DNA of 64,000 nucleotides, taken from the NCBI GenBank assembly GCA_021234535.1, contig CM037842.1, positions 11,896,404 to 11,960,403 on the forward strand, given 5' to 3'. Source of the stretch: Stichopus chloronotus. Taxonomy: Eukaryota > Echinodermata > Holothuroidea > Aspidochirotida > Stichopodidae. Positions 1-64,000 of this stretch are shown here, piece by piece; the stretch's first letter is position 1, and each line of letters begins with the position of its first letter. The position numbers and the translations under genes were made by a program. The notes under the pieces were generated by a model. It made no database searches. It worked only from the letters and a program-made list of their open reading frames with translations, and had not been told where the DNA came from.

Positions 1-413
1 CACTCAAGTGTAAAAGTAGGAAGGGAGCGGGAGAGAGTTATGCTCAAGGGTTAGGTTGTACAAGACAAGGGAGACATGGGTAGAGTAGGTAATTAAAAGG
101 AGAGGAGGAGTTCATAAAGGTTAGTCAGTCTGTGTCCATTCACGGTCCTCAAAATCTGTGTATAAACAAATATGGCAGTGTGGCAGCAAATAGTGTCCGT
201 GTCCTGTGGCCACTCTTTCCTCCGGCGTATAAAATTCTTCGTAGCAACTCTATGGTCTCGGTTACATTTGAAAGAATGGTTTATTGGTAAATAAAAGCAA
301 ATCTTGTTCAAATGTACACACTGTTAAATACGTAAATCGTTAGATGTTAATTTGCAAAAATAAAAAAGAAAGAAAAAGAAATACAGAAGTGTTCTGGTAA
401 CTAACACGTCGGC

Positions 414-430
414 GTGACGTGACGTGACGT
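414..430. promoter_or_regulatory. Triple TGACGT (CRE/bZIP-like) repeat
   Basis: GTGACGTGACGTGACGT gives three TGACGT sites spaced 5 bases apart, with a further TTGACGTGG at about 447-455. Such sites can bind bZIP factors; no gene start is seen nearby, so function is speculative. Confidence 0.3.
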
Positions 431-525
431 TTATGCTACTTATTACTTGACGTGGCTTGTTGACAAAGTTGCTTGCGTAAGCTTTCAATTAGGTTGTGTA
501 CACAGAGCCAACAAACTCATAGCTT

Positions 526-676
526 AAGTTAGCGGGTCTCCCAAACAGGGCCCTCACCGTAGGAGACAACCGACAGAGTACTCCATCCGTCCAAGCTCGG
601 TTTTAGCGGCGCTCGACTATTTTTATAGGTTGGCTCTTAAGGTGACGGGCGTGTTTGGGGAGCTCACGTTAACCTA
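526..676. repeat. Inverted-repeat (fold-back) element
   Basis: Left arm about 526-572 (AGTTAGCGGGTCTCCCAAAC, then CTCACCGTAGGAGACAACC) pairs imperfectly with the right arm about 629-675, whose reverse complement reads GGTTAACGTGAGCTCCCCAA and GTCACCTTAAGAGCCAACC. The loop is about 56 bases. More GC-rich than its surroundings. Confidence 0.55.
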
Positions 677-3456
677 GCGCTAGACTTCCTTCACCTCTTT
701 AACTATTCTCGATTAGTAAGTACATTTTCAATTCGTTCCAACCAAACATTGTGTCATTGTTTTTATACATAGCAACACGTATCATGGAGATTTCCGAAAG
801 TGTGGTCCCTCGAAAAAAAAAAAAAAAAATAGCGCCTGTTCAATCTCTTCAAGTTGGGTGGTACTGTCTACAAAAAAGGTGTCCCCCAAAAGTGGGACCC
901 AAGGGCGCCTCGAAAAACGAGACGGGGTAAGTGGGGGTGGGGGTGCCTCGGCACTTTACCCAGTACTATAGCATGTCAGCTCCCCTCGCTGTTTTGCTCC
1001 AAAAGTATCCTAGGCTACTGAATGTTGACATTCATGAGGATTCGACAACCCATTAACTAAAGAGTTTTACACGTAATAATCGCAGATCGAGTAATATTGG
1101 CAAGACCCGGTGGTACTGTCATTAACAACATCACTTTTTTTCCGAGTGAAGTATTAGTACTGTGCGACTTAACCTATTATGGTCTTCAAACGCACACAGA
1201 AACATTCTAAATACATCACGCTTATACTCACAAAATCTCTTCAATGCACTGAAGGGAGTCTGGCAGGGGGGGGGGAGGATATAAGTAGTGTTCATTCACT
1301 GCAAAAAATGATATTTACCAGCCTAAAACAGGACTGCTGATTTAGACAATGTTTTTCTGACAATTTCATGGGTTCGTAAATGAAAGAGGATATTTTTAGT
1401 CTCAATGGGGGGCTTTTCAAACCCCGTGTCAATTATCTTGTGTATAAGTAAGACATATTACTCTGTGTAAAAAGATTTCCCTCGTCAAAGAAGACTTCCA
1501 GTTGTATCAATGTTATTAAGATGAAAACTGATCGAGATACGGTTTCTATCAATGAAGAAAGAAAATATTCCTCATTTGTATGAAATATGAATATCCTGCA
1601 GTGTCCAATCCCTTTGAAGATATCATATGCATGATGTATATCTTTGTTCCATGTGAGCTAGTTATTAGTAACCCCACTGGACTGCAAATCGATGAATGTT
1701 TGTATTCTGATTATTGTTATCGTTGGGTTGTCACTATCTGATCAGTGTTGTGGTAGATGTATAACTAAGCACAGATAGAAACAGTCTGATAAATTGAAAA
1801 TTGAAAATTTGATGAAAATAAAAAAATAGCCATGAAACAGCAACCTGATGCATATAAGCCCCGGTCTACAGGATAATGCAGTTGTTCATGAACATCTTCA
1901 TGGAAATGTATGACGTTGTCCACTGTATTTCCGTTTGGAGCGTGCAGCACCTTGTATCTGTGTTCGCAATGTCCATTACCAATTAAACTAGCCTACTAAC
2001 TTCTCAGACTTGAAAGTGCCTTTAAATAAATGATTTTTGCTGAATGTCCACAAAATCTCGTAAATAAGCCGGTTAATTGGCTATGATTTCCCTTATCATG
2101 GCCATACATAATGAACAAATAATAAGTATAGATGGAAACGGTAAATGTTTTGGACATTTGTTGGAAAGATGAAACATGCAGCTAAATATTTGAACATCGT
2201 CATACATGTTGGACGGTCTTCAACTTTGTTGAGACGCCTGTATATGATGATACATTTGGTTGTGAGCATTGTCGTATAGATGTATGATGGTGTTTTGAAC
2301 AAAAGTATGATCCTTTAGATTCAGGTTTGCATTAGAGGGAACTACAGAACTGGAAATGCACTTGACGTCACTGCACCATCTCAGTGAGACTGCTATTAAA
2401 AAACATGCAAATGCTGCATTCGAAGGAATCATGACGATTCTCTCCTTGATAAGAAGGCTTTAACTATACTCAGATTGGTGCCTCTACTGACAAATTTGAC
2501 AGACTATAGGATGTTATAAGTCTATGAATAATATTCAATGATAACAAACCAGTCAATTGATTAGTCGGAGAGGCATGGATTTATCCACTCTCTAGTTTGT
2601 GAACAGCGACTAATCCACAGACTTTTCTTTTTTCCTAGTCAAACTTTTCAGTATAGAAGCACCATCCTGATTAGTTTAAGTTTTCTGCAGGATGAGAAAA
2701 GTGCCGATGCCTTCGGAGACATTCAACTGATATCTTGTTTAAAATTGTCCCTAAAACCCTTATAAACATGGATTACCAACTTTGCAGGTTATACCAATAA
2801 GCAATTAATCAGCCTGAGGGGATGGGTATGGTGAAATATTGTATTCCTTTAAATCCATAATCAAACGTATGTGATATGTTTAAAGGACAGAACTGGTGCA
2901 GCGTAAATGTGCAACCGTTGGAAGGAATGTTTATGAAAATATTTAAATGTTACAGTGGCAAATCCTGTAGATCAGAGGGTGTACTCACCACAGCTGAGCC
3001 GTACATCTTGCTGAATTATCGGTGATATATATGATAAGTTCTTTTTTATCAAATTTGTGTTTTGTTCTTTGAAGACGAATCGATCTGTTTTCACCGGAAA
3101 CAACTCGATGACGTCACGGTGTTGATAACCAGAAGCGATTGCAGGGAAAATGGTAGCGCTATTTATCTTCGATATCCACATCACGAATCGTTTAACTTCA
3201 GGGATCTGCTCCGTGAGTAATTATGGCTTAACAAATCTTAAACAATTACCCTGTATTCAACTGTGGGAATATTTACCGAAGAAAAGAAAGAAAGAAAGTC
3301 AACCGCCATTCTTCTTATTTTTTTTTCACGACTTTGCAGTTCAATGAATAAAGTGCATACAATTAGTCTCCGTTGATAACAAACATGAGTCCAATAAGTT
3401 TGTAGCATGTGATGCATTGTCGGAAGTGATTTTACATGGTAGAAAAAAATCTTTAC

Positions 3457-3483
3457 AAGCGTTCTATTCTTAATAGAACGCTT
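3457..3483. repeat. Perfect hairpin, 12-bp stem, 3-base loop
   Basis: AAGCGTTCTATT (3457-3468), loop CTT, then AATAGAACGCTT (3472-3483). Confidence 0.9.
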
Positions 3484-3589
3484 CTATTCTGACCTGTCAA
3501 TATAATGGTTATTTTTTCGACGAGTATGCTTACTTCATGTCATGTGTATGGTTTGCTGAAGTGAACATAATTACCCATTTAATGCTGGC

Positions 3590-3835
3590 ATTAATGTTAG
3601 TTAATTGACATAATGATTTCATTAAATCGATTTTATGACAATTTAATCAGAAAACAGTTGAAAATGCTGACATAATATTGATTTAATATCAGCTGTGAAT
3701 ATTTAATGATAGTTCATTAATAAAAGAAATTGTCAACATTGGATCAATTTAATGTGTACATTTAATCGTTTTAATTTGTTTTGTATTTCAATTTTAAATA
3801 CTGGCATTAATTCATATTCAATTAATATTCATACG
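3590..3835. repeat. ATTTAAT/ATTAAT-rich degenerate repeat
   Basis: TTTAAT and ATTAAT words recur on both strands, with a direct TGGCATTAAT at both edges (about 3586 and 3802). Structure resembles the GATATC arrays but with another core. Confidence 0.45.
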
Positions 3836-4101
3836 TTGAATACATATGTACAGTATACATAATACAGTTACTATAAAATAATCACCAATAATAGTAATAA
3901 TAATAAAATGAAGCAGGAAAGGAATTCAGGAACGGACTGTCAAAACTGTGACGGTCACTCTTGTATATATGGCTCATATAAATTGCCATCAAAAGCCAAA
4001 ATAAAATAAAATTACGCACACCTCATGTGATTTGCTTAGAGGTGCAGTAAAATCAATAGCCACAACAACTATCATTTCATTTGTTTTGTTACAATCCACA
4101 G

Positions 4102-4349
4102 GAAACGTTTACAATGTTCTTGAGGAATATGATAAAAAGACCCCACGATCGTACAGTTTCAACTCAAGCTTCGAATCAACTTCTGGTGGTTGGTCTGGGC
4201 AATCAAGTCTCACAAATCATGGTGGTGGCGTACTCACTGAAATCAAGACAAAACGTCAAGTGCTGTCAACGACTCACGAATCTGCGGCGTACACCAGCAC
4301 TGCTGGACCCTTACGCTCTACCGTATCCACCACGCAGCCAATCGGTTAG
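4102..4349 (+). CDS. Possible terminal exon, unknown protein
   Basis: After acceptor ATCCACAG the frame is open for 82 codons to TAG: GNVYNVLEEYDKKTPRSYS, then Ser/Thr/Gly-rich sequence (SSFESTSGGWSG). It opens with the same phase 1 GGAAAC junction as the hevein-like exon 2 kb downstream. The tyrosines and low-complexity composition would suit a cytoplasmic tail, but I recognise no family. Confidence 0.3.
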
Positions 4350-4489
4350 TATACAACAGCCGACGGTGTCAAAGAGCGTTAGTATCACTGTCTTACGGTC
4401 CCTTTCGGACCCTCCACGGGTCCTTCTTCAAGGCTGTACAAAGCAAAAATGAAGAAAAGTAAAGAGAGGGCAGCAGAGGAAGAACAAAA

Positions 4490-5835
4490 TCACCTACTCG
4501 GAATGTTGAGATCAAGAGGGCGGTCTGTACACAGGGTTTCTATCCAGAAATGCTCCTTATATAGGCGACGAAACTTGGACTCAGAACCCATATGATCAAT
4601 AACAATAAGTCTGAGGTCGTCAACCGTGTGATCATTGGTGGAGAAGTGAACCGCCACAGCTTTATCTCTATGTCTCACCGAGTGCCTAATATTTGAACGG
4701 TGGTTGTTTATCCTCTGCCTAATCTCATTACCAATCTCACCCACATATTGAACACCACATTCATTACACTGTATAAGATAAATAGCATTCACCGACCTAT
4801 AGCTAGTAGGACGGCGGATATCAAAAGTAACACCCGTAACATGACTCGTAAATGTAGTGGTAGCAATGACATGTTTACACGTTTTGCAAGATGCATTACA
4901 ACACTTAATGCAACCTATCTCCCCAGGGGTAACGGTACCGACGTTATCAGAGGTACGCGGGACCGCAGCGCGAACTAGGATATCCCTCAAACTAGGAGGG
5001 CGCCTAAGAAAATTAACGGGAGGTCTTGGGAAAATCTTCTTCAGCCTACCATGTGACTGAATAATCGGCCAGTGTTTACGAAGAATGTGATTAAGAGGTG
5101 GCAAGTGAGTGAAGTAATCGGTCACAAGAGGAACCCTATCAGACTTAACCCTCTTAGTATAACTGATATCGTCAGTTCTAGCAACACCACGGGCTTTCTG
5201 TATACCCTCTCCTACCACCCTAGGGTTATAACCCCTCTTGGCAAATTGATTGGCTAGCTGGTCACATCTCCGTTTAAACGACTCATCCTCAGAGCAAATT
5301 CTACGGAGTCGGAGGGCCTGGCTCAGTCAGTCAGTTGGTTTTGTATACAGATCAGTCACAATTTTCTGGCCATTAGCGAGGCTGGCCTTGACATCAGGAA
5401 AATTTATTTCAACTTGAGACTCCTCACTAGTAAACTTAATGTGAGGATGTATTACATTAGCATGAACAATGAAGTTATCAAGGTCTCCCTTAATATGCGG
5501 CCAAATCATACATATATCATCAATATATCGATACCACACAAGAGGCTGGCAGGCCGCACTTGCCAGGAGTCGCCTCTCTAGCCAATCCATAAATATAATG
5601 GCATTTGAAGGGGCAACTTTTGCTCCAATAGCGGTACCAGAAACCTGTAGAAAAAAACTCTTGATTAAAGGTAAATACATTCGAGTGTAAGCTTAAGTAG
5701 ACGGACCAGCATCTCAGCGGAAGGGGAATCCTGGATACGGCTGCGAATGGCCTCAGCATCCACCTGGATCCCCTAATTGTGGGGTATAGAAGTATACAAT
5801 GCCTTGACGTCGAGAGCGACTAAAAAACAATCCAG

Positions 5836-5838
<3 letters not shown>
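4490..5838 (-). mobile_element. Penelope-like retroelement, 5'-truncated and decayed
   Basis: Read on the minus strand from 5838: reverse-transcriptase motif A ([12 protein letters not shown], about 5780-5815), motif B region (GTAIGAKVAPSNAIIFM), motif C RYIDDI (YIDD at 5516-5527), then DLYTKPTD, a linker with RRICSEDESFKRR, and a C-terminal GIY-YIG endonuclease (YLIQCNECGVQYVGE, about 4729-4783, with a following NNHRS) ending at 4490. Damage: stops at about 5782 (after PHN) and near 5690, and a stop after KPTD with the usual following segment apparently deleted. The 5' end abuts the (TA)n tract at 5839. These elements encode RT plus GIY-YIG nuclease; this copy cannot be autonomous. Confidence 0.85.
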
Positions 5839-5934
<96 letters not shown>

Positions 5935-5945
5935 ATATATATATA
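5839..5945. repeat. (AT)n microsatellite
   Basis: Perfect AT dinucleotides 5839-5930, then an imperfect AAAGATATATATATA extension. It marks the truncated 5' edge of the Penelope-like element. Confidence 0.97.
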
Positions 5946-6151
5946 CTCGGTCACTTATATAAATACATATGTATCGTAGTGACCGACAAAACTCAGAAGA
6001 AAAAAGATATGATACGCTGTGGGATTTCCAGACTGAGGTGAGCGCGCATACCTATCCTATGTATCTTTTTATTTTCTTCATCTTTTTTAATTTTTATTAT
6101 CCCATTTTATTTTCAGACTATCATTTTTCTTTTACATTTGTTTCTCCACAG

Positions 6152-6324
6152 GAAACTTTTTACGTTCTGACGAACGTTGCGGTTCAGGTTTCGCTGCTCC
6201 CAATGGTGAGGATGCCCGCTGCGATGGGAACTCAGATAAGCCTTGTTGTTCAAAGTACAATTATTGTGGCATCTCGGATATACATTGTAAGTGTCCAACT
6301 TGCGTTGATTATCGTCAACTTTGA
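6152..6324 (+). CDS. Terminal exon with hevein-like (chitin-binding type 1-like) Cys domain
   Basis: Acceptor TCTCCACAG, phase 1 entry, stop TGA at 6322-6324. Encodes GNFLRSDERCGSGFAAPNG, then ARC, PCCSKYNYCG, HCKC and CVDYRQL. The C..(G)..C..CCS...YCG...HC.C..C order is that of hevein-like domains, which bind chitin or related glycans; the CVDYR ending is one I associate with echinoderm and lancelet versions. Only this exon is visible; upstream exons would lie beyond the (TA)n tract or are lost. The host gene is unknown and it may be a pseudogene remnant. Confidence 0.6.
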
Positions 6325-6934
6325 GAAGAGTTGTGAAGTATTCGACAAGAACGTGCAGGACCAAGACGAAAAGATGAAATGAGACAGTGTTATAGGAAAT
6401 AAGAGAGGAACCAGAACTAAGATTACTATTGATGACCAAGGATCGATTTAACGGTCAACATGTCAGCAAGACAGCACAGCACCAGACTCCCCCCCCCCCA
6501 AAAAAAAAAACAAAAGTAGAACTCAGGCCACTTTCTGTGTCCAGTCACCATAACATTCTACATAAGACTTGCATAAACGCATCAGACGATGGAAACACGT
6601 CAACTTCCAAAGTAACAGTGTACCGTCACCATCATCAACAGCATCAATCCTGTGTATCGTTGTATAATCAAAGTGCCCCCCCCCCCCTTTTCGTCTACAA
6701 AATGTGTTTCAAACACTTCTACCATCCATTGTATCCATTTGTACTACATAACTGTATGCCTTTTTGGCAATATAAGTACCATAATACTAAGAAATAAAAC
6801 TTTCATAGATTAACAAATCAAATACATCACTTTTACATAAACCCACTGGCAAGTGCTCTAAGGATAAATGTAAGAAGCATGCCAATCGTAACTCATTATG
6901 ATTCTTGTATAGTCTCAACACACCTGATACGTAT

Positions 6935-7010
6935 TACCATTCTTCATAGACTGACTTTGGCTCATTAACTGAGGAATTGCAGACATGGGACCCCTTTTCA
7001 AAGCTGCTCT
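6935..7010 (+). repeat. Dispersed short segment, copy a
   Basis: TTCATAGA followed by a GAGGAATTGCAGACATGGGA-like block. Related segments lie at about 9510-9580 and 23560-23620 in the same orientation. Confidence 0.4.
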
Positions 7011-9509
7011 TAGGCAGCTTAGAACAATCATGAAGTGCTGTTGATGGCGATTGGGAAGCGTGAGGTGGGAGGGGGGGGGGGTGGGCTAAATCAATTTTTC
7101 CCTTCACGATCCTCAGGCACTGAGTCCTCAGTCCCGCAGACACTCACCCTCACCCTACAACTAAGATTTTTTTTTTTGCGTTCCTCCACATCTTAGTTTA
7201 TGTGAACCCGTGACTTGAGACCCGTACGATCGTGCGCATTACCCTAGTCTGGATCGGCCCTCGGATTCTATCAACTGTGGTAATTTTCATTGCACAAAAT
7301 TGGGGCCCGCTTGGAGTTACGGTCTATTTCATGACATGCCTGTGATAATCTTTCAGTAATGATACCAAGTATGCAAGTGATGATGTTCTCATGTTCTCTG
7401 TTTCCTGTTCTCCACCAGTCACTTTCAGTTAGGTTTATAGAAAAACAAATTTCTACACCTCTCTTCCATATCACTACACCACCAGTTTTGGTGCTTAAAA
7501 CGTGATTTAGAATCTCAATCCTGTGGTATGAAAACAGAAAAGTTGTTAAAGCTGGGAGTGAGACCCAATCTACTCACCATACACACTTTCTAGTAGTGTG
7601 TCTTGGGTATGAATCTTTTATGTAAAAGTCATGTCAGTGCCGGATCGAAGGGGTGGGGGAGGAGCAATTGCCATCCCTCTCTATTTTCGGAGGAAATGCA
7701 AAATTCAGCAACAGGCATGCAAACCAAACTTATTTCTGCTGCAATGTGATTAGCTTAGAACTAGTAGAGCCTGGCCTCTTAATGGAATTTGCAATTAATC
7801 AGATTTTAAGTAAGAAGAACAGTATCATGTGATCACCTGCTTCCTCGTAGAAACGGCCTCACTACTGGGCAATTAGTCAAAAGGTCACTCATCATTTCAA
7901 TTAAAATGTTTCTTCAATTCAAAGTTTCGTATTTATTCAAATTTATTTGTTGTAAATACAAGGGAAAGAGATTCCACCGTCTGCAGTTTAAACCACCTTG
8001 CTGATATCTTCTTACTAATTTAAGATATTGCTGTTTCATAGGTCAATTACTCACTTATTAATTTCCTTTTGTGCGTGACACGTGGGGATCCTCCTAGTGT
8101 GACAATTTATCATAACTGTGTAGAACACGTGACAGGTTCACGTGTTCAAAAATTCAATGGATTTTACGGAAGAAGTCAATGAACCTCTTTAAATATTGAG
8201 GAAATTCAGGTACTTGTCGTATAGTAATTATGTTTCTTAGAACAGTCAAGATTATAAAGAAATACAAAGCATATTCATGTGGATGTGCAGGGTGGAGAAG
8301 AGGGGGGTCATAAGTTTCCCATTACGCAATGTAACATTTTTAAATGAAATATTCTTTTAAAACATCATAACTTCTGAACCTAACCTGCTATTGACATATG
8401 TTTTTTTAGCATTGAAGAAAGTAAAAAAAATCGAATTTTTAAAAAAACATCAACTCGATTCGGCATCTACTCTCTTTAATTAGTCAAACAGTGTGTCATT
8501 TTAAATCAAACGATGATTCAAGACTGATGGTTGGAGGTGTCGACACCAGCCTTGCTTTTTAACCACATCAACGATAGCACATGCGCAAAAATCAGGATAA
8601 TATTAGTCTAGGACAATATTCCAAATACATCACTCCTGTCTTCACAACACAAATCGTAAATAACGGAACCCCAACCCTTATATTAGCTTACTCATTTTTG
8701 GACTGTTGGCCAATACCTATTGGGATGTCCCATCCAAAGGTGGAGCTACCTTATGTTGTGGGGGGGGGGCACCAACTCAAATAAACTACCCCTCCCCCTC
8801 CTTTTCAACTTTTCATAAATAGAGAAAAAATAAGAATAGATAGAAGGAAAGAGAAGGTAAAGAAAATCCAATAATGAGTACTTCAACACCATCCGCATCC
8901 AGGAAATGATGATGGTGTTGCCAGTTTTCTGCATTCTGAGCCAAGCAAGCACAGTCATCATCCCGAAATGTACAGATTTGATCCGACTTTTACAGAGGAA
9001 AACTCACAAAATGAGACGGAATATTTCATCCAAGAGAATTCTGACAATATTTGTTTCTGGAGCTTGCTTGCTGCACCTGAGAAGTTCGGATTCCCGCAAT
9101 CTTGGGGACGATTTGTATGTCTTTATGTAGTTTTTGTTTACTGGTACGTTTTGCTCCAAACATTGCTGGCGCTCATCTTAGAAACATTTTTCAGTTCACC
9201 TCTGATCCAAATTTCTGGCTCCGTCAATGCAACAGGGGCGTTTTGTATTGCTGTATCACACTGTATCGTTGATATTCACTCATCCATGTTCCAGGCCAGT
9301 ACGAGAGCAACTCAAGCTACACCAATGGTGCGAGCTTCGAGTCCCATGACCTCCTGCAAACAATCCATGTGACTTTAGGACATGTGATAAAGGGGTGGCA
9401 CTAAAGATTTGTTCATCCGCACCCATGTTTGAATCCACGAGTGCTCCAAGAATATATTAAAGAGGATGAATGATTTATGGTTCGTGCATAATCTCTGATA
9501 TGTATTAAC

Positions 9510-9580
9510 ATTTTCATAGATTTAATTTTGCATTCATTCCTTGAGGAGATTGCAAACATGACATCCCTGTTTCAATGCTG
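9510..9580 (+). repeat. Dispersed short segment, copy b
   Basis: TTTCATAGATTTAATTTTGC then GAGATTGCAAACATGACATC; diverged relative of the segment at 6935. Confidence 0.4.
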
Positions 9581-12396
9581 TGTATACTGTGTGGGAGGAT
9601 TTTACAGCCAAAATGTTCTTGTACGCTCCGCGCCAACTGATGTAGAGCTCCGCTTAGTCTTTGGCCTTCCTATGTTGAGAGGATTGAGACAACTAGTAAT
9701 TTGACGGCATTTTGCCTTCAACTTTACGACCTTATCGATGCTTCCGTGAGACATGACAACCAATGGAAATTGCCTTTTTACATGTTTGTTTTCACCGAAC
9801 AAGTTCAGATCATGTATCACCGATTGACCAACCTACTTTTACGTATATACAATTGGAGACAAAATGGTGCTTAAAATCCTAACCTTCTTTATGTAGGAAA
9901 GATAACCCCATCATGAAGGCTGTTGGTGCTTCGATAAACCAAAAGGAAAGAAATTTGAGGAAAAGCTATGTGACGATATTGGACAAAAGAATGAGGTGAT
10001 AGTATTGGCACACTTGACTTACACGAAACATGTACAGTTAGAGCTAATAACAGTAGCACACAAAAGGAATCTTGTGGAAACCGCTTGTTAGAAAATGCAG
10101 ACTTGAAGTTGCTCGGTCGAATAAGAGGATTGGGGTCTTGTGGGAGATTTCTTCACAAGAATACTAAAAACATGTCAAAATAGTACAGAGACTCTGTATA
10201 CATCACCTTGGTAGAGAAATTTTAACTTTCCAAGAACTTTGTGCTCTTGAAACGTTCATAGTTGAAGGTTCAAACTTTATATGTGCACTTGCAAGTCATC
10301 TGGAAGTAGCAGACGTATTGCACAGCTAGAACGGTAGACTGTATTGAAGAGGCTCACGGACTTTTTCTAATCCATATTTGATGGTGTATATACCAAAGCA
10401 CAACTGTTAATATCCACGTATGTCTTTCATGCATAATTTATTACAGTAATTGCAACTTCACGTTCTGTCGGTGAAAAAGACAGCGAATCGTCAGTATGTC
10501 CAAATACATGTAAGTTTATTTACCAATTAACAGTATTTTTTGTAAATAAACTTTACAATTTACCCCCCTCAAAAAAAAAAAAGACGCAAATGTATCAACA
10601 ATTGCTGATTTTACGTATTAATTAATTTATTGTTTGAATGACAGACAGGAGAGACAATTTTATCATATTGAATTATGGTTCGAACTCGCAGATGTAACTG
10701 ATGCTCTCAAAACACCTGCAATCACGCCATACCTTCTTGTCTGAAAACTTCGTTGTGACCGGATAACAGTTTTCATCCTCGTCGAAGCTTCAAAGTGTTA
10801 AATTATCACGGTAAGTAACATTTGTATCGCCGTCCCAGAGTAAATTGTGTTTTTGACCTGTTAATCCCCTCCAAAACGGATATTGTGATACATTTACGAT
10901 GTCAGTGAAATCGTCTTCTTCTTTACTCTCTATGAACCGAAGATGAGATAAATGTCCTTCGCAAGATTCCTTTGGCCTTCTGACGAGTTAATGTGTGGGG
11001 AGGGGCGACAAGATAGCAGGAACCCAGGAATCTCTCTGTAAATTCGGGTGGATATTCTGAAAGACCTCCACCAAAAATAAATGAATAAGAAAGACACATG
11101 CTTATCAATTATTCAATGTACAAATCGGCATTTAATTGGAATCAGAAGAAAATCCAAACCACTATATCGTCTGTTGTACACTGCATACATTACATTGTGA
11201 TTGTTGTTGATGTCACAAAATAAATATAGGGCGCCCATATATTTCTATTTTCTTCCGCAGGTAGTATGTTTGTTTCGTTTAGTTATTTATTTTTTAAGCC
11301 GAGTTTTTACTTAGACGATGACGACATGACGTAATATCTTTGATAGTCTCAAGTCTAATCACGTTCTTGTATTGCTGACCAGTTATCCTCACAAGCTACG
11401 GGGACTCGCACTAATTCCATACAATGATTTTACAAACATTAAATCCATCTGAAGTTATAAAAACTGCGCGGTGGAAAGACAAGTTTTTTTTCTGGCAGGT
11501 GCGATACAACAAATACTTCTTCTCTGCAGGGGGTCTTTAACAACTCCCTGCATCCACAATACTCCGTAATTATCTAGAGACCACGATTCTATAAGACTGA
11601 TTTTTTTAACATCTTCAAAAATATACACTACAATACGATAATATGCGTTCGCTAGAAATCGTGCTGTATCGTATTGTACAAGCGCCCACTGCAATCTTCT
11701 CCGATTGTCGGTCTTAGATGGTAGCGCGTCGTTCGATATCAAAGAAAATCGTAACGTGTGAGACCGGCTTAAGCGATCTGTCTCTTTCTAAAATCGCAGA
11801 TGATTTTATGAAACAGATGTACATACAGGGGCGTCAATCCAAATTGAAATGTAGGGGGGATGTGTGAGTTGACTGATAGGTTTGGATGATTAAAGCTGCT
11901 AAAGCACTACACTTTGGGTATATTGGACAGGTCCAATAGGTAACGTCCATTAAAGAGATTAGAAGTAAAAACCAGGAAGCTATGAGGTACTTGCAGAATG
12001 ATGCAGTATTTTGCATATATTGCAGTCATTTTTTCAGGAGAAATTATTGTTTCAGAAAAGTTATTCCAATAATTTTTACTCTTATTACAGGTGTTTATTA
12101 TTATTTGCTACAACTATCAATGATTGCGTGACAGAGTAGCACTTCTTATACCGATAACTTTCGAAAATCGCAGCCACATTGGAAAATATGCCATACAATA
12201 GTATTTTGATTGATGGGGAAACATGACAAGAGTGATGATTGGTATAGATCTGTGAGAGGGTTGTAAGGGAAGAGGTGTCCCCCATCTCAAAAGTTCGAAC
12301 TGGCTTTTTTAGATTTTCTGACTATAGTGGCTCTGACTTTTGTTTTTTTATAGGGAAGGGGGGACCTTCCCGAGTCGCGACGCCTCTGAGTGTATA

Positions 12397-12610
12397 CACT
12401 CAGAGAATTATTTACTTAAATTATGTAAAATAAGAACTCCATAAATTTTATGTAAAATTAATGTAAGCAGTATTTGTAAATTTTACATAATTTTGGTAGT
12501 AAACATTTTAGTAAAATTGTTATATCATAATGTAAGACTTACATTAACTGTTTGTAAATTTTTACCAAAAAGTTATGAAGTTCTTATTTTACTTTACGTT
12601 TTTTAGAGTG
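12397..12610. mobile_element. MITE-like element with TA target duplication
   Basis: Ends form an imperfect terminal inverted repeat: left CACTCAGAGAATTATTTACT and the reverse complement of the right end CACTCTAAAAAACGTAAAGT, both continuing into AAAATAAGAACTNCATAA. Both ends are flanked by TA (12395-12396 and 12611-12612), the Tc1/mariner-type target. 214 bases, no coding capacity. Confidence 0.65.
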
Positions 12611-12619
12611 TATCGACAA

Positions 12620-14515
12620 TCCATTCAAACACATGTTCACAAACACAAATTTTACCTAGGTTGTCTTTTTCTGGTAATTTGAAATTTAGTAATGTATCGT
12701 GTAGTTATGGTGATTGAACGTGCGTCATTCAATTACCTTCTTTTGCCCTATGACGTAACACGCCAAAGAATCCTGATGTCGGAATTTGGGATGTGTAAAT
12801 GAGTCTGACCTTGGTATATGAACACCTAAACTGCATCGTCAAGCAGCCCTGAGGCCGACGATTACATCAGTCACTTACCAAAACTTTGGGCGATATTTGT
12901 TACAATGTCCCCCTACCATTCAAAAAGTTAGCCAAAACATTTGTCTTTACGAAATGTGGGGGAATATTTGATATTATGTTCCTCTCTTATCAATTTTTTT
13001 TTGCGGGGGGGGGGGGACATGTTCCTCTGTTGCCCCTCCAGGGTTGACACCGATTTGTACATAGACATGACTATGAATGGCGTGAACAAGAGAATTAACA
13101 CAGATCGATTTTAATTTCGATTTGAATTCGTTTGTGAAGTTTTAATGTCAGTTTGTATCCACAACGTGGCTCCTTGACTTATTTAATAGGCTACAAAGTA
13201 CACTCATTCAGATTACCGAAATATGTTATTTGCATTTTGCACAATGACGTTGCAATTCTCTTGACGAATGATTTGTGAGAAAAAAGTTTTGGTCTTAGGG
13301 TTCAACGGAAGTGCACAAAATGGTACAATATGTATCAAAAATGTACTGTAATTATGTATTCCAAATGTTAAAAAAAGGAAACTCCTTGCATTTCTTTCGA
13401 ATAAGTGGACTAAATGGAGACTTTAGTGGTGTCTCTACAGTACGATTGTTTCTTTGCCAGAAGAAAAAAAAAATATCGTGTATTGTGACTAGAATGTTTT
13501 GCTGCATTCGGATAGGTTTCATGAAAGATGTGCGTAATGGATTAGGTATATAGTCTACGCTTAAACAAGTAAAAAAAAAAATAATATTCTGCGTTCTGAT
13601 TGCAATTTTTGGGTACGAAAAAAAGTTGTAAGTATATACATTATTCATTTGAAAATAAAATACGTTTATAACTTAATGGGATCAATGTTTCGTAAGTAAT
13701 AATAATGTGACGAATGAAAGGTTTTTCAACTCCGTATTTCTGAACTTAAAGTACCAAATGTAATTTTTGCGCAGGTCTGCTTCAAAATTATGTCAGGGAT
13801 ATTTTTCAAACTCTGCACAGAGTTTTCTTAATTGTAAAAACAATGAAGAGAATAAGAGTATATCGTCTTTCAGTTGTTTCGACATTAGCTCAGTTTATAT
13901 TAGAATTATTAATGAGAAAGAAAAAAGTGATTCAATCTAGATCAAATATATCTTAAGACTTTATTTTGTTGGGAATCAACTAGCTATACTTCTATTAATG
14001 CGCATCTTACCTGGGCTTGTCGTTGTTTGTACCACTTGAGATGTACTCTATATCGATGAAGTCGCAGAAAGGAAATGTTGTTATGTAAAGGTATGCATCT
14101 TTTAATGAAATACGATCATTAAGCTTTATTATGCAGTTCATAAGTTTTGATAACCAACGAAAATAATAAAAAAAGAAAAATTCTGCAACACACACCCTAC
14201 ACCACAGAGGTGATGTATTACTGACGTATCAAGTATCTGTACATTCAATTTAACTTGCTTAGTTATAAATTAAAATGAAACAATATACCACTGATTTGAT
14301 GGAAAACGTCAATATATTTACAGTGTACACAAAGATTAAAACAAAATGTTTCGGAAGGTGAAATTCCATCGTCAGGTTGTTGATAAGACTAAATAAGGAG
14401 AGGAGAACGACTCCTACTTCGTGAGTTAAAGATAACATATTTAGAAGTAACATTTAGTTGAATAGAGAAAATAATAGGAATTCCAGTTGCTTGTTGAAAC
14501 TGGGGAGATTCCATT
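12620..14515. other. Intergenic; nothing recognised
   Basis: AT-rich with poly-G (13006) and poly-A runs. No frame has domain-like composition or supported splice sites. Confidence 0.5.
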
Positions 14516-14519
14516 TGAT

Positions 14520-15400
14520 TTAAAGACTTTCCTTGAGTTTAAGCTGCAGCTTAGTGGGTGCTGAGGCAATTATTTCGAAAGAGTGGTGATCGCATTTTGC
14601 CTTGGAAGAGGGGGATTTGTATAAGTGTTTGTAAACATGTGAGTTTTTATCGGATTTTAGATGCTCATTGATCCTTGTAGCCAAATGTTTGTGGGTTTCA
14701 CGAATATTGCAAGCGCTACAGCTTGAAAAATTGAATTGGTAGTTTACATGGGATTTGACATTTGTTGAAATAGATACCTTGGAAACAAAAAAAAAATACT
14801 TATTTTGCAGGAAGTGAACACAAAGTCTGGCATCAATATTAGTACAATGGGATTTTATTATTTGTCTGATTTTTTGTTGTGTGTGGTAAGAAAAATGTTC
14901 AATGTAAGAATGCTTGCAATATCTAATATCGAGGAAAGACTGTTCATAGGCATTCTGCAATAATATTTTGCTGTCTAAATAAGAAGTTACAACTTGATGA
15001 ATTAAATAAGAAGGACATTGGTTTTTTCCTATAGTTGTGAAACGTTCTTTTTAAATTATTGTCGAAGCCTTTCCAAGTTTTTTTAATCTTGTAAATCTTG
15101 TAACAAGGGCTTTAATAAGGCCTATTTTATAAGAAAAGGGTATAAAACTAGAAAAGTTGGTAAGTAACCCTAGATGAGTTGGTAAGTAACCTAGTATATG
15201 TAGCCTTGTGATACATAGAACTATTGCAATGATCAGTATTAGACATTAGCACATCTAGAAATGATAAGTTATCATGGTGAATTGAATACTGGGGAGCTTG
15301 TTATCGATATAATGCAAGAAGGGGTCGGCATCATTCTCATTGTCGAAACAAGTTACAATTGCGGTCAGGGTGTTTATTGTACTAAAAATATGTGCCTATA
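14520..15400 (-). mobile_element. Second Penelope-like element, different lineage, decayed
   Basis: Minus strand. C-terminal frame 14960-14520 carries a GIY-YIG-like nuclease remnant: VNYQFNFSSCSACNIRET, then HLATRINEHLKSDKNSH, ending KLQLKLKESL. Upstream in shifted frames lie the RT thumb-like pieces LLTNFSSFIPFSYKIGLIKA (about 15100-15170) and FDNENDADPF (about 15320-15345). Several stops and frameshifts; the YIGET core reads NIRET. Sequence differs enough from the copy at 4.5 kb to be another subfamily. The 5' limit is not clear. Confidence 0.65.
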
Positions 15401-15991
15401 TCGTTGCACTCATTTAATGGTCAATTTTAAAATAGGCGGACAATTTTGTGCTAGATATTATTTTTTTTTTGAAAAAAAAAAAACAGTGACTGCAACTCCA
15501 TTTAAGCCAATGTACAAAACACTCGTTTGGATGGCAAGATGCTATAAAGAACTTGTCATTTGTAAGCAAACCTGGTTTAAATTTAATGTAGAAGTTCTTC
15601 TTTCAAACTCTAACATTAAAGTAACATAACTGTCGAAAAATGGTAAAATGTGTACCGAGTAACTTTAGTAAAGACAATTTAATCAGGAAAGCTACATGAT
15701 AAGTTTGTGTTGTTATTTCACTATCGACAGATAATTTGACATTGAAAAGGGCGCTCGTCGCTAGTAAATTCCTTGAAGAAAGAAAAAAAAAATCAAATTG
15801 ACATGAAGAAAATATCTGCATAGAAGATTGATTGTATTTTGTGTGCATAGTAGAAACAATGTCTTATCGTGTATAAGAGAGGTACGTACTTAAATGTATT
15901 ACCTGTTGCTGAGCCACAATTGCTGTAACATTTCAATTGGATGTTTACAATGATTTTATTAATATGTTCACCTATCCTGATGACAACTGAC

Positions 15992-15994
<3 letters not shown>

Positions 15995-16064
<70 letters not shown>
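15995..16064. repeat. (TA)n microsatellite
   Basis: Seventy bases of uninterrupted TA, about 600 bases beyond the recognisable part of the second Penelope-like element on its 5' side. Confidence 0.97.
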
Positions 16065-16067
<3 letters not shown>

Positions 16068-19029
16068 TTATGTGACATTTAGAGGTTTTTAGAAAGATTT
16101 ATGATTGAAGTTTATGTTGTGTTTACGTGAGAAGCAAATTGATATGCAATGCAATCTTTATATTTTATGTTTCTTTTTTATTTATGGTATAAATGATCAT
16201 TTATGTCTAATAAAATATGGTGTTGGGATTTGTAATGTATTGCGACTGACAATTTCAAATCAATTGATGTCCAAACGATTTTTTTTAAACAAAATATTAA
16301 CAGATGTTTGATTGTGTTTCGTTTTGCTCAGAACATCATCAGACGCGTTAGACTTTCATGGGGAATTAAAAAAGCAAGCATATTGAATGTTATTCTATGG
16401 GTTTCTAATTTTAAGGGATGATCACTATTCCCCAGAGATTAACTTTTGTTTCAAATATCTGTAAAATTTCAGGTTTTATTACCATTGGCAAAACACCTTT
16501 AATTTGGTGATCAAATGTCAAATTATGAAATACAAAGACCTTCATTCTTTTTGAATTGTATATAGTATCCCTAAATTAGGGTTCACCTGGAAAAAGAATA
16601 TGCAAAACTCTTTCAACTGGATATGGTTTGTATCATTGACGATATTCCCAAACAAAAGTGAGAACGCGAAGAAGATCGGGAACTCGATTTACAGACGCGT
16701 CTCAGAAGAACCATGGTCTTTGATCATTGAAGGTCATTTAACCGATATTTTCTCCCAAATATGTCGTGTTGGTACCGAATAAAAGGGAACTTGATTTTCA
16801 ATGCCCCCTTTCTTTCATTACAACTTTGTTAGATGTTACATGATGCATATGATGCATGTTACTCTGTCCACATACAAAATGCTTATAACGAATAGTAAGA
16901 AGACTAATTTTGGTACGATCACTTTTCAACGTTTGTCTCTCTCAAGTCTTATAATATGTGCAATGCTATATAATCCAGTAACTTTCAGATTTTGATATAA
17001 CTGCAGAAACTTTATGTCACCACTTGACTTAAAATTTTATCACAAAAAGCTAACACTGTCCGGCCAATTTTTGTTGGGCAATTTTTAAAACTATGAACAT
17101 GATTTTTGTTTACAATAGTCCTCTGTGTGCAGTTACAGAATGTTGTAAATACGGTCATTTTGTTTGACTCTTTTTTTTTCTTTAACATTTATTTTTTGTA
17201 GAGTTATAAGTATTGCTCTTTACGCATACGAGTGAACGAGGTCACATGAACTTGTTAATATATCATTTGTCATATCATCATATATCATTATCTAAAGTAC
17301 TATCGGATTTTGTTAACGAGCTTAAAGTAGCTGTTTGAATAAGTAATAATTTACTATGAAGTTATCAGTTTCGATCACTTGTAATGGCAGATGCTATGCT
17401 AATTTTCTTGCATATGTAATTGTCTGACATACTGTAGCTTAATCCACGATCGCTCTTTGCAATAATTAATTTCTATCATTATGGTGTAATCAGTTGGTTA
17501 TCAAGTTATGCGGACAAAATATAAAGGAAAAGGCTAAAATTGCCCTTGAAAAGTACATTCGAAATGTTGCTAACACGGAAATGGATTATCAAGGTCAATC
17601 AAAACCTAATTGAGCCCAGTGAATGACAATCCTTCACTTGTTGCGAATGTAAAAGAGAATCACTTGTATATAAATCTTTTAGATGTTGTGCTTTCGGCTC
17701 ATCTTCTTGATACATTTAAATTGAAATAGAAATACCCATACAACAGGCTTTTCATTTTATCCTAGATTGTTGCGTTGTTCGTGAATATTTCTTTGGAGTT
17801 ATTATATAGCAGTTGTCTTCTTGAGTTTGTCTTGAAAGTAAGATCTTCAGGTTATCACAATTCCCAACTTTGTGTGCATCAGGTATGTATGACGAGCTTC
17901 TACACGTTTTCAACAAGTACACGGCGGTATCAAGGGGGGTGGTGGATTCCCACCCCTTTTGCAAAAAAACAAAATAACAACACAAGATGGTGTATGAGTT
18001 GAAGCAGGTGCAGTCATTAGCTTATCACATATAACGTCACTCATTGACATTTACATTTTCTCGAAAAGGAGGGGACAAACCTCCCATTAGACACCTCGCC
18101 CACCGGACACGACTTCAACTAAAAAAAAAAGATATGCCAGTCCTAGTTCCACTTTTGCACTTGGAGGACACCATTGCAGTGTATGGTTAATGTTTGTAAC
18201 CTATATCATGATTGTAAGACTCTTTTCCGTGTAAGATCTGATTTTTGTAAGTGTACTGTTTTCTGCTTTTTTCATGTGTTTCTATTAGGTTTATATTTGA
18301 ATTAAATATATAGTTCACATTGGTTTTTTTTACACAAATCTTTGTACACAGTATACAGTTGTGTACGAGTAGCTACGATTGAAATTTATTTACTGTTGCA
18401 CTTTTTGCATTTTAATTCATTTCTGTTATGCTTCCCATTTGAATTAAATGTAGATGGTATAAGTTATTTCACCATGCAAATCTCCGTATATCACCAACGT
18501 TAACTTCTTAATAATCTAACAGATAGGCGTGAAAGTTAGTCACCAATGGCCCCAGACAATTGCCATTCTCCCACCCACATAGTTCTAGCCTATCCCACAC
18601 CCTCTATAACACCTCTCATGTTGAAGCAAAACCGTATTCCTTTATTAATGCTGTATAATTCTGTCAAACTCCCTATCAGAATGATCTGAGAATTTTGCTT
18701 ACACCGGTCCATGAAGCTTGCAATGATGAATGTCTGTCTTTAAGTTATGTTGCTCAGTTGACGATAAAAAGGATTTTTCTTTGAAGTCATTAATTGCTTC
18801 AATGAAATGTAAATAGCCTACCTTCAGAATACCATTACAGTATGAACTAGTACATAAACCACTACACATTATATCCGTGGCGGTCATACTTCTTCAGAAA
18901 GTTTGTGGGACACTCTGCAAGTGATCAAATTAGAATAAATGTTGAGACAACAGACAAAGTTTTTTTTTAAACTTCATGTCGTCTGTATGGCAAGCCGTTT
19001 TACTTTTTCTTCATCAGTTGGTGATGTAA

Positions 19030-19190
19030 TTAATTACGTGATGGCACCACAATTTTTTTGATGATATTTCCAGTTATTTAATGATATTATCGATTTCTTC
19101 AGCACATCACTACTTTATTTGATTATTTGATCATCATGTGTTTGTTGATATCAACAAATATTTACTGATATCAGTAAATCAATGACTAAA
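19030..19190. repeat. Palindrome-rich tract around GATATC
   Basis: Includes two adjacent perfect 18-base palindromes, TTTGTTGATATCAACAAA (19141-19158) and TTTACTGATATCAGTAAA (19161-19178), and several partial ones (GATGATATTTCC, AATGATATTATC). Confidence 0.8.
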
Positions 19191-19884
19191 ATCTTCAAAC
19201 GTTTGACAGATTGAAAATAAACCATTACATTGTAGAAATAAAGTGGCTGAATCTCTTTCGATTTAATGTCACCAGACGACAAACTCTGAAAATATGTCCT
19301 TTTTTTTTGATTCACCTGTCACTAACAAGTACGAATCCGGATAAACGTAAGGATTTGCATCATTCAGAACGATCTGTTGGTGAATGTTCGCCACTGTAGT
19401 CTAATGATTAACGTCCATTCCAGATTTGAAGGTAATATTCTATTGTTCTAAAAATAAACACAGTACAAATCAATGATGAACTGCTTATTTCATAATTTGT
19501 CTCCACTGAATTGTTTCAACCGGTTTTTTTTTTTTTTTTGAATCAAGCGATTGCACTCTTCTTTACATTCAAAAAGAATGACAATCTAAATCTGAAAGAT
19601 TAGTATCATTAATAAAATCAAAATAATTCTCTGACCGATTTCAAATTACAACGCTTAATTAAATCCCAAACTCTTAGTTTCCCTGGATTTAACCTGTTAG
19701 ACTAATAGAATGAAAGTTTACATATCATTTATTTAAATTTTCAATCTTGGGCTAGATTAACAATTTTCAATCTTTTCAAAGAGTCATTTTCAAACTGTAA
19801 ATATTGGTAACTATTCCCCTACTATGAAAGACTGAAATTTAAATATACTAGTTTAATTTTTAAGTCTAAGGATATAAGAGAGCA

Positions 19885-20420
19885 GTGGTTAATTCTGCCA
19901 TATGATTTCAAATTCTTCTAACAAACTGTACAACAAGATAATTAAGACGTTTACAGTTTTTATTCAAAACAACCATTGCTCCTTTGATCAAGCCAATAGA
20001 AAGCATATTCGTGTTGAATATTCAGTTAGCAATTCACGAATTACTGACGCCGTACTTCTGTGATCAGTTTGTGATCAGTTTGTTATTTTAAAGAGAGGGC
20101 TTCCTTCCACGAATCTTACAAATCCTGATACCGACCTAGGAGCGAAGGATTGAGTAGCATATTAAGTAGATTTATTAGACCTGTGCTAGTATACATTAAC
20201 TATGAAGGCACTTTCAGTAATATTAATTATGTCAAATATGATTTCAGTTTTTCATTGTTTTTATGCAAATCGTGTTCCTTGGCAAAGCAGGTACTGTCGT
20301 TTTCGTTCATTACTTAGTCCGTCCATGTACAACTTGTGTGGTATATTTAAGAATAAGGAAAGAAAGGTAAGATAAAAAATAGTCTTGTCCTTCTGGTTTT
20401 TGAGTTCACACTCAATCACT
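19885..20420 (+). repeat. Interspersed repeat, copy 1
   Basis: Shares with the copy at 38.6 kb GATTTCAAATTCTTCTAACA, AATATTCAGTTA, TAGTCCGT.CATGTACAAC and other blocks over about 500 bases. No coding capacity seen; class unknown. Confidence 0.7.
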
Positions 20421-20569
20421 TAAATGATCTGAATCTTAATTTGGGTTGGCTACAAATAAAGCAGAGAATAAACATGAGAAATGTTATGCTTTTTGTGTTG
20501 CTTGCTAGCAGATGACACCTTTCTGTCTATAATCAGCCTTAAGCCATTTTAGACAATTTGTTTGTATGT

Positions 20570-21115
20570 ATCGAATTTGTGATATCTTCAATTGAAGTAT
20601 TAATATCAACAAATAAAACATATCGTCAAGTTCTTTCAATGATATCATCAATTCAGTTGCTTATGTCATCAAATAAATTGGAAATATCATTAAAACATTT
20701 CAACGCAAGTTTTGATATCGGTGAATAATTGACGATATCGCAAACTGTTACATATCTTGAACATATCTGAAGATATCAATGCATTAATTGTTGATATCAT
20801 TACTTCTTTTTTGGTAAGAAGCTTTTGATGATACCATTCAGTATATAGATGTATCATCCCTTAATTGTTAATATATAACCTTCTGTTTAATAATAACACT
20901 AATTTATCTCACAATATCAACAATTGATGTGCTGATATCTGCAATTAAACTATAGAAATTATCAAATTTCTAGAGATATCATCAAACTATTGCTGATGCC
21001 ATTAAATTATCAAATCCGGAATATCATCAAATGATTGTAGGTATCATCAAACAATCAGTGAAAGCGTTAAATATATGGTGATACGATAAAATGGTGATAT
21101 CATGAAATACGTAAG
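20570..21115. repeat. Degenerate array of GATATC-centred short repeats
   Basis: About 545 bases in which ATATCATCAA-like and TTGATGATAT-like words recur every 20-40 bases (AATGATATCATCAATT, GTTGATATCATTAC, ATGGTGATATCATG). Same vocabulary as 19030-19190. No coding frame. Confidence 0.7.
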
Positions 21116-23559
21116 AAAAAGTAACGGCTTCTAAACGTCCCTATTGTTGTCTTCCTTTCCGTCTCATTTAATGTTGTTTTTTATTGTATTTTTCTCGTAA
21201 TGATAAGGATAATCCTTTGCGTTATCTGATACACACTCAGATCATGTTGGGATTTCAGCCTGTAAAACTGACAGTTACGTAATGAGCAGGGATGACCAGA
21301 AACTCGGATCGAACATTGGATAGGGCCGATCGGTTAAACAAGTAGAATCGGCGTAATTTAGATGCCCTTTTTTTGTCCCTATCTTTAGCAACATGAACAA
21401 ATATTTGTACCATGAGCCAGGGAAAATATATACCTGCAAAATTTGCAATAGTTTCGGCATCTTTATAAAAAGTACTCGAGGGACTACATCATGCATAAAA
21501 TGAAAAAAAAAAAATCACACTTCCTAGTGAAATACCTATCCCATCGGATAACCTCAAGATCCCACCAAGATCCCGATCTTGTAAAAAAGGTTCGCCCGAT
21601 CGGTAGAGACAAAAACAGATCGGTTATTCCCTCCTAATTATCCAGTTTTCCAGCCCTTTTCTACAATTATATTTTCTAATAAAAGAAATCTTTCTCCACG
21701 TCGTGTGCGAAACAATCATAGTCTTGATGTTCATCGTCAGTGTTTCCTAAATAAAACCTAGAAATCAACATAATAGCACCTGCAATTCACGGATATGCAT
21801 TAAAAATTGGAAGGATGACGTCACCGGAATAGACTGCCAAGAGGTAACGCTTATGTATACCAGAAATTTCAGTTGGTGCTCACTGAGGAAAGGGGTCGAT
21901 GAAGGGATGGGTGACAGAATGGGTAGATGTATTAGTAGTTCTAAATGCATGTGTCATTTAGACATTTTTGAATCTCACCTTCAGTACAGTACAGTCTGTT
22001 TTCAGTTCATTTGTATCCTAGTGACTTCCCGCCTTCATTTTTCTTCGTCACCTTTTTCGACTTCCTACTTCTTTCCTGTGGTTGACCCCCCTATTTAATT
22101 TAAATGTTTCTGTTTTAATTCTTTTGTTTTTGCCCATGACGTTGATGAGGGGCTTCATGTACGATAGGCTACTGCTAACCAGTCACTCTTTTGAAATAGA
22201 CCAAAGAGCAATAAATTGAGGGCAACCAATTTAACAGCTACAAACGAAGTCAAGAGTTAAACTACCAGATCCTAAATAGAGGTACCTCGAAATTACATCA
22301 TTAATAGGTGATGAAAAAATTTGAAAAAAAAAAAAAAAACCGGACATGACAGCTTGTATCTGCAACGCCATCGACCAATCTCACAAGTAGCACTTGATAA
22401 TTGGAAAATTACCATTTATGAGTCTTTCAGTATCAGTATCAGTATGTTATTGAAATGATTACTTATTATTAAACATTAACCTCTCAAGAGAAACTGGTAA
22501 TGACAGAGAGGAGGAAGGAATATTGTGGTCATAAATCAAGATGTGACTTGAATAAGTAATTAATAACAATTTTTATTACTACGTTACTGCCCAGATAACA
22601 CTTCAATTTGATGCACGTGTATGCGACGACATCAGATCTCGTGACTTGTTTTTAATCTGCATCTTCTCTAACTGGATTGGAAAATCTGCAAAGACAAATT
22701 GGAGCTGAAGTGTGAGGAATTCCCTTCTTAAGAAGTTGCGTAATACCTTTAAAATGCGATTAGTTATGATGAAGGTTTCCTTCTTTGGAGTATTGACTGT
22801 AAGCTGCTAAGCTGAAAGACATTGTCCATGAGGAAATTGTATTCCTTTTTTTTTTCATCGCAATGCTTTTGTTCATGGCCTTAGATTATATGTTAGTGGA
22901 TACATTCTTACACATCATTACAACAGCAAGTTTTGGAAAATGAAACAAGTCCGCAAAGACATACCTCTATCCTCAGATCGTATTTCATATGTATTTATTG
23001 TAATGTCGCAATCGGTTACGATGTTTTCTGATAAAGGTTAGCGCACGTTCACTGCGTAAAGAGAGTAACGGGGGAGGGGGATGGTGCCCCTGTTTGCCTT
23101 CTACAAAATGAAAAGAGAACAAAAAAGAAATAAATGAAAGCTGTTGACACATGCCTTATGATTGTTTAGCAGTTGTTCCTGACGCCAGGCTGGAAGTCAG
23201 TCTAATAAGGCCTATTAATTTCCCTTTGTATGATGACATTCAATCGTTTATAATGTAAGATGGATTAGACTGGCAAACATCTTCGTAAAAACTGCAAAAT
23301 AATTTCGACAATAGAAATAAAGACAGTTTTCCTCCCACAATACTGATCGTATTATTTCCAGAAACTGATTATGGAGCCCGAGAAGGGGGACGTCCGGCGA
23401 TCGAGGCGTTATCTTTATCGTTTGTGCGTGTAGGTGTTTGTGTGTGTATGCTAATCATCAACTTATGATAGCATTTCAATTAGCTAGTTTCGCCACAATC
23501 CCCCCTAACGCAGAATTGAAATTTCTGAAACAGCGCCTACTAGTCAATTTCATATATAC

Positions 23560-23620
23560 GATCTTCATAGATTGATTTTTTCTCATGAATGAGCAATTGC
23601 AAGATATGAGATCCTTATAA
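23560..23620 (+). repeat. Dispersed short segment, copy c
   Basis: CTTCATAGATTGATTTTTTC then GAGCAATTGCAAGATATGAG; diverged relative of the segments at 6935 and 9510. Confidence 0.4.
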
Positions 23621-24225
23621 GAACTGGGTACATTTAGCTCAAGACACCCTGGAAGTGAAACTTCCTGCTATCGAAAGGGTTTGTAAAGCTGCAATTATCT
23701 TTGTAGTTGTAAACTCCGCTTGCACACTCTAATCAATGGTGGTTAGGTAGCACTGCCGGTGCCCGGCCTTCCCTCTGCCCAATATTAACTTCTAGGCTCC
23801 ACCTCTGTTTTAATAAGTATAATCTGCTGTACTTTAAATTAGGTGCTTGGTAAACATACTGTGTGTTCTATAAGTTAGTCAGTTACAAATTCCACCAAAA
23901 TATTTTCGTAACAAACATTAAGAAATGCATAAATATCACAAAATCTTAAGAAATGGATATCACCATTGAGGTGTGAACATATACTTGTCGGACTACCTTC
24001 AGTAAAAAACTATATTTTTTACTTTGCAAACGTGAGCTCAAATGAATAGCACATACTCGAAGAACTCTTAATGACTAGAAGGAAATGTTACATGCAAGCA
24101 CTAGGTGTCATTAAATAAATTTGATCCTATATCCGTTGACTTTGCAGATTTCTTTGGCTAAAAAATCGTAAATATTCACTCCCATTGGCTGTTTCATTTT
24201 CGTCGTATGGTCTTAACGTACTGTC

Positions 24226-24322
24226 ATGAATGTAAAGGTATACCTGTCGGTGTTGTTATCTCTGGGCAGTCTACAAATCACCGGATGTTCGCAGTACGGT
24301 TCCTCAGATACAAAATCGAGCA
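24226..24322 (+). CDS. Exon 1: start codon and signal peptide
   Basis: Begins ATG (MNVKVYLSVLLSLGSLQITG), a short basic start, a hydrophobic core and a small-residue region ending near Cys21: a typical secretory signal. The exon is 97 bases, ends in phase 1 at donor GTAAGT and joins in frame to the LRR N-cap exon. An ATTGG (inverted CCAAT) lies at about 24184-24188; no clear TATA box was seen. The start was chosen because it gives a signal peptide and correct phase. Confidence 0.8.
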
Positions 24323-27300
24323 GTAAGTCCTTTTCTTTTGTAGAATATCATTGCAGCATAACAACGAAACTAGGTCCTTACCGAAGAGGATAAGTTTTAC
24401 AAAGGACGCTTACTAAACTGTTATTGTGGTGTCTCTGCGTCCTGTGTTTCTCACGTAACAGACATTTGTTCGAACAATGTTTTTCACTGAGTTATAACAA
24501 TACAATGAAGGTATTACAGGAAATTAAAAAGTAAAGGACTTCTCCGAAATATTTTGTTATGCTTTTTATTTAGCTATAATTAAAATGTATATTTCAATTG
24601 GCTTCTACCACTATCACGTTTCGAGTTTCTGTAAATGGACAAACTAACATAACAACATGTTGTATCTCATCAGTTCCAAAAGCTTGCGGTAAAGATGGAA
24701 TATGTAACTGCCGGGTAGAGTTTATGGTGGATTGCTGGGACAGAAACTTAGATCATGTACCTCAAGATATACCGACAAATACCACATTCATGTAAGTAGT
24801 AGACTAATATACAATCAATGGTTTAAACTGGAATTTGTTGGAAGCGTTGAACGTGGACATTGCTTTTCACAGCATATTGCATGTCTCATAAATGCTCAAG
24901 TAAAGTTTTGCGAAGTCAAAATAGTTTATTTGCTTACCGTTCGCCTTCAATTTTTTCACAAACTTCCTACAACGTACGTAACGTCAGGGAGATTCTTGAG
25001 AATCATTTGCACAGTTATTGCTTCATGTTAATGTAACGTTATATATATTTAAACAATTGTTCTCGCTTGTTAAAGGGCCTCAGTTCCTCTCTCTGTTCCC
25101 CCCCCCCCCCCCTCGCAGAAACCATGGTAAAGGTAGCGTTTTATAAGCTGAGTTACGCCTTCGAATGTCGTGAAAAATGAAATAGGCCTATCAATAAAAT
25201 CAACAGAATTGATAACTTAGTTATTGGTTTGTAACTGTAGGTAATCTAACTACCATCGTTTGCTTCAGCAAAGATACAGGTTTTTGATTCTATCAAAAAC
25301 CTGTATGTTTAAACTAGACACTTTACGATTTATTCCGTAGTAATCAGAGCATAACTAGAAGGGATTTCCTTGAGAGAAAACAATTCACCAAAGCGAAGTC
25401 TAGCAGTTGCAGTTATACATACGTGGGGAAAGTAATTATAACCAACAAGCGTTGCTTTGTGAGCCAAATACTTTGATACTGAAAGAAAGAGTGAAAAAAA
25501 AAAGGATGCAAAAGTGACAAAAGGAATATAAAATATAATATAGTGAATGACATAATCCACGAAAGGAAATCACGTCAAATCATCATCCAAATCAAGTGCA
25601 TATTAATATTCAGACAGAAGGAGTTGAATATATACATTTATTACAATACATATTGATTTTTCTTTTATTTCCATATAGTAAAACTCAAACTAAATCATAA
25701 ACTCCTATTAAACTAAAAAAAAGGTAATACAGTAACTGACCACGCGACAAAAAGTGAATAAAAATCCTTTATATCATAAGTCAACAGAGTAAAATCAATG
25801 TTTTCGTCTGATGAGCATGCTTGTGGTTTAAATGTAAATGACAGTTGTACATGCGTTTCTTCCTTCAAAACAGCTTTATAGTAAGCTTATTAAGGTGACT
25901 GAAAACTCTTTGCAAAATTCTTTACTCTTTGCACATACTTGTGTACAGGAAGTAACACTAAACATTTTACATATTGTTTATTTGCTACTTGCAAAGAGAA
26001 ATCGTAAAATTTAGCCGTTAGTAGAAAATCATCAAGGGAAGACTGAAGTCACACAAGATATTCATGAGACGACCAATCACTTCTATGTCTTTTAGTTTTT
26101 GATATGATAATACCAGGTTAGCATCATCAAGAGTACATATCTCGTGGCATATGAAAAGATACTGTGCCAATATTAGGCATATAATAATATTAGGCAACAT
26201 AATTTTCAACAATGTAACACTTGAATTGTGAAAACCGCCTATGGCACTGAATATTATTTTATCACTATGAATGGAACTGTCAAATGGAATGGCTATTTTA
26301 CATATCAACACTCAATTGCATTATTATTTGCAGTGACTTGGGCAAAAACCAGTTATCATCAATCTCAAACTATAGATTCTCTGGTTTGAGTTCCCTGAAA
26401 CAACTGTAAGTATATTAGTGCTGTAGGCATATTGTTAAATTGCCTTAATTTCGATATAATGAACATTTAGGGATCGTTTCAGAAATGAAGCTTACTGACA
26501 AATCACACGAAGTAAAAAAATATTTAACATATATCGTCAACTTTGTAAGAGTAAGGATCCGGATAATTTTGGAGGGTTCGTTGTTTCTTCGTCTTATAAC
26601 TTACAAGGAACCCTTCACTTTGAATATACTTACGCGAAAAAAGATAATCTTCAAAATCTTTGAAATTATTCACTGCACTCATTTTCGTAATATCTCGTCT
26701 ATATTTCCTAATTCTCAAAGAGAAGGCAAATATCATTTTCTTTACATTAACAACATAACACACAACATAACATTACCGGGTATAGTTTACCAACGATTCA
26801 CTTCTAATCTACCTCTAATCAAATTTGTTTAACAGGAGATTTGAATGCAATATGAAAGCCTGTTCTAGGCTGCAAACAACATACCAGTGCATTTATCTCG
26901 ATAATTTACATTTACAGATGATACATATTTATAAAATAGAGACAGGCTCACCCGAAAACATTTTAATGCACGAAACATAAGATACAAAAATAAAATAAAA
27001 TGATATCAGCAACAGAGGCAGCGATTTGGAGAATAGAACAAAGAAGATAAAGCAATTTCGCTATATGAAGAAACCTGATTTCACACAAAACAAGGAAGTA
27101 ACTATTAAGTTGATCCACTCTCTATCTTAGAGAAAGTAAAAGGTGATGAAGTGTTTGAGGAAATCTTTGTGTCTACATTTTTTCTGAAAGAATAGGGAAA
27201 ACCTTAAGAAAAGCGTTGAAGACTATTTACTATTAAAATTAATGTAGTTGACTGTGTTTCTAATGATTTGTGGTACATGAAAGTGACTGCGTGTGTACTG

Positions 27301-30300
27301 GAAAACCAGAAAAGATAAAATTATGTGTGATCGTAACGTTTTCTTCATTTTTAAATGTACAAGCAAGGTTGTACATGAACGGAAATGACAGTAACTACCT
27401 TGAAAGGGAACGGGATTGGCATAAAATAGTAAAAACAGGAATATTATTTGAAGATTAACAGTTCTTACTATAAGCGCATACATAATGGATAGGCAACAGT
27501 GCAGGTCTAACTAGCGTATCAAAAACATGCTATTCAGGTCGTCAGTCTCCTTGGTAGGTATCGGAAGTTTTAGTATTTGGTGAAAGAAAGCACTGCATTT
27601 ACAAATAACCTATAAACTGATCACAGCATTGCTGCGTCAGTGATCCTGAGTTGTTTGACTAACTGAATATTCAATACTAGTATTCTTTCCATTGGCTGGT
27701 CAAAAAGAAAAGAAAACCGCTGATTTAAATGATGAAAACTGTCAACCACTATATTATCGTATTCTACACTTTTTGCCAGAAGAATTTGGAATCATATGGC
27801 AGAATTAACCATCTGAAACCTACTTATTTCCCCAGATTGTCTAAATGGAGCAACTGAAAGCCTTACCAAACTTTTGGAGATGAAATTCCAATGTTTTTAC
27901 TTTTTGCCTACGCATGTAATCGCTTTAAATATGACCTTGATTTCATAAAAAAAAATGCAACTACGTCTGGTCAACTGTTATTAAGCTTAGATTTCAAAGT
28001 GTAGTATTTCAAGTAGAACTAATTAAAATTACTATCAAAGAAATAACGAACAAAAAAAAAAAAGCAACAAACAAACGATCTCGCAATGTAAAGAAACTTG
28101 ATGTCACACAAACCACAGAAGTAACTATTTAGTTGATCCCCTATACTAGCAAAAGTAAAACATGATAAAGTGTTCGGAGAAATCTTTGTGTCTATATTTT
28201 GCTGATAAAAAGAATCTAACTACACGGCAGAACTGAACTTTGAACTTTCTAAGTGTACACAATTGGATCTGCAGTATGGGTATGACAGTTTAATTCTTTT
28301 CAGTAATATTTAAAAAGTAACCCTCCACTCAAGACACATTGCAAAGAAGAGAAACAATTGTAATTAGTGGAATATTAATTAGCGTTACATAATTAACACT
28401 AACAGCATTATGACAATACGTGTGACTAGCAACCACTTCATGCACTTTACCTTTGCATTAGATGTACATTTCTTGCCACATTTTTTTTTTGTCCACACGC
28501 CTATATAGTACGCTCTACTCGCGCGGTGCTGGTGATGTTGAAGGATTCTTGATCATAAGTAAATTATCTCCACCCAAACCCCTAACCTGTGACTGGATGT
28601 CCGTTTTAAATTTAAGCCAAACAATAATTTTAGCAGAACTGGCTCATGGGGTAAATGTATGAGAACATACATGTCAATAGCCTAGGCATCCCTTGACTTA
28701 ATGTAGACTAGCAGTAGTGTGAATGAAAGCTAAGCTTCCTGCTGTGGTTATAGGTATATTAGGCCTATTATAAGTATAGGCTTGGCATAATAACAGCCAT
28801 CACTAATATAAACTACCATGTAAACTACAGTGGCGGCTCAGTGATTGGTATAGGCAGAGAGTTGGTATAGGTGCGACGCGACCTTGGAAGTACCCTATAG
28901 AGGCGTGTTTTGCATGCAGAACGACTATGGTTTGCCAGGTGGACAGTGGCCATACAGGGTTAAGGGGTTATCGTAAAGGCTATGCGCTACAAGGAAGTAA
29001 ATGATTATCACGATGACATGTACATAGCCGTTGCAAAGAGCTATTCAGGCATTTAAGCCCATCACAGGCAGTTACCCCTTTCACATCACCAGCTTTCTCT
29101 CCTTTTTGATTTCGCTAATCATTTATCCAACCGACAAACAGTTCTCTGCTTGAAACTCCAGCTTTACGCTTTACCTGTTCCTATCAATCACCTTGTCTGT
29201 CGGCCACCAGACTGCTGCCAAATCGATGTGCTTGAATGAGACTGTACTAGACACCTTGTATGCGATATAGCTGATCCGGTCCAACAGGGTACGGCATGTA
29301 CACCGTTGCCAGTTTGACTTACTCAACCTATTTATTTCCTGAACAAGAAAATATGCAACTGCCAAAATAAAAACCGTTATGAATCAGTATTCAAAACAAA
29401 TATAACCACGAAATTTCGTTCCCGTGTTCATGATTTTTTGCGAAACAATGAGTTGTAGAGCAAACCACTGAATGTGGACCAAGAAACACTGAACGAAAAA
29501 ATAAGAGGCGTGCATAGGTACTGTCCATGACGTGATGGACAGTATAATAAGTTGAGTGGGTTGATACATCATACGAGCAGAAAACCAGATAACCAGAAAA
29601 TACATCAGTTCCCAATACGAATCAAGGTAGTAATTGTGTGTTTCTTCTTGTGTCCTTCATTGGATCGTTGTGCAGAAATGGTAGACCTCAGTTGTATCAT
29701 CGTTTTGAACCAGAAGTAAGACTTTCATTTTACAAAACAATACACTAAAGATGGTGCCGTATCCTCTTCAGGGATGTTAAAATGTCATTTCACTCACGAA
29801 ATGTACTAAAGAAAGATAAATACTATTTCTTTTCAGCATGCTTTCTAGTGTTCATATGTTTTATCTGTTAAATACTTGAGTTGATAACAGAATAAAGCAC
29901 TAGATTTATTTTAACACCACAGAACTGAGAAACTATTAAGCTTTTGTTAAGACTCTAAGCTATTCATATTAAATGAAATTATTGTTTGCAGTTACTTGAG
30001 TAGAAACCAGATTTTATCCACCTCAATCAATAGCTTCATAGGACTGAGTTCATTGGAAACACTGTAACTATGTTTTTGCTACTTCTCTGTTAATTTAAAA
30101 AGAGTGCACTAAAACTTTGATAACTTGACCTGTATGTAAGAATGTTTTATGTTCAATTACAGAACTGTCATATCAAATGGCTTATTTTAAACTAATGGCG
30201 TTCAATTAAATTATTACTCATAGAGACTTGACTGAAAACAAGATTTCATCAATTCCAAATGATACCTTCAAATGTCTGAGTTCCCTGAAAAATCTGTAAG

Positions 30301-33300
30301 TATTCTATTTATTTTATTGAGTAGTAGATTGTCGACTAACGCTGACTTGGGTTATGATAACTGAATAAAGCACTAGATTTATTTTAACACTACAGAACTG
30401 TGAAATTATTCAGCTGTTGTTAAGACTTTAAGCTATTCATATTAAATGAAATTATTGTTTGCAGTTGCTTGGTTAGAAACGAGATTTTATCCATCTCAAG
30501 CAATAGCTTCAAAGGGCTGAGTTCATTGGAAACACTGTAAGTATATTTTTCATTCTTCTCTGTAAATTTAAAAAGAGTGCACTAAAACTTTGATAACTAG
30601 GCCTATATGTAAGAATGTTTTATGTTAAATTACAGACCTGTCAAATCAAATGGCTTATTTTAAACTAATGGAATTCAATTAAATTATTACTCATAGAGAC
30701 TTGACTGAAAACAAGATTTTATCCATTTCAAATGATACCTTCAAATGTCTGAGTTCCCTGAAAAATCTGTAAGTATTTTATTTATTTTATTGAGTAGTAG
30801 ATTGTCGACTAACGCTGACTTGGGTTATGATAACTGAATAAAGCACTAGATTTATTTTAACACCACAGATCTGTGAAATTATTCAGTGGTTGTTAAGACT
30901 TTAAGCTATTCATATTAAATGAAATTATTGTTTGCAGTTACTTGAGTAAAAACCAGATTTTATCCATCTCAAGCAGTAGCTTCAAAGGGCTGAGTTCATT
31001 GGAAACACTGTAAGTATATTTTTCATTCTTCTCTGTAAATTTAAAAAGAGTGCACTAAAACTTTGATAACTAGGCCTATATGTAAGAATGTTTTATGTTA
31101 AATTACAGACCTGTCAAATCAAATGGCTTATTTTAAACTAATGGAATTCAATTAAATTATTACTCATAGAGACTTGACTGAAAACAAGATTTTATCCATT
31201 TCAAATGATACCTTCAAATGTCTGAGTTCCCTGAAAAATCTGTAAGTATTCTATTTATTTTATTGAGTAGTAGATTGTCGACTAACGCTGACTTGGGTTA
31301 TGATAACTGAATAAAGCACTAGATTTATTTTAACACCACAGAACTGTGAAATTATTCAGCTGTTGTTAAGACTTTAAGCTATTCATATTAAATGAAATTA
31401 TTGTTTGCAGTTCTTTGAGTAGAAACGAGATTTTATCCATCTCAAGCAATAGCTTCATAGGACTGAGTTCATTGGAAACACTGTAAGTATATTTTTCATT
31501 CTTCTCTGTAAATTTAAAAAGAGTGCACTAAAACTTTGATAACTAGGCCTATATGTAAAAATGTTTTATGTTAAATTACAGAACTGTCAAATCGACAGCT
31601 TAACTGGATGCATTAAAAAAGTATTATCGTATCATTAAAGAGCTGTTGAATGGCATGCTTGTTGTCAGTTATTTGCAAGCCATGTAATTTCCAGTCATTT
31701 ACATTCCATTTTGCAATTGCTTACAGATACTTGGCCGAAAATCAAATTTCATACCCTCCGAACAATTGTTTAACACCTCTAATTTCACTGGTAGCACTGT
31801 GAGTATATTATTCCGGATACTTAGGTATCAAAGATTACCATAGGTGATAACTACAGCTCTCTCTCTCTCTTCAAAATGAGCAAAATGCAAGGAAGTCCTA
31901 ATTTGCCCATTATCGTATGACGTTGAACATTTAAACAAAGCTCACTATCACCAGGATGAGAGGTACTTCTTAAACATTACCATGTATGTAAAATGAAAAA
32001 AAAATATTAACATCAAAAGAAAACAATTGTCGTCAGCAAAGCACTTAAGAGAGAGAGAGAGATTCCAAACAGCTGACCGAGCAAGTACGCAAAGCCTGGT
32101 ATTAAAAATTGGAAGGCTTACAATAAACGAGTAGCTTAAACTTAAAGACAGTCACTCTCTTCACCCCAAGCTACATTTTTGCTGGTGGTAAGCTGTTCTC
32201 AATCGGTTATGCTATTTTTAAATAGTTTTTGTACATTTGGTCAAATTCGCTGATTTTTGTAGTAAAAAGAAAGCAATGTTGCCCTAAAACTGGTATTTCC
32301 AGTATATCTCGAGAAGTATTTTAGCCTTTAATGCAAAATTGTGCAAGGAATTTCCTGAGAATGTAATATTCAAGGGATATCAGTTTTATAGTAAAGACAG
32401 TGAAATTTGATATAAGAGTAAAAAAAAAAGGCAATTTTGCCCCCAAATTTGTATTTGCAGCGTATTTTGAGAACTGTCAGACCAATTACCTTAAAGATCT
32501 GTAAGGACTTACCTGAGAACACATTGTTCAATATAATATTACCGTAATAATAAATCCAGTAAAATTTGGTAATTTTTGAGGAAAAAAATTGCGCCAGTAT
32601 ATCTTGTGAGCTATTTGAGCGTTTCATGCAAACATTTGCAAAAACGTACCTGAGAATGTAATAATCAAGGTTTATTACTTTTATAGTAAAGAGTGCGAAA
32701 TGTACTTGCTTTAAAAAAAAAATGCCCATTTTTTTGTTGTATTTCTAGCATATCTTGAAACTTATTAGGCAAATTAACTTATAGCTTTGTAAGTACTTAC
32801 CCGAGAACAGACTGCCCAATAAAGATTACTGTAGTGGCAATCCAGTGAAATGTCAGTGTTGATTTTTGAGAAAGCCAATTTCGCCTAAAATTTGGATTTC
32901 TGCCATATCTCGAGGTCTAATTGAGTATTATTCGCAACATATAGCAATGCCTTCATATGAACACACAGATACAACACATCACTCTTATAGTCAAAACAAT
33001 TTCAACTGGTCCCTGTGTATTTAAAAATTCCTTCCAATGATGAGAACGTTGTTTTTAAATCCAAAAATAACTTTTAGCAGAATTAGGTCCTGCACATGTA
33101 AATAGCAATCTAATGTGCAAATAACCCATACAGGGATGTTCTTATGTCCTGCCCATAACCCTAAGCACTAGGCCTAACCTGTACGGAGTAACCCAATGTT
33201 AGAATTGTGTTATGTAGCGTAACATGCACAGATACTTATTGTTTTCATTACTTGAGCCTTAGTGGTGACACCATGGTAGGATTAAGTTTGCTACCTTACA

Positions 33301-36300
33301 GTAGATATCAATATCACAATCTTATGTTCTGTTCTGCTGCTTGCGACCAATTTATGTTTGAAGAATATTTGGCTCTAATTTAGCATCAGTGCCTGGAACT
33401 AGCAACAGCAAGCATTCTGTTCCTCTTCTAGGTCTCTGTGAAATGTGCTTGAAGTAAACTATTACAAATCCCTATGTGCAGCTCCTGTATATAAGACTGC
33501 ATTAAAATGAATGCATGCTGGCAATGAGATACGCAACTCCATGGATTGCCATATTGTTTAATTTTTCTTTATCCTTGTTTTTTTTCCTCAGATATACCAA
33601 TAATAATACTTTGCCAACGTTACCGAGTAATATGTTTGAGGATCAGAACTCACTGGAGTTGCTGTATGTAAATTAAATTCAGGCCGGTAAAAGGGAGAGG
33701 GAGGGGATTTTAGTTACTATGTATTAACTGTACCGTCAAACATGATTCCTCATGTGTGCATAATTATCTCGGGTGTCCAAAGTCTTTCCGGTGAACGGCG
33801 ATCACAGGGAAACGCGATTTCTAGATGAGTATATGTCCTCGGTTGGGTGTAAAAAGGCTGCAGCTCAAATTGTATCAAAGGAGAGGAATTCATTCGCCTA
33901 GAAAGACTTTGTGTAGTCTTTCAAGAGCTATGAATTGCCATCTATCAACTATATGGGAGTTACATTTGTTCAAAACATTCTTGTCATCTACGGTGACACT
34001 ACGAGTAGATTGTCTTCTATAGGTTTACCACTTATTAAAAACATTTTGGTGTTACCCCTCTAAAGTCATAATGTTAAATTAACTACATACCATTTGTACA
34101 GAGTGAGGGGAGAGGGTTGTGGGAATTTCATGGAGAGCATGATTTACTGAGTGGTTTACCTCATTTATGTAAATCAAATAGTTAACCTATGTTGCAAGTT
34201 GTGAAATTCCATTAATACAGACTATTCATGTTTTGAACAAAGTCGTAGGAAATAATATCTAAAGGGGGACAACAGTTTGATTCCTCTCATTGATTACTGT
34301 GTAATTTTGTGGTTAATTTAATATAGCCATCTCATGCTTAGTGGTTTAGCTGTGGCATCAAACTAAACTGTGTGAACAAAACTAATAAACACAAAACAGC
34401 ACATAATTGTAGTCACCAACTACTGGACTGACTCTGGCCTGTTTGTGTAAATATTGGCGTTATGGTAAAAGCCTCCACAATTTGTGTCTGCTTATATTTA
34501 GGAAATGGTACTTGTGTAGAAGGTTAAATCATGGTTCTTGTGTCGAATGTGACTCCATAGTACCTCTGACGTAAGTACCTTCATTTCCCCTTGCAGTTTT
34601 TACAAATCAATCACTCAAGTTTGGTTTCACACGCAGCCATTGCTGAATTGCCACAATATCTTCATACTTGTAGAGAAAAACTCTTCCAAGATGGTGTGTT
34701 CGTTGGGTGTGTGTCCTTGTTTTCGGGTGGGATCGAGGACCGAAACAATAGATTTTAGGTCCTCTATAGAAAATTCAATCGATTTCTCCGGTCCTCTCAT
34801 TATTAACAACAGAGAGTCTATTGTTAAGGTTAAGGTTAAGGAAGAACAACAAAAGAAAGCACAATGAGGTCCTCGGAATGAATGGAAAACAATGTTGTGT
34901 GTGTGTGTGTGTGGGGGGGGGGGGGTGTCACATGGGGCATTACAGTTTAGCAGTTGGGCGGTAGAATACCTCATACCACTGTGAATTGAATTATTCATAT
35001 ACCCTACAGAAACCATGCAGTGATGTTCATTTGTAATCCCCATTTAAGTTGCCGAAGGTTGCTAGAATCTGTATATATCGCTTGTAATAACATACGTGAG
35101 TACGTGGGTGTATTAGATGCCAGGAAAGAACGTGACAATGTCGTTGGTCTTGCTTCAGATATTTTGTTGGGTATTATCCCTTACATATGTTCAGTTTTCC
35201 AACTATTGTTGCATTCGTTCTTGTTTGAACAAATTACACATCGAAAATCAGAAGACATCAGGAGATTAAGGGCTGTAAAAAAAGAAAATAAATGAACAAA
35301 ATAAACACACAAAAGCCAAAATCAATAGACAGGCCCACATTAAAGAAATGGGATGAAAGGCCGCTCTGGAAGATGCCAAACATGCCTCAGACAACCCAAA
35401 ACATATATATAAATGGCACACAACAGGACGCACGTTCCACATACAGAGAACGTCAAACATAACAGAAGCCTACCACCAACCTTGAAACTGTTCTTAAGGA
35501 TATTTATTGACCATTTCAACAACTTCAACAAACACCAACAACGTGCACCGCAACAGCAAAGAACACGTCGTTGAACACGGCGAGAAAACGAAAGATCATC
35601 TACTGATCGAAACGGTTCAAAATTGAGATTCAGAGAAGAGACAGACAAATTTCGCAGGGGGATAAATAGATTACAAGAAAGCATACAACTTGTTGCCAGA
35701 CCCCTAGATACTTCGCGGTATGGCAGTGAGATCAACGGAAAAGATCATCCCATTTCAGAAATCAATGAACACCAACACCGAACAAGAACACAAACTAAGG
35801 ACATTGTAGGCACAACACCATTTACCTTCTGTACGTGGAGGCATAAAGCTTTATGCAATAAATAAAAACGACCTCTCGGGCCTGATTGAAACTCCACAAA
35901 TGTGCAAGAGAAATCATCCACGGCCAAAAATGTATATTAATCAATGGCTTAGACCTACCCAACATTAGAAAGATGAGCGGCACAGATATCAGTGAAGGAA
36001 TCTAACGTTAGCGTACTTTACAACGTGAAACCCAAGGTGAAAGACCTAAGAACCTACCAAAGGATTATATCAAGAAGGGTAACCTTTATTTTTTGTGTGT
36101 TTCTCATATGATCTAGACAGTCTGGGAACTAGCGGAGATTTAATTCACATCACAAAAGGTATGATTGCATGAAGGGGAGGGGTGGTGTGTATTTGCATTG
36201 TTGACATGTTATCTGAGGCATGGATAAATGCAAAGTTTCATCGATGTACTCAGTGTGTGCTTTAACTGTGTCCCATGCATCACCGTTTTTCGGGTGCCCT

Positions 36301-39300
36301 TAAGTGCCTTTGCACCAATTTTGTAGTTAAGAATTGTTGATATGTTATCAGGAGCATTCGAAGAATGTACTTGCAAAGTTTCATCGATTACATGTGAAAA
36401 AAAAAAAAGACCCATTTGGGCGTTCTGAAGTGCCATTTTCAGAGACTTTTTCAAAGACATCAGATCTGCACTCAGGCCCATGAAACTGTCCAAACTAGGC
36501 TTTTTGTGTTGATGTACAAACTTACGAACATCCATTCCTATGTCCACACACCACCATTTCCATTCATGCAATCAAACCTTTTGTACTTGAGATGTGAATT
36601 AAATCTCCGAATAAGATGATCACTATATTGTTTTCATTAGAGGTTAGAAGATCACTTACTTGACCAAAGTTTAAAAAAAATCTGTAAAGATTACAAATCA
36701 AGAAGGGGTAGCCATCAGCGATGTAAAACATTCTGTGAAGTTGACCAATTGACTTGACGACCCCTATTGGTTTGTGGAGGTGAAAGATCTTTTGAGTTCA
36801 CAACCAGTGCAGATCTTGTAAAAACTATATCGCAAGAAGGCTTATTGTGAGGGATAGTGGACGTTTCGTGTTACTTATTATAATGGGTGATGGTAATCGT
36901 GGGTTACAACAGATGAAAACCTTGTAAGTATGTCACTTTTAGGGCGACAACTCACACAGATCTCCTACGTTCGCCACTGAATCATTTCATATATTTAATC
37001 GTATTTAGTATGAAGATATCCATGTAGGGTAGGTATTCCTATTTGTACTAGAGGAGATGAAGTCACTTGGTGTTATAACGTTTTAAGTGTCGAAACCTTA
37101 CGCAAAGGATGTTTTCAGTATGATAAATTTTGGTTTGGTCTTGTCGTGTGGATTATTCATATTTGTTAAAATATACCTATATCAGCAATGGATCGTGACG
37201 CCCTTAGACTGTCTGGTTTGTTATCACAGCTCTTCTAACAATTGAAATCATCTGCACATTTCTTTTCAAAGATCTGAAATAACTTTAGCGACTTCTTTTC
37301 TTGACCGAAATGCTCCGAGTAATTTTGCCATCAACCGACTTGACTGTATGGTCTGACAGAATACAGTAGTTTTGAAAATAGTAGACAACGGGCATGCAGT
37401 CGAAGCTGTTCTAAGACTCTACGTTCGTGAACCAACTCAGAGGAGGACCTAAGTTTATGACAGAACTATTTTCGATTGATCAAATTCAACAAAAATTCAG
37501 TTCTGTCGATATGGTCAACCTCCATTTTCATTTATGACAAAGAAATAATTACATAATGTATTAGAGTACGCGCACTTCGGTGCGCTGAAAATGTTCAACC
37601 TATCGAAACGAGCACGACAGTGCATTTGGTTGTTACATATGTGGTATTTTATAGATATATTTTTCTCATAATAGGTACATTTTCTCACTCACTCGGAACT
37701 GCACCTTAGACACTTTGCATCGTTCACATTCGTAAAAAAAAAAAAAAAAAAAAAAAAAAATTGTCAAAAGTGGTGTGACATGCCACCAGTGAAGAGAAGA
37801 GCTTCTTCCATCAGCTGAAACCCTACATGACAATCCGTTGAAATTTTGTTCATATTTATTAAGTTTTCGAGATATGAATTTTCAAAGTTAGATGAAAATG
37901 GAAAACAGATTACGAGGAGTGTTGAACAGTGTCAGTATTTCTTTTGTTAACTGTTGATATAGTGTTTCTTACTTATCTACTCCGTTTCACTGGTAAGTGA
38001 TATCAATATTTCTGAAGAACGCAATGCATAGTGCAAATTTGTGGATTTTAAATTCTCAATTTTCCTTGAGATAAAGGTTAAGTAAGCAAAGGATCAACAG
38101 AAGATACATTAGATATATAGGAGTCTATCTCTTAACTACACAAATTTATTACTTAGCTGAAGTGTATTCATGATGCAGATGTGAGACATAAATTACGTTA
38201 CAATTGTTTTGATATTTGATGGATTATGGTGGAATTTGTGGCTATTTTAAAAATGCTAGTGATTACCACACTTAATAGTCCAAAATTCAATTTTAATGTC
38301 ACACAGCCTTTTAGAAACTGTTCGATAATATATTAAAGTAATCATCTGAGTTGGGCCACAAAACTAAAGAAAGGAAGTCCCTGTCACAAGTCGATAACCA
38401 TGAAGTCATAAGCAGTTTTTTTAGCATGTGACCGGAAGTTGCCATTTAACTCGTAGGTCCGACACATATACATGAAAGTTAAACAGTACGTAATATGTTC
38501 TTTAGATTTCGCTTTCTTTTTAGGGGAGGGGATGGTGTTACTTGAACTTAATACACCCATTTTTTTAGTTGACATAATTGACCACAACCAGGACGGCTAT
38601 CTTACCACAGACATGATTTAAAGTGATTGTGTGCGTAGGCAAAAAGTAAAAACATTGAAATTTCATCTCCAAAATTGTGGCAAGGCTTTTAATTACACCA
38701 TTTAGACAATCTGGGAAAATAAATAGGTTTCAGTTGGTTAATTTTGCCATATGATTTCAAATTCTTCTAACATAACGACAAAAAGTGTAGAATACGATAA
38801 TGTAGTGGTTGACAGTTTTCATTCAAATCAACGGTGTGCTTCTTTGGGCAAGTCAATGGGCAGTATACTAGTATTTAATATTCAGTTAACAACTCAGGAT
38901 CACTGCCGCCGCGGGCTAGGTTTTGTTCAGTCCGTAGGTTATTTGTAAATACAGTGTTTCCTTTCACCAAATACTACAATTCCCGATACCTACCAAGGAG
39001 TGACAACTTGAGTAATATGTTTTTGATACACTAGTGAGACCTTCACTGTTGCATATTCATTACAGAGGCGGTTATAAAAAGAACCGTTAATTTTCAACTA
39101 TGATTTCTGTTTTTTTACTGATCTTATGCCAATCACTTTACTTTTCGAAGTAGTTACTGTCATTTTCTTTATTGAAAGACATAGTCCGTTCATGTACAAC
39201 CTCCCGTGTACATCTTAAAATAAAGAAAAAGTTAAGATCAAACATAATCTTATCGTTTTGATTTTTCAGTACACACGCAATCACTTTAAGATATTTTAAT

Positions 39301-42300
39301 TCACTTTATGTTTTAACATTTTGATTAATTTTATGTTACATTAAGTTACAATTTCATTTACCTGACTGACAATTTGTTGTCAACTTTACCGAAAAAGACC
39401 TTTGTAGATCTGAATTAAATGTCAACACTGTAAATATGAAAATTAAAGGACCTTCATTAATGATTGGTTATTAATTGTATCGCAATTAAGAAAAAAATGT
39501 GACAAGGAGACATTGGTGTCAATTAGGTTACATCATTTTCATTATGATTAGTGGTAGGAGGTAAATAAAATCAATAATATATTAAACACATTTTTTCTTG
39601 AAAGTAACAGTCTATCTCCATTGTTCCATGCAACATGTGTTGCTTTACTTTATTTATTCTTTCCAGTGACTTAAGTGGAAACAAATTATCAAAGGTGCCT
39701 TTTGTGCTGGAAGATCTCAGCTCACTCAAATACCTGTGAGTAAACGAATACCATGTATTACAGTCAGCCATATCACACGACAATGCTATGGTTTCAACAC
39801 TCAATATTCTTGATAAAACTGCAATTAACATTTTAATGTACGTTGTGTTGAACCGGTTTGTTACAGTTGTCCCATGGACACAAGCCATGGCATTCTTTGC
39901 TTTGACCTAGTGTGGAATGATGAGGATTATTATCTGAACGTATCCGTTTTGGAGTGTATTTATTTGTTGTTGCGTGTAGGAGTAAGAAAAAAATTCAATA
40001 AGCCATACTATGATCAGGGAGCAGACGGATGTCTGGTTGTGAATGAATGCAACGATTAACACAATTAGCGTGCTCTAAGGGAGTGAACAAAATAGATTCT
40101 AGACATCATGTAATGATGCATCCCTTTTTCAAGGACGTTGACGTCACACTGAATTATCAAGCGGAAGGGTTATCCTCCTCCTAAAGTTGAGTAATAAAAA
40201 CTTCTTCAAGTAATTAATTTCATACTTTTACATTAAGCAGCTATCAAATCAGACAGGATAAATGTACCACAGGTCCTTCAAACATATACGTTTCTAGGTT
40301 TTGCCCAAATTGAAAACACTATAGGTAGTGAAACTCACTACGTTTTACTGTTATTGGATGTTTTCATTAAAGGTAGGGGGGCGAGACCACATTTTTCTGA
40401 TTATGCGTCACATCATAACTGAGTTTATTCGGGAGTGAGCTGCGTAAAATACCGAAGGGATAGGATGATTTAGTATGGTATTGCAATATTTGTTGGTATT
40501 TTAAGTGTAAATTAACTCATGATGATATTCAACGACAGATTTGGGTACTATTTTGTAAAGTGAAATGATAATTGTTACAATTCTTCCAAGTCATTGTTGG
40601 GGATTTATCATCATGAAATAAGTATTGTAATAGTAGCTTAGCTTGTAGTACTATGATACACACGGTGAAGGAAAACTATTTCGGTAAGGGCGAATGGTTT
40701 CAAGATTATCTACCGGATTGCCACCATGAGTTATTGTTTCACAAAAGTTTCCAGCTTTACAAGCCCCCCCCCCCCCCTTGATGTCCAAAACCGCATTTGC
40801 GGAGTATTCTAAACTTTATTTGAAAAGATTTATAATAAGCATGTCATGCATGCAATTGAACAATGAATGAACCCTCTTAATATCTTTACAGAGCAGGGCA
40901 ACTAGGGATGGGACTGAATTAACTTTAGACATCTCACATTTATTGCAGGGGCTTCCAAGTCCTACCCCTCCCCCAGTTTTCCTTATACCGCACTCTTCAA
41001 AGAGAAATATGTCCAGGTCGAATGTGTTTTCATACGCGTTCACATCTTGCATATAGTATTCAAACACTTCAGTCGTAACTACTTTATGTAGGCAAACATT
41101 TCTTAGCACATTACTTACAGTTACTTGCGAGAAAACAAATTGTCATTATTACCGGCTAAGCTCTTTGAAGGTGTGACTTCACTGAATATCCTCTAAGTGT
41201 AGTAGATGAACGTTAAGTGATAAATTAGTATATTTTCATGTGAACAACCTTTGCAATGTTTCTAAGCATAGTAAAAGTATTCTAATTTAGAATTAATTGG
41301 TAAGATCTCTTAAACAATTACTTCATCATTATCATGTGTAATTAGTATTTTCCTATGACTTGTTCTGTTGCAGTTATGTTTAGATATTAACATAACATTA
41401 ATATATTGTTTGCAGTTACTTGAGTAAAAACCAATTGTCAACATTACCGACTAAGATCTTCGCAGGTCTGACTTCCCTCACAAACCTGTAAGTATGGTGT
41501 TTGAGTGTAAGAGTGTTTGGGTAATTCAACTTTCAGTCGTATCAAATACTTGTAATAATCATCATTATCACGTGTAAATTGCACTGTGTGATAAGAGTTG
41601 TCCTGGTTGAATTCTCATGTTGAAATACTATGATATCCTGAAATATTATTTGCAGTTACTTAAGCGAAAACCAAATGTCATCACTATCGGCTAGTCTTTT
41701 TGTAGGTTCGAGTTCACTGATTCAACTTAAAAAAACATATTCAAACAAAATTATTCAAGATCAACTCGTAACACGAATTCTTAACTTCGAAACTTACTTC
41801 TTCACTACCATGGGTAAATGATATCATGTCCAAACATTTGTCCTGTTAAATGACATGAAATACTGACAAATTATTAAAATAATATTTCCAGTTCCTTGAG
41901 TGGAAACCAACTGTCATCATTGCCGAATAAGATCTTTGACGGTCTAAAGTCGCTGTCAGTCTTGTAAGTATTTAGTGCTTGAATGTAAACGATATAATGT
42001 AAGTATAGTCTTTGCATATCGACTTATAAATTATTGCATTTTAAGTCGTAAATGTACACGAATTCTGTGAAAAGTAATACATCTTTCAATATAAATTTGT
42101 AACACCTTATAATACTTCTTTTTTACCATGATTAAATGGTATGGCGGCGTATTAATTGTTCAGTTGAAGTGGAAAGTCGAAATACTACCATAGCATTCAA
42201 ATATTACTTGCAGACACTTGAATGGAAACCAACTGTCATCATTACCCACTGAGCTCTTTGTAGGTCTGAATTCACTGACATATCTGTAAGTAAAGTGTTT

Positions 42301-44997
42301 AAATGTAAACGTATAAGTTTATTGCATTTCATGTAGAAAACGTTTACAATATTTTTGATAGAAGTATAATAGTTATGTTAGTTTAACTCGTAGAAATTCA
42401 TAATACCACTTCATAATTATTAAAGGTTAAGGGTATAACAGGTTATGACTTCTTCTCTCAAATTTCTGATACAATGTAAGTATAATGTTTGAATATCAAC
42501 TTATATAATATTGCATTTCAAAAATCTTTCAAGATAAATTCGCAACACGAATTCCTAACTTCAACACTTTCTTCTTCACTACCATGGGTAAATGGTATTA
42601 TGTCACAACATTTGTTCTGTTCAGTGACATGAAATACTGGCAAATTATTAAAATAACATTTGCAGTTACTTGAATGGAAACCAACTGTCATCATTGCCGA
42701 TTAAGATCTTTGACGGTCTAAAGTCGCTGTCAGTCTTGTAAGTATATATTCTTTGAATGTGACTATGACTTGTTCTCTTGAATTCTCTAATACAATGTAA
42801 GTATAATGCTTGCATATCAACTTATAGAATATTGCATTTCCTGTCGGAAATATTTACGAATTCTCTGAAAAATAATACATGTTTCAATATTAATTAGTAA
42901 AACCTCTTAATACTTACTTATTTATTACTAAGGGTAAATAGTATTGTCTCATAAGATTTGTCCTGTTGAAGTGACAAGTTGAAATACTACCATAGCAGTC
43001 AAATATTACTTGCAGACTCTTGAATGAAAACCAACTGTCATCATTACCAACTGAGCTCTTTGTAGGTCTAAATTCACTGAGAGAACTGTAAGTATAATGT
43101 TTGAGTGTTTGGTTTTGATCGCAAATATTGATAACAAGTAAAATAATTTTCATTATGTATTATTTCGTAATAAATCATAACACTTACGTATTCATTGTTA
43201 TGGGTAATTTATGTTTTGCAATATGACTTGCTCTGCAGACATTTCATGTTGATATATATACGTTACATGAACTTTTTTTCAGTTATTTGAGTAAGAACAA
43301 ATTGTCATCACTTCCGACTGAGGTCTTTAAAAGTTTGAGTAACCTGGAATCATTGTAAGTATATTTTCTTTTAATATTGACCTACAAATTATATAGGTTC
43401 ATGTATCTTTAGAAATAAAAGTCGAGTACTTCAGATTATACGTTACTTCAAAGCCAAGTTGTTTCATTGTCATTCGTCATAAATTAAGATAGCAAGATAC
43501 AATTTGTTGGTATACTGAGTGCTAGTGAACTCATAATAACATGTCTTTGTTAATATATTAAAAAAAATATGAGTCCTTTAAAATAGAAGTGTGAAGCTTA
43601 TCAAATCAGATATGCATGTATCATACTATATTGAGATGAGAATTGATGTGCCGTTAAGTTTATGTCTCCGAATTTACTTCAATAAAGGTTTAAGTCCCAC
43701 CTCGATTCACTATTCTAATGAGCTATAAACATTTTCTTCTTTGTAGGCACTTGGACAGCAACAAGTTTACAACATTTCCAAAAGTCATTTTTAAAAATCT
43801 GACTGCTCTTAGCGAGCTGTAAGTGTAGCATAAGAAGAGATGATAAAACCCAAAAGTTTTTGAATGGTTACATTTTGCCACCTCTCTATAAAACGTAAAT
43901 TTTCATGCCAGAAAAATATGGCTTATTTATGGCAAATGTAAGAGATTTAACTGTGCGTTGGTCTTCTAGTGGAAACTAAGCGATTGTAACATTGAACACA
44001 TATGAGTATAATGTCATTCTGAAGATACGTTATTTGAAAATGAGATGGGTTATCAGCAATCTACATGAAAGGGCTAGCTACTGCTACCAAAAAATATTTT
44101 TAAAAATCTGTCTGCCCTTGGCAAGCTGTAAGTGTAGCATAAGAAATTTTAAGCATTTTGCCACCTCACTATAAAACGTAAATTTTCATCCTAAACAAGT
44201 ATGGCTCAATTATAGCAAAAGTAAGAGTTTGAAAGTGTTGGCTACTGCTATAATGTTAGATATTAATCTATTCATAAACATTCCAATTGGTACGAAAAGA
44301 ACATGCAAATATTCAACGACAAATTTGGGTACTATTTTGCCATGCAAGATTACAAAACGATATATACATATATATACATATATATATATATACATATATA
44401 TAATATCAAACTTAACAACAAAATATTATACTTGCAGTGACTTGAGTAAAAACCAATTTCTGTCGTTGCCGACTAAACTTTTTGAAGATCTGACTTCACT
44501 GAGACAACTGTAAGTACAGTGTTTCAATGTTAGCCTATACATTATTACGTTACGTCTAATATAGGATACTTTTAACGGAAAAACAAGATCCTGTTTACAT
44601 ATAAATAAAATTTCTTAATTTTTATTTCATCATCAGCCTGGGTCAATGGTACTTCATCAGGAAGCATGTTCTGTTGAATTGTCATTTTGAAATATTAGTA
44701 TTAATTAAAAAAAAAATCTAACGTAAGACTAACAAGTAAAAGTATATAGTGGTTGAATATTTACTTAACTTGTATAAACCTTTGACTGAACAGGATTATG
44801 ATTATGATGCTGATTGGTATTACTATTATTATTATCATTATTATTACTATTAGTAGTAGTATCACTATTATTATTATCAATATTATTATTTTCACTATTA
44901 TTAGTATCATTATTATGAGTATCACTATTATTAGTATCACTATTATTATCACTTTTATTACTATCACTATAATTAGTATCACTATTATTATAATCAC

Positions 44998-45030
<33 letters not shown>

Positions 45031-48000
45031 CACTATTATTATTATTATCACTGTTATTATTATTATCACTGTTATTATTATTATTATTATCACTGTTATG
45101 ATTATCACAATAATAATTACAAACTTCTATGTTGGTTTGTGTGTAACTCTGATATCGAAGTCTTATCCAGACTCTGGGAGATACAGAATCCTTCTGAGGA
45201 TATGGACAGTACCTAGTAGCGTTGTGTGAATTTTTGCATTTTGCGTTTACCAGGGATGTCTTGTAGGTGTCCCTCTAGATTGTTGGTGTTTGCTTCAAGT
45301 GCAACGATTGCTACGGGGATTACCGTGCTTTGATGTTCCACAGTCTCTGTACTTCTAGTTTTAACTCTTGGTACTTATCTACTGTTTTGCTTACCTTCTT
45401 GACTATGTTTGAGTCGTTGGGCATTGTGTTTCTTTGTCTATGACTACCACGTCTGGTCTACGAGCCGTTATTACTCTGTCAGTCCTGATTTCGAAGTCCC
45501 GGGGATTTTAGTTTTGTCGTTTTCTTCCGTGGATATGGGTTTGTGTAGCCATGTTTTCGTTGTTGTTGGAATTCCGTAGTGCTGACATACTTTGCGGTGT
45601 ATTGCGGCTGCTACGTCGTTGTGCCTGGTTTTATAGAGGGTTCTGGCTCCCTTGGGGTAGACTGTGATTATATGAGCAACTGTCCCATCCTTTTCGTTGC
45701 ACATTCTACATTTGGGATCATTCATCGTGTGGAGTATCTTTGTCTTGTGGCATTTTGTTTTGAGCGCCTGGTATTGTGCAGCTGTTGTTATTAGTGCTTC
45801 TGTTTCATTCTGCAACCCTGTGTTCCCTTTCAGCTATTTGCATGTGTTTTCAGTGGATGCTACTTGTCGTTTGTATTGTCCATGTAGCAGTTTGTAAGGA
45901 CCACTTGATGGTGTTCCCGGTCATTCGTCCTGCCATTTCATCTTCCTTTGACTTGCACCCGGTTATCGCTTTGTATTTCCAGACTTCCACCTTTAGCGTG
46001 TCTGTGTCTTTCGCTGATGTGATGTACTCCTGAAGTCCGGCATATTGGAACCTTACTGTGGCCGAGATTTCCTTCAGACCTCTTCCGCTATCCTTTTGTG
46101 GCAGGTATATTCGATGTATGTCATCTCTAAGGTGGGGACCTCCATACATGTTCATTGTCTTGCGAGTCACTCTGTCCAGTTGTTCGAGTTCTGTCTGCAA
46201 CAGTCAATTATGCCTGCGGTGTGTGTGATTACTGGTATTGCGTATGTGTTAATTGCTTGTATCTTGTTTCTGCCATTGAGTCGTGATTTTAGAACTTGTC
46301 TTAGTATCTTTCTGTATGTTGATGTAGTTTTGTGTTTGACTTCTTTCTCTTTATTTTGCATGTTCTGTAGTATGCCAAGGTACTTGTTTCCCCCACAGAT
46401 GTCAGCATCCCTGATCCTTTCAATGTTGGGCAGGTCAAGGCCATCAGTCACTTTGATTTTTCCGAGGCGTTTGATTTGTCTCGAGCATTTGTCGAGTCCG
46501 AATTCCATGCAGATGTCATTGGTGAAGATTCGGACAGTCTCAATCAGGACGGTGAGGTCGTTCTCGTTTTTGGTATACAGTTTAAACTTATCCATGTACA
46601 GCAGGTGGTTGATTTTATGTCCTGTCTTCAGTGTGTATCCTTGTTTGTTGTTTCGTAGGATGTGGCTCAAAGGGGTTGAGAGCTACGCAGAACAGTACGG
46701 GTGAGATCGAGTCGCCTTGAAATATTCCACGTCGGATCTTCATGTTGGCTAATCCTTTGCCACCTGATGTGAGATTGGTGTTCCAATTATTCATTGATGT
46801 CTGCACTAGTGTAATGATCTTCGGGTCGATCCGTATGAAGTATCCAGGAAAGTGGGACGGACTTGTATGCTTTCTTGTAGTCTATCCATTCCACTGCAAA
46901 GTTAGTGTGTCTCTTCTTCGAGTGAAAGGTCAGAATCTTGTCGATCAGTAGTTGGTCTTTTGTTCCACGGCATCCTGGTCTGGATCCTTTCTGTTCTTGA
47001 GCAAGTAGTTGGTGTGTGTTCAGGTGTTCGTTGATCTGGTCGGCAAGTATCCCTGAGAACAGTTTCCACGTTGTCGGTAGGAATATAATGGGTTGTAGTT
47101 GCGGGGTTGTGTACCTTGTGGGGGCTCTTTCTGTATGAGAACAGCTCTCCCAGTTGTGAGCCATGTTGGTATGTTTTGTGGGTCTTCGAGGATGTCTTGA
47201 ACTTGTCTAACTAGTGTGTCATGTAAGGTTGTGAGATGTTTGATCCAGTGCCCTTGTACCTGGTGCGGACCAGTTGTCTTCCAGTTTGCAATGTTTTTCG
47301 CCTTGTGTTAAATGTCTTTCTTCGTGATGCGTCGCTATGTTTGGGTAGGTGCGTTGAAGTGTGCTGTGTGTGTCCATTCTGGGTTGTTGTTGTGCATGTT
47401 GGGAGTGTCCCATATTTTATGCCAGAAGTTTATGTCTGTTTCCTATCAGGTGTTTCGGATGGTGCTGTTTGATTGTTGGTGTGGAGTTAAGCGATGTATC
47501 TTTGGAGTCTGTGTGTTCTTGCCGTTAGGCTTTGTTTGGCGTCTTCCAGAGCTATCTTGAGTCCCTTTCCTTTCACGTGGTAGGTATCGTTTATTGATGT
47601 CTTTATTTTGTCCCTTTTTTTGCAGAGTCCATCCTTCTAATATCTTTCCTCAGTGTCGTATGTTTTTTTGCAAAGGCGCTGTTTCCATGGTGGGGCTTTA
47701 TTTGTTGGATTTTTCTTGGTTGGTTCCTTTGTTGAGGTGAGCTTTTCAATGGTCCTAGCTGTGGCGTATATGAGTGCGTTTGTCTCCGTGAGGTTATGTG
47801 TGTGGATGTTGTTGATAACTTGTTGTTTGTTTATCCATATGGATGTCCTGGGTGTCTTGACATCTAATGTCTGTCCCCATTTAATCTTTATGTCTTAAGG
47901 GAGTGGTCTTGATCTGTGTTTGTATCTATGTGATTTAGGCCATTGGGGATAGTTGACATCGTGGTGCATACCTGGGTGTCTTGGTGGTTTGAATTGTTTT

Positions 48001-51000
48001 GGTCTTGTTCTGTGTGTGATGTGCGTAGTTGTTGTTGTAGTTGGTCTAGTTCTAAGTCTGTGAATACCTGAATCTTAGTTATTACTCGTCGTTAGTCCAT
48101 TAGTCGTTGTTCTGTGATGCTTGAAGTCAGGATTTCGTTTGGTCCATATGTCGTGCATTCGTCCCCTATATCCTCTTGTTGATTATGATTATCATTAATA
48201 CTATTATCATTACTATTCCTACTACTATTTTTACTATTATTGTTATTATTATTATTACTGGTACCACTATTATTATAGTTATTACTTCTACTATTACTAT
48301 TACTACTACTACAACCTCTGCTACCACTACTATTCCTGAATATCATCCACAACTTCTATTTGCAAGTGTTCAAAGTTGCATACCCACGATAATGTTGCAC
48401 TAAGTAATGATTACATTATATAGACGCAGAATACAATCTAGAAAGTAGCATGAAGAAAAAAACAATCAAATCAAATACACATATGTATCAAAATACATCT
48501 GGTGTAAGGGATCGAGAACTATCAAAAGAAAATAATGTAAGATCTCATTCAGACAGTTATAATGTGTCAATATGAAGCTGGTATATGTGTAATAATTTAA
48601 AATGAGAATTTGTTAGACATACGAAAGTACATATGAGACATACAAAAGTACGAAATACATATTGAAAGTGGACGTACTGAAAACACTTCTTCAATCGCAG
48701 ATAACTTGAAGCGTCCTTAACTTCAAAGCACAGTTCATTTTCTTTTTGTTTGATTTCCGCTTGGCAAATGTTATCGACGTGCTATCTTATTAAGCAAATA
48801 AAAAAAACTAGGTTATTGAAGGGTAAAGTTTCTCTGAGATTTTTACATTATGAAGAGTCTGTGAATTAATTACTTATCAAACAAAACACCTATTCAGGTG
48901 AGGAGCTCTTTGAGAAAGGAACAAAGATGGATAATTGTCAGCAATTATTCAGCAAGACAGAGTTTTACGTGCTCTTCACTGGAAAGAATAAAATGTAATC
49001 ACTTTTCATTCTTTTTTTCTGTATCGAATGTTATTGAATGTTCTTTTATCACATATTTCGTGAATTGAAATATTGAAGTGATTTATAAGTAACAAATTTT
49101 AAGAAAGAAATTGAACATCAACAAGTTTGATGTCCAGCTGATCCTAGCGAACTGTAAATATTACACAAAACAATGCAAACTAATAGGTCAGATTGATGAT
49201 AGTATCGTCATTGTAATGAAATTAACAAAAAGTACCTTATAACAATATAAGGTATTTAGCTCTCTGCTCAATAGGTTAAGTGGTAAACTATATTTCTTGA
49301 AGATAATATTTTACGACAAATGTGTGAGGTGAATGATGCATTTTGTTGGGTAAAATATACCCTATTACTTGAGTATGTTGGACATAAACTCCCCTACTAT
49401 GCACGGTGATAGATTTATCTACAGTGGAAATCCATCAATTCTACAGTGATCTATTGTTAGATATTTTAATCTCATTTCTTTTCTCATTTTGTCACAAACA
49501 TCAATCAAATCAATCTTATTTAGAATACTCTCTGGAAATTCTTTGTCAACGTTACCGAGCAATACCTTTCAAGGTCTTAGTTCTCTAAAGAATCTGTAAG
49601 TATGCTACTCTTTAAAGTTTTGATGGTTAAAAAACTGTAAAAATGTGTTGGAATGTATTTTGTTCATATTTAGCTTTGCCCATGGTGACAAACACGGTGA
49701 CAATTTCAGCATCTATCTAGTAATGTACGAAATAAGACATTAACACGTGTAAAGACATTCACTTAGCTTGCAATACAGCTCTGGGTAGAGGTTAAAGCGA
49801 TTCTTTCCATGAACTTAAAGTTGAATGATAAAGATTTTTTTTTTTTATTAAGAGAGGGGTGAGAGGTGAGAGGTCAAATAAATATTCGGTAAGTTAATGG
49901 AGAAAAAAACCTTGATTAACGTGAACAAAGAGCAAAGACGTATCAATCATAAAATTACAATATGAATTTAAAGTTTAAGTTCAGAACAAACTTAATTTTA
50001 CGATATAGGAGCTCGCATGTGGAATTCGTAAGTATTGTTTGTTGTGACAAGAAAGTTTTGTATTTTTACTTTTGTAATTCCGAATAAGATTCACATCAAA
50101 TGGAATTATTTAAGTGAATGATCACGTTTCCTTTTATATTGGTTTCACGTTCAAAAGCGTCTTTTTGGTATTTGAAAACTAAACCATTTTTTTCAGCTAC
50201 TTGAACATCAACAATTTTACAAAATTACCAAAAGACATCTTTAAGGGATTGCCTGCTCTTAGTTCTATGTAAGTATGACAAAGATGTAACATAATATTCA
50301 GGAAAATAAATAAACACAAACAATGGAAAAAATTGTAAAAGGTCATTAGAATCAAAGTTTGGAATCAAGCGGTACTTGGGATTAAAAGGTAATGATACAA
50401 TTATATTGATGGTTTATTTTTCATTGTATAGAAATGTGTAACACTTTACGGACAATGTCAATACGTACGTAAAAAGTGTTTTTCCATATGAAAAGTATGA
50501 GGTAAATTGAAAAAGCAACTTGAGTGTACAATATGTTGTTTCGACAGAACCTTGAACTTGAAGGGATATACTGTCAAACTGATTTCTTTCAAACACTTGG
50601 GCCACAATACTGTGGCATTATGAAGTGATATTCCTAAGAGGTTGACTGCTATTCTATCGATGCATGCACATGAAATAACATAAATAATTACACATAAAGA
50701 GATACATTGTGACATTCTACTTCTAAAACTGAAAAAAAAGAAGCAATATCAGGATGGCTTCCTTTTTGTTCGGTAACAATTTATTCATCTAAGATGTTGC
50801 TGAATGATCAGATAGTGAGATTATATATCCTTATTTTACTTTTTAAGGGTACACAAGGAAACACTATTCCAAGAGTACTCTCTCTTTTATTCTACTTAAA
50901 TGATGACTTTATTTAATAATTTGATCAAACTAAATCTCAAACGTTCAAGTGGTTTCATATTTCATTGCATCCTTCTCTTAAACATCAATTAATGTTGTGG

Positions 51001-54000
51001 TAATGTTTTTAATAATATTTCAATTTTAATAGTTCACATGTGAGAATGCGCCCTTTAGTTCCACTGCTGTGAGTTGGAAGCCACTGGCTTCCAACTCAAC
51101 TCAACAAAAGAAAATAAACAAAGTGATACCAATTAAGTATGAACATCAGAAAAACAAAACTTTACAACATTTATTTACAGCGAAAAATGTGAATGAAAAA
51201 ATAAGTAATAAAGAAACCAAAAAAAAAAAAAAAGGAGAGAGAGTAGGATGAAATGGGAAGAGGGAGAAGGAAGGAGATGACTGAATTTAGGGAAGTCAAA
51301 AAGGAAAATGGGATAAAGAAGGTACTCTACATCACGTGTAACAGACAAAAGAAAATAGGAATGAAATTACTCGTTACCATGCCAACTGATTAGATCGAAG
51401 AAAAGTATGGATATGGAGTGGAGTTGTGACATATAGAATCATGTATTTGATTAAAAAATATCAGTATTGCGCTCTATACTATTTAACCAAGATGATATTT
51501 TAAATTTACTTTTAATTTTTAAATCACTTTTAATGTTTTCGTATGATTTACGTCACTCCTGTTTTCTAGCTGATGATAGCAAGTGCACCCGAACATACTT
51601 CACCGGTGACACAGGGGTTGGAACTTAAAATAAGTGTAACATTGTCAAATTGATTATCTGATCATTTATAAATATTCAATGGCATTCAATTTATAACATC
51701 TCAGTGTATTTAGAACACAGAAATGTTTTTATACGATCATTCCTTATACCAGTTACAGCTTACATCTCAGCTATTCATTTGTATCTTTAATGTTATTTCT
51801 AGAATGTAATTCCTCGTAATTTGTTTTGCAGTGACTTGAGTAAGAATGAATTCTCACAAGTGCTACCATCTTTTAAAAGTGTGGGTTCACTTAAAACTTT
51901 GTAAGTGGTATTCCTTTTTTTCATTGAGCTCAAACAGATATTAGTGTTATTATGGAAAAGTTCTCATGTACAAGTAACATTTGTCACTTGCTTGTACTTT
52001 GCCACAACTAGGAGCAACTACTACGGCTTCAAAGGTTAGCTTTAGTAATCGTAAATGTGATTTCATTCATAAGGGAAGTTTGAGTTGGCGATGTATTTTA
52101 ATTCAAAACCACATTATTTCTTGCCTGCTTAAAGATGATATTTGTACACTCTTGTCCATAGCTACACAATGATGCTTCGGTTTGCCTCTTATGCATACAT
52201 TTTACGTCCAATTCATTGTATTTCTGAGTTGCTTTATCATTTTGAAATTTTACTGTATAAAATGTTTGTAACGACTAACAAATTTTCTTTTCACACACTA
52301 TATGTCTGATTCACCATATACCACAGGCTCCTAAGAGAAAACAAGCTTTACCGTCTCGACGCTTGGAACCTTCGAGGTGTTGCAAGAGAAGACGCGTTTG
52401 TGTATGGAACATTGACTATTAACTTACCATGTGGCAAAGGATATATAACATTTCCCACATATATCACTTTACAGTTGTCTTGACTAAATTTCCTCTCATC
52501 TAATGCATCAAAATCAAACCCGTTCAGTCCTCTTAACTGAATGTACTGTAAGTCGGGGGTAATGTTTGTGTTAAGTTCTTAATTCTGTGTTTTTGTAAAG
52601 GTTATCTTTCTCTTGTTTTATAGGAAGTATTTTTTGTCGCACAATGGTATTGGCACATTGATCCAGACAGGAGTTGCTAAGGAATTGCGTTGAAGAAATA
52701 AAGTACACTTCAGACATAAGCGTCCAAATATCGATCCATTGTGGGCAATGGATATACCCGGAAGACACCAAATACATAAAATAAACCCAACACAAAGTGT
52801 GCTCGTTTTTGTTTTCTGCCGATAGTATTAGGTGCTACATGTGCCTCGTCATTTGCAACCATCTTAATTAAGTTCCATCTTAGTCTCTATAAAATACATT
52901 TGCACGTTCCTTTTATTAAAATTTCAGGGATCTGTCAGATAATGGCATAAGTCAGATTACATCTGATTCACGCCATCCATTTACGTGGAACAACGTGAAA
53001 ACTCTTTTCCTACAGAGAAATAAACTTAAAATCATCAAGCAATACGCGTTCATTGGCTTCCATGGACTTCGTTTGTTGTGAGTATTTGAAACTGCAATTC
53101 TGCGAGGATACTTGACTACATAATGTAATTGATTTTTTTTTTTTGTTACTTTCATTTAATTCAGTTTTCAACCTTTTCTTTCTGTGTAGAAAAGAGTTAA
53201 ATTTGGTGAAAGTTAAGCATTTAGTCTATACTTGCGATTTGTGCAATTTGTAATGTTGTATATGACGTTAGTCATATACACCATATGAAGATTTTTTTTT
53301 TTTTTTTTAACACGGTATCGGCATCTTTACACTAGAGATATGCTGGTATCTTGGGTCTGCGATCAATCGACTTATTTGTATTAAACCAGTACAAATATTC
53401 CTTTCGTTATTATGTTTTTTTTTTCTTTCAGAAGCCTATACGGTAATCAAATCCATACCATAGAAGATAAAGCGTTTGTAAATGTTTATCTGACGTATTT
53501 GTGAGTATTTGTGACTAAAATGCTTTTGATGTATATTCTATCATGAATTCTATGAAAACTTATAATTTAGGAAGTCAAAAAAAAAAAAAATAGGAAATGT
53601 TCTCTGTTGATGTAAAATGAAAAAAATTGTAAGTAGAAAGTATTGTACTTTCCATGCCGCCATTCGCAGTAACTAGGCAGCTCTTTTGTTCAGTGGTTCA
53701 CACCGTTTTGGGTTCACACCGAGTCATGTGGTTTGCTCTACAATTGAGCTCATTGTGTTGAAAGAATCCCGTGAACGGGAATGAGCTTCTCGTTATATTG
53801 TGTTTACGTTTATTTTACGTTTGGTGAAACTTGTAATGGTATACGTACACTACGACAATTAGGTGGCACAAAATGTTAGAACTAATCAATTCATTGTGGT
53901 ATTCACTTTCGTGGTTATTTGTACTTTTCAGTTAAATACAGTAGAACTTATCAACCATCGTGTTTCTTCATACAGATTGCTGGTTCAAAATAACCTATCC

Positions 54001-57000
54001 ACCATTACCGGGAACTGGTTCGTTTCTACTAAACTCGAACAAGTGTTGGTATTTTAAAATTGTTTTAGCTAAGGTCTCAAATTTCAAGAAATTTCACTTC
54101 TTATTTCAATGTCTCAAAGTACCCTGGCATTTTTTTTATCTACAAACATTTTTCCTTTAACTCGAGTCCTGGCGTCATTCAACAGCTTAAATCTTTTAAG
54201 CATTCAGCGGCAAAAATATATGTATGATGAAACTGTTACAATTACTACATTTTCATTCTTCATTTTCTATTCCCTCTGTAATTTAGACACTTTTATGGTA
54301 ATAAGATAGCCAACGTTGAAGCAGATTTCTTGAAGCAGATATCAAATAAAACGTTATTGTAAGTAGAATATCAGATTACAAGTAAAATAATACACCAACA
54401 TATTGTACGTTCTAATGGAAATTTGCAAATCTGACCTGTCGCAAATCTGACCTTATGCAAATTTGACCTGTTGAACATTTTTCTTCTGATTTCAAGTCTT
54501 GTCACTAAATAAAATCTTACCCACGTAATTTTGTTCTGCGCCGTTAACATTTGCACAGCTATTACGTAATTACTGAAATTAAGAAGGTGACCTTCCACTT
54601 CCACCTTCACTACCACTGTAATATGTCAATTTCTATCAGATATTTTACCTGTGACCATTTCCATGTCTTACCGAAAAACCCTTTTCATGACAAGTTGTAA
54701 GTATCTCAAATATTCTTTGCACTTTTTTTGTCAAAGCCATCTAGCTAGTATCATATCAAAAATAAAAGAGCTATTTTGTTTGCACCGCAGTCAATTAGCT
54801 ATGGCAAATATTATATCCCTTGTCAAGACATAAAACTTTTTAGTTCGTAATACTAGTCTGTGTCTAGAATAATTTGGGATCATGCACCACTGTTGTGGCC
54901 TCTGTTTCATGACAAAAATAAAAACAAAAATAAAAACAGAAATGAACTGTCACGTTAACTTTTTAGCGATAAAATTACGCAAGAGTATTTTTTGTTGTAA
55001 AGTAAGATATCATCAACAAGTTAATGATAACTGATAAATATATAAAGTTTAATTACTGAGATTACCCATACACTTCTCTTACTTCTACTCTTCCTTATCC
55101 GTGATAATTTAAAAAAAATAAATAAATGTTGCATGTTCTTCACCAGAATCTGCGTCAGTCGCTCTTCGATGCCATCCATAAATATACCGAAGAATGCTGA
55201 AATCGCAACGGAATTAGAAAAAAATGGCTTCGAATGCATTTTACGTTGGGCAGGTGAAAAATATGGAGGGCATCTTTCTTACCGTCTTCTTCAGGACAAT
55301 AGGCTCATTCGCCCAGAGTCAAATCATACATGTACGCCATGTCCAATCGGTACTTATGGCAACGGAGATGCACCCGGCGTATGTTTTCCTTGTCATAAAG
55401 GTGAACTTTGACGTGCCTAAAAAAATGAACAACTAGATGTAGTAAACAGTTGTCTCATGACGATAATATTACTATCCAAAGTATAGTTATCCCTTATATT
55501 AAAATGTTACATCAAAATTGAACCTGTTCTTTTGGGTTATATGTTATTTTCCCTTGAAGTTCCTCTCGAGTAATTGACTGCGATTCCTATCATCCTTAGT
55601 TTGATCAGAGGAAAATCCAGTAAAAAGATCCCTAGTATTTTGGTAATGTATAATATATACACGCGGTAAAGAGAAAACATGTATATCAATTCACATTTTA
55701 GAATGCATTAATTGAATACCTGTGATGCATTTAGTGAAGGTAATTGCAACTGTCATTTTATGATCATGCATGCTTAGAAGATTAAAACAATCAGAAGCAA
55801 TTTTACTATAATGTGCTAGTTTTACTATGTCACGTCATTTTCGTATTGAAGGATACACAAAACCCCTCTGATTTGGTGAGTTTATCTATTCAATAAGTGT
55901 CCACAAAAGCCAAGTGTCCTTTAATGGTGCTAATTAACGTATATGTTCATTTTTTAACATGTATCTCACCTGTAATTTCAATGTAGGGGGATTTTATCAA
56001 GATGAAGTAGCCCAAACAGAGTGTAAAAAGTGCAACGTAGGCCTGTACGTCAAAAAGAAAGGAGGAACGTCGTCTAAAGATTGCGAAGTTTGCCCCGATG
56101 GAACCAACCAATCTTTACATGCCGGTTATCGTGCATGTTACTGTAAGGAAGGATTTGCACGCACTGATCGATATGGACCTTGTCATCTGTGCATTCAGAA
56201 AGGACTTATATGTGAAGAGGACTATCAAACTCTTTCACCTGGTTACATGTGGAATTGGAGCATTCCTGGTGCAAATCTAATTGAATATAAGAAATTTGTT
56301 GAAAACATCAAGATGAAAAGCTATCCTCACACTCCAAATACAACTTACACAGGGGGCATACCGCGTGAATTTAAATGTCCAGTCCCTGACAGTTGCCCAA
56401 ATAATAATGACAGCATAGCTGGCAACTGCGCTGTTGGATACATGGGTTGGTTGTGCACAAAGTGTGTCCCTGGATACTATTTGGTGCTCAAATCTTGCGT
56501 GCCCTGTTCAAAGCTTTTATTTGTAATGTTAGAATGCTGTATCTTTTTGGCAGTATGCTCTTTGGCTTGTGTTCTCGTAGTTTGGAGATTAAATCAAGGG
56601 GAAGCGAAACGATATCAGCCCCGCTCCCTGTTTGATGTTATGACTGCCAGGATTAAAATACTCCTTGGACTCTATCAAGTAGTAGGGAGACTACATATAT
56701 CTTCACGTGGTAGAACTTGGACCAAATCATTAGTTTCCGTGTGGAGATTCCTCACGACTTTAGAAGTCAATGTCTTAATTCTGTTCCTCCGTACAAAATG
56801 CTTCGATCTAAACTCTGAATTAAACTCAAAGAAAGAGTTCGTAGTTGCTTCGACCGCACCTTTGATGATAGCGTTGGTCCCATTCATAGTCTATCATATC
56901 AGAAAAATGTGCATCCGAATTAGTTATGCCAATACTGTTTACTCGACCTATCAGTCCAAGTTTCAAAATCTTAAAGACTCTTTGTCTTCATGCGTTGTCG

Positions 57001-59600
57001 TTCTTTGGTTTATAATTTACCCAACAGTAGCGTCATTTATCTTTAGCCTGTACCCAATGTCATGTAAAACGTTTTCCCTTGACCAAAATTACACCTATAA
57101 CATAACACGTCTTCGATCTGACTTCGACATGGATTGCGCAGGACTAAGAGAGTATCAAATCGCTGCATACGTTCTCACAGTCGCCTACGTCATTATGTTT
57201 CCAATGGTGCTTTTGTATAAACTATACAAGAATTATTTGCACTCTCCGAACTATTTTTCTGGAATTGATGATGCCCCTATCGACAATACCAGTGACTCGA
57301 ATGGTTTCTCTATTGCCAACAACTCTCCTACTCCGAGATGGTGCCACTTCTTCTGTGAAAATTATAAGGCGAAGTTTTGGTTCTGGGAGATTGTTGAACT
57401 GTCCCGGAAAGTTACCCAAACTCTTCTTCTTACTCTGTACGGTTGGGAGAATAGAGCGACTGTTCTTTTGACAACGTTTATCTCTGTGTCTTTTCTCTTG
57501 CTACATGTTGGGTGCCAACCAATGCAGAGTTCATATGAACATGGTCTACAGGTAAATTTATATAGATTTGAACATAGAGCTGCTACTGAGGAGAGATTTC
57601 ACTGTGAACTGGGGTTTACGCAGTGAAGGTCACATAGTGCGGTAATCTCTCTTTTGTGTCGTTTTTTTTTTTACCTTACACGGGATTAAAAAATAAACAA
57701 CGTGACAGTGTAGTGTGATAGAGTTCGCAGTTAGACTTGGAAGCGTTCTCTGCTCCACCAACTTTGCCAGTCTTCAGGGAAATATATAATTATTTTACCT
57801 TTTGGTACTCGGTGGCGTGTATGACAATATAGCATTTAGGTTACAGATCAAAACATAAACAAGAATCCATACCTGATTATTTCAAGAGCCATCCAGAACG
57901 TCCTTTCTAGTATGCCAAAAAATGATCCAATCAATGGATTAAGGATTACGTAACTGCTATTGCTAGGTGAATAATATTGTACAGGAATTGCCAAATAAAG
58001 GCACGGAATACCCTTGGGCCAACGACATTGCTTACCTGTACTCGATTTAACGGATTTTTAGTCTGGAATATGAGTTGCAAATTTGTCAGTGAAAGTCAAA
58101 TTTAGCGTAATATATGTCATAGCCACCTCATAAAAAAGTGTTTAAGCAGAATGTTTTGCATACATGAATATACACATCCATTCCCATTTGTCTGTTTGAT
58201 TTTAAGTAACGAGGATTGACTGCTATGCTTCCTGCTAGACTGAATTTTATATGACCAACAAAAATGCCCAGACTGGAAGGTGATTGTATAGTTTTCCCGG
58301 AGATTTTGTGAGAGATGATCGTTTCCCTTATCACTTTCTATCCCCTTAAACACTGACAAGAACAAAGGTAGAAGACCAGGCTATCACCAGTATTACTCAT
58401 ATGCCAGTTTTAAGGTATTAGTAGTAATTAAATTTTCCAATTAGAATTTTCCCGCCAGTCTCCTACTCAGTAGCAGCTCTCAGATTTGAACAACTCCTGT
58501 ATACTTGTGTAATATAGATATTGCGTCATTATTTAATGAATGCAGTCTGAATTTAACACTGACGTCTCTCAAAATTACTTTAAAAGTAATGACTTTCAAA
58601 AGTAATGTACGTTTCGTTTTTCTTTACTTTTTTACCTTCAATGAAGACTATGCCAACAACATACAAAATCAAAATCTCACTTAATTTTCATTAAGAAATA
58701 ATTGAAACCATCAATACGATACCAACTAACTCTGATCTCAAGGAATGTCCGACATGGTCTTTAGCTCTATTTCAGTATGTTTCATGTTAGGTGCAAGTGT
58801 TTTAGTCACCATTCGTATTTCCTTTTTTTCCATCATTTGCTGTTTGACAATTCGTAATATCTGCTTTTGACGTATTTGCCTATCACTACAGTTGTTTTCT
58901 TTGACTGTGACCTTTGTCAACGTTCTTGTTGAGGCCATTTACTTCAACGAAGAAAGTGAAGGCCCGATTTCAGTCTTTATGGCTTTGCTAAATAGCGTAA
59001 TGATAGCTATCATGGCAGGTAAGGCACAAGAAGAATGAAACACTAAAATATTAGCTGTCATTTATTTTTTGGAAGGGGGACGGACGAATGCACTGCAGCT
59101 TGATAAAATCAAGGATTCTAGTACGGAAGAACTTATAGAGCACTTCGTCAAGTCACAGACGTTCTTTTGTAGTTTCTTCGTACCATATTTCCTTATTAAT
59201 TTGTCTCATTTTCTGAATGTTTAAAATATCAATTGCATGATATGGGAATCAATTGAAAGAAAATACATTAATTTGGCATTATCTTTACCTGTAATAATAT
59301 ATAGGTCCAAGTAAAATATACAAAGACTGCTGCTACACTGCTACACTTATATGTTATGACCCTTTAACATTGGCCATAGTGTCGACTTTAATGATTTATT
59401 GTCTTAGCTCTGGTAATAAAATGTCGACCACACTATTTAATTAAATGTATTATTGTCTTGACTTTTTCTAACGAAAGCCAAAATACCGCTCTTACTTTTT
59501 AACATTCACAGGTGAATTGTTGATCCTTGTCCTCGTGCGTGCAATGAGAGTAATATTTACAAAGCTGATGAAGAGACCACGTGATAGTATCATTCAATAA
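24226..59600 (+). CDS. Multi-exon LRR / Cys-rich / polytopic membrane receptor-like gene (34 exons, gene span)
   Basis: Assembled by eye from GT-AG splice sites and reading phase: 34 exons give 4,320 coding bases, 1,439 residues plus stop, with no internal stop. Order: signal peptide (1 to about 21), LRR N-cap (about 34-71), about 28 LRRs (72-742), C-cap-like segment (743-800), GCC2/GCC3 or TNFR-like cysteine repeats (about 815-1020), then about nine hydrophobic segments (1022-1422) and a short basic tail. LRR exons are mostly 72 bases with phase 2 introns both sides, as is known for LRR hormone-receptor genes. The membrane part has no recognisable DRY or NPxxY motif, so it is not an obvious class A GPCR; it resembles a polytopic module found after GCC2/GCC3 repeats in other eukaryotic proteins. 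Role inferred: cell-surface receptor or channel-like sensor with an extracellular LRR domain. Weakest points are the donors of exons 25 and 28 and whether two further LRR exons are used. Confidence 0.85.
24674..24791 (+). CDS. Exon 2: LRR N-terminal cysteine cap
   Basis: 118 bases, acceptor CATCAG, donor GTAAGT, entering phase 1 and leaving phase 2. It encodes a C-x5-C-x-C-x6-C pattern (CGKDGICNC then DC) followed by LDHVPQDIPTNTTF, the usual LRRNT-to-first-strand transition in extracellular LRR proteins. Confidence 0.85.
25274..25306. repeat. Perfect hairpin, 15-bp stem, 3-base loop
   Basis: ATACAGGTTTTTGAT (25274-25288), loop TCT, then its exact reverse complement (25292-25306). Lies in the intron between exons 2 and 3. 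Confidence 0.92.
26334..26405 (+). CDS. Exon 3: LRR 1
   Basis: 72 bases, phase 2 to 2, acceptor TTTGCAG, donor GTAAGT. Encodes DLGKNQLSSISNYRFSGL, a canonical 24-residue LxxLxLxxNxL repeat. Confidence 0.88.
27055..27200 (+). repeat. Diverged duplicate pair, member 1
   Basis: CACACAAAACAAGGAAGTAA, AGTTGATCC and GAAATCTTTGTGTCTA match the segment at 28080-28215 in the same order. Confidence 0.65.
27541..27920 (-). repeat. Interspersed repeat, copy 2 (inverted)
   Basis: The reverse complement matches 38640-39000 closely, including GCGTAGGCAAAAAGTAAAAA, GGTTGACAGTTTTCAT and AATATTCAGTTA. Lies in the intron between exons 3 and 4. Confidence 0.75.
28080..28215 (+). repeat. Diverged duplicate pair, member 2
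   Basis: Second copy of the segment at 27055-27200, about 1,020 bases downstream in the same intron, with comparable AGAAATCTTTGTGTCTA. Confidence 0.65.
29992..30063 (+). CDS. Exon 4: LRR 2 (array type A)
   Basis: 72 bases, phase 2 to 2; YLSRNQILSTSINSFIGL. Donor GTAACT instead of GTAAGT, slightly weaker than its copies. First and most diverged type A exon of the 473-bp array. Confidence 0.85.
30224..30295 (+). CDS. Exon 5: LRR 3 (array type B)
   Basis: 72 bases, phase 2 to 2; DLTENKISSIPNDTFKCL. Acceptor CTCATAG, donor GTAAGT. Type B repeats carry a cysteine in the variable part. Confidence 0.87.
30465..30536 (+). CDS. Exon 6: LRR 4 (array type A)
   Basis: 72 bases, phase 2 to 2; CLVRNEILSISSNSFKGL. 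Exactly 473 bases after exon 4. Confidence 0.87.
30697..30768 (+). CDS. Exon 7: LRR 5 (array type B)
   Basis: 72 bases, phase 2 to 2; DLTENKILSISNDTFKCL. Exactly 473 bases after exon 5. Confidence 0.87.
30938..31009 (+). CDS. Exon 8: LRR 6 (array type A)
   Basis: 72 bases, phase 2 to 2; YLSKNQILSISSSSFKGL. Exactly 473 bases after exon 6. Confidence 0.87.
31170..31241 (+). CDS. Exon 9: LRR 7 (array type B)
   Basis: 72 bases, phase 2 to 2. Encodes the same peptide as exon 7 (DLTENKILSISNDTFKCL), so the duplication is recent or the copies are being homogenised. Confidence 0.87.
31411..31482 (+). CDS. Exon 10: LRR 8 (array type A)
   Basis: 72 bases, phase 2 to 2; SLSRNEILSISSNSFIGL. Last exon of the array, 473 bases after exon 8. 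Confidence 0.87.
31727..31798 (+). CDS. Exon 11: LRR 9
   Basis: 72 bases, phase 2 to 2; YLAENQISYPPNNCLTPL. Acceptor TTACAG, donor GTGAGT. Confidence 0.83.
32250..33010. repeat. Degenerate tandem repeat, about 150-bp unit
   Basis: About five diverged units, each with a GCC-aaa-TTGGTATTTC, AGTATATCTCGAG, ACCTGAGAA and TTATAGTAAAGA-like segment (starts near 32280, 32445, 32590, 32720 and 32880). Lies in the intron between exons 11 and 12. Unit lengths vary. Confidence 0.6.
33592..33663 (+). CDS. Exon 12: LRR 10
   Basis: 72 bases, phase 2 to 2; YTNNNTLPTLPSNMFEDQ. Acceptor after a long pyrimidine tract (CCTCAG), donor GTATGT. Confidence 0.83.
34502..34570 (+). other. Open 69-base candidate exon without clear LRR consensus
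   Basis: Flanked by a good acceptor (TATTTAG) and a strong donor (GTAAGT) and open in phase 2 (KWYLCRRLNHGSCVECDS). TACTTGTGTAGAA recalls the start of the LRR exons (TACTTGAGTAGAA). It may be an unused, decayed or alternative exon; not in the model. Confidence 0.35.
34898..34926. repeat. (GT)n tract running into poly-G
   Basis: GTGTGTGTGTGTGTGTGT followed by about 12 G. Similar poly-G or poly-C runs occur at 1267, 6489, 6677, 7073, 8760, 13006, 25089 and 40765. Confidence 0.9.
35300..36080 (+). mobile_element. Decayed LINE fragment, same family as 45-48 kb
   Basis: Plus strand, in broken frames: KTKDHLLIE, EKRQTNFAGG, IDYKKAY (about 35.6-35.7 kb) match the fingers-palm part of the LINE at 47 kb, and INGLDLPNIRKMSGTDISEG (about 35.94-36.0 kb) matches its GLDLPNI motif. 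The catalytic region between them is deleted. Confidence 0.7.
37570..37585. repeat. GC hairpin with TTCG loop
   Basis: GCGCAC-TTCG-GTGCGC in AT-rich intron. Very stable if transcribed, but no terminator function is expected in this kind of genome. Confidence 0.7.
38630..39300 (+). repeat. Interspersed repeat, copy 3
   Basis: The longest copy, about 670 bases, in the intron between exons 12 and 13. It links the blocks seen separately in copies 1 and 2. Confidence 0.75.
39667..39735 (+). CDS. Exon 13: LRR 11 (23-residue form)
   Basis: 69 bases, phase 2 to 2; DLSGNKLSKVPFVLEDL. One residue shorter than the 24-residue repeats. Acceptor TTCCAG, donor GTGAGT. Confidence 0.83.
41121..41192 (+). 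pseudogene. LRR exon with destroyed 5' splice site
   Basis: Good acceptor (TTACAG) and a perfect 72-base LRR (YLRENKLSLLPAKLFEGV), but where every other copy has GTAAGT the sequence reads CTAAGT, so the canonical GT is gone. Read-through meets TAA at once. As it is 72 bases and phase 2 to 2, skipping leaves the frame intact. I left it out of the gene model. Confidence 0.7.
41416..41487 (+). CDS. Exon 14: LRR 12
   Basis: 72 bases, phase 2 to 2; YLSKNQLSTLPTKIFAGL. Acceptor TTGCAG, donor GTAAGT. Confidence 0.87.
41656..41727 (+). pseudogene. LRR exon lacking a 5' splice site
   Basis: Acceptor TTGCAG and an intact LRR (YLSENQMSSLSASLFVGS), but the expected donor position (41728) reads TAAAAA. 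No GT stands in the right phase nearby. Skipping is frame-neutral; excluded from the model. Confidence 0.65.
41892..41963 (+). CDS. Exon 15: LRR 13
   Basis: 72 bases, phase 2 to 2; SLSGNQLSSLPNKIFDGL. Duplicate partner of exon 17. Confidence 0.87.
42214..42285 (+). CDS. Exon 16: LRR 14
   Basis: 72 bases, phase 2 to 2; HLNGNQLSSLPTELFVGL. Duplicate partner of exon 18. Confidence 0.87.
42666..42737 (+). CDS. Exon 17: LRR 15
   Basis: 72 bases, phase 2 to 2; YLNGNQLSSLPIKIFDGL. Nearly the same as exon 15, 774 bases downstream of it. Confidence 0.87.
43016..43087 (+). CDS. Exon 18: LRR 16
   Basis: 72 bases, phase 2 to 2; LLNENQLSSLPTELFVGL. Nearly the same as exon 16, 802 bases downstream of it. 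Confidence 0.87.
43283..43354 (+). CDS. Exon 19: LRR 17
   Basis: 72 bases, phase 2 to 2; YLSKNKLSSLPTEVFKSL. Acceptor TTTCAG, donor GTAAGT. Confidence 0.87.
43747..43818 (+). CDS. Exon 20: LRR 18
   Basis: 72 bases, phase 2 to 2; HLDSNKFTTFPKVIFKNL. Its 3' part and following intron are duplicated at 44095 onward. Confidence 0.85.
44095..44127 (+). pseudogene. Fossil of exon 20 (3' half with donor)
   Basis: About 33 bases match the 3' end of exon 20 (TTTTTAAAAATCTG, then AAGCT and GTAAGTGTAGCATAAG), followed by intron sequence like that after exon 20 (GCCACCTC, ATAAAACGTAAATTTTC). The 5' half and acceptor are missing. Confidence 0.65.
44438..44509 (+). CDS. Exon 21: LRR 19
   Basis: 72 bases, phase 2 to 2; DLSKNQFLSLPTKLFEDL. 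The next intron (about 5 kb) holds the microsatellite and LINE. Confidence 0.87.
44818..45118. repeat. ATT/ACT trinucleotide microsatellite, left of LINE
   Basis: About 300 bases built from TATTAT, CACTAT and AGTATC triplet variants. Long isoleucine-rich frames on both strands here are artefacts. It touches the 3' end of the LINE. Confidence 0.9.
45119..48170 (-). mobile_element. LINE-type non-LTR retrotransposon, frameshifted
   Basis: Minus strand. Recognisable in order: FLPTTWKLFSGILADQINEH and the fingers motif KGSRPGCRGTKDQLLIDK (about 46.9-47.1 kb), FAVEWIDYKKAYKSVPLSWI, IRRGIFQGDSISPVLFC (about 46.7 kb), the catalytic box as YMDK (46587-46598), GLDLPNIERIRDADICGG, KYLGIL, then DDIHRIYLPQKDSGRGLKE, a zinc-knuckle-like CRMCNEKDGTVAHI (about 45.7 kb) and RPDVVVIDKETQ (45.42-45.47 kb), the last suggesting a C-terminal restriction-like (PD-D/ExK) endonuclease. 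The C-terminus GTVHILRRILYLPESG ends at stop 45163-45165. At least four frameshifts. Clade not assigned with certainty. Confidence 0.85.
48176..48335. repeat. ATT/ACT trinucleotide microsatellite, right of LINE
   Basis: Same composition as the tract at 44.8-45.1 kb (ACTATTATCATTACTATT, later ACTACTACT), next to the 5' end of the LINE. Confidence 0.85.
49108..49153 (+). pseudogene. Fossil LRR exon with internal deletion
   Basis: Contains TTGAACATCAACAAGTTTG and CCTAGCGAACT followed by GTAAAT, recalling exons 20 and 23, but only about 46 bases remain and no acceptor is seen. Confidence 0.5.
49524..49595 (+). CDS. Exon 22: LRR 20
   Basis: 72 bases, phase 2 to 2; ILSGNSLSTLPSNTFQGL. Acceptor TATTTAG, donor GTAAGT. 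Confidence 0.85.
50197..50268 (+). CDS. Exon 23: LRR 21
   Basis: 72 bases, phase 2 to 2; YLNINNFTKLPKDIFKGL. Acceptor TTTCAG, donor GTAAGT. Confidence 0.86.
51070..51098. repeat. Perfect hairpin, 13-bp stem, 3-base loop
   Basis: TGAGTTGGAAGCC, loop ACT, then GGCTTCCAACTCA. Lies in the intron between exons 23 and 24. Confidence 0.92.
51832..51900 (+). CDS. Exon 24: LRR 22 (23-residue form)
   Basis: 69 bases, phase 2 to 2; DLSKNEFSQVLPSFKSVG. Acceptor TTTGCAG, donor GTAAGT. Confidence 0.84.
52327..52401 (+). CDS. Exon 25: divergent LRR 23 (donor uncertain)
   Basis: Acceptor CCACAG is clear and LLRENKLYRLDAWNLRG fits an LRR. The end is uncertain: GTATGG at 52402 is the only reasonable phase 2 donor and gives 75 bases, so the junction with exon 26 reads ...DAFV-DLSDN. 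The frame stays open to a TGA at about 52483. Confidence 0.6.
52928..53077 (+). CDS. Exon 26: two LRRs in one exon
   Basis: 150 bases, phase 2 to 2, acceptor TTTCAG, donor GTGAGT. Encodes DLSDNGISQIT and LFLQRNKLKIIKQYAF, so two repeat units, the first slightly irregular. Looks like loss of one intron. Confidence 0.83.
53432..53500 (+). CDS. Exon 27: LRR 26 (23-residue form)
   Basis: 69 bases, phase 2 to 2; SLYGNQIHTIEDKAFVNV. Strong pyrimidine tract before the acceptor (TTTCAG); donor GTGAGT. Confidence 0.84.
53976..54044 (+). CDS. Exon 28: LRR 27 (weak donor)
   Basis: Acceptor ATACAG; LLVQNNLSTITGNWFVST. Phase 2 exit needs the weak donor GTTGGT at 54045, giving 69 bases like exon 27. A better-looking GTATTT at 54049 would be phase 0 and break the frame. 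Confidence 0.7.
54287..54358 (+). CDS. Exon 29: LRR 28
   Basis: 72 bases, phase 2 to 2; HFYGNKIANVEADFLKQI. Acceptor ATTTAG, donor GTAAGT. Confidence 0.84.
54640..54696 (+). CDS. Exon 30: short C-cap-like exon
   Basis: 57 bases, phase 2 to 2, acceptor TATCAG, donor GTAAGT. Encodes YFTCDHFHVLPKNPFHDK: the first cysteine after the LRRs and the LP..PF ending of a last repeat, as at the start of an LRR C-terminal cap. Confidence 0.75.
55147..55400 (+). CDS. Exon 31: C-cap remainder and first Cys-rich repeat
   Basis: 254 bases, phase 2 in, phase 1 out, acceptor CACCAG, donor GTGAAC. Begins ICVSRSSMPS, has a central FEC, and ends TCTPCPIGTYGNGD...CFPCHKG, the C-x2-C-x3-G-x-Y pattern of GCC2/GCC3, ephrin-receptor-like or TNFR-like modules, which continues in exon 32. 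Confidence 0.85.
55987..57551 (+). CDS. Exon 32: Cys-rich stalk and most of the membrane module
   Basis: 1,565 bases, phase 1 in, phase 0 out. Protein residues 847-1368. First about 175 residues are cysteine repeats (GFYQDE, ECKKCNVGLY, CEVCPDGT, CYCKEGF, CPVPDSC, CTKCVPGYYL). Hydrophobic segments follow at about 1022-1046, 1097-1116, 1131-1150, 1181-1201, 1236-1258, 1310-1331 and 1336-1355. Conserved-looking cores are RIKILLGLYQVVG after the first segment, YPTVASFIFSLYPMSC, and FWFWEIVELSRK before the sixth, the latter resembling a W-E-x-x-E-x-x-R-K motif of related polytopic proteins. The frame runs 75 bases past the donor GTAAAT before stopping; the splice is chosen because exons 33 and 34 continue the module. 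Confidence 0.88.
58892..59018 (+). CDS. Exon 33: membrane segments 8 and part of 9
   Basis: 127 bases, phase 0 in, phase 1 out, acceptor CTACAG, donor GTAAGG. Encodes LFSLTVTFVNVLVEAIYF and VFMALLNSVMIAIMA, both strongly hydrophobic. Confidence 0.82.
59512..59600 (+). CDS. Exon 34: last membrane segment, basic tail and stop
   Basis: Acceptor TCACAG, phase 1. Encodes GELLILVLVRAMRV and a basic tail ending RPRDSIIQ, stop TAA at 59598-59600. The stop lies inside an AATAAA (59596-59601). Confidence 0.8.
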
Positions 59601-59609
59601 ACGAGGGCA

Positions 59610-62600
59610 ATGTATCGATATTCACAAGATGAATATTGTATGTTGCAGTAGTTTGTAATCCGTGGAAACGTTTCTTGTTTGGAGGAGAAAAGTGTGACCC
59701 CGTTTATGTTTTCTTGCTATGAACTGTATTGACACTTGTTATATGCTGCTATAGAGTTAAGTGCACAAGCTGTATGCAGACACAAGGTAATGTAATAATT
59801 GCATGTGGGGTTCACATTTTAATGAAGAAGTTTGTTTTTATAGTTGTCATGGATAAGAGTATCACCAAAAAAAAAACTTATAACGATCAATTTAGTCACA
59901 TTCTTCTCATGAAATTAAGTTTGATTGCTAGCTATTTTTTTTTTTTTCAATTTTACATCAGTCCAGGGAATTTTCTGCACTATTGTTCTTTTTACTGAAG
60001 AAAAGACTAAAAAATACTACGGGACGATACATCTGAATTTAACATTTTTATTTTGGGTTGATTTTATCCTATTTGGATAGCCAACAACTTAACTTGATGA
60101 AAACATCAAATTTTGAAGAAATTGTAAAGAAGGAAAAAAATCCTAAAAAAAAAAATTGTGTAATGCTTGCAGTAATTTTTAGAGTATTTTATTTTTGACA
60201 TCTGTGAAAAGAACTGGTTGTCTAGGTAAACGTTTCTGAAATTGATTTGAAAGATTCAAAACTTCTATATATTTCGTTAATGTTAATTACTTTTAATTCT
60301 TGCTGATTTAATGCAATTTGTAATCGTTACATCAAGATGATGCTCAAGAGAAAATAAAATATAATCAAGAAGCAAAAAAAAAAACAAAACAAAACAACAA
60401 CAACAACAACAACACACAAACACAATATAAAATGTAAATTTGAACATCAACCAAACGTTTGTAAACTTAGCAATTGCAATTATTATGAAAACACTTACAT
60501 TTTTGTCCTTTCCATTATCATTAAAAGACCATCTCTGTTACCTGTATGTAAAGTTCTAATTTTAAAGACTTGTTTGTAACGTCGCCGAAGTAACAAAACA
60601 CCAAATTGTATCATTCTCGTTTTAAAGACGATTGTTTATTATGGTGGCATTTATTCATCTAGAGATACTTCATAAATATTTCGCGGCATTTATACCAAAA
60701 CGTAATAACACTCTTGAAAAAAAAAAAAAAATCATTCAAGCAACAAAGAAGTATGTCGTATATCCTATGTGTTTTGGTAGATCAAGCAGAGAACTGCTTA
60801 ACTGTGCATGGAATCATATTAGCAGCCAAAGTTCTTGGTCATTGCTCTCAACGTAGTGCGAAGCAGGAATGCAATATGTGTAAAGAAACACTCGATGGTC
60901 GGTAAATGCTTCTTTCACGTAAAACTCACTCTTACTCTAGCTTTACAGATGTTCCATGTTCATGTTTTCAATGTTTACCGTCAGAGTTCAGGTAAAGATC
61001 CGTAACGTTTAACCAAACAAAATTCCATGTGCTAACCTTGGGTATAGGAATAAGACTGGTTCACATTTTGTCGGAATTTGCCATTCTAGTGAATATCCTA
61101 GATTGATAAAACTACCACATATGGAAAGGACGCAACAGGACATTTTAAATATTGATGACGTCACTAGGTCAAAGTCACGCGATTAAAGGTCGAATCGACA
61201 AAAATGCTCTAAAAGTGTTTCATGATCTCCTCCTAGACGATAAGTGGAATGAGTTTAAACTTGGTGGGTGGGTGGGTGGGTGCCTGGGTATGCATTGAGG
61301 AAGTGTGTTTCAGATGACGTTACTTTTTGTAACGCATAATACAGTGTTAGATGCTGGTAACACATGGTGTCACAGTGTTTTTTGTACACCTGGTTAATCA
61401 ATTAAATGACCGGGTTTATCATTTAGTCGAATATCTTGCCCCAAGTGTATAATTCGAAATCATAACCGTTACTGTAATTCAGAGCCCGTGATTCACTGGA
61501 CTACAACACTCTGAAAGAATTTTTAAAAGTTTCAGGTGGGAAAAATAAGGGGTGCTCCCCAATTGCAAATTATTATTTAATCTATTTGAAATCGCATCAG
61601 ACTTCCCGAAGGTATATTGCAATTTGTACTTGTCGTTGTACTCATTTCCTATGAAGACTAGAATGTGATGCTGAAGCTTTACCACCAAAATATTTTTAAC
61701 ATGAACATCGTGCATAGTATAGATAGACTTGGTTAATATTCGCTGGGGTAAGACTAGTTGTGTGTTTTAAAATAATCCTTATTCCTTAAAGGTGCAACTT
61801 TCATTCCAGGAGTAAATCCCAGCCCACAACTGTATTGACTTTATTGACGTAATTTGCATGTCAGCATATTCACCTGTTTTTCATAAATCATATACGGGAA
61901 GAACTTATGCCTGTGAAGTCCTGCAAAATGTTTTGTACTTTCAAAAACAAAAAAAAAGGAAATAGTAATTGTTTGAAATGCTCGCACGTTCTTAAATCAG
62001 GTGAAATTCCTTAAAATGAATTATACAGGAAAAGCTGTATAGTGAACAATCACGAAATGAAAATATCAACTAATGAACTTCTGAGTATGCTTCGTAATAC
62101 GTTTATTATGCCACATAGACACCCATGTGATCCATACTCTCTAAATCCTACATAGCGAGATCAGAGATGGTTGAGAATTGTCACTCTATTTTCTATTTAC
62201 TCTTCGCTCTCATTTTTTCTTTTTCTTTAAGAGAAAATATTTACTCCTAACTTGCTGGCCATTCCTAATCTCGTTCTGTGGCAGTAAGAGAGTAACAATT
62301 ATTTATTTCCTTGGATCTTTGACCATGATGTGAGAATAACAAATGTATTTTTTTTTTTTTTTACAAATATCTCTGTTCTTTCATGAAATTTGAAAACAAT
62401 TATGAGGGAAAAAAAATTAAAGGTCAATAACAGAATGCCAGTATCTCACACTTTCTGTAAAACTCTAAATTATGGTAAGCAAAATCTCGGGAAGCCGGAA
62501 CTGTGTCTAAAATGAAACGTATTACATCTATTCGACGGGTAGTTGAGGAAATATATTTTATACTTTGGAATAACTGGAGGATGCTTAAATGATCAACTTT

Positions 62601-64000
62601 TTTTCCACGAACAAAATGTGTAGTAGTAAATAAGGTAGTAATTCATCACGACATATAATGTCATAAAAGTTGCGTGCTTATAACTGAAATGTCTTTTCTC
62701 CTGACAACAGATTGAAATGTTAATGTTGATGTTATCTGGTTATTGGAAACGCTTTTACTTATGACAGACATGAGAAAGGATGAACTGGTCGGGAAGGATT
62801 TGAGTTTACTTCGTACAAAGTTGAATTACAAAGTTGAATTACAAAGTGTAGGAAAGCTGGTTATCGTTCATTGTTACGTGAACTAATGGTGGCGCGCCAG
62901 CTAGATAGTTCTGCCATTTCTCAGCCTTCTCCTTGTTCCCAAAATTATTGTGCTTGTTCCGTCGATGACGAAAATAAATTTCTCGTGAATAATGCACCCC
63001 TTTTATTGTCCACCTTACCTGAGCAATTGATACTATCTGAAACTGTCCTGATAAAAACCAAACATACAATTAAACATAAATCAGTCAGTCGGTTGAATAT
63101 TTGGCCTTCACACCCCCAAAAATGTGACCCTAGCAACGGTCCTTGTTACGCTTGATATAATTAAACTTCGAGAAATGGTTTGTAAATGACGCTATTGTGT
63201 TATAAAAACTTGTGTCATGGTACCTTGACCTAACGTATATTGTAAATATATATCGTATTTGTTATTGTTACATCACATTTATTGCGATATCACATACTCA
63301 ATTGATTTGAAAATCTAAGGAAGATTACTTGTAGTATTATTTACTGTTAAACAAACTTCACCAATGAACATTTAATTGTTATAAATTTACACTGAAAGCT
63401 TTTCGTAAAAAAAAAAAAAAAACAGAAGTATCACCAATTTTAGAATAGCACATCATCAAAGCGTTTTAAATAATAAAATTACAAACAAAATTATATGGAT
63501 TTCTCTGTCTTTGTTGCTATTTACAGTTTTCTGTTTTTGGTTTATCTCTGTTTCAGTAATTGATAATTGTTTAACTCTAGAGCAAGAAATTCAAGACATG
63601 CAAATTATTTTGATTGTACCTCAACAAGCATGTTAGCAATAAGTCGTCAATCCCTTCTAAAATACTACTGTTCTTTACAGGCTGTATTGCATCACCCTAA
63701 GCTATATTTTTACCTCCCGGAAACCAAAATTCTCAACTGGTTCTAAGTTACAGTACTCTTAGATTGACAGCAAATTCGAAAGATGCAGAGCAGCTCGTAT
63801 TGCACAGAGCACACAAGGATCCATTGTTTTCATTACACATGTGGAGGAATTTAAGACAGGCTGAGGGAGGGACTAGAGGTAGGTGGTTGAGAGAATTGAA
63901 ACTGTCTGGGGTGATGCATTACAGCCTTTAAGACCAACTGTACAAGATAGAACTTAATTCTTGTCCCCCCACTAACAAGCGTTACATGAATTTGTACCTG
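59610..64000. other. 3' region; no supported gene
   Basis: Probable 3' UTR of the receptor gene at its start, then AT-rich sequence with a (CAA)n run at about 60390-60412 and a (GGTG)n run at about 61264-61281. Short frames at 60714-60905 and 62839-63155 lack any recognised motif. Confidence 0.5.
60353..60358 (+). promoter_or_regulatory. Candidate polyadenylation signal
   Basis: AATAAA about 750 bases after the stop of the receptor gene. The AATAAA overlapping the stop is an alternative; neither can be proved without transcripts. Confidence 0.3.

Follow-up and report, generated by a model that had tools for sequence, protein, structure and literature searches.

A leucine-rich-repeat gene of the sea cucumber Stichopus chloronotus with a Cys-rich stalk and a nine-helix membrane module probably related to PF06011

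Animal receptors with leucine-rich repeats (LRRs) are known with a single membrane span or with a seven-helix GPCR domain. The locus described here, on a 64,000-nucleotide stretch of Stichopus chloronotus DNA (the window, which lies on contig C14 of the 719 Mb genome searched), raises the question of what kind of membrane part an animal LRR ectodomain can be joined to, and whether the two belong to one gene at all. An earlier note on this DNA had placed an LRR ectodomain, Cys repeats and a polytopic membrane part in one frame, and this was borne out by a gene of 33 exons with the same limits (24226-59600 on the + strand), whose 4245 nt of coding sequence specify 1414 amino acids in a continuous frame with a single stop at its end. 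All 32 introns are of the GT-AG type, and the 28 introns that enter exons 3 to 30 are in phase 2. The earlier model was seemingly 1439 amino acids long, and the 25 residues by which it exceeds ours may come from having counted a decayed LRR-like stretch that has no GT donor.

From the N- to the C-terminus, the protein consists of an LRRNT-like cap, 27-28 LRRs, an LRRCT-like part, ephrin-receptor-like Cys repeats, DUF7630 and a nine-helix module, which are distributed over the gene as follows:

24226..59600, + strand: the whole gene
24226..24322, + strand: exon 1, predicted signal-peptide-like start, read by eye; no homologue match in the homologue search
24674..24791, + strand: exon 2, LRRNT-like cap; tblastn E 4.7e-7 to P0007, LRRNT profile sub-threshold
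26334..54358, + strand: LRR exon array of 25 single-LRR exons (69/72 nt, phase 2) and one double exon
54640..54696, + strand: degenerate last LRR, or start of the C-terminal cap
55147..55400, + strand: LRRCT-like part and first Cys (ephrin-receptor-like) repeat
55987..57551, + strand: main membrane exon, with Cys repeats, DUF7630 and TM1 to TM7
56511..57551, + strand: TM1-TM7, the stretch that was folded by itself, with a mean pLDDT of 85.2
58892..59018, + strand: exon 32, coding for TM8 and the beginning of TM9
59512..59600, + strand: exon 33, with the rest of TM9, a short tail and the stop; no homologue match in the homologue search

The Pfam scan and the homologue protein search were run on a 1364-aa version of the protein without the double-LRR exon 52928-53077. 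In this version, LRR_8 was matched with an E-value of 1.2e-112 and Ephrin_rec_like with 24.1 bits, above its cut-off of 23.1, while DUF7630 (24.9 bits, cut-off 27) and LRRNT (15.4 bits, cut-off 25.8) stayed below theirs; no 7tm, no other GPCR family and no TIR domain was found at E <= 10.

A single gene contains both the LRR exons and the membrane exon. The two outcomes that had been named as telling against the original proposal, transcripts of two separate genes and a membrane part belonging to a GPCR family, are both absent from our results: we saw no separation into two genes among the homologues and paralogous loci, and no GPCR family match within the E-value limit given above. Homologues with the same LRR-to-module order, which had been anticipated as support, were found in sea cucumbers and corals, the nearest named relatives being those of Apostichopus japonicus and Holothuria leucospilota. 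When the membrane part was used as query, 49 of 52 proteins carried a precomputed LRR domain, in a search limited to proteins of about 750-2390 aa, so that long proteins were favoured. The profile search yielded 77 matches, or 65 module-bearing proteins once 12 LRR-only proteins (P0097-P0108) are set aside, and 40 of these have a precomputed LRR domain; the 25 without one measure 375-798 aa, and those seven that were inspected look like partial genes or single exons. The 868-aa LRR-module protein P0023 is encoded on a contig of 2884 nt, where its 2604 nt of coding sequence leave no room for introns, and the contig looks like a transcript.

The same order recurs in the genome itself. In the 6 kb upstream of each of 10 chosen module loci (out of 73), sense LRR exons are present in nine cases (not at L042) and an LRRCT/Cys exon also in nine (not at L040), so that one or the other is found at all 10, and none is antisense. 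A less sensitive motif scan upstream of 10 paralogous loci recovered spliced LRR exons at seven of them, or at eight if one unspliced stretch is counted. Just past the window end lies a further module copy in the opposite orientation (C14:11962348-11963915, - strand), matched as two overlapping pieces; this is L040, which has sense LRR exons within 6 kb upstream.

Most LRR exons encode one repeat each, are 69 or 72 nt long and are entered in phase 2. Together, the 25 single-LRR exons, the double-LRR exon and the degenerate cap exon give 27-28 repeats, in agreement with the figure of about 28 proposed before. A scan of the window for phase-2 LRR exons, partly circular in that it was trained on 21 exons of the same array, found them on the sense strand only; at the same threshold there were no antisense matches and none in five mononucleotide-shuffled windows. 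One weak sense match (11.1 bits) falls outside the gene, at 62035-62100. The following features belong to the array and its introns:

52928..53077, + strand: double-LRR exon, found only via homologues; its surroundings have 80% DNA identity in the nearest paralogue
29882..31600, + strand: four tandem copies spaced 473 nt apart, the unit being one or two LRR exons
41747..43108, + strand: LRR exon pair in a second tandem duplication, with spacings of 774 and 802 nt
39350..39415, + strand: decayed LRR-like stretch, no in-frame AG...GT exon
41121..41192, + strand: decayed LRR exon that retains its acceptor but lacks a GT donor
41656..41727, + strand: decayed LRR exon, likewise with an acceptor but lacking a GT donor

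The last three are intronic LRR-like stretches that have no usable exon frame or GT donor, and they look like cases of exon death. Among the four 473-nt units, divergence is 0.042-0.097 in the exons and 0.015-0.101 in the introns, the exon value being higher than the intron value in four of the six pairs and lower in two; in these small samples, positive selection is not supported. A simple repeat array with a spacing of about 15 nt also lies in an intron (44735-45158); it is open on both strands and has a weak rematch at 48158-48347.

The nearest paralogue, whose module is located 76 kb upstream on contig C14, allows sensor and module to be compared between two copies. The modules are 88% identical, with a dN/dS of 0.29 and a dS of 0.20. 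The last three LRR exons of the paralogue have their counterparts in the last three of the window gene (18/22, 14/22 and 18/23 identical residues), whereas for all 10 of its central 72-nt exons the best match among the window exons reaches 13-15 of 23 residues, and for an eleventh exon, of 75 nt, 11 residues. The paralogue's array has grown by a tandem exon-pair unit of about 2.5 kb, whose copies are 93-94% identical, and that of the window gene by the 473-nt unit, for which no match is listed within 26 kb upstream of the paralogue's module; these 26 kb are the part that was covered, the first LRR exons lie beyond it, and a 473-nt unit could be situated further upstream. The comparison shows a conserved module beside LRR growth units that appear to be private to each gene. 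Central LRRs seem to change faster than proximal ones, but only moderately so: one proximal block with its introns has a DNA identity of only 68%, within the 66-78% of the central matches, and the contrast rests on exon order and on the private duplication units. Turnover of an LRR array by exon-pair duplication and exon decay is what would be expected of a recognition family, be it immune, microbial or self/non-self, and we infer from it a putative recognition role. The stretch 38618-39289 of the window is 89-91% identical to three sites within the paralogue's LRR array (C14:11852042, 11854548 and 11856970), and probably represents a repeat element contained in the unit that is being duplicated.

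What, then, is the membrane part? Eight distinct stretches of the window protein have a mean hydropathy of at least 1.4 there, one of which corresponds to a short helix pair that forms no span in the model. The relative P0041 (798 aa), folded with 80 sequences, gave a model with a mean pLDDT of 85.3, in which the end of the LRRs and a Cys region precede nine helices, each at least 19 residues long, and a beta hairpin separates the fourth helix from the fifth. In 80 aligned rows, numerous Cys columns are invariant. The TM1-TM7 stretch of the window protein repeats this pattern when folded alone (seven helices, pTM 0.83), and TM8-TM9 are read from the sequence only. The count of about nine hydrophobic segments made earlier is matched by the nine helices of the relative and the seven of the window's own stretch. 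Searches of the module up to TM7 with Foldseek and VIA found no convincing solved relative; the top Foldseek row is a GPCR chain, and so are several of the weak VIA rows. Among the best 60 of the 510 matches of a profile search of solved structures there were entries of the LRR type, and a single-sequence search gave one match, with an E-value of 0.21. Since solved structures offer no match to the module, they give no indication of where a pore would lie.

With the N-terminus outside the cell, nine helices place the C-terminal tail, which is short in the window protein, in the cytosol. This topology is supported since the loop between TM4 and TM5, which in the window protein bears two Cys and two N-glycosylation sequons, comes to lie outside, and the EF hands found in two distant relatives become cytosolic. 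These EF hands are located at residues 1288-1357 of P0112, after TM1, and at residues 2077-2145 of P0113, at the C-terminus. Their position on the cytosolic side hints at a part for Ca2+ in the working of the module, and their occurrence at two different places of it suggests a repeated gain of Ca2+ sensing.

The family to which the module can be compared by profile, and the membrane match that keeps recurring, is PF06011, a TRP family of Pfam known from fungi, with Schizosaccharomyces pombe Pkd2 presumably among its members. We scanned 33 hand-picked proteins, three of which had been chosen since PF06011 was precomputed for them, and obtained 11 matches at E <= 0.1 (by set 5/8, 2/4, 2/10, 2/10 and 0/1), five of the 11 belonging to one A. 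japonicus clade. Only P0063 (32.5) and P0064 (36.3), both from relatives among the sea cucumbers, exceed the cut-off of 28.5, and the nine further matches are below it. The matches above cut-off span positions 142-411 of the 426 in the profile; eight of the 11 lie at positions 138-411, and those of P0052, P0110 and P0112 are confined to smaller sections of this interval. In P0076, a partial match to an ammonium transporter (21.1 bits) scores better than PF06011 (16.5 bits). The window protein itself, in its 1364-aa version, has no PF06011 match at E <= 10, and for this reason we call it a relative of the family and not a member.

On these grounds, we regard the module as very probably related to PF06011, that is, to fungal TRP-like proteins of the Pkd2/Flc type. 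Besides the profile matches above cut-off in two relatives, there is the number of helices, nine, as described for the membrane domain of S. pombe Pkd2, which passes Ca2+ on membrane stretch (PMC11277609). The ML-like TRP_N ectodomain (PF02221) described as common in fungal members (PMC8618638) is not what precedes the module here; unlike these proteins, the window protein has LRRs and Cys repeats.

A second likeness is one of layout. In Toxoplasma and Plasmodium, the cysteine repeat modular proteins (CRMPs) are reported to have Cys/ephrin-receptor-like repeats and then nine TMs (PMC9815656, PMC9670195); CRMPs are highly expanded in Chromera and Paramecium, for which environmental sensing has been suggested (PMC9815656). 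Like the CRMPs of apicomplexans and ciliates, the sea-cucumber protein has a large ectodomain in which Cys-rich repeats stand directly N-terminal to the membrane core, with nine helices in the relative's model, and P0063 bears the source name 'cysteine repeat modular protein A-like'. Its ectodomain differs in being an LRR arch instead of one of the MAR/Kringle/EGF type, and it belongs to an animal, is encoded by an intron-rich gene and forms part of a large family. The module layout matches the CRMP core, a likeness of arrangement. The description of the membrane part as a poorly characterised polytopic module seems to hold as far as its non-GPCR nature is concerned, judged by helix number and profile, and no longer holds in that its relatives can be assigned, to PF06011 by profile and to the CRMP core by layout.

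Toll-like receptors have one membrane span and a TIR domain. The window protein resembles them in its long LRR ectodomain with cysteine caps, and differs from them in its nine helices and the lack of a TIR match at E <= 10. From LGR4/5 and the glycoprotein hormone receptors it is set apart by nine helices and no 7tm profile match.

How might such a protein work? LRR domains in general bind ligands or surfaces, and the long LRR arch would accordingly read an external ligand or surface. The Cys-rich stalk, made of the ephrin-receptor-like repeats and DUF7630, would pass the change on to the nine-helix module, which would signal, most likely through Ca2+, as a cation channel opened by ligand or by force transmitted via the stalk; an alternative output would be Ca2+-dependent exocytosis triggered by the module, as CRMPs are thought to do. 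The stalk and module steps are proposed because of the PF06011 homology and the layout shared with CRMPs. We give an even chance to the whole chain, in which a surface sensor diversified in the germline would act, from its LRR arch via a Cys stalk, on a Pkd2/CRMP-like Ca2+ module. Channel activity of the module, argued by analogy, is conceivable at somewhat less than even chance. More tentative, and rather unlikely, is a bolder reading: a germline-diversified LRR sensor that directly gates a Ca2+ channel of the Pkd2/CRMP type, the module being an old one shared with fungal channels and with protist sensors of host contact, kept in corals and sea cucumbers, and multiplied in the latter into a large repertoire with LRR arrays remodelled via exon-pair duplication.

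The same observations could be read otherwise. The module could couple LRR binding to intracellular partners or to regulated exocytosis in the manner of CRMPs and conduct no ions, a reading that we hold possible though doubtful: a nine-TM core with Cys/ephrin-like repeats is what CRMPs are described as having (PMC9815656, PMC9670195), the name of P0063 agrees with it, and a relation to PF06011 is no proof of conduction, whereas the EF hands of the relatives and the Pkd2 precedent (PMC11277609) point to Ca2+. The short cytosolic tail of the window protein also speaks against a receptor that is not a channel. LRR arrays serve in adhesion as well, which we count against our best explanation, and the genes could form an adhesion or self/gamete-recognition family in which LRR diversity provides for cell-cell matching and the module is an anchor or scaffold; this seems improbable, as nine conserved helices under purifying constraint exceed the needs of an anchor. 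The names LGR4/LGR5 given by the source to several H. leucospilota relatives, the GPCR-like classification of TgCRMPa by PANTHER (PMC9670195) and the GPCR chains among the Foldseek and VIA rows would suit a divergent LRR-GPCR of the LGR type, which nine helices and the want of any 7tm family at E <= 10 make very improbable. Equally slight is the chance that two neighbouring genes were joined by artefact, given the phase-compatible frame, the same order in homologues and paralogous loci, and P0023 on its 2884-nt contig.

The surface-sensor reading that we prefer includes a large repertoire, and the genome search with the module exon gave at least 89 matches (82 of 92 candidates scored), which merge into 73 or more module loci; contigs C1-C23 carry 68 of these. 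At 51 loci the full query is matched in one block without a stop, and at 59 if those matched in two pieces are included. The module tree comprises 115 sequences, namely the window and 29 paralogues, which are 30 of the 73 loci, and 85 of 87 prepared homologues, themselves a selection from which most isoform near-duplicates were omitted (P0052 and P0110 were dropped as too short); it was rooted by choice on P0112/P0113. A clade of 17 with support 1.0 unites the window, 15 other copies from the same genome and one further record, while neither A. japonicus nor H. leucospilota is represented in it. Other own copies cluster with A. japonicus proteins, to which the own copies are nearer in this tree, and the corals together with P0093 fall outside the remaining 109 sequences. 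Some own copies (C14 versus C171 and C262) look like haplotypes of one another, and this may apply to some of the 15 in the clade. The suggestion of a lineage-specific sensor fits the expansion, and not the LRR-module combination, which is also found in corals and other records. The genome further contains at least 173 LRR_8 matches, the number obtained with 150 of 1298 candidates scored. Many of them occur in single open frames of 500-1300 aa, and together they represent a separate large set of LRR genes.

LRR receptors, CRMPs and PF06011 channels are each known, and it is their combination that appears to be new; database entries for it exist, called 'uncharacterized' or carrying the names of other families. 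In the open-licence literature searched, we found no animal receptor family that joins LRRs to a CRMP/PF06011-type module with exon-array turnover, and no match for DUF7630 or for the combination of TRP, GCC2 and Ephrin_rec_like. Judged by the listing, titles on PF06011 name fungi or crustaceans, CRMP with leucine-rich repeat leads to Plasmodium papers, and GCC2_GCC3 with leucine-rich repeat and transmembrane leads to an Aplysia FGFR and fungal GPCRs. Among the sea-cucumber titles listed, none concerns an LRR-module family, and the passages covered of PMC13428168 name none. If the proposal is true, an LRR ectodomain joined to a nine-helix module of the Pkd2/CRMP-like kind would offer another route from recognition to signal. 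The family would let CRMP signalling be studied in an animal that is not a parasite, and the sea-cucumber repertoire of dozens of copies would be a candidate for immune diversity without lymphocytes.

As for the other contents of the window, an Rfam scan of positions 1..64000 found no family at the gathering score. Two reverse-transcriptase fragments (RVT_1, below cut-off) are found at 46167-47206 on the - strand, in the intron between the LRR exons at 44438 and 49524. Upstream of the gene, a GIY-YIG domain (4493-5326, - strand, E 1.7e-6) lies beside an RT-like stretch with what we take to be a YIDDI motif, and this region of about 4490-5850 on the - strand presumably represents the remains of a Penelope-like retroelement.
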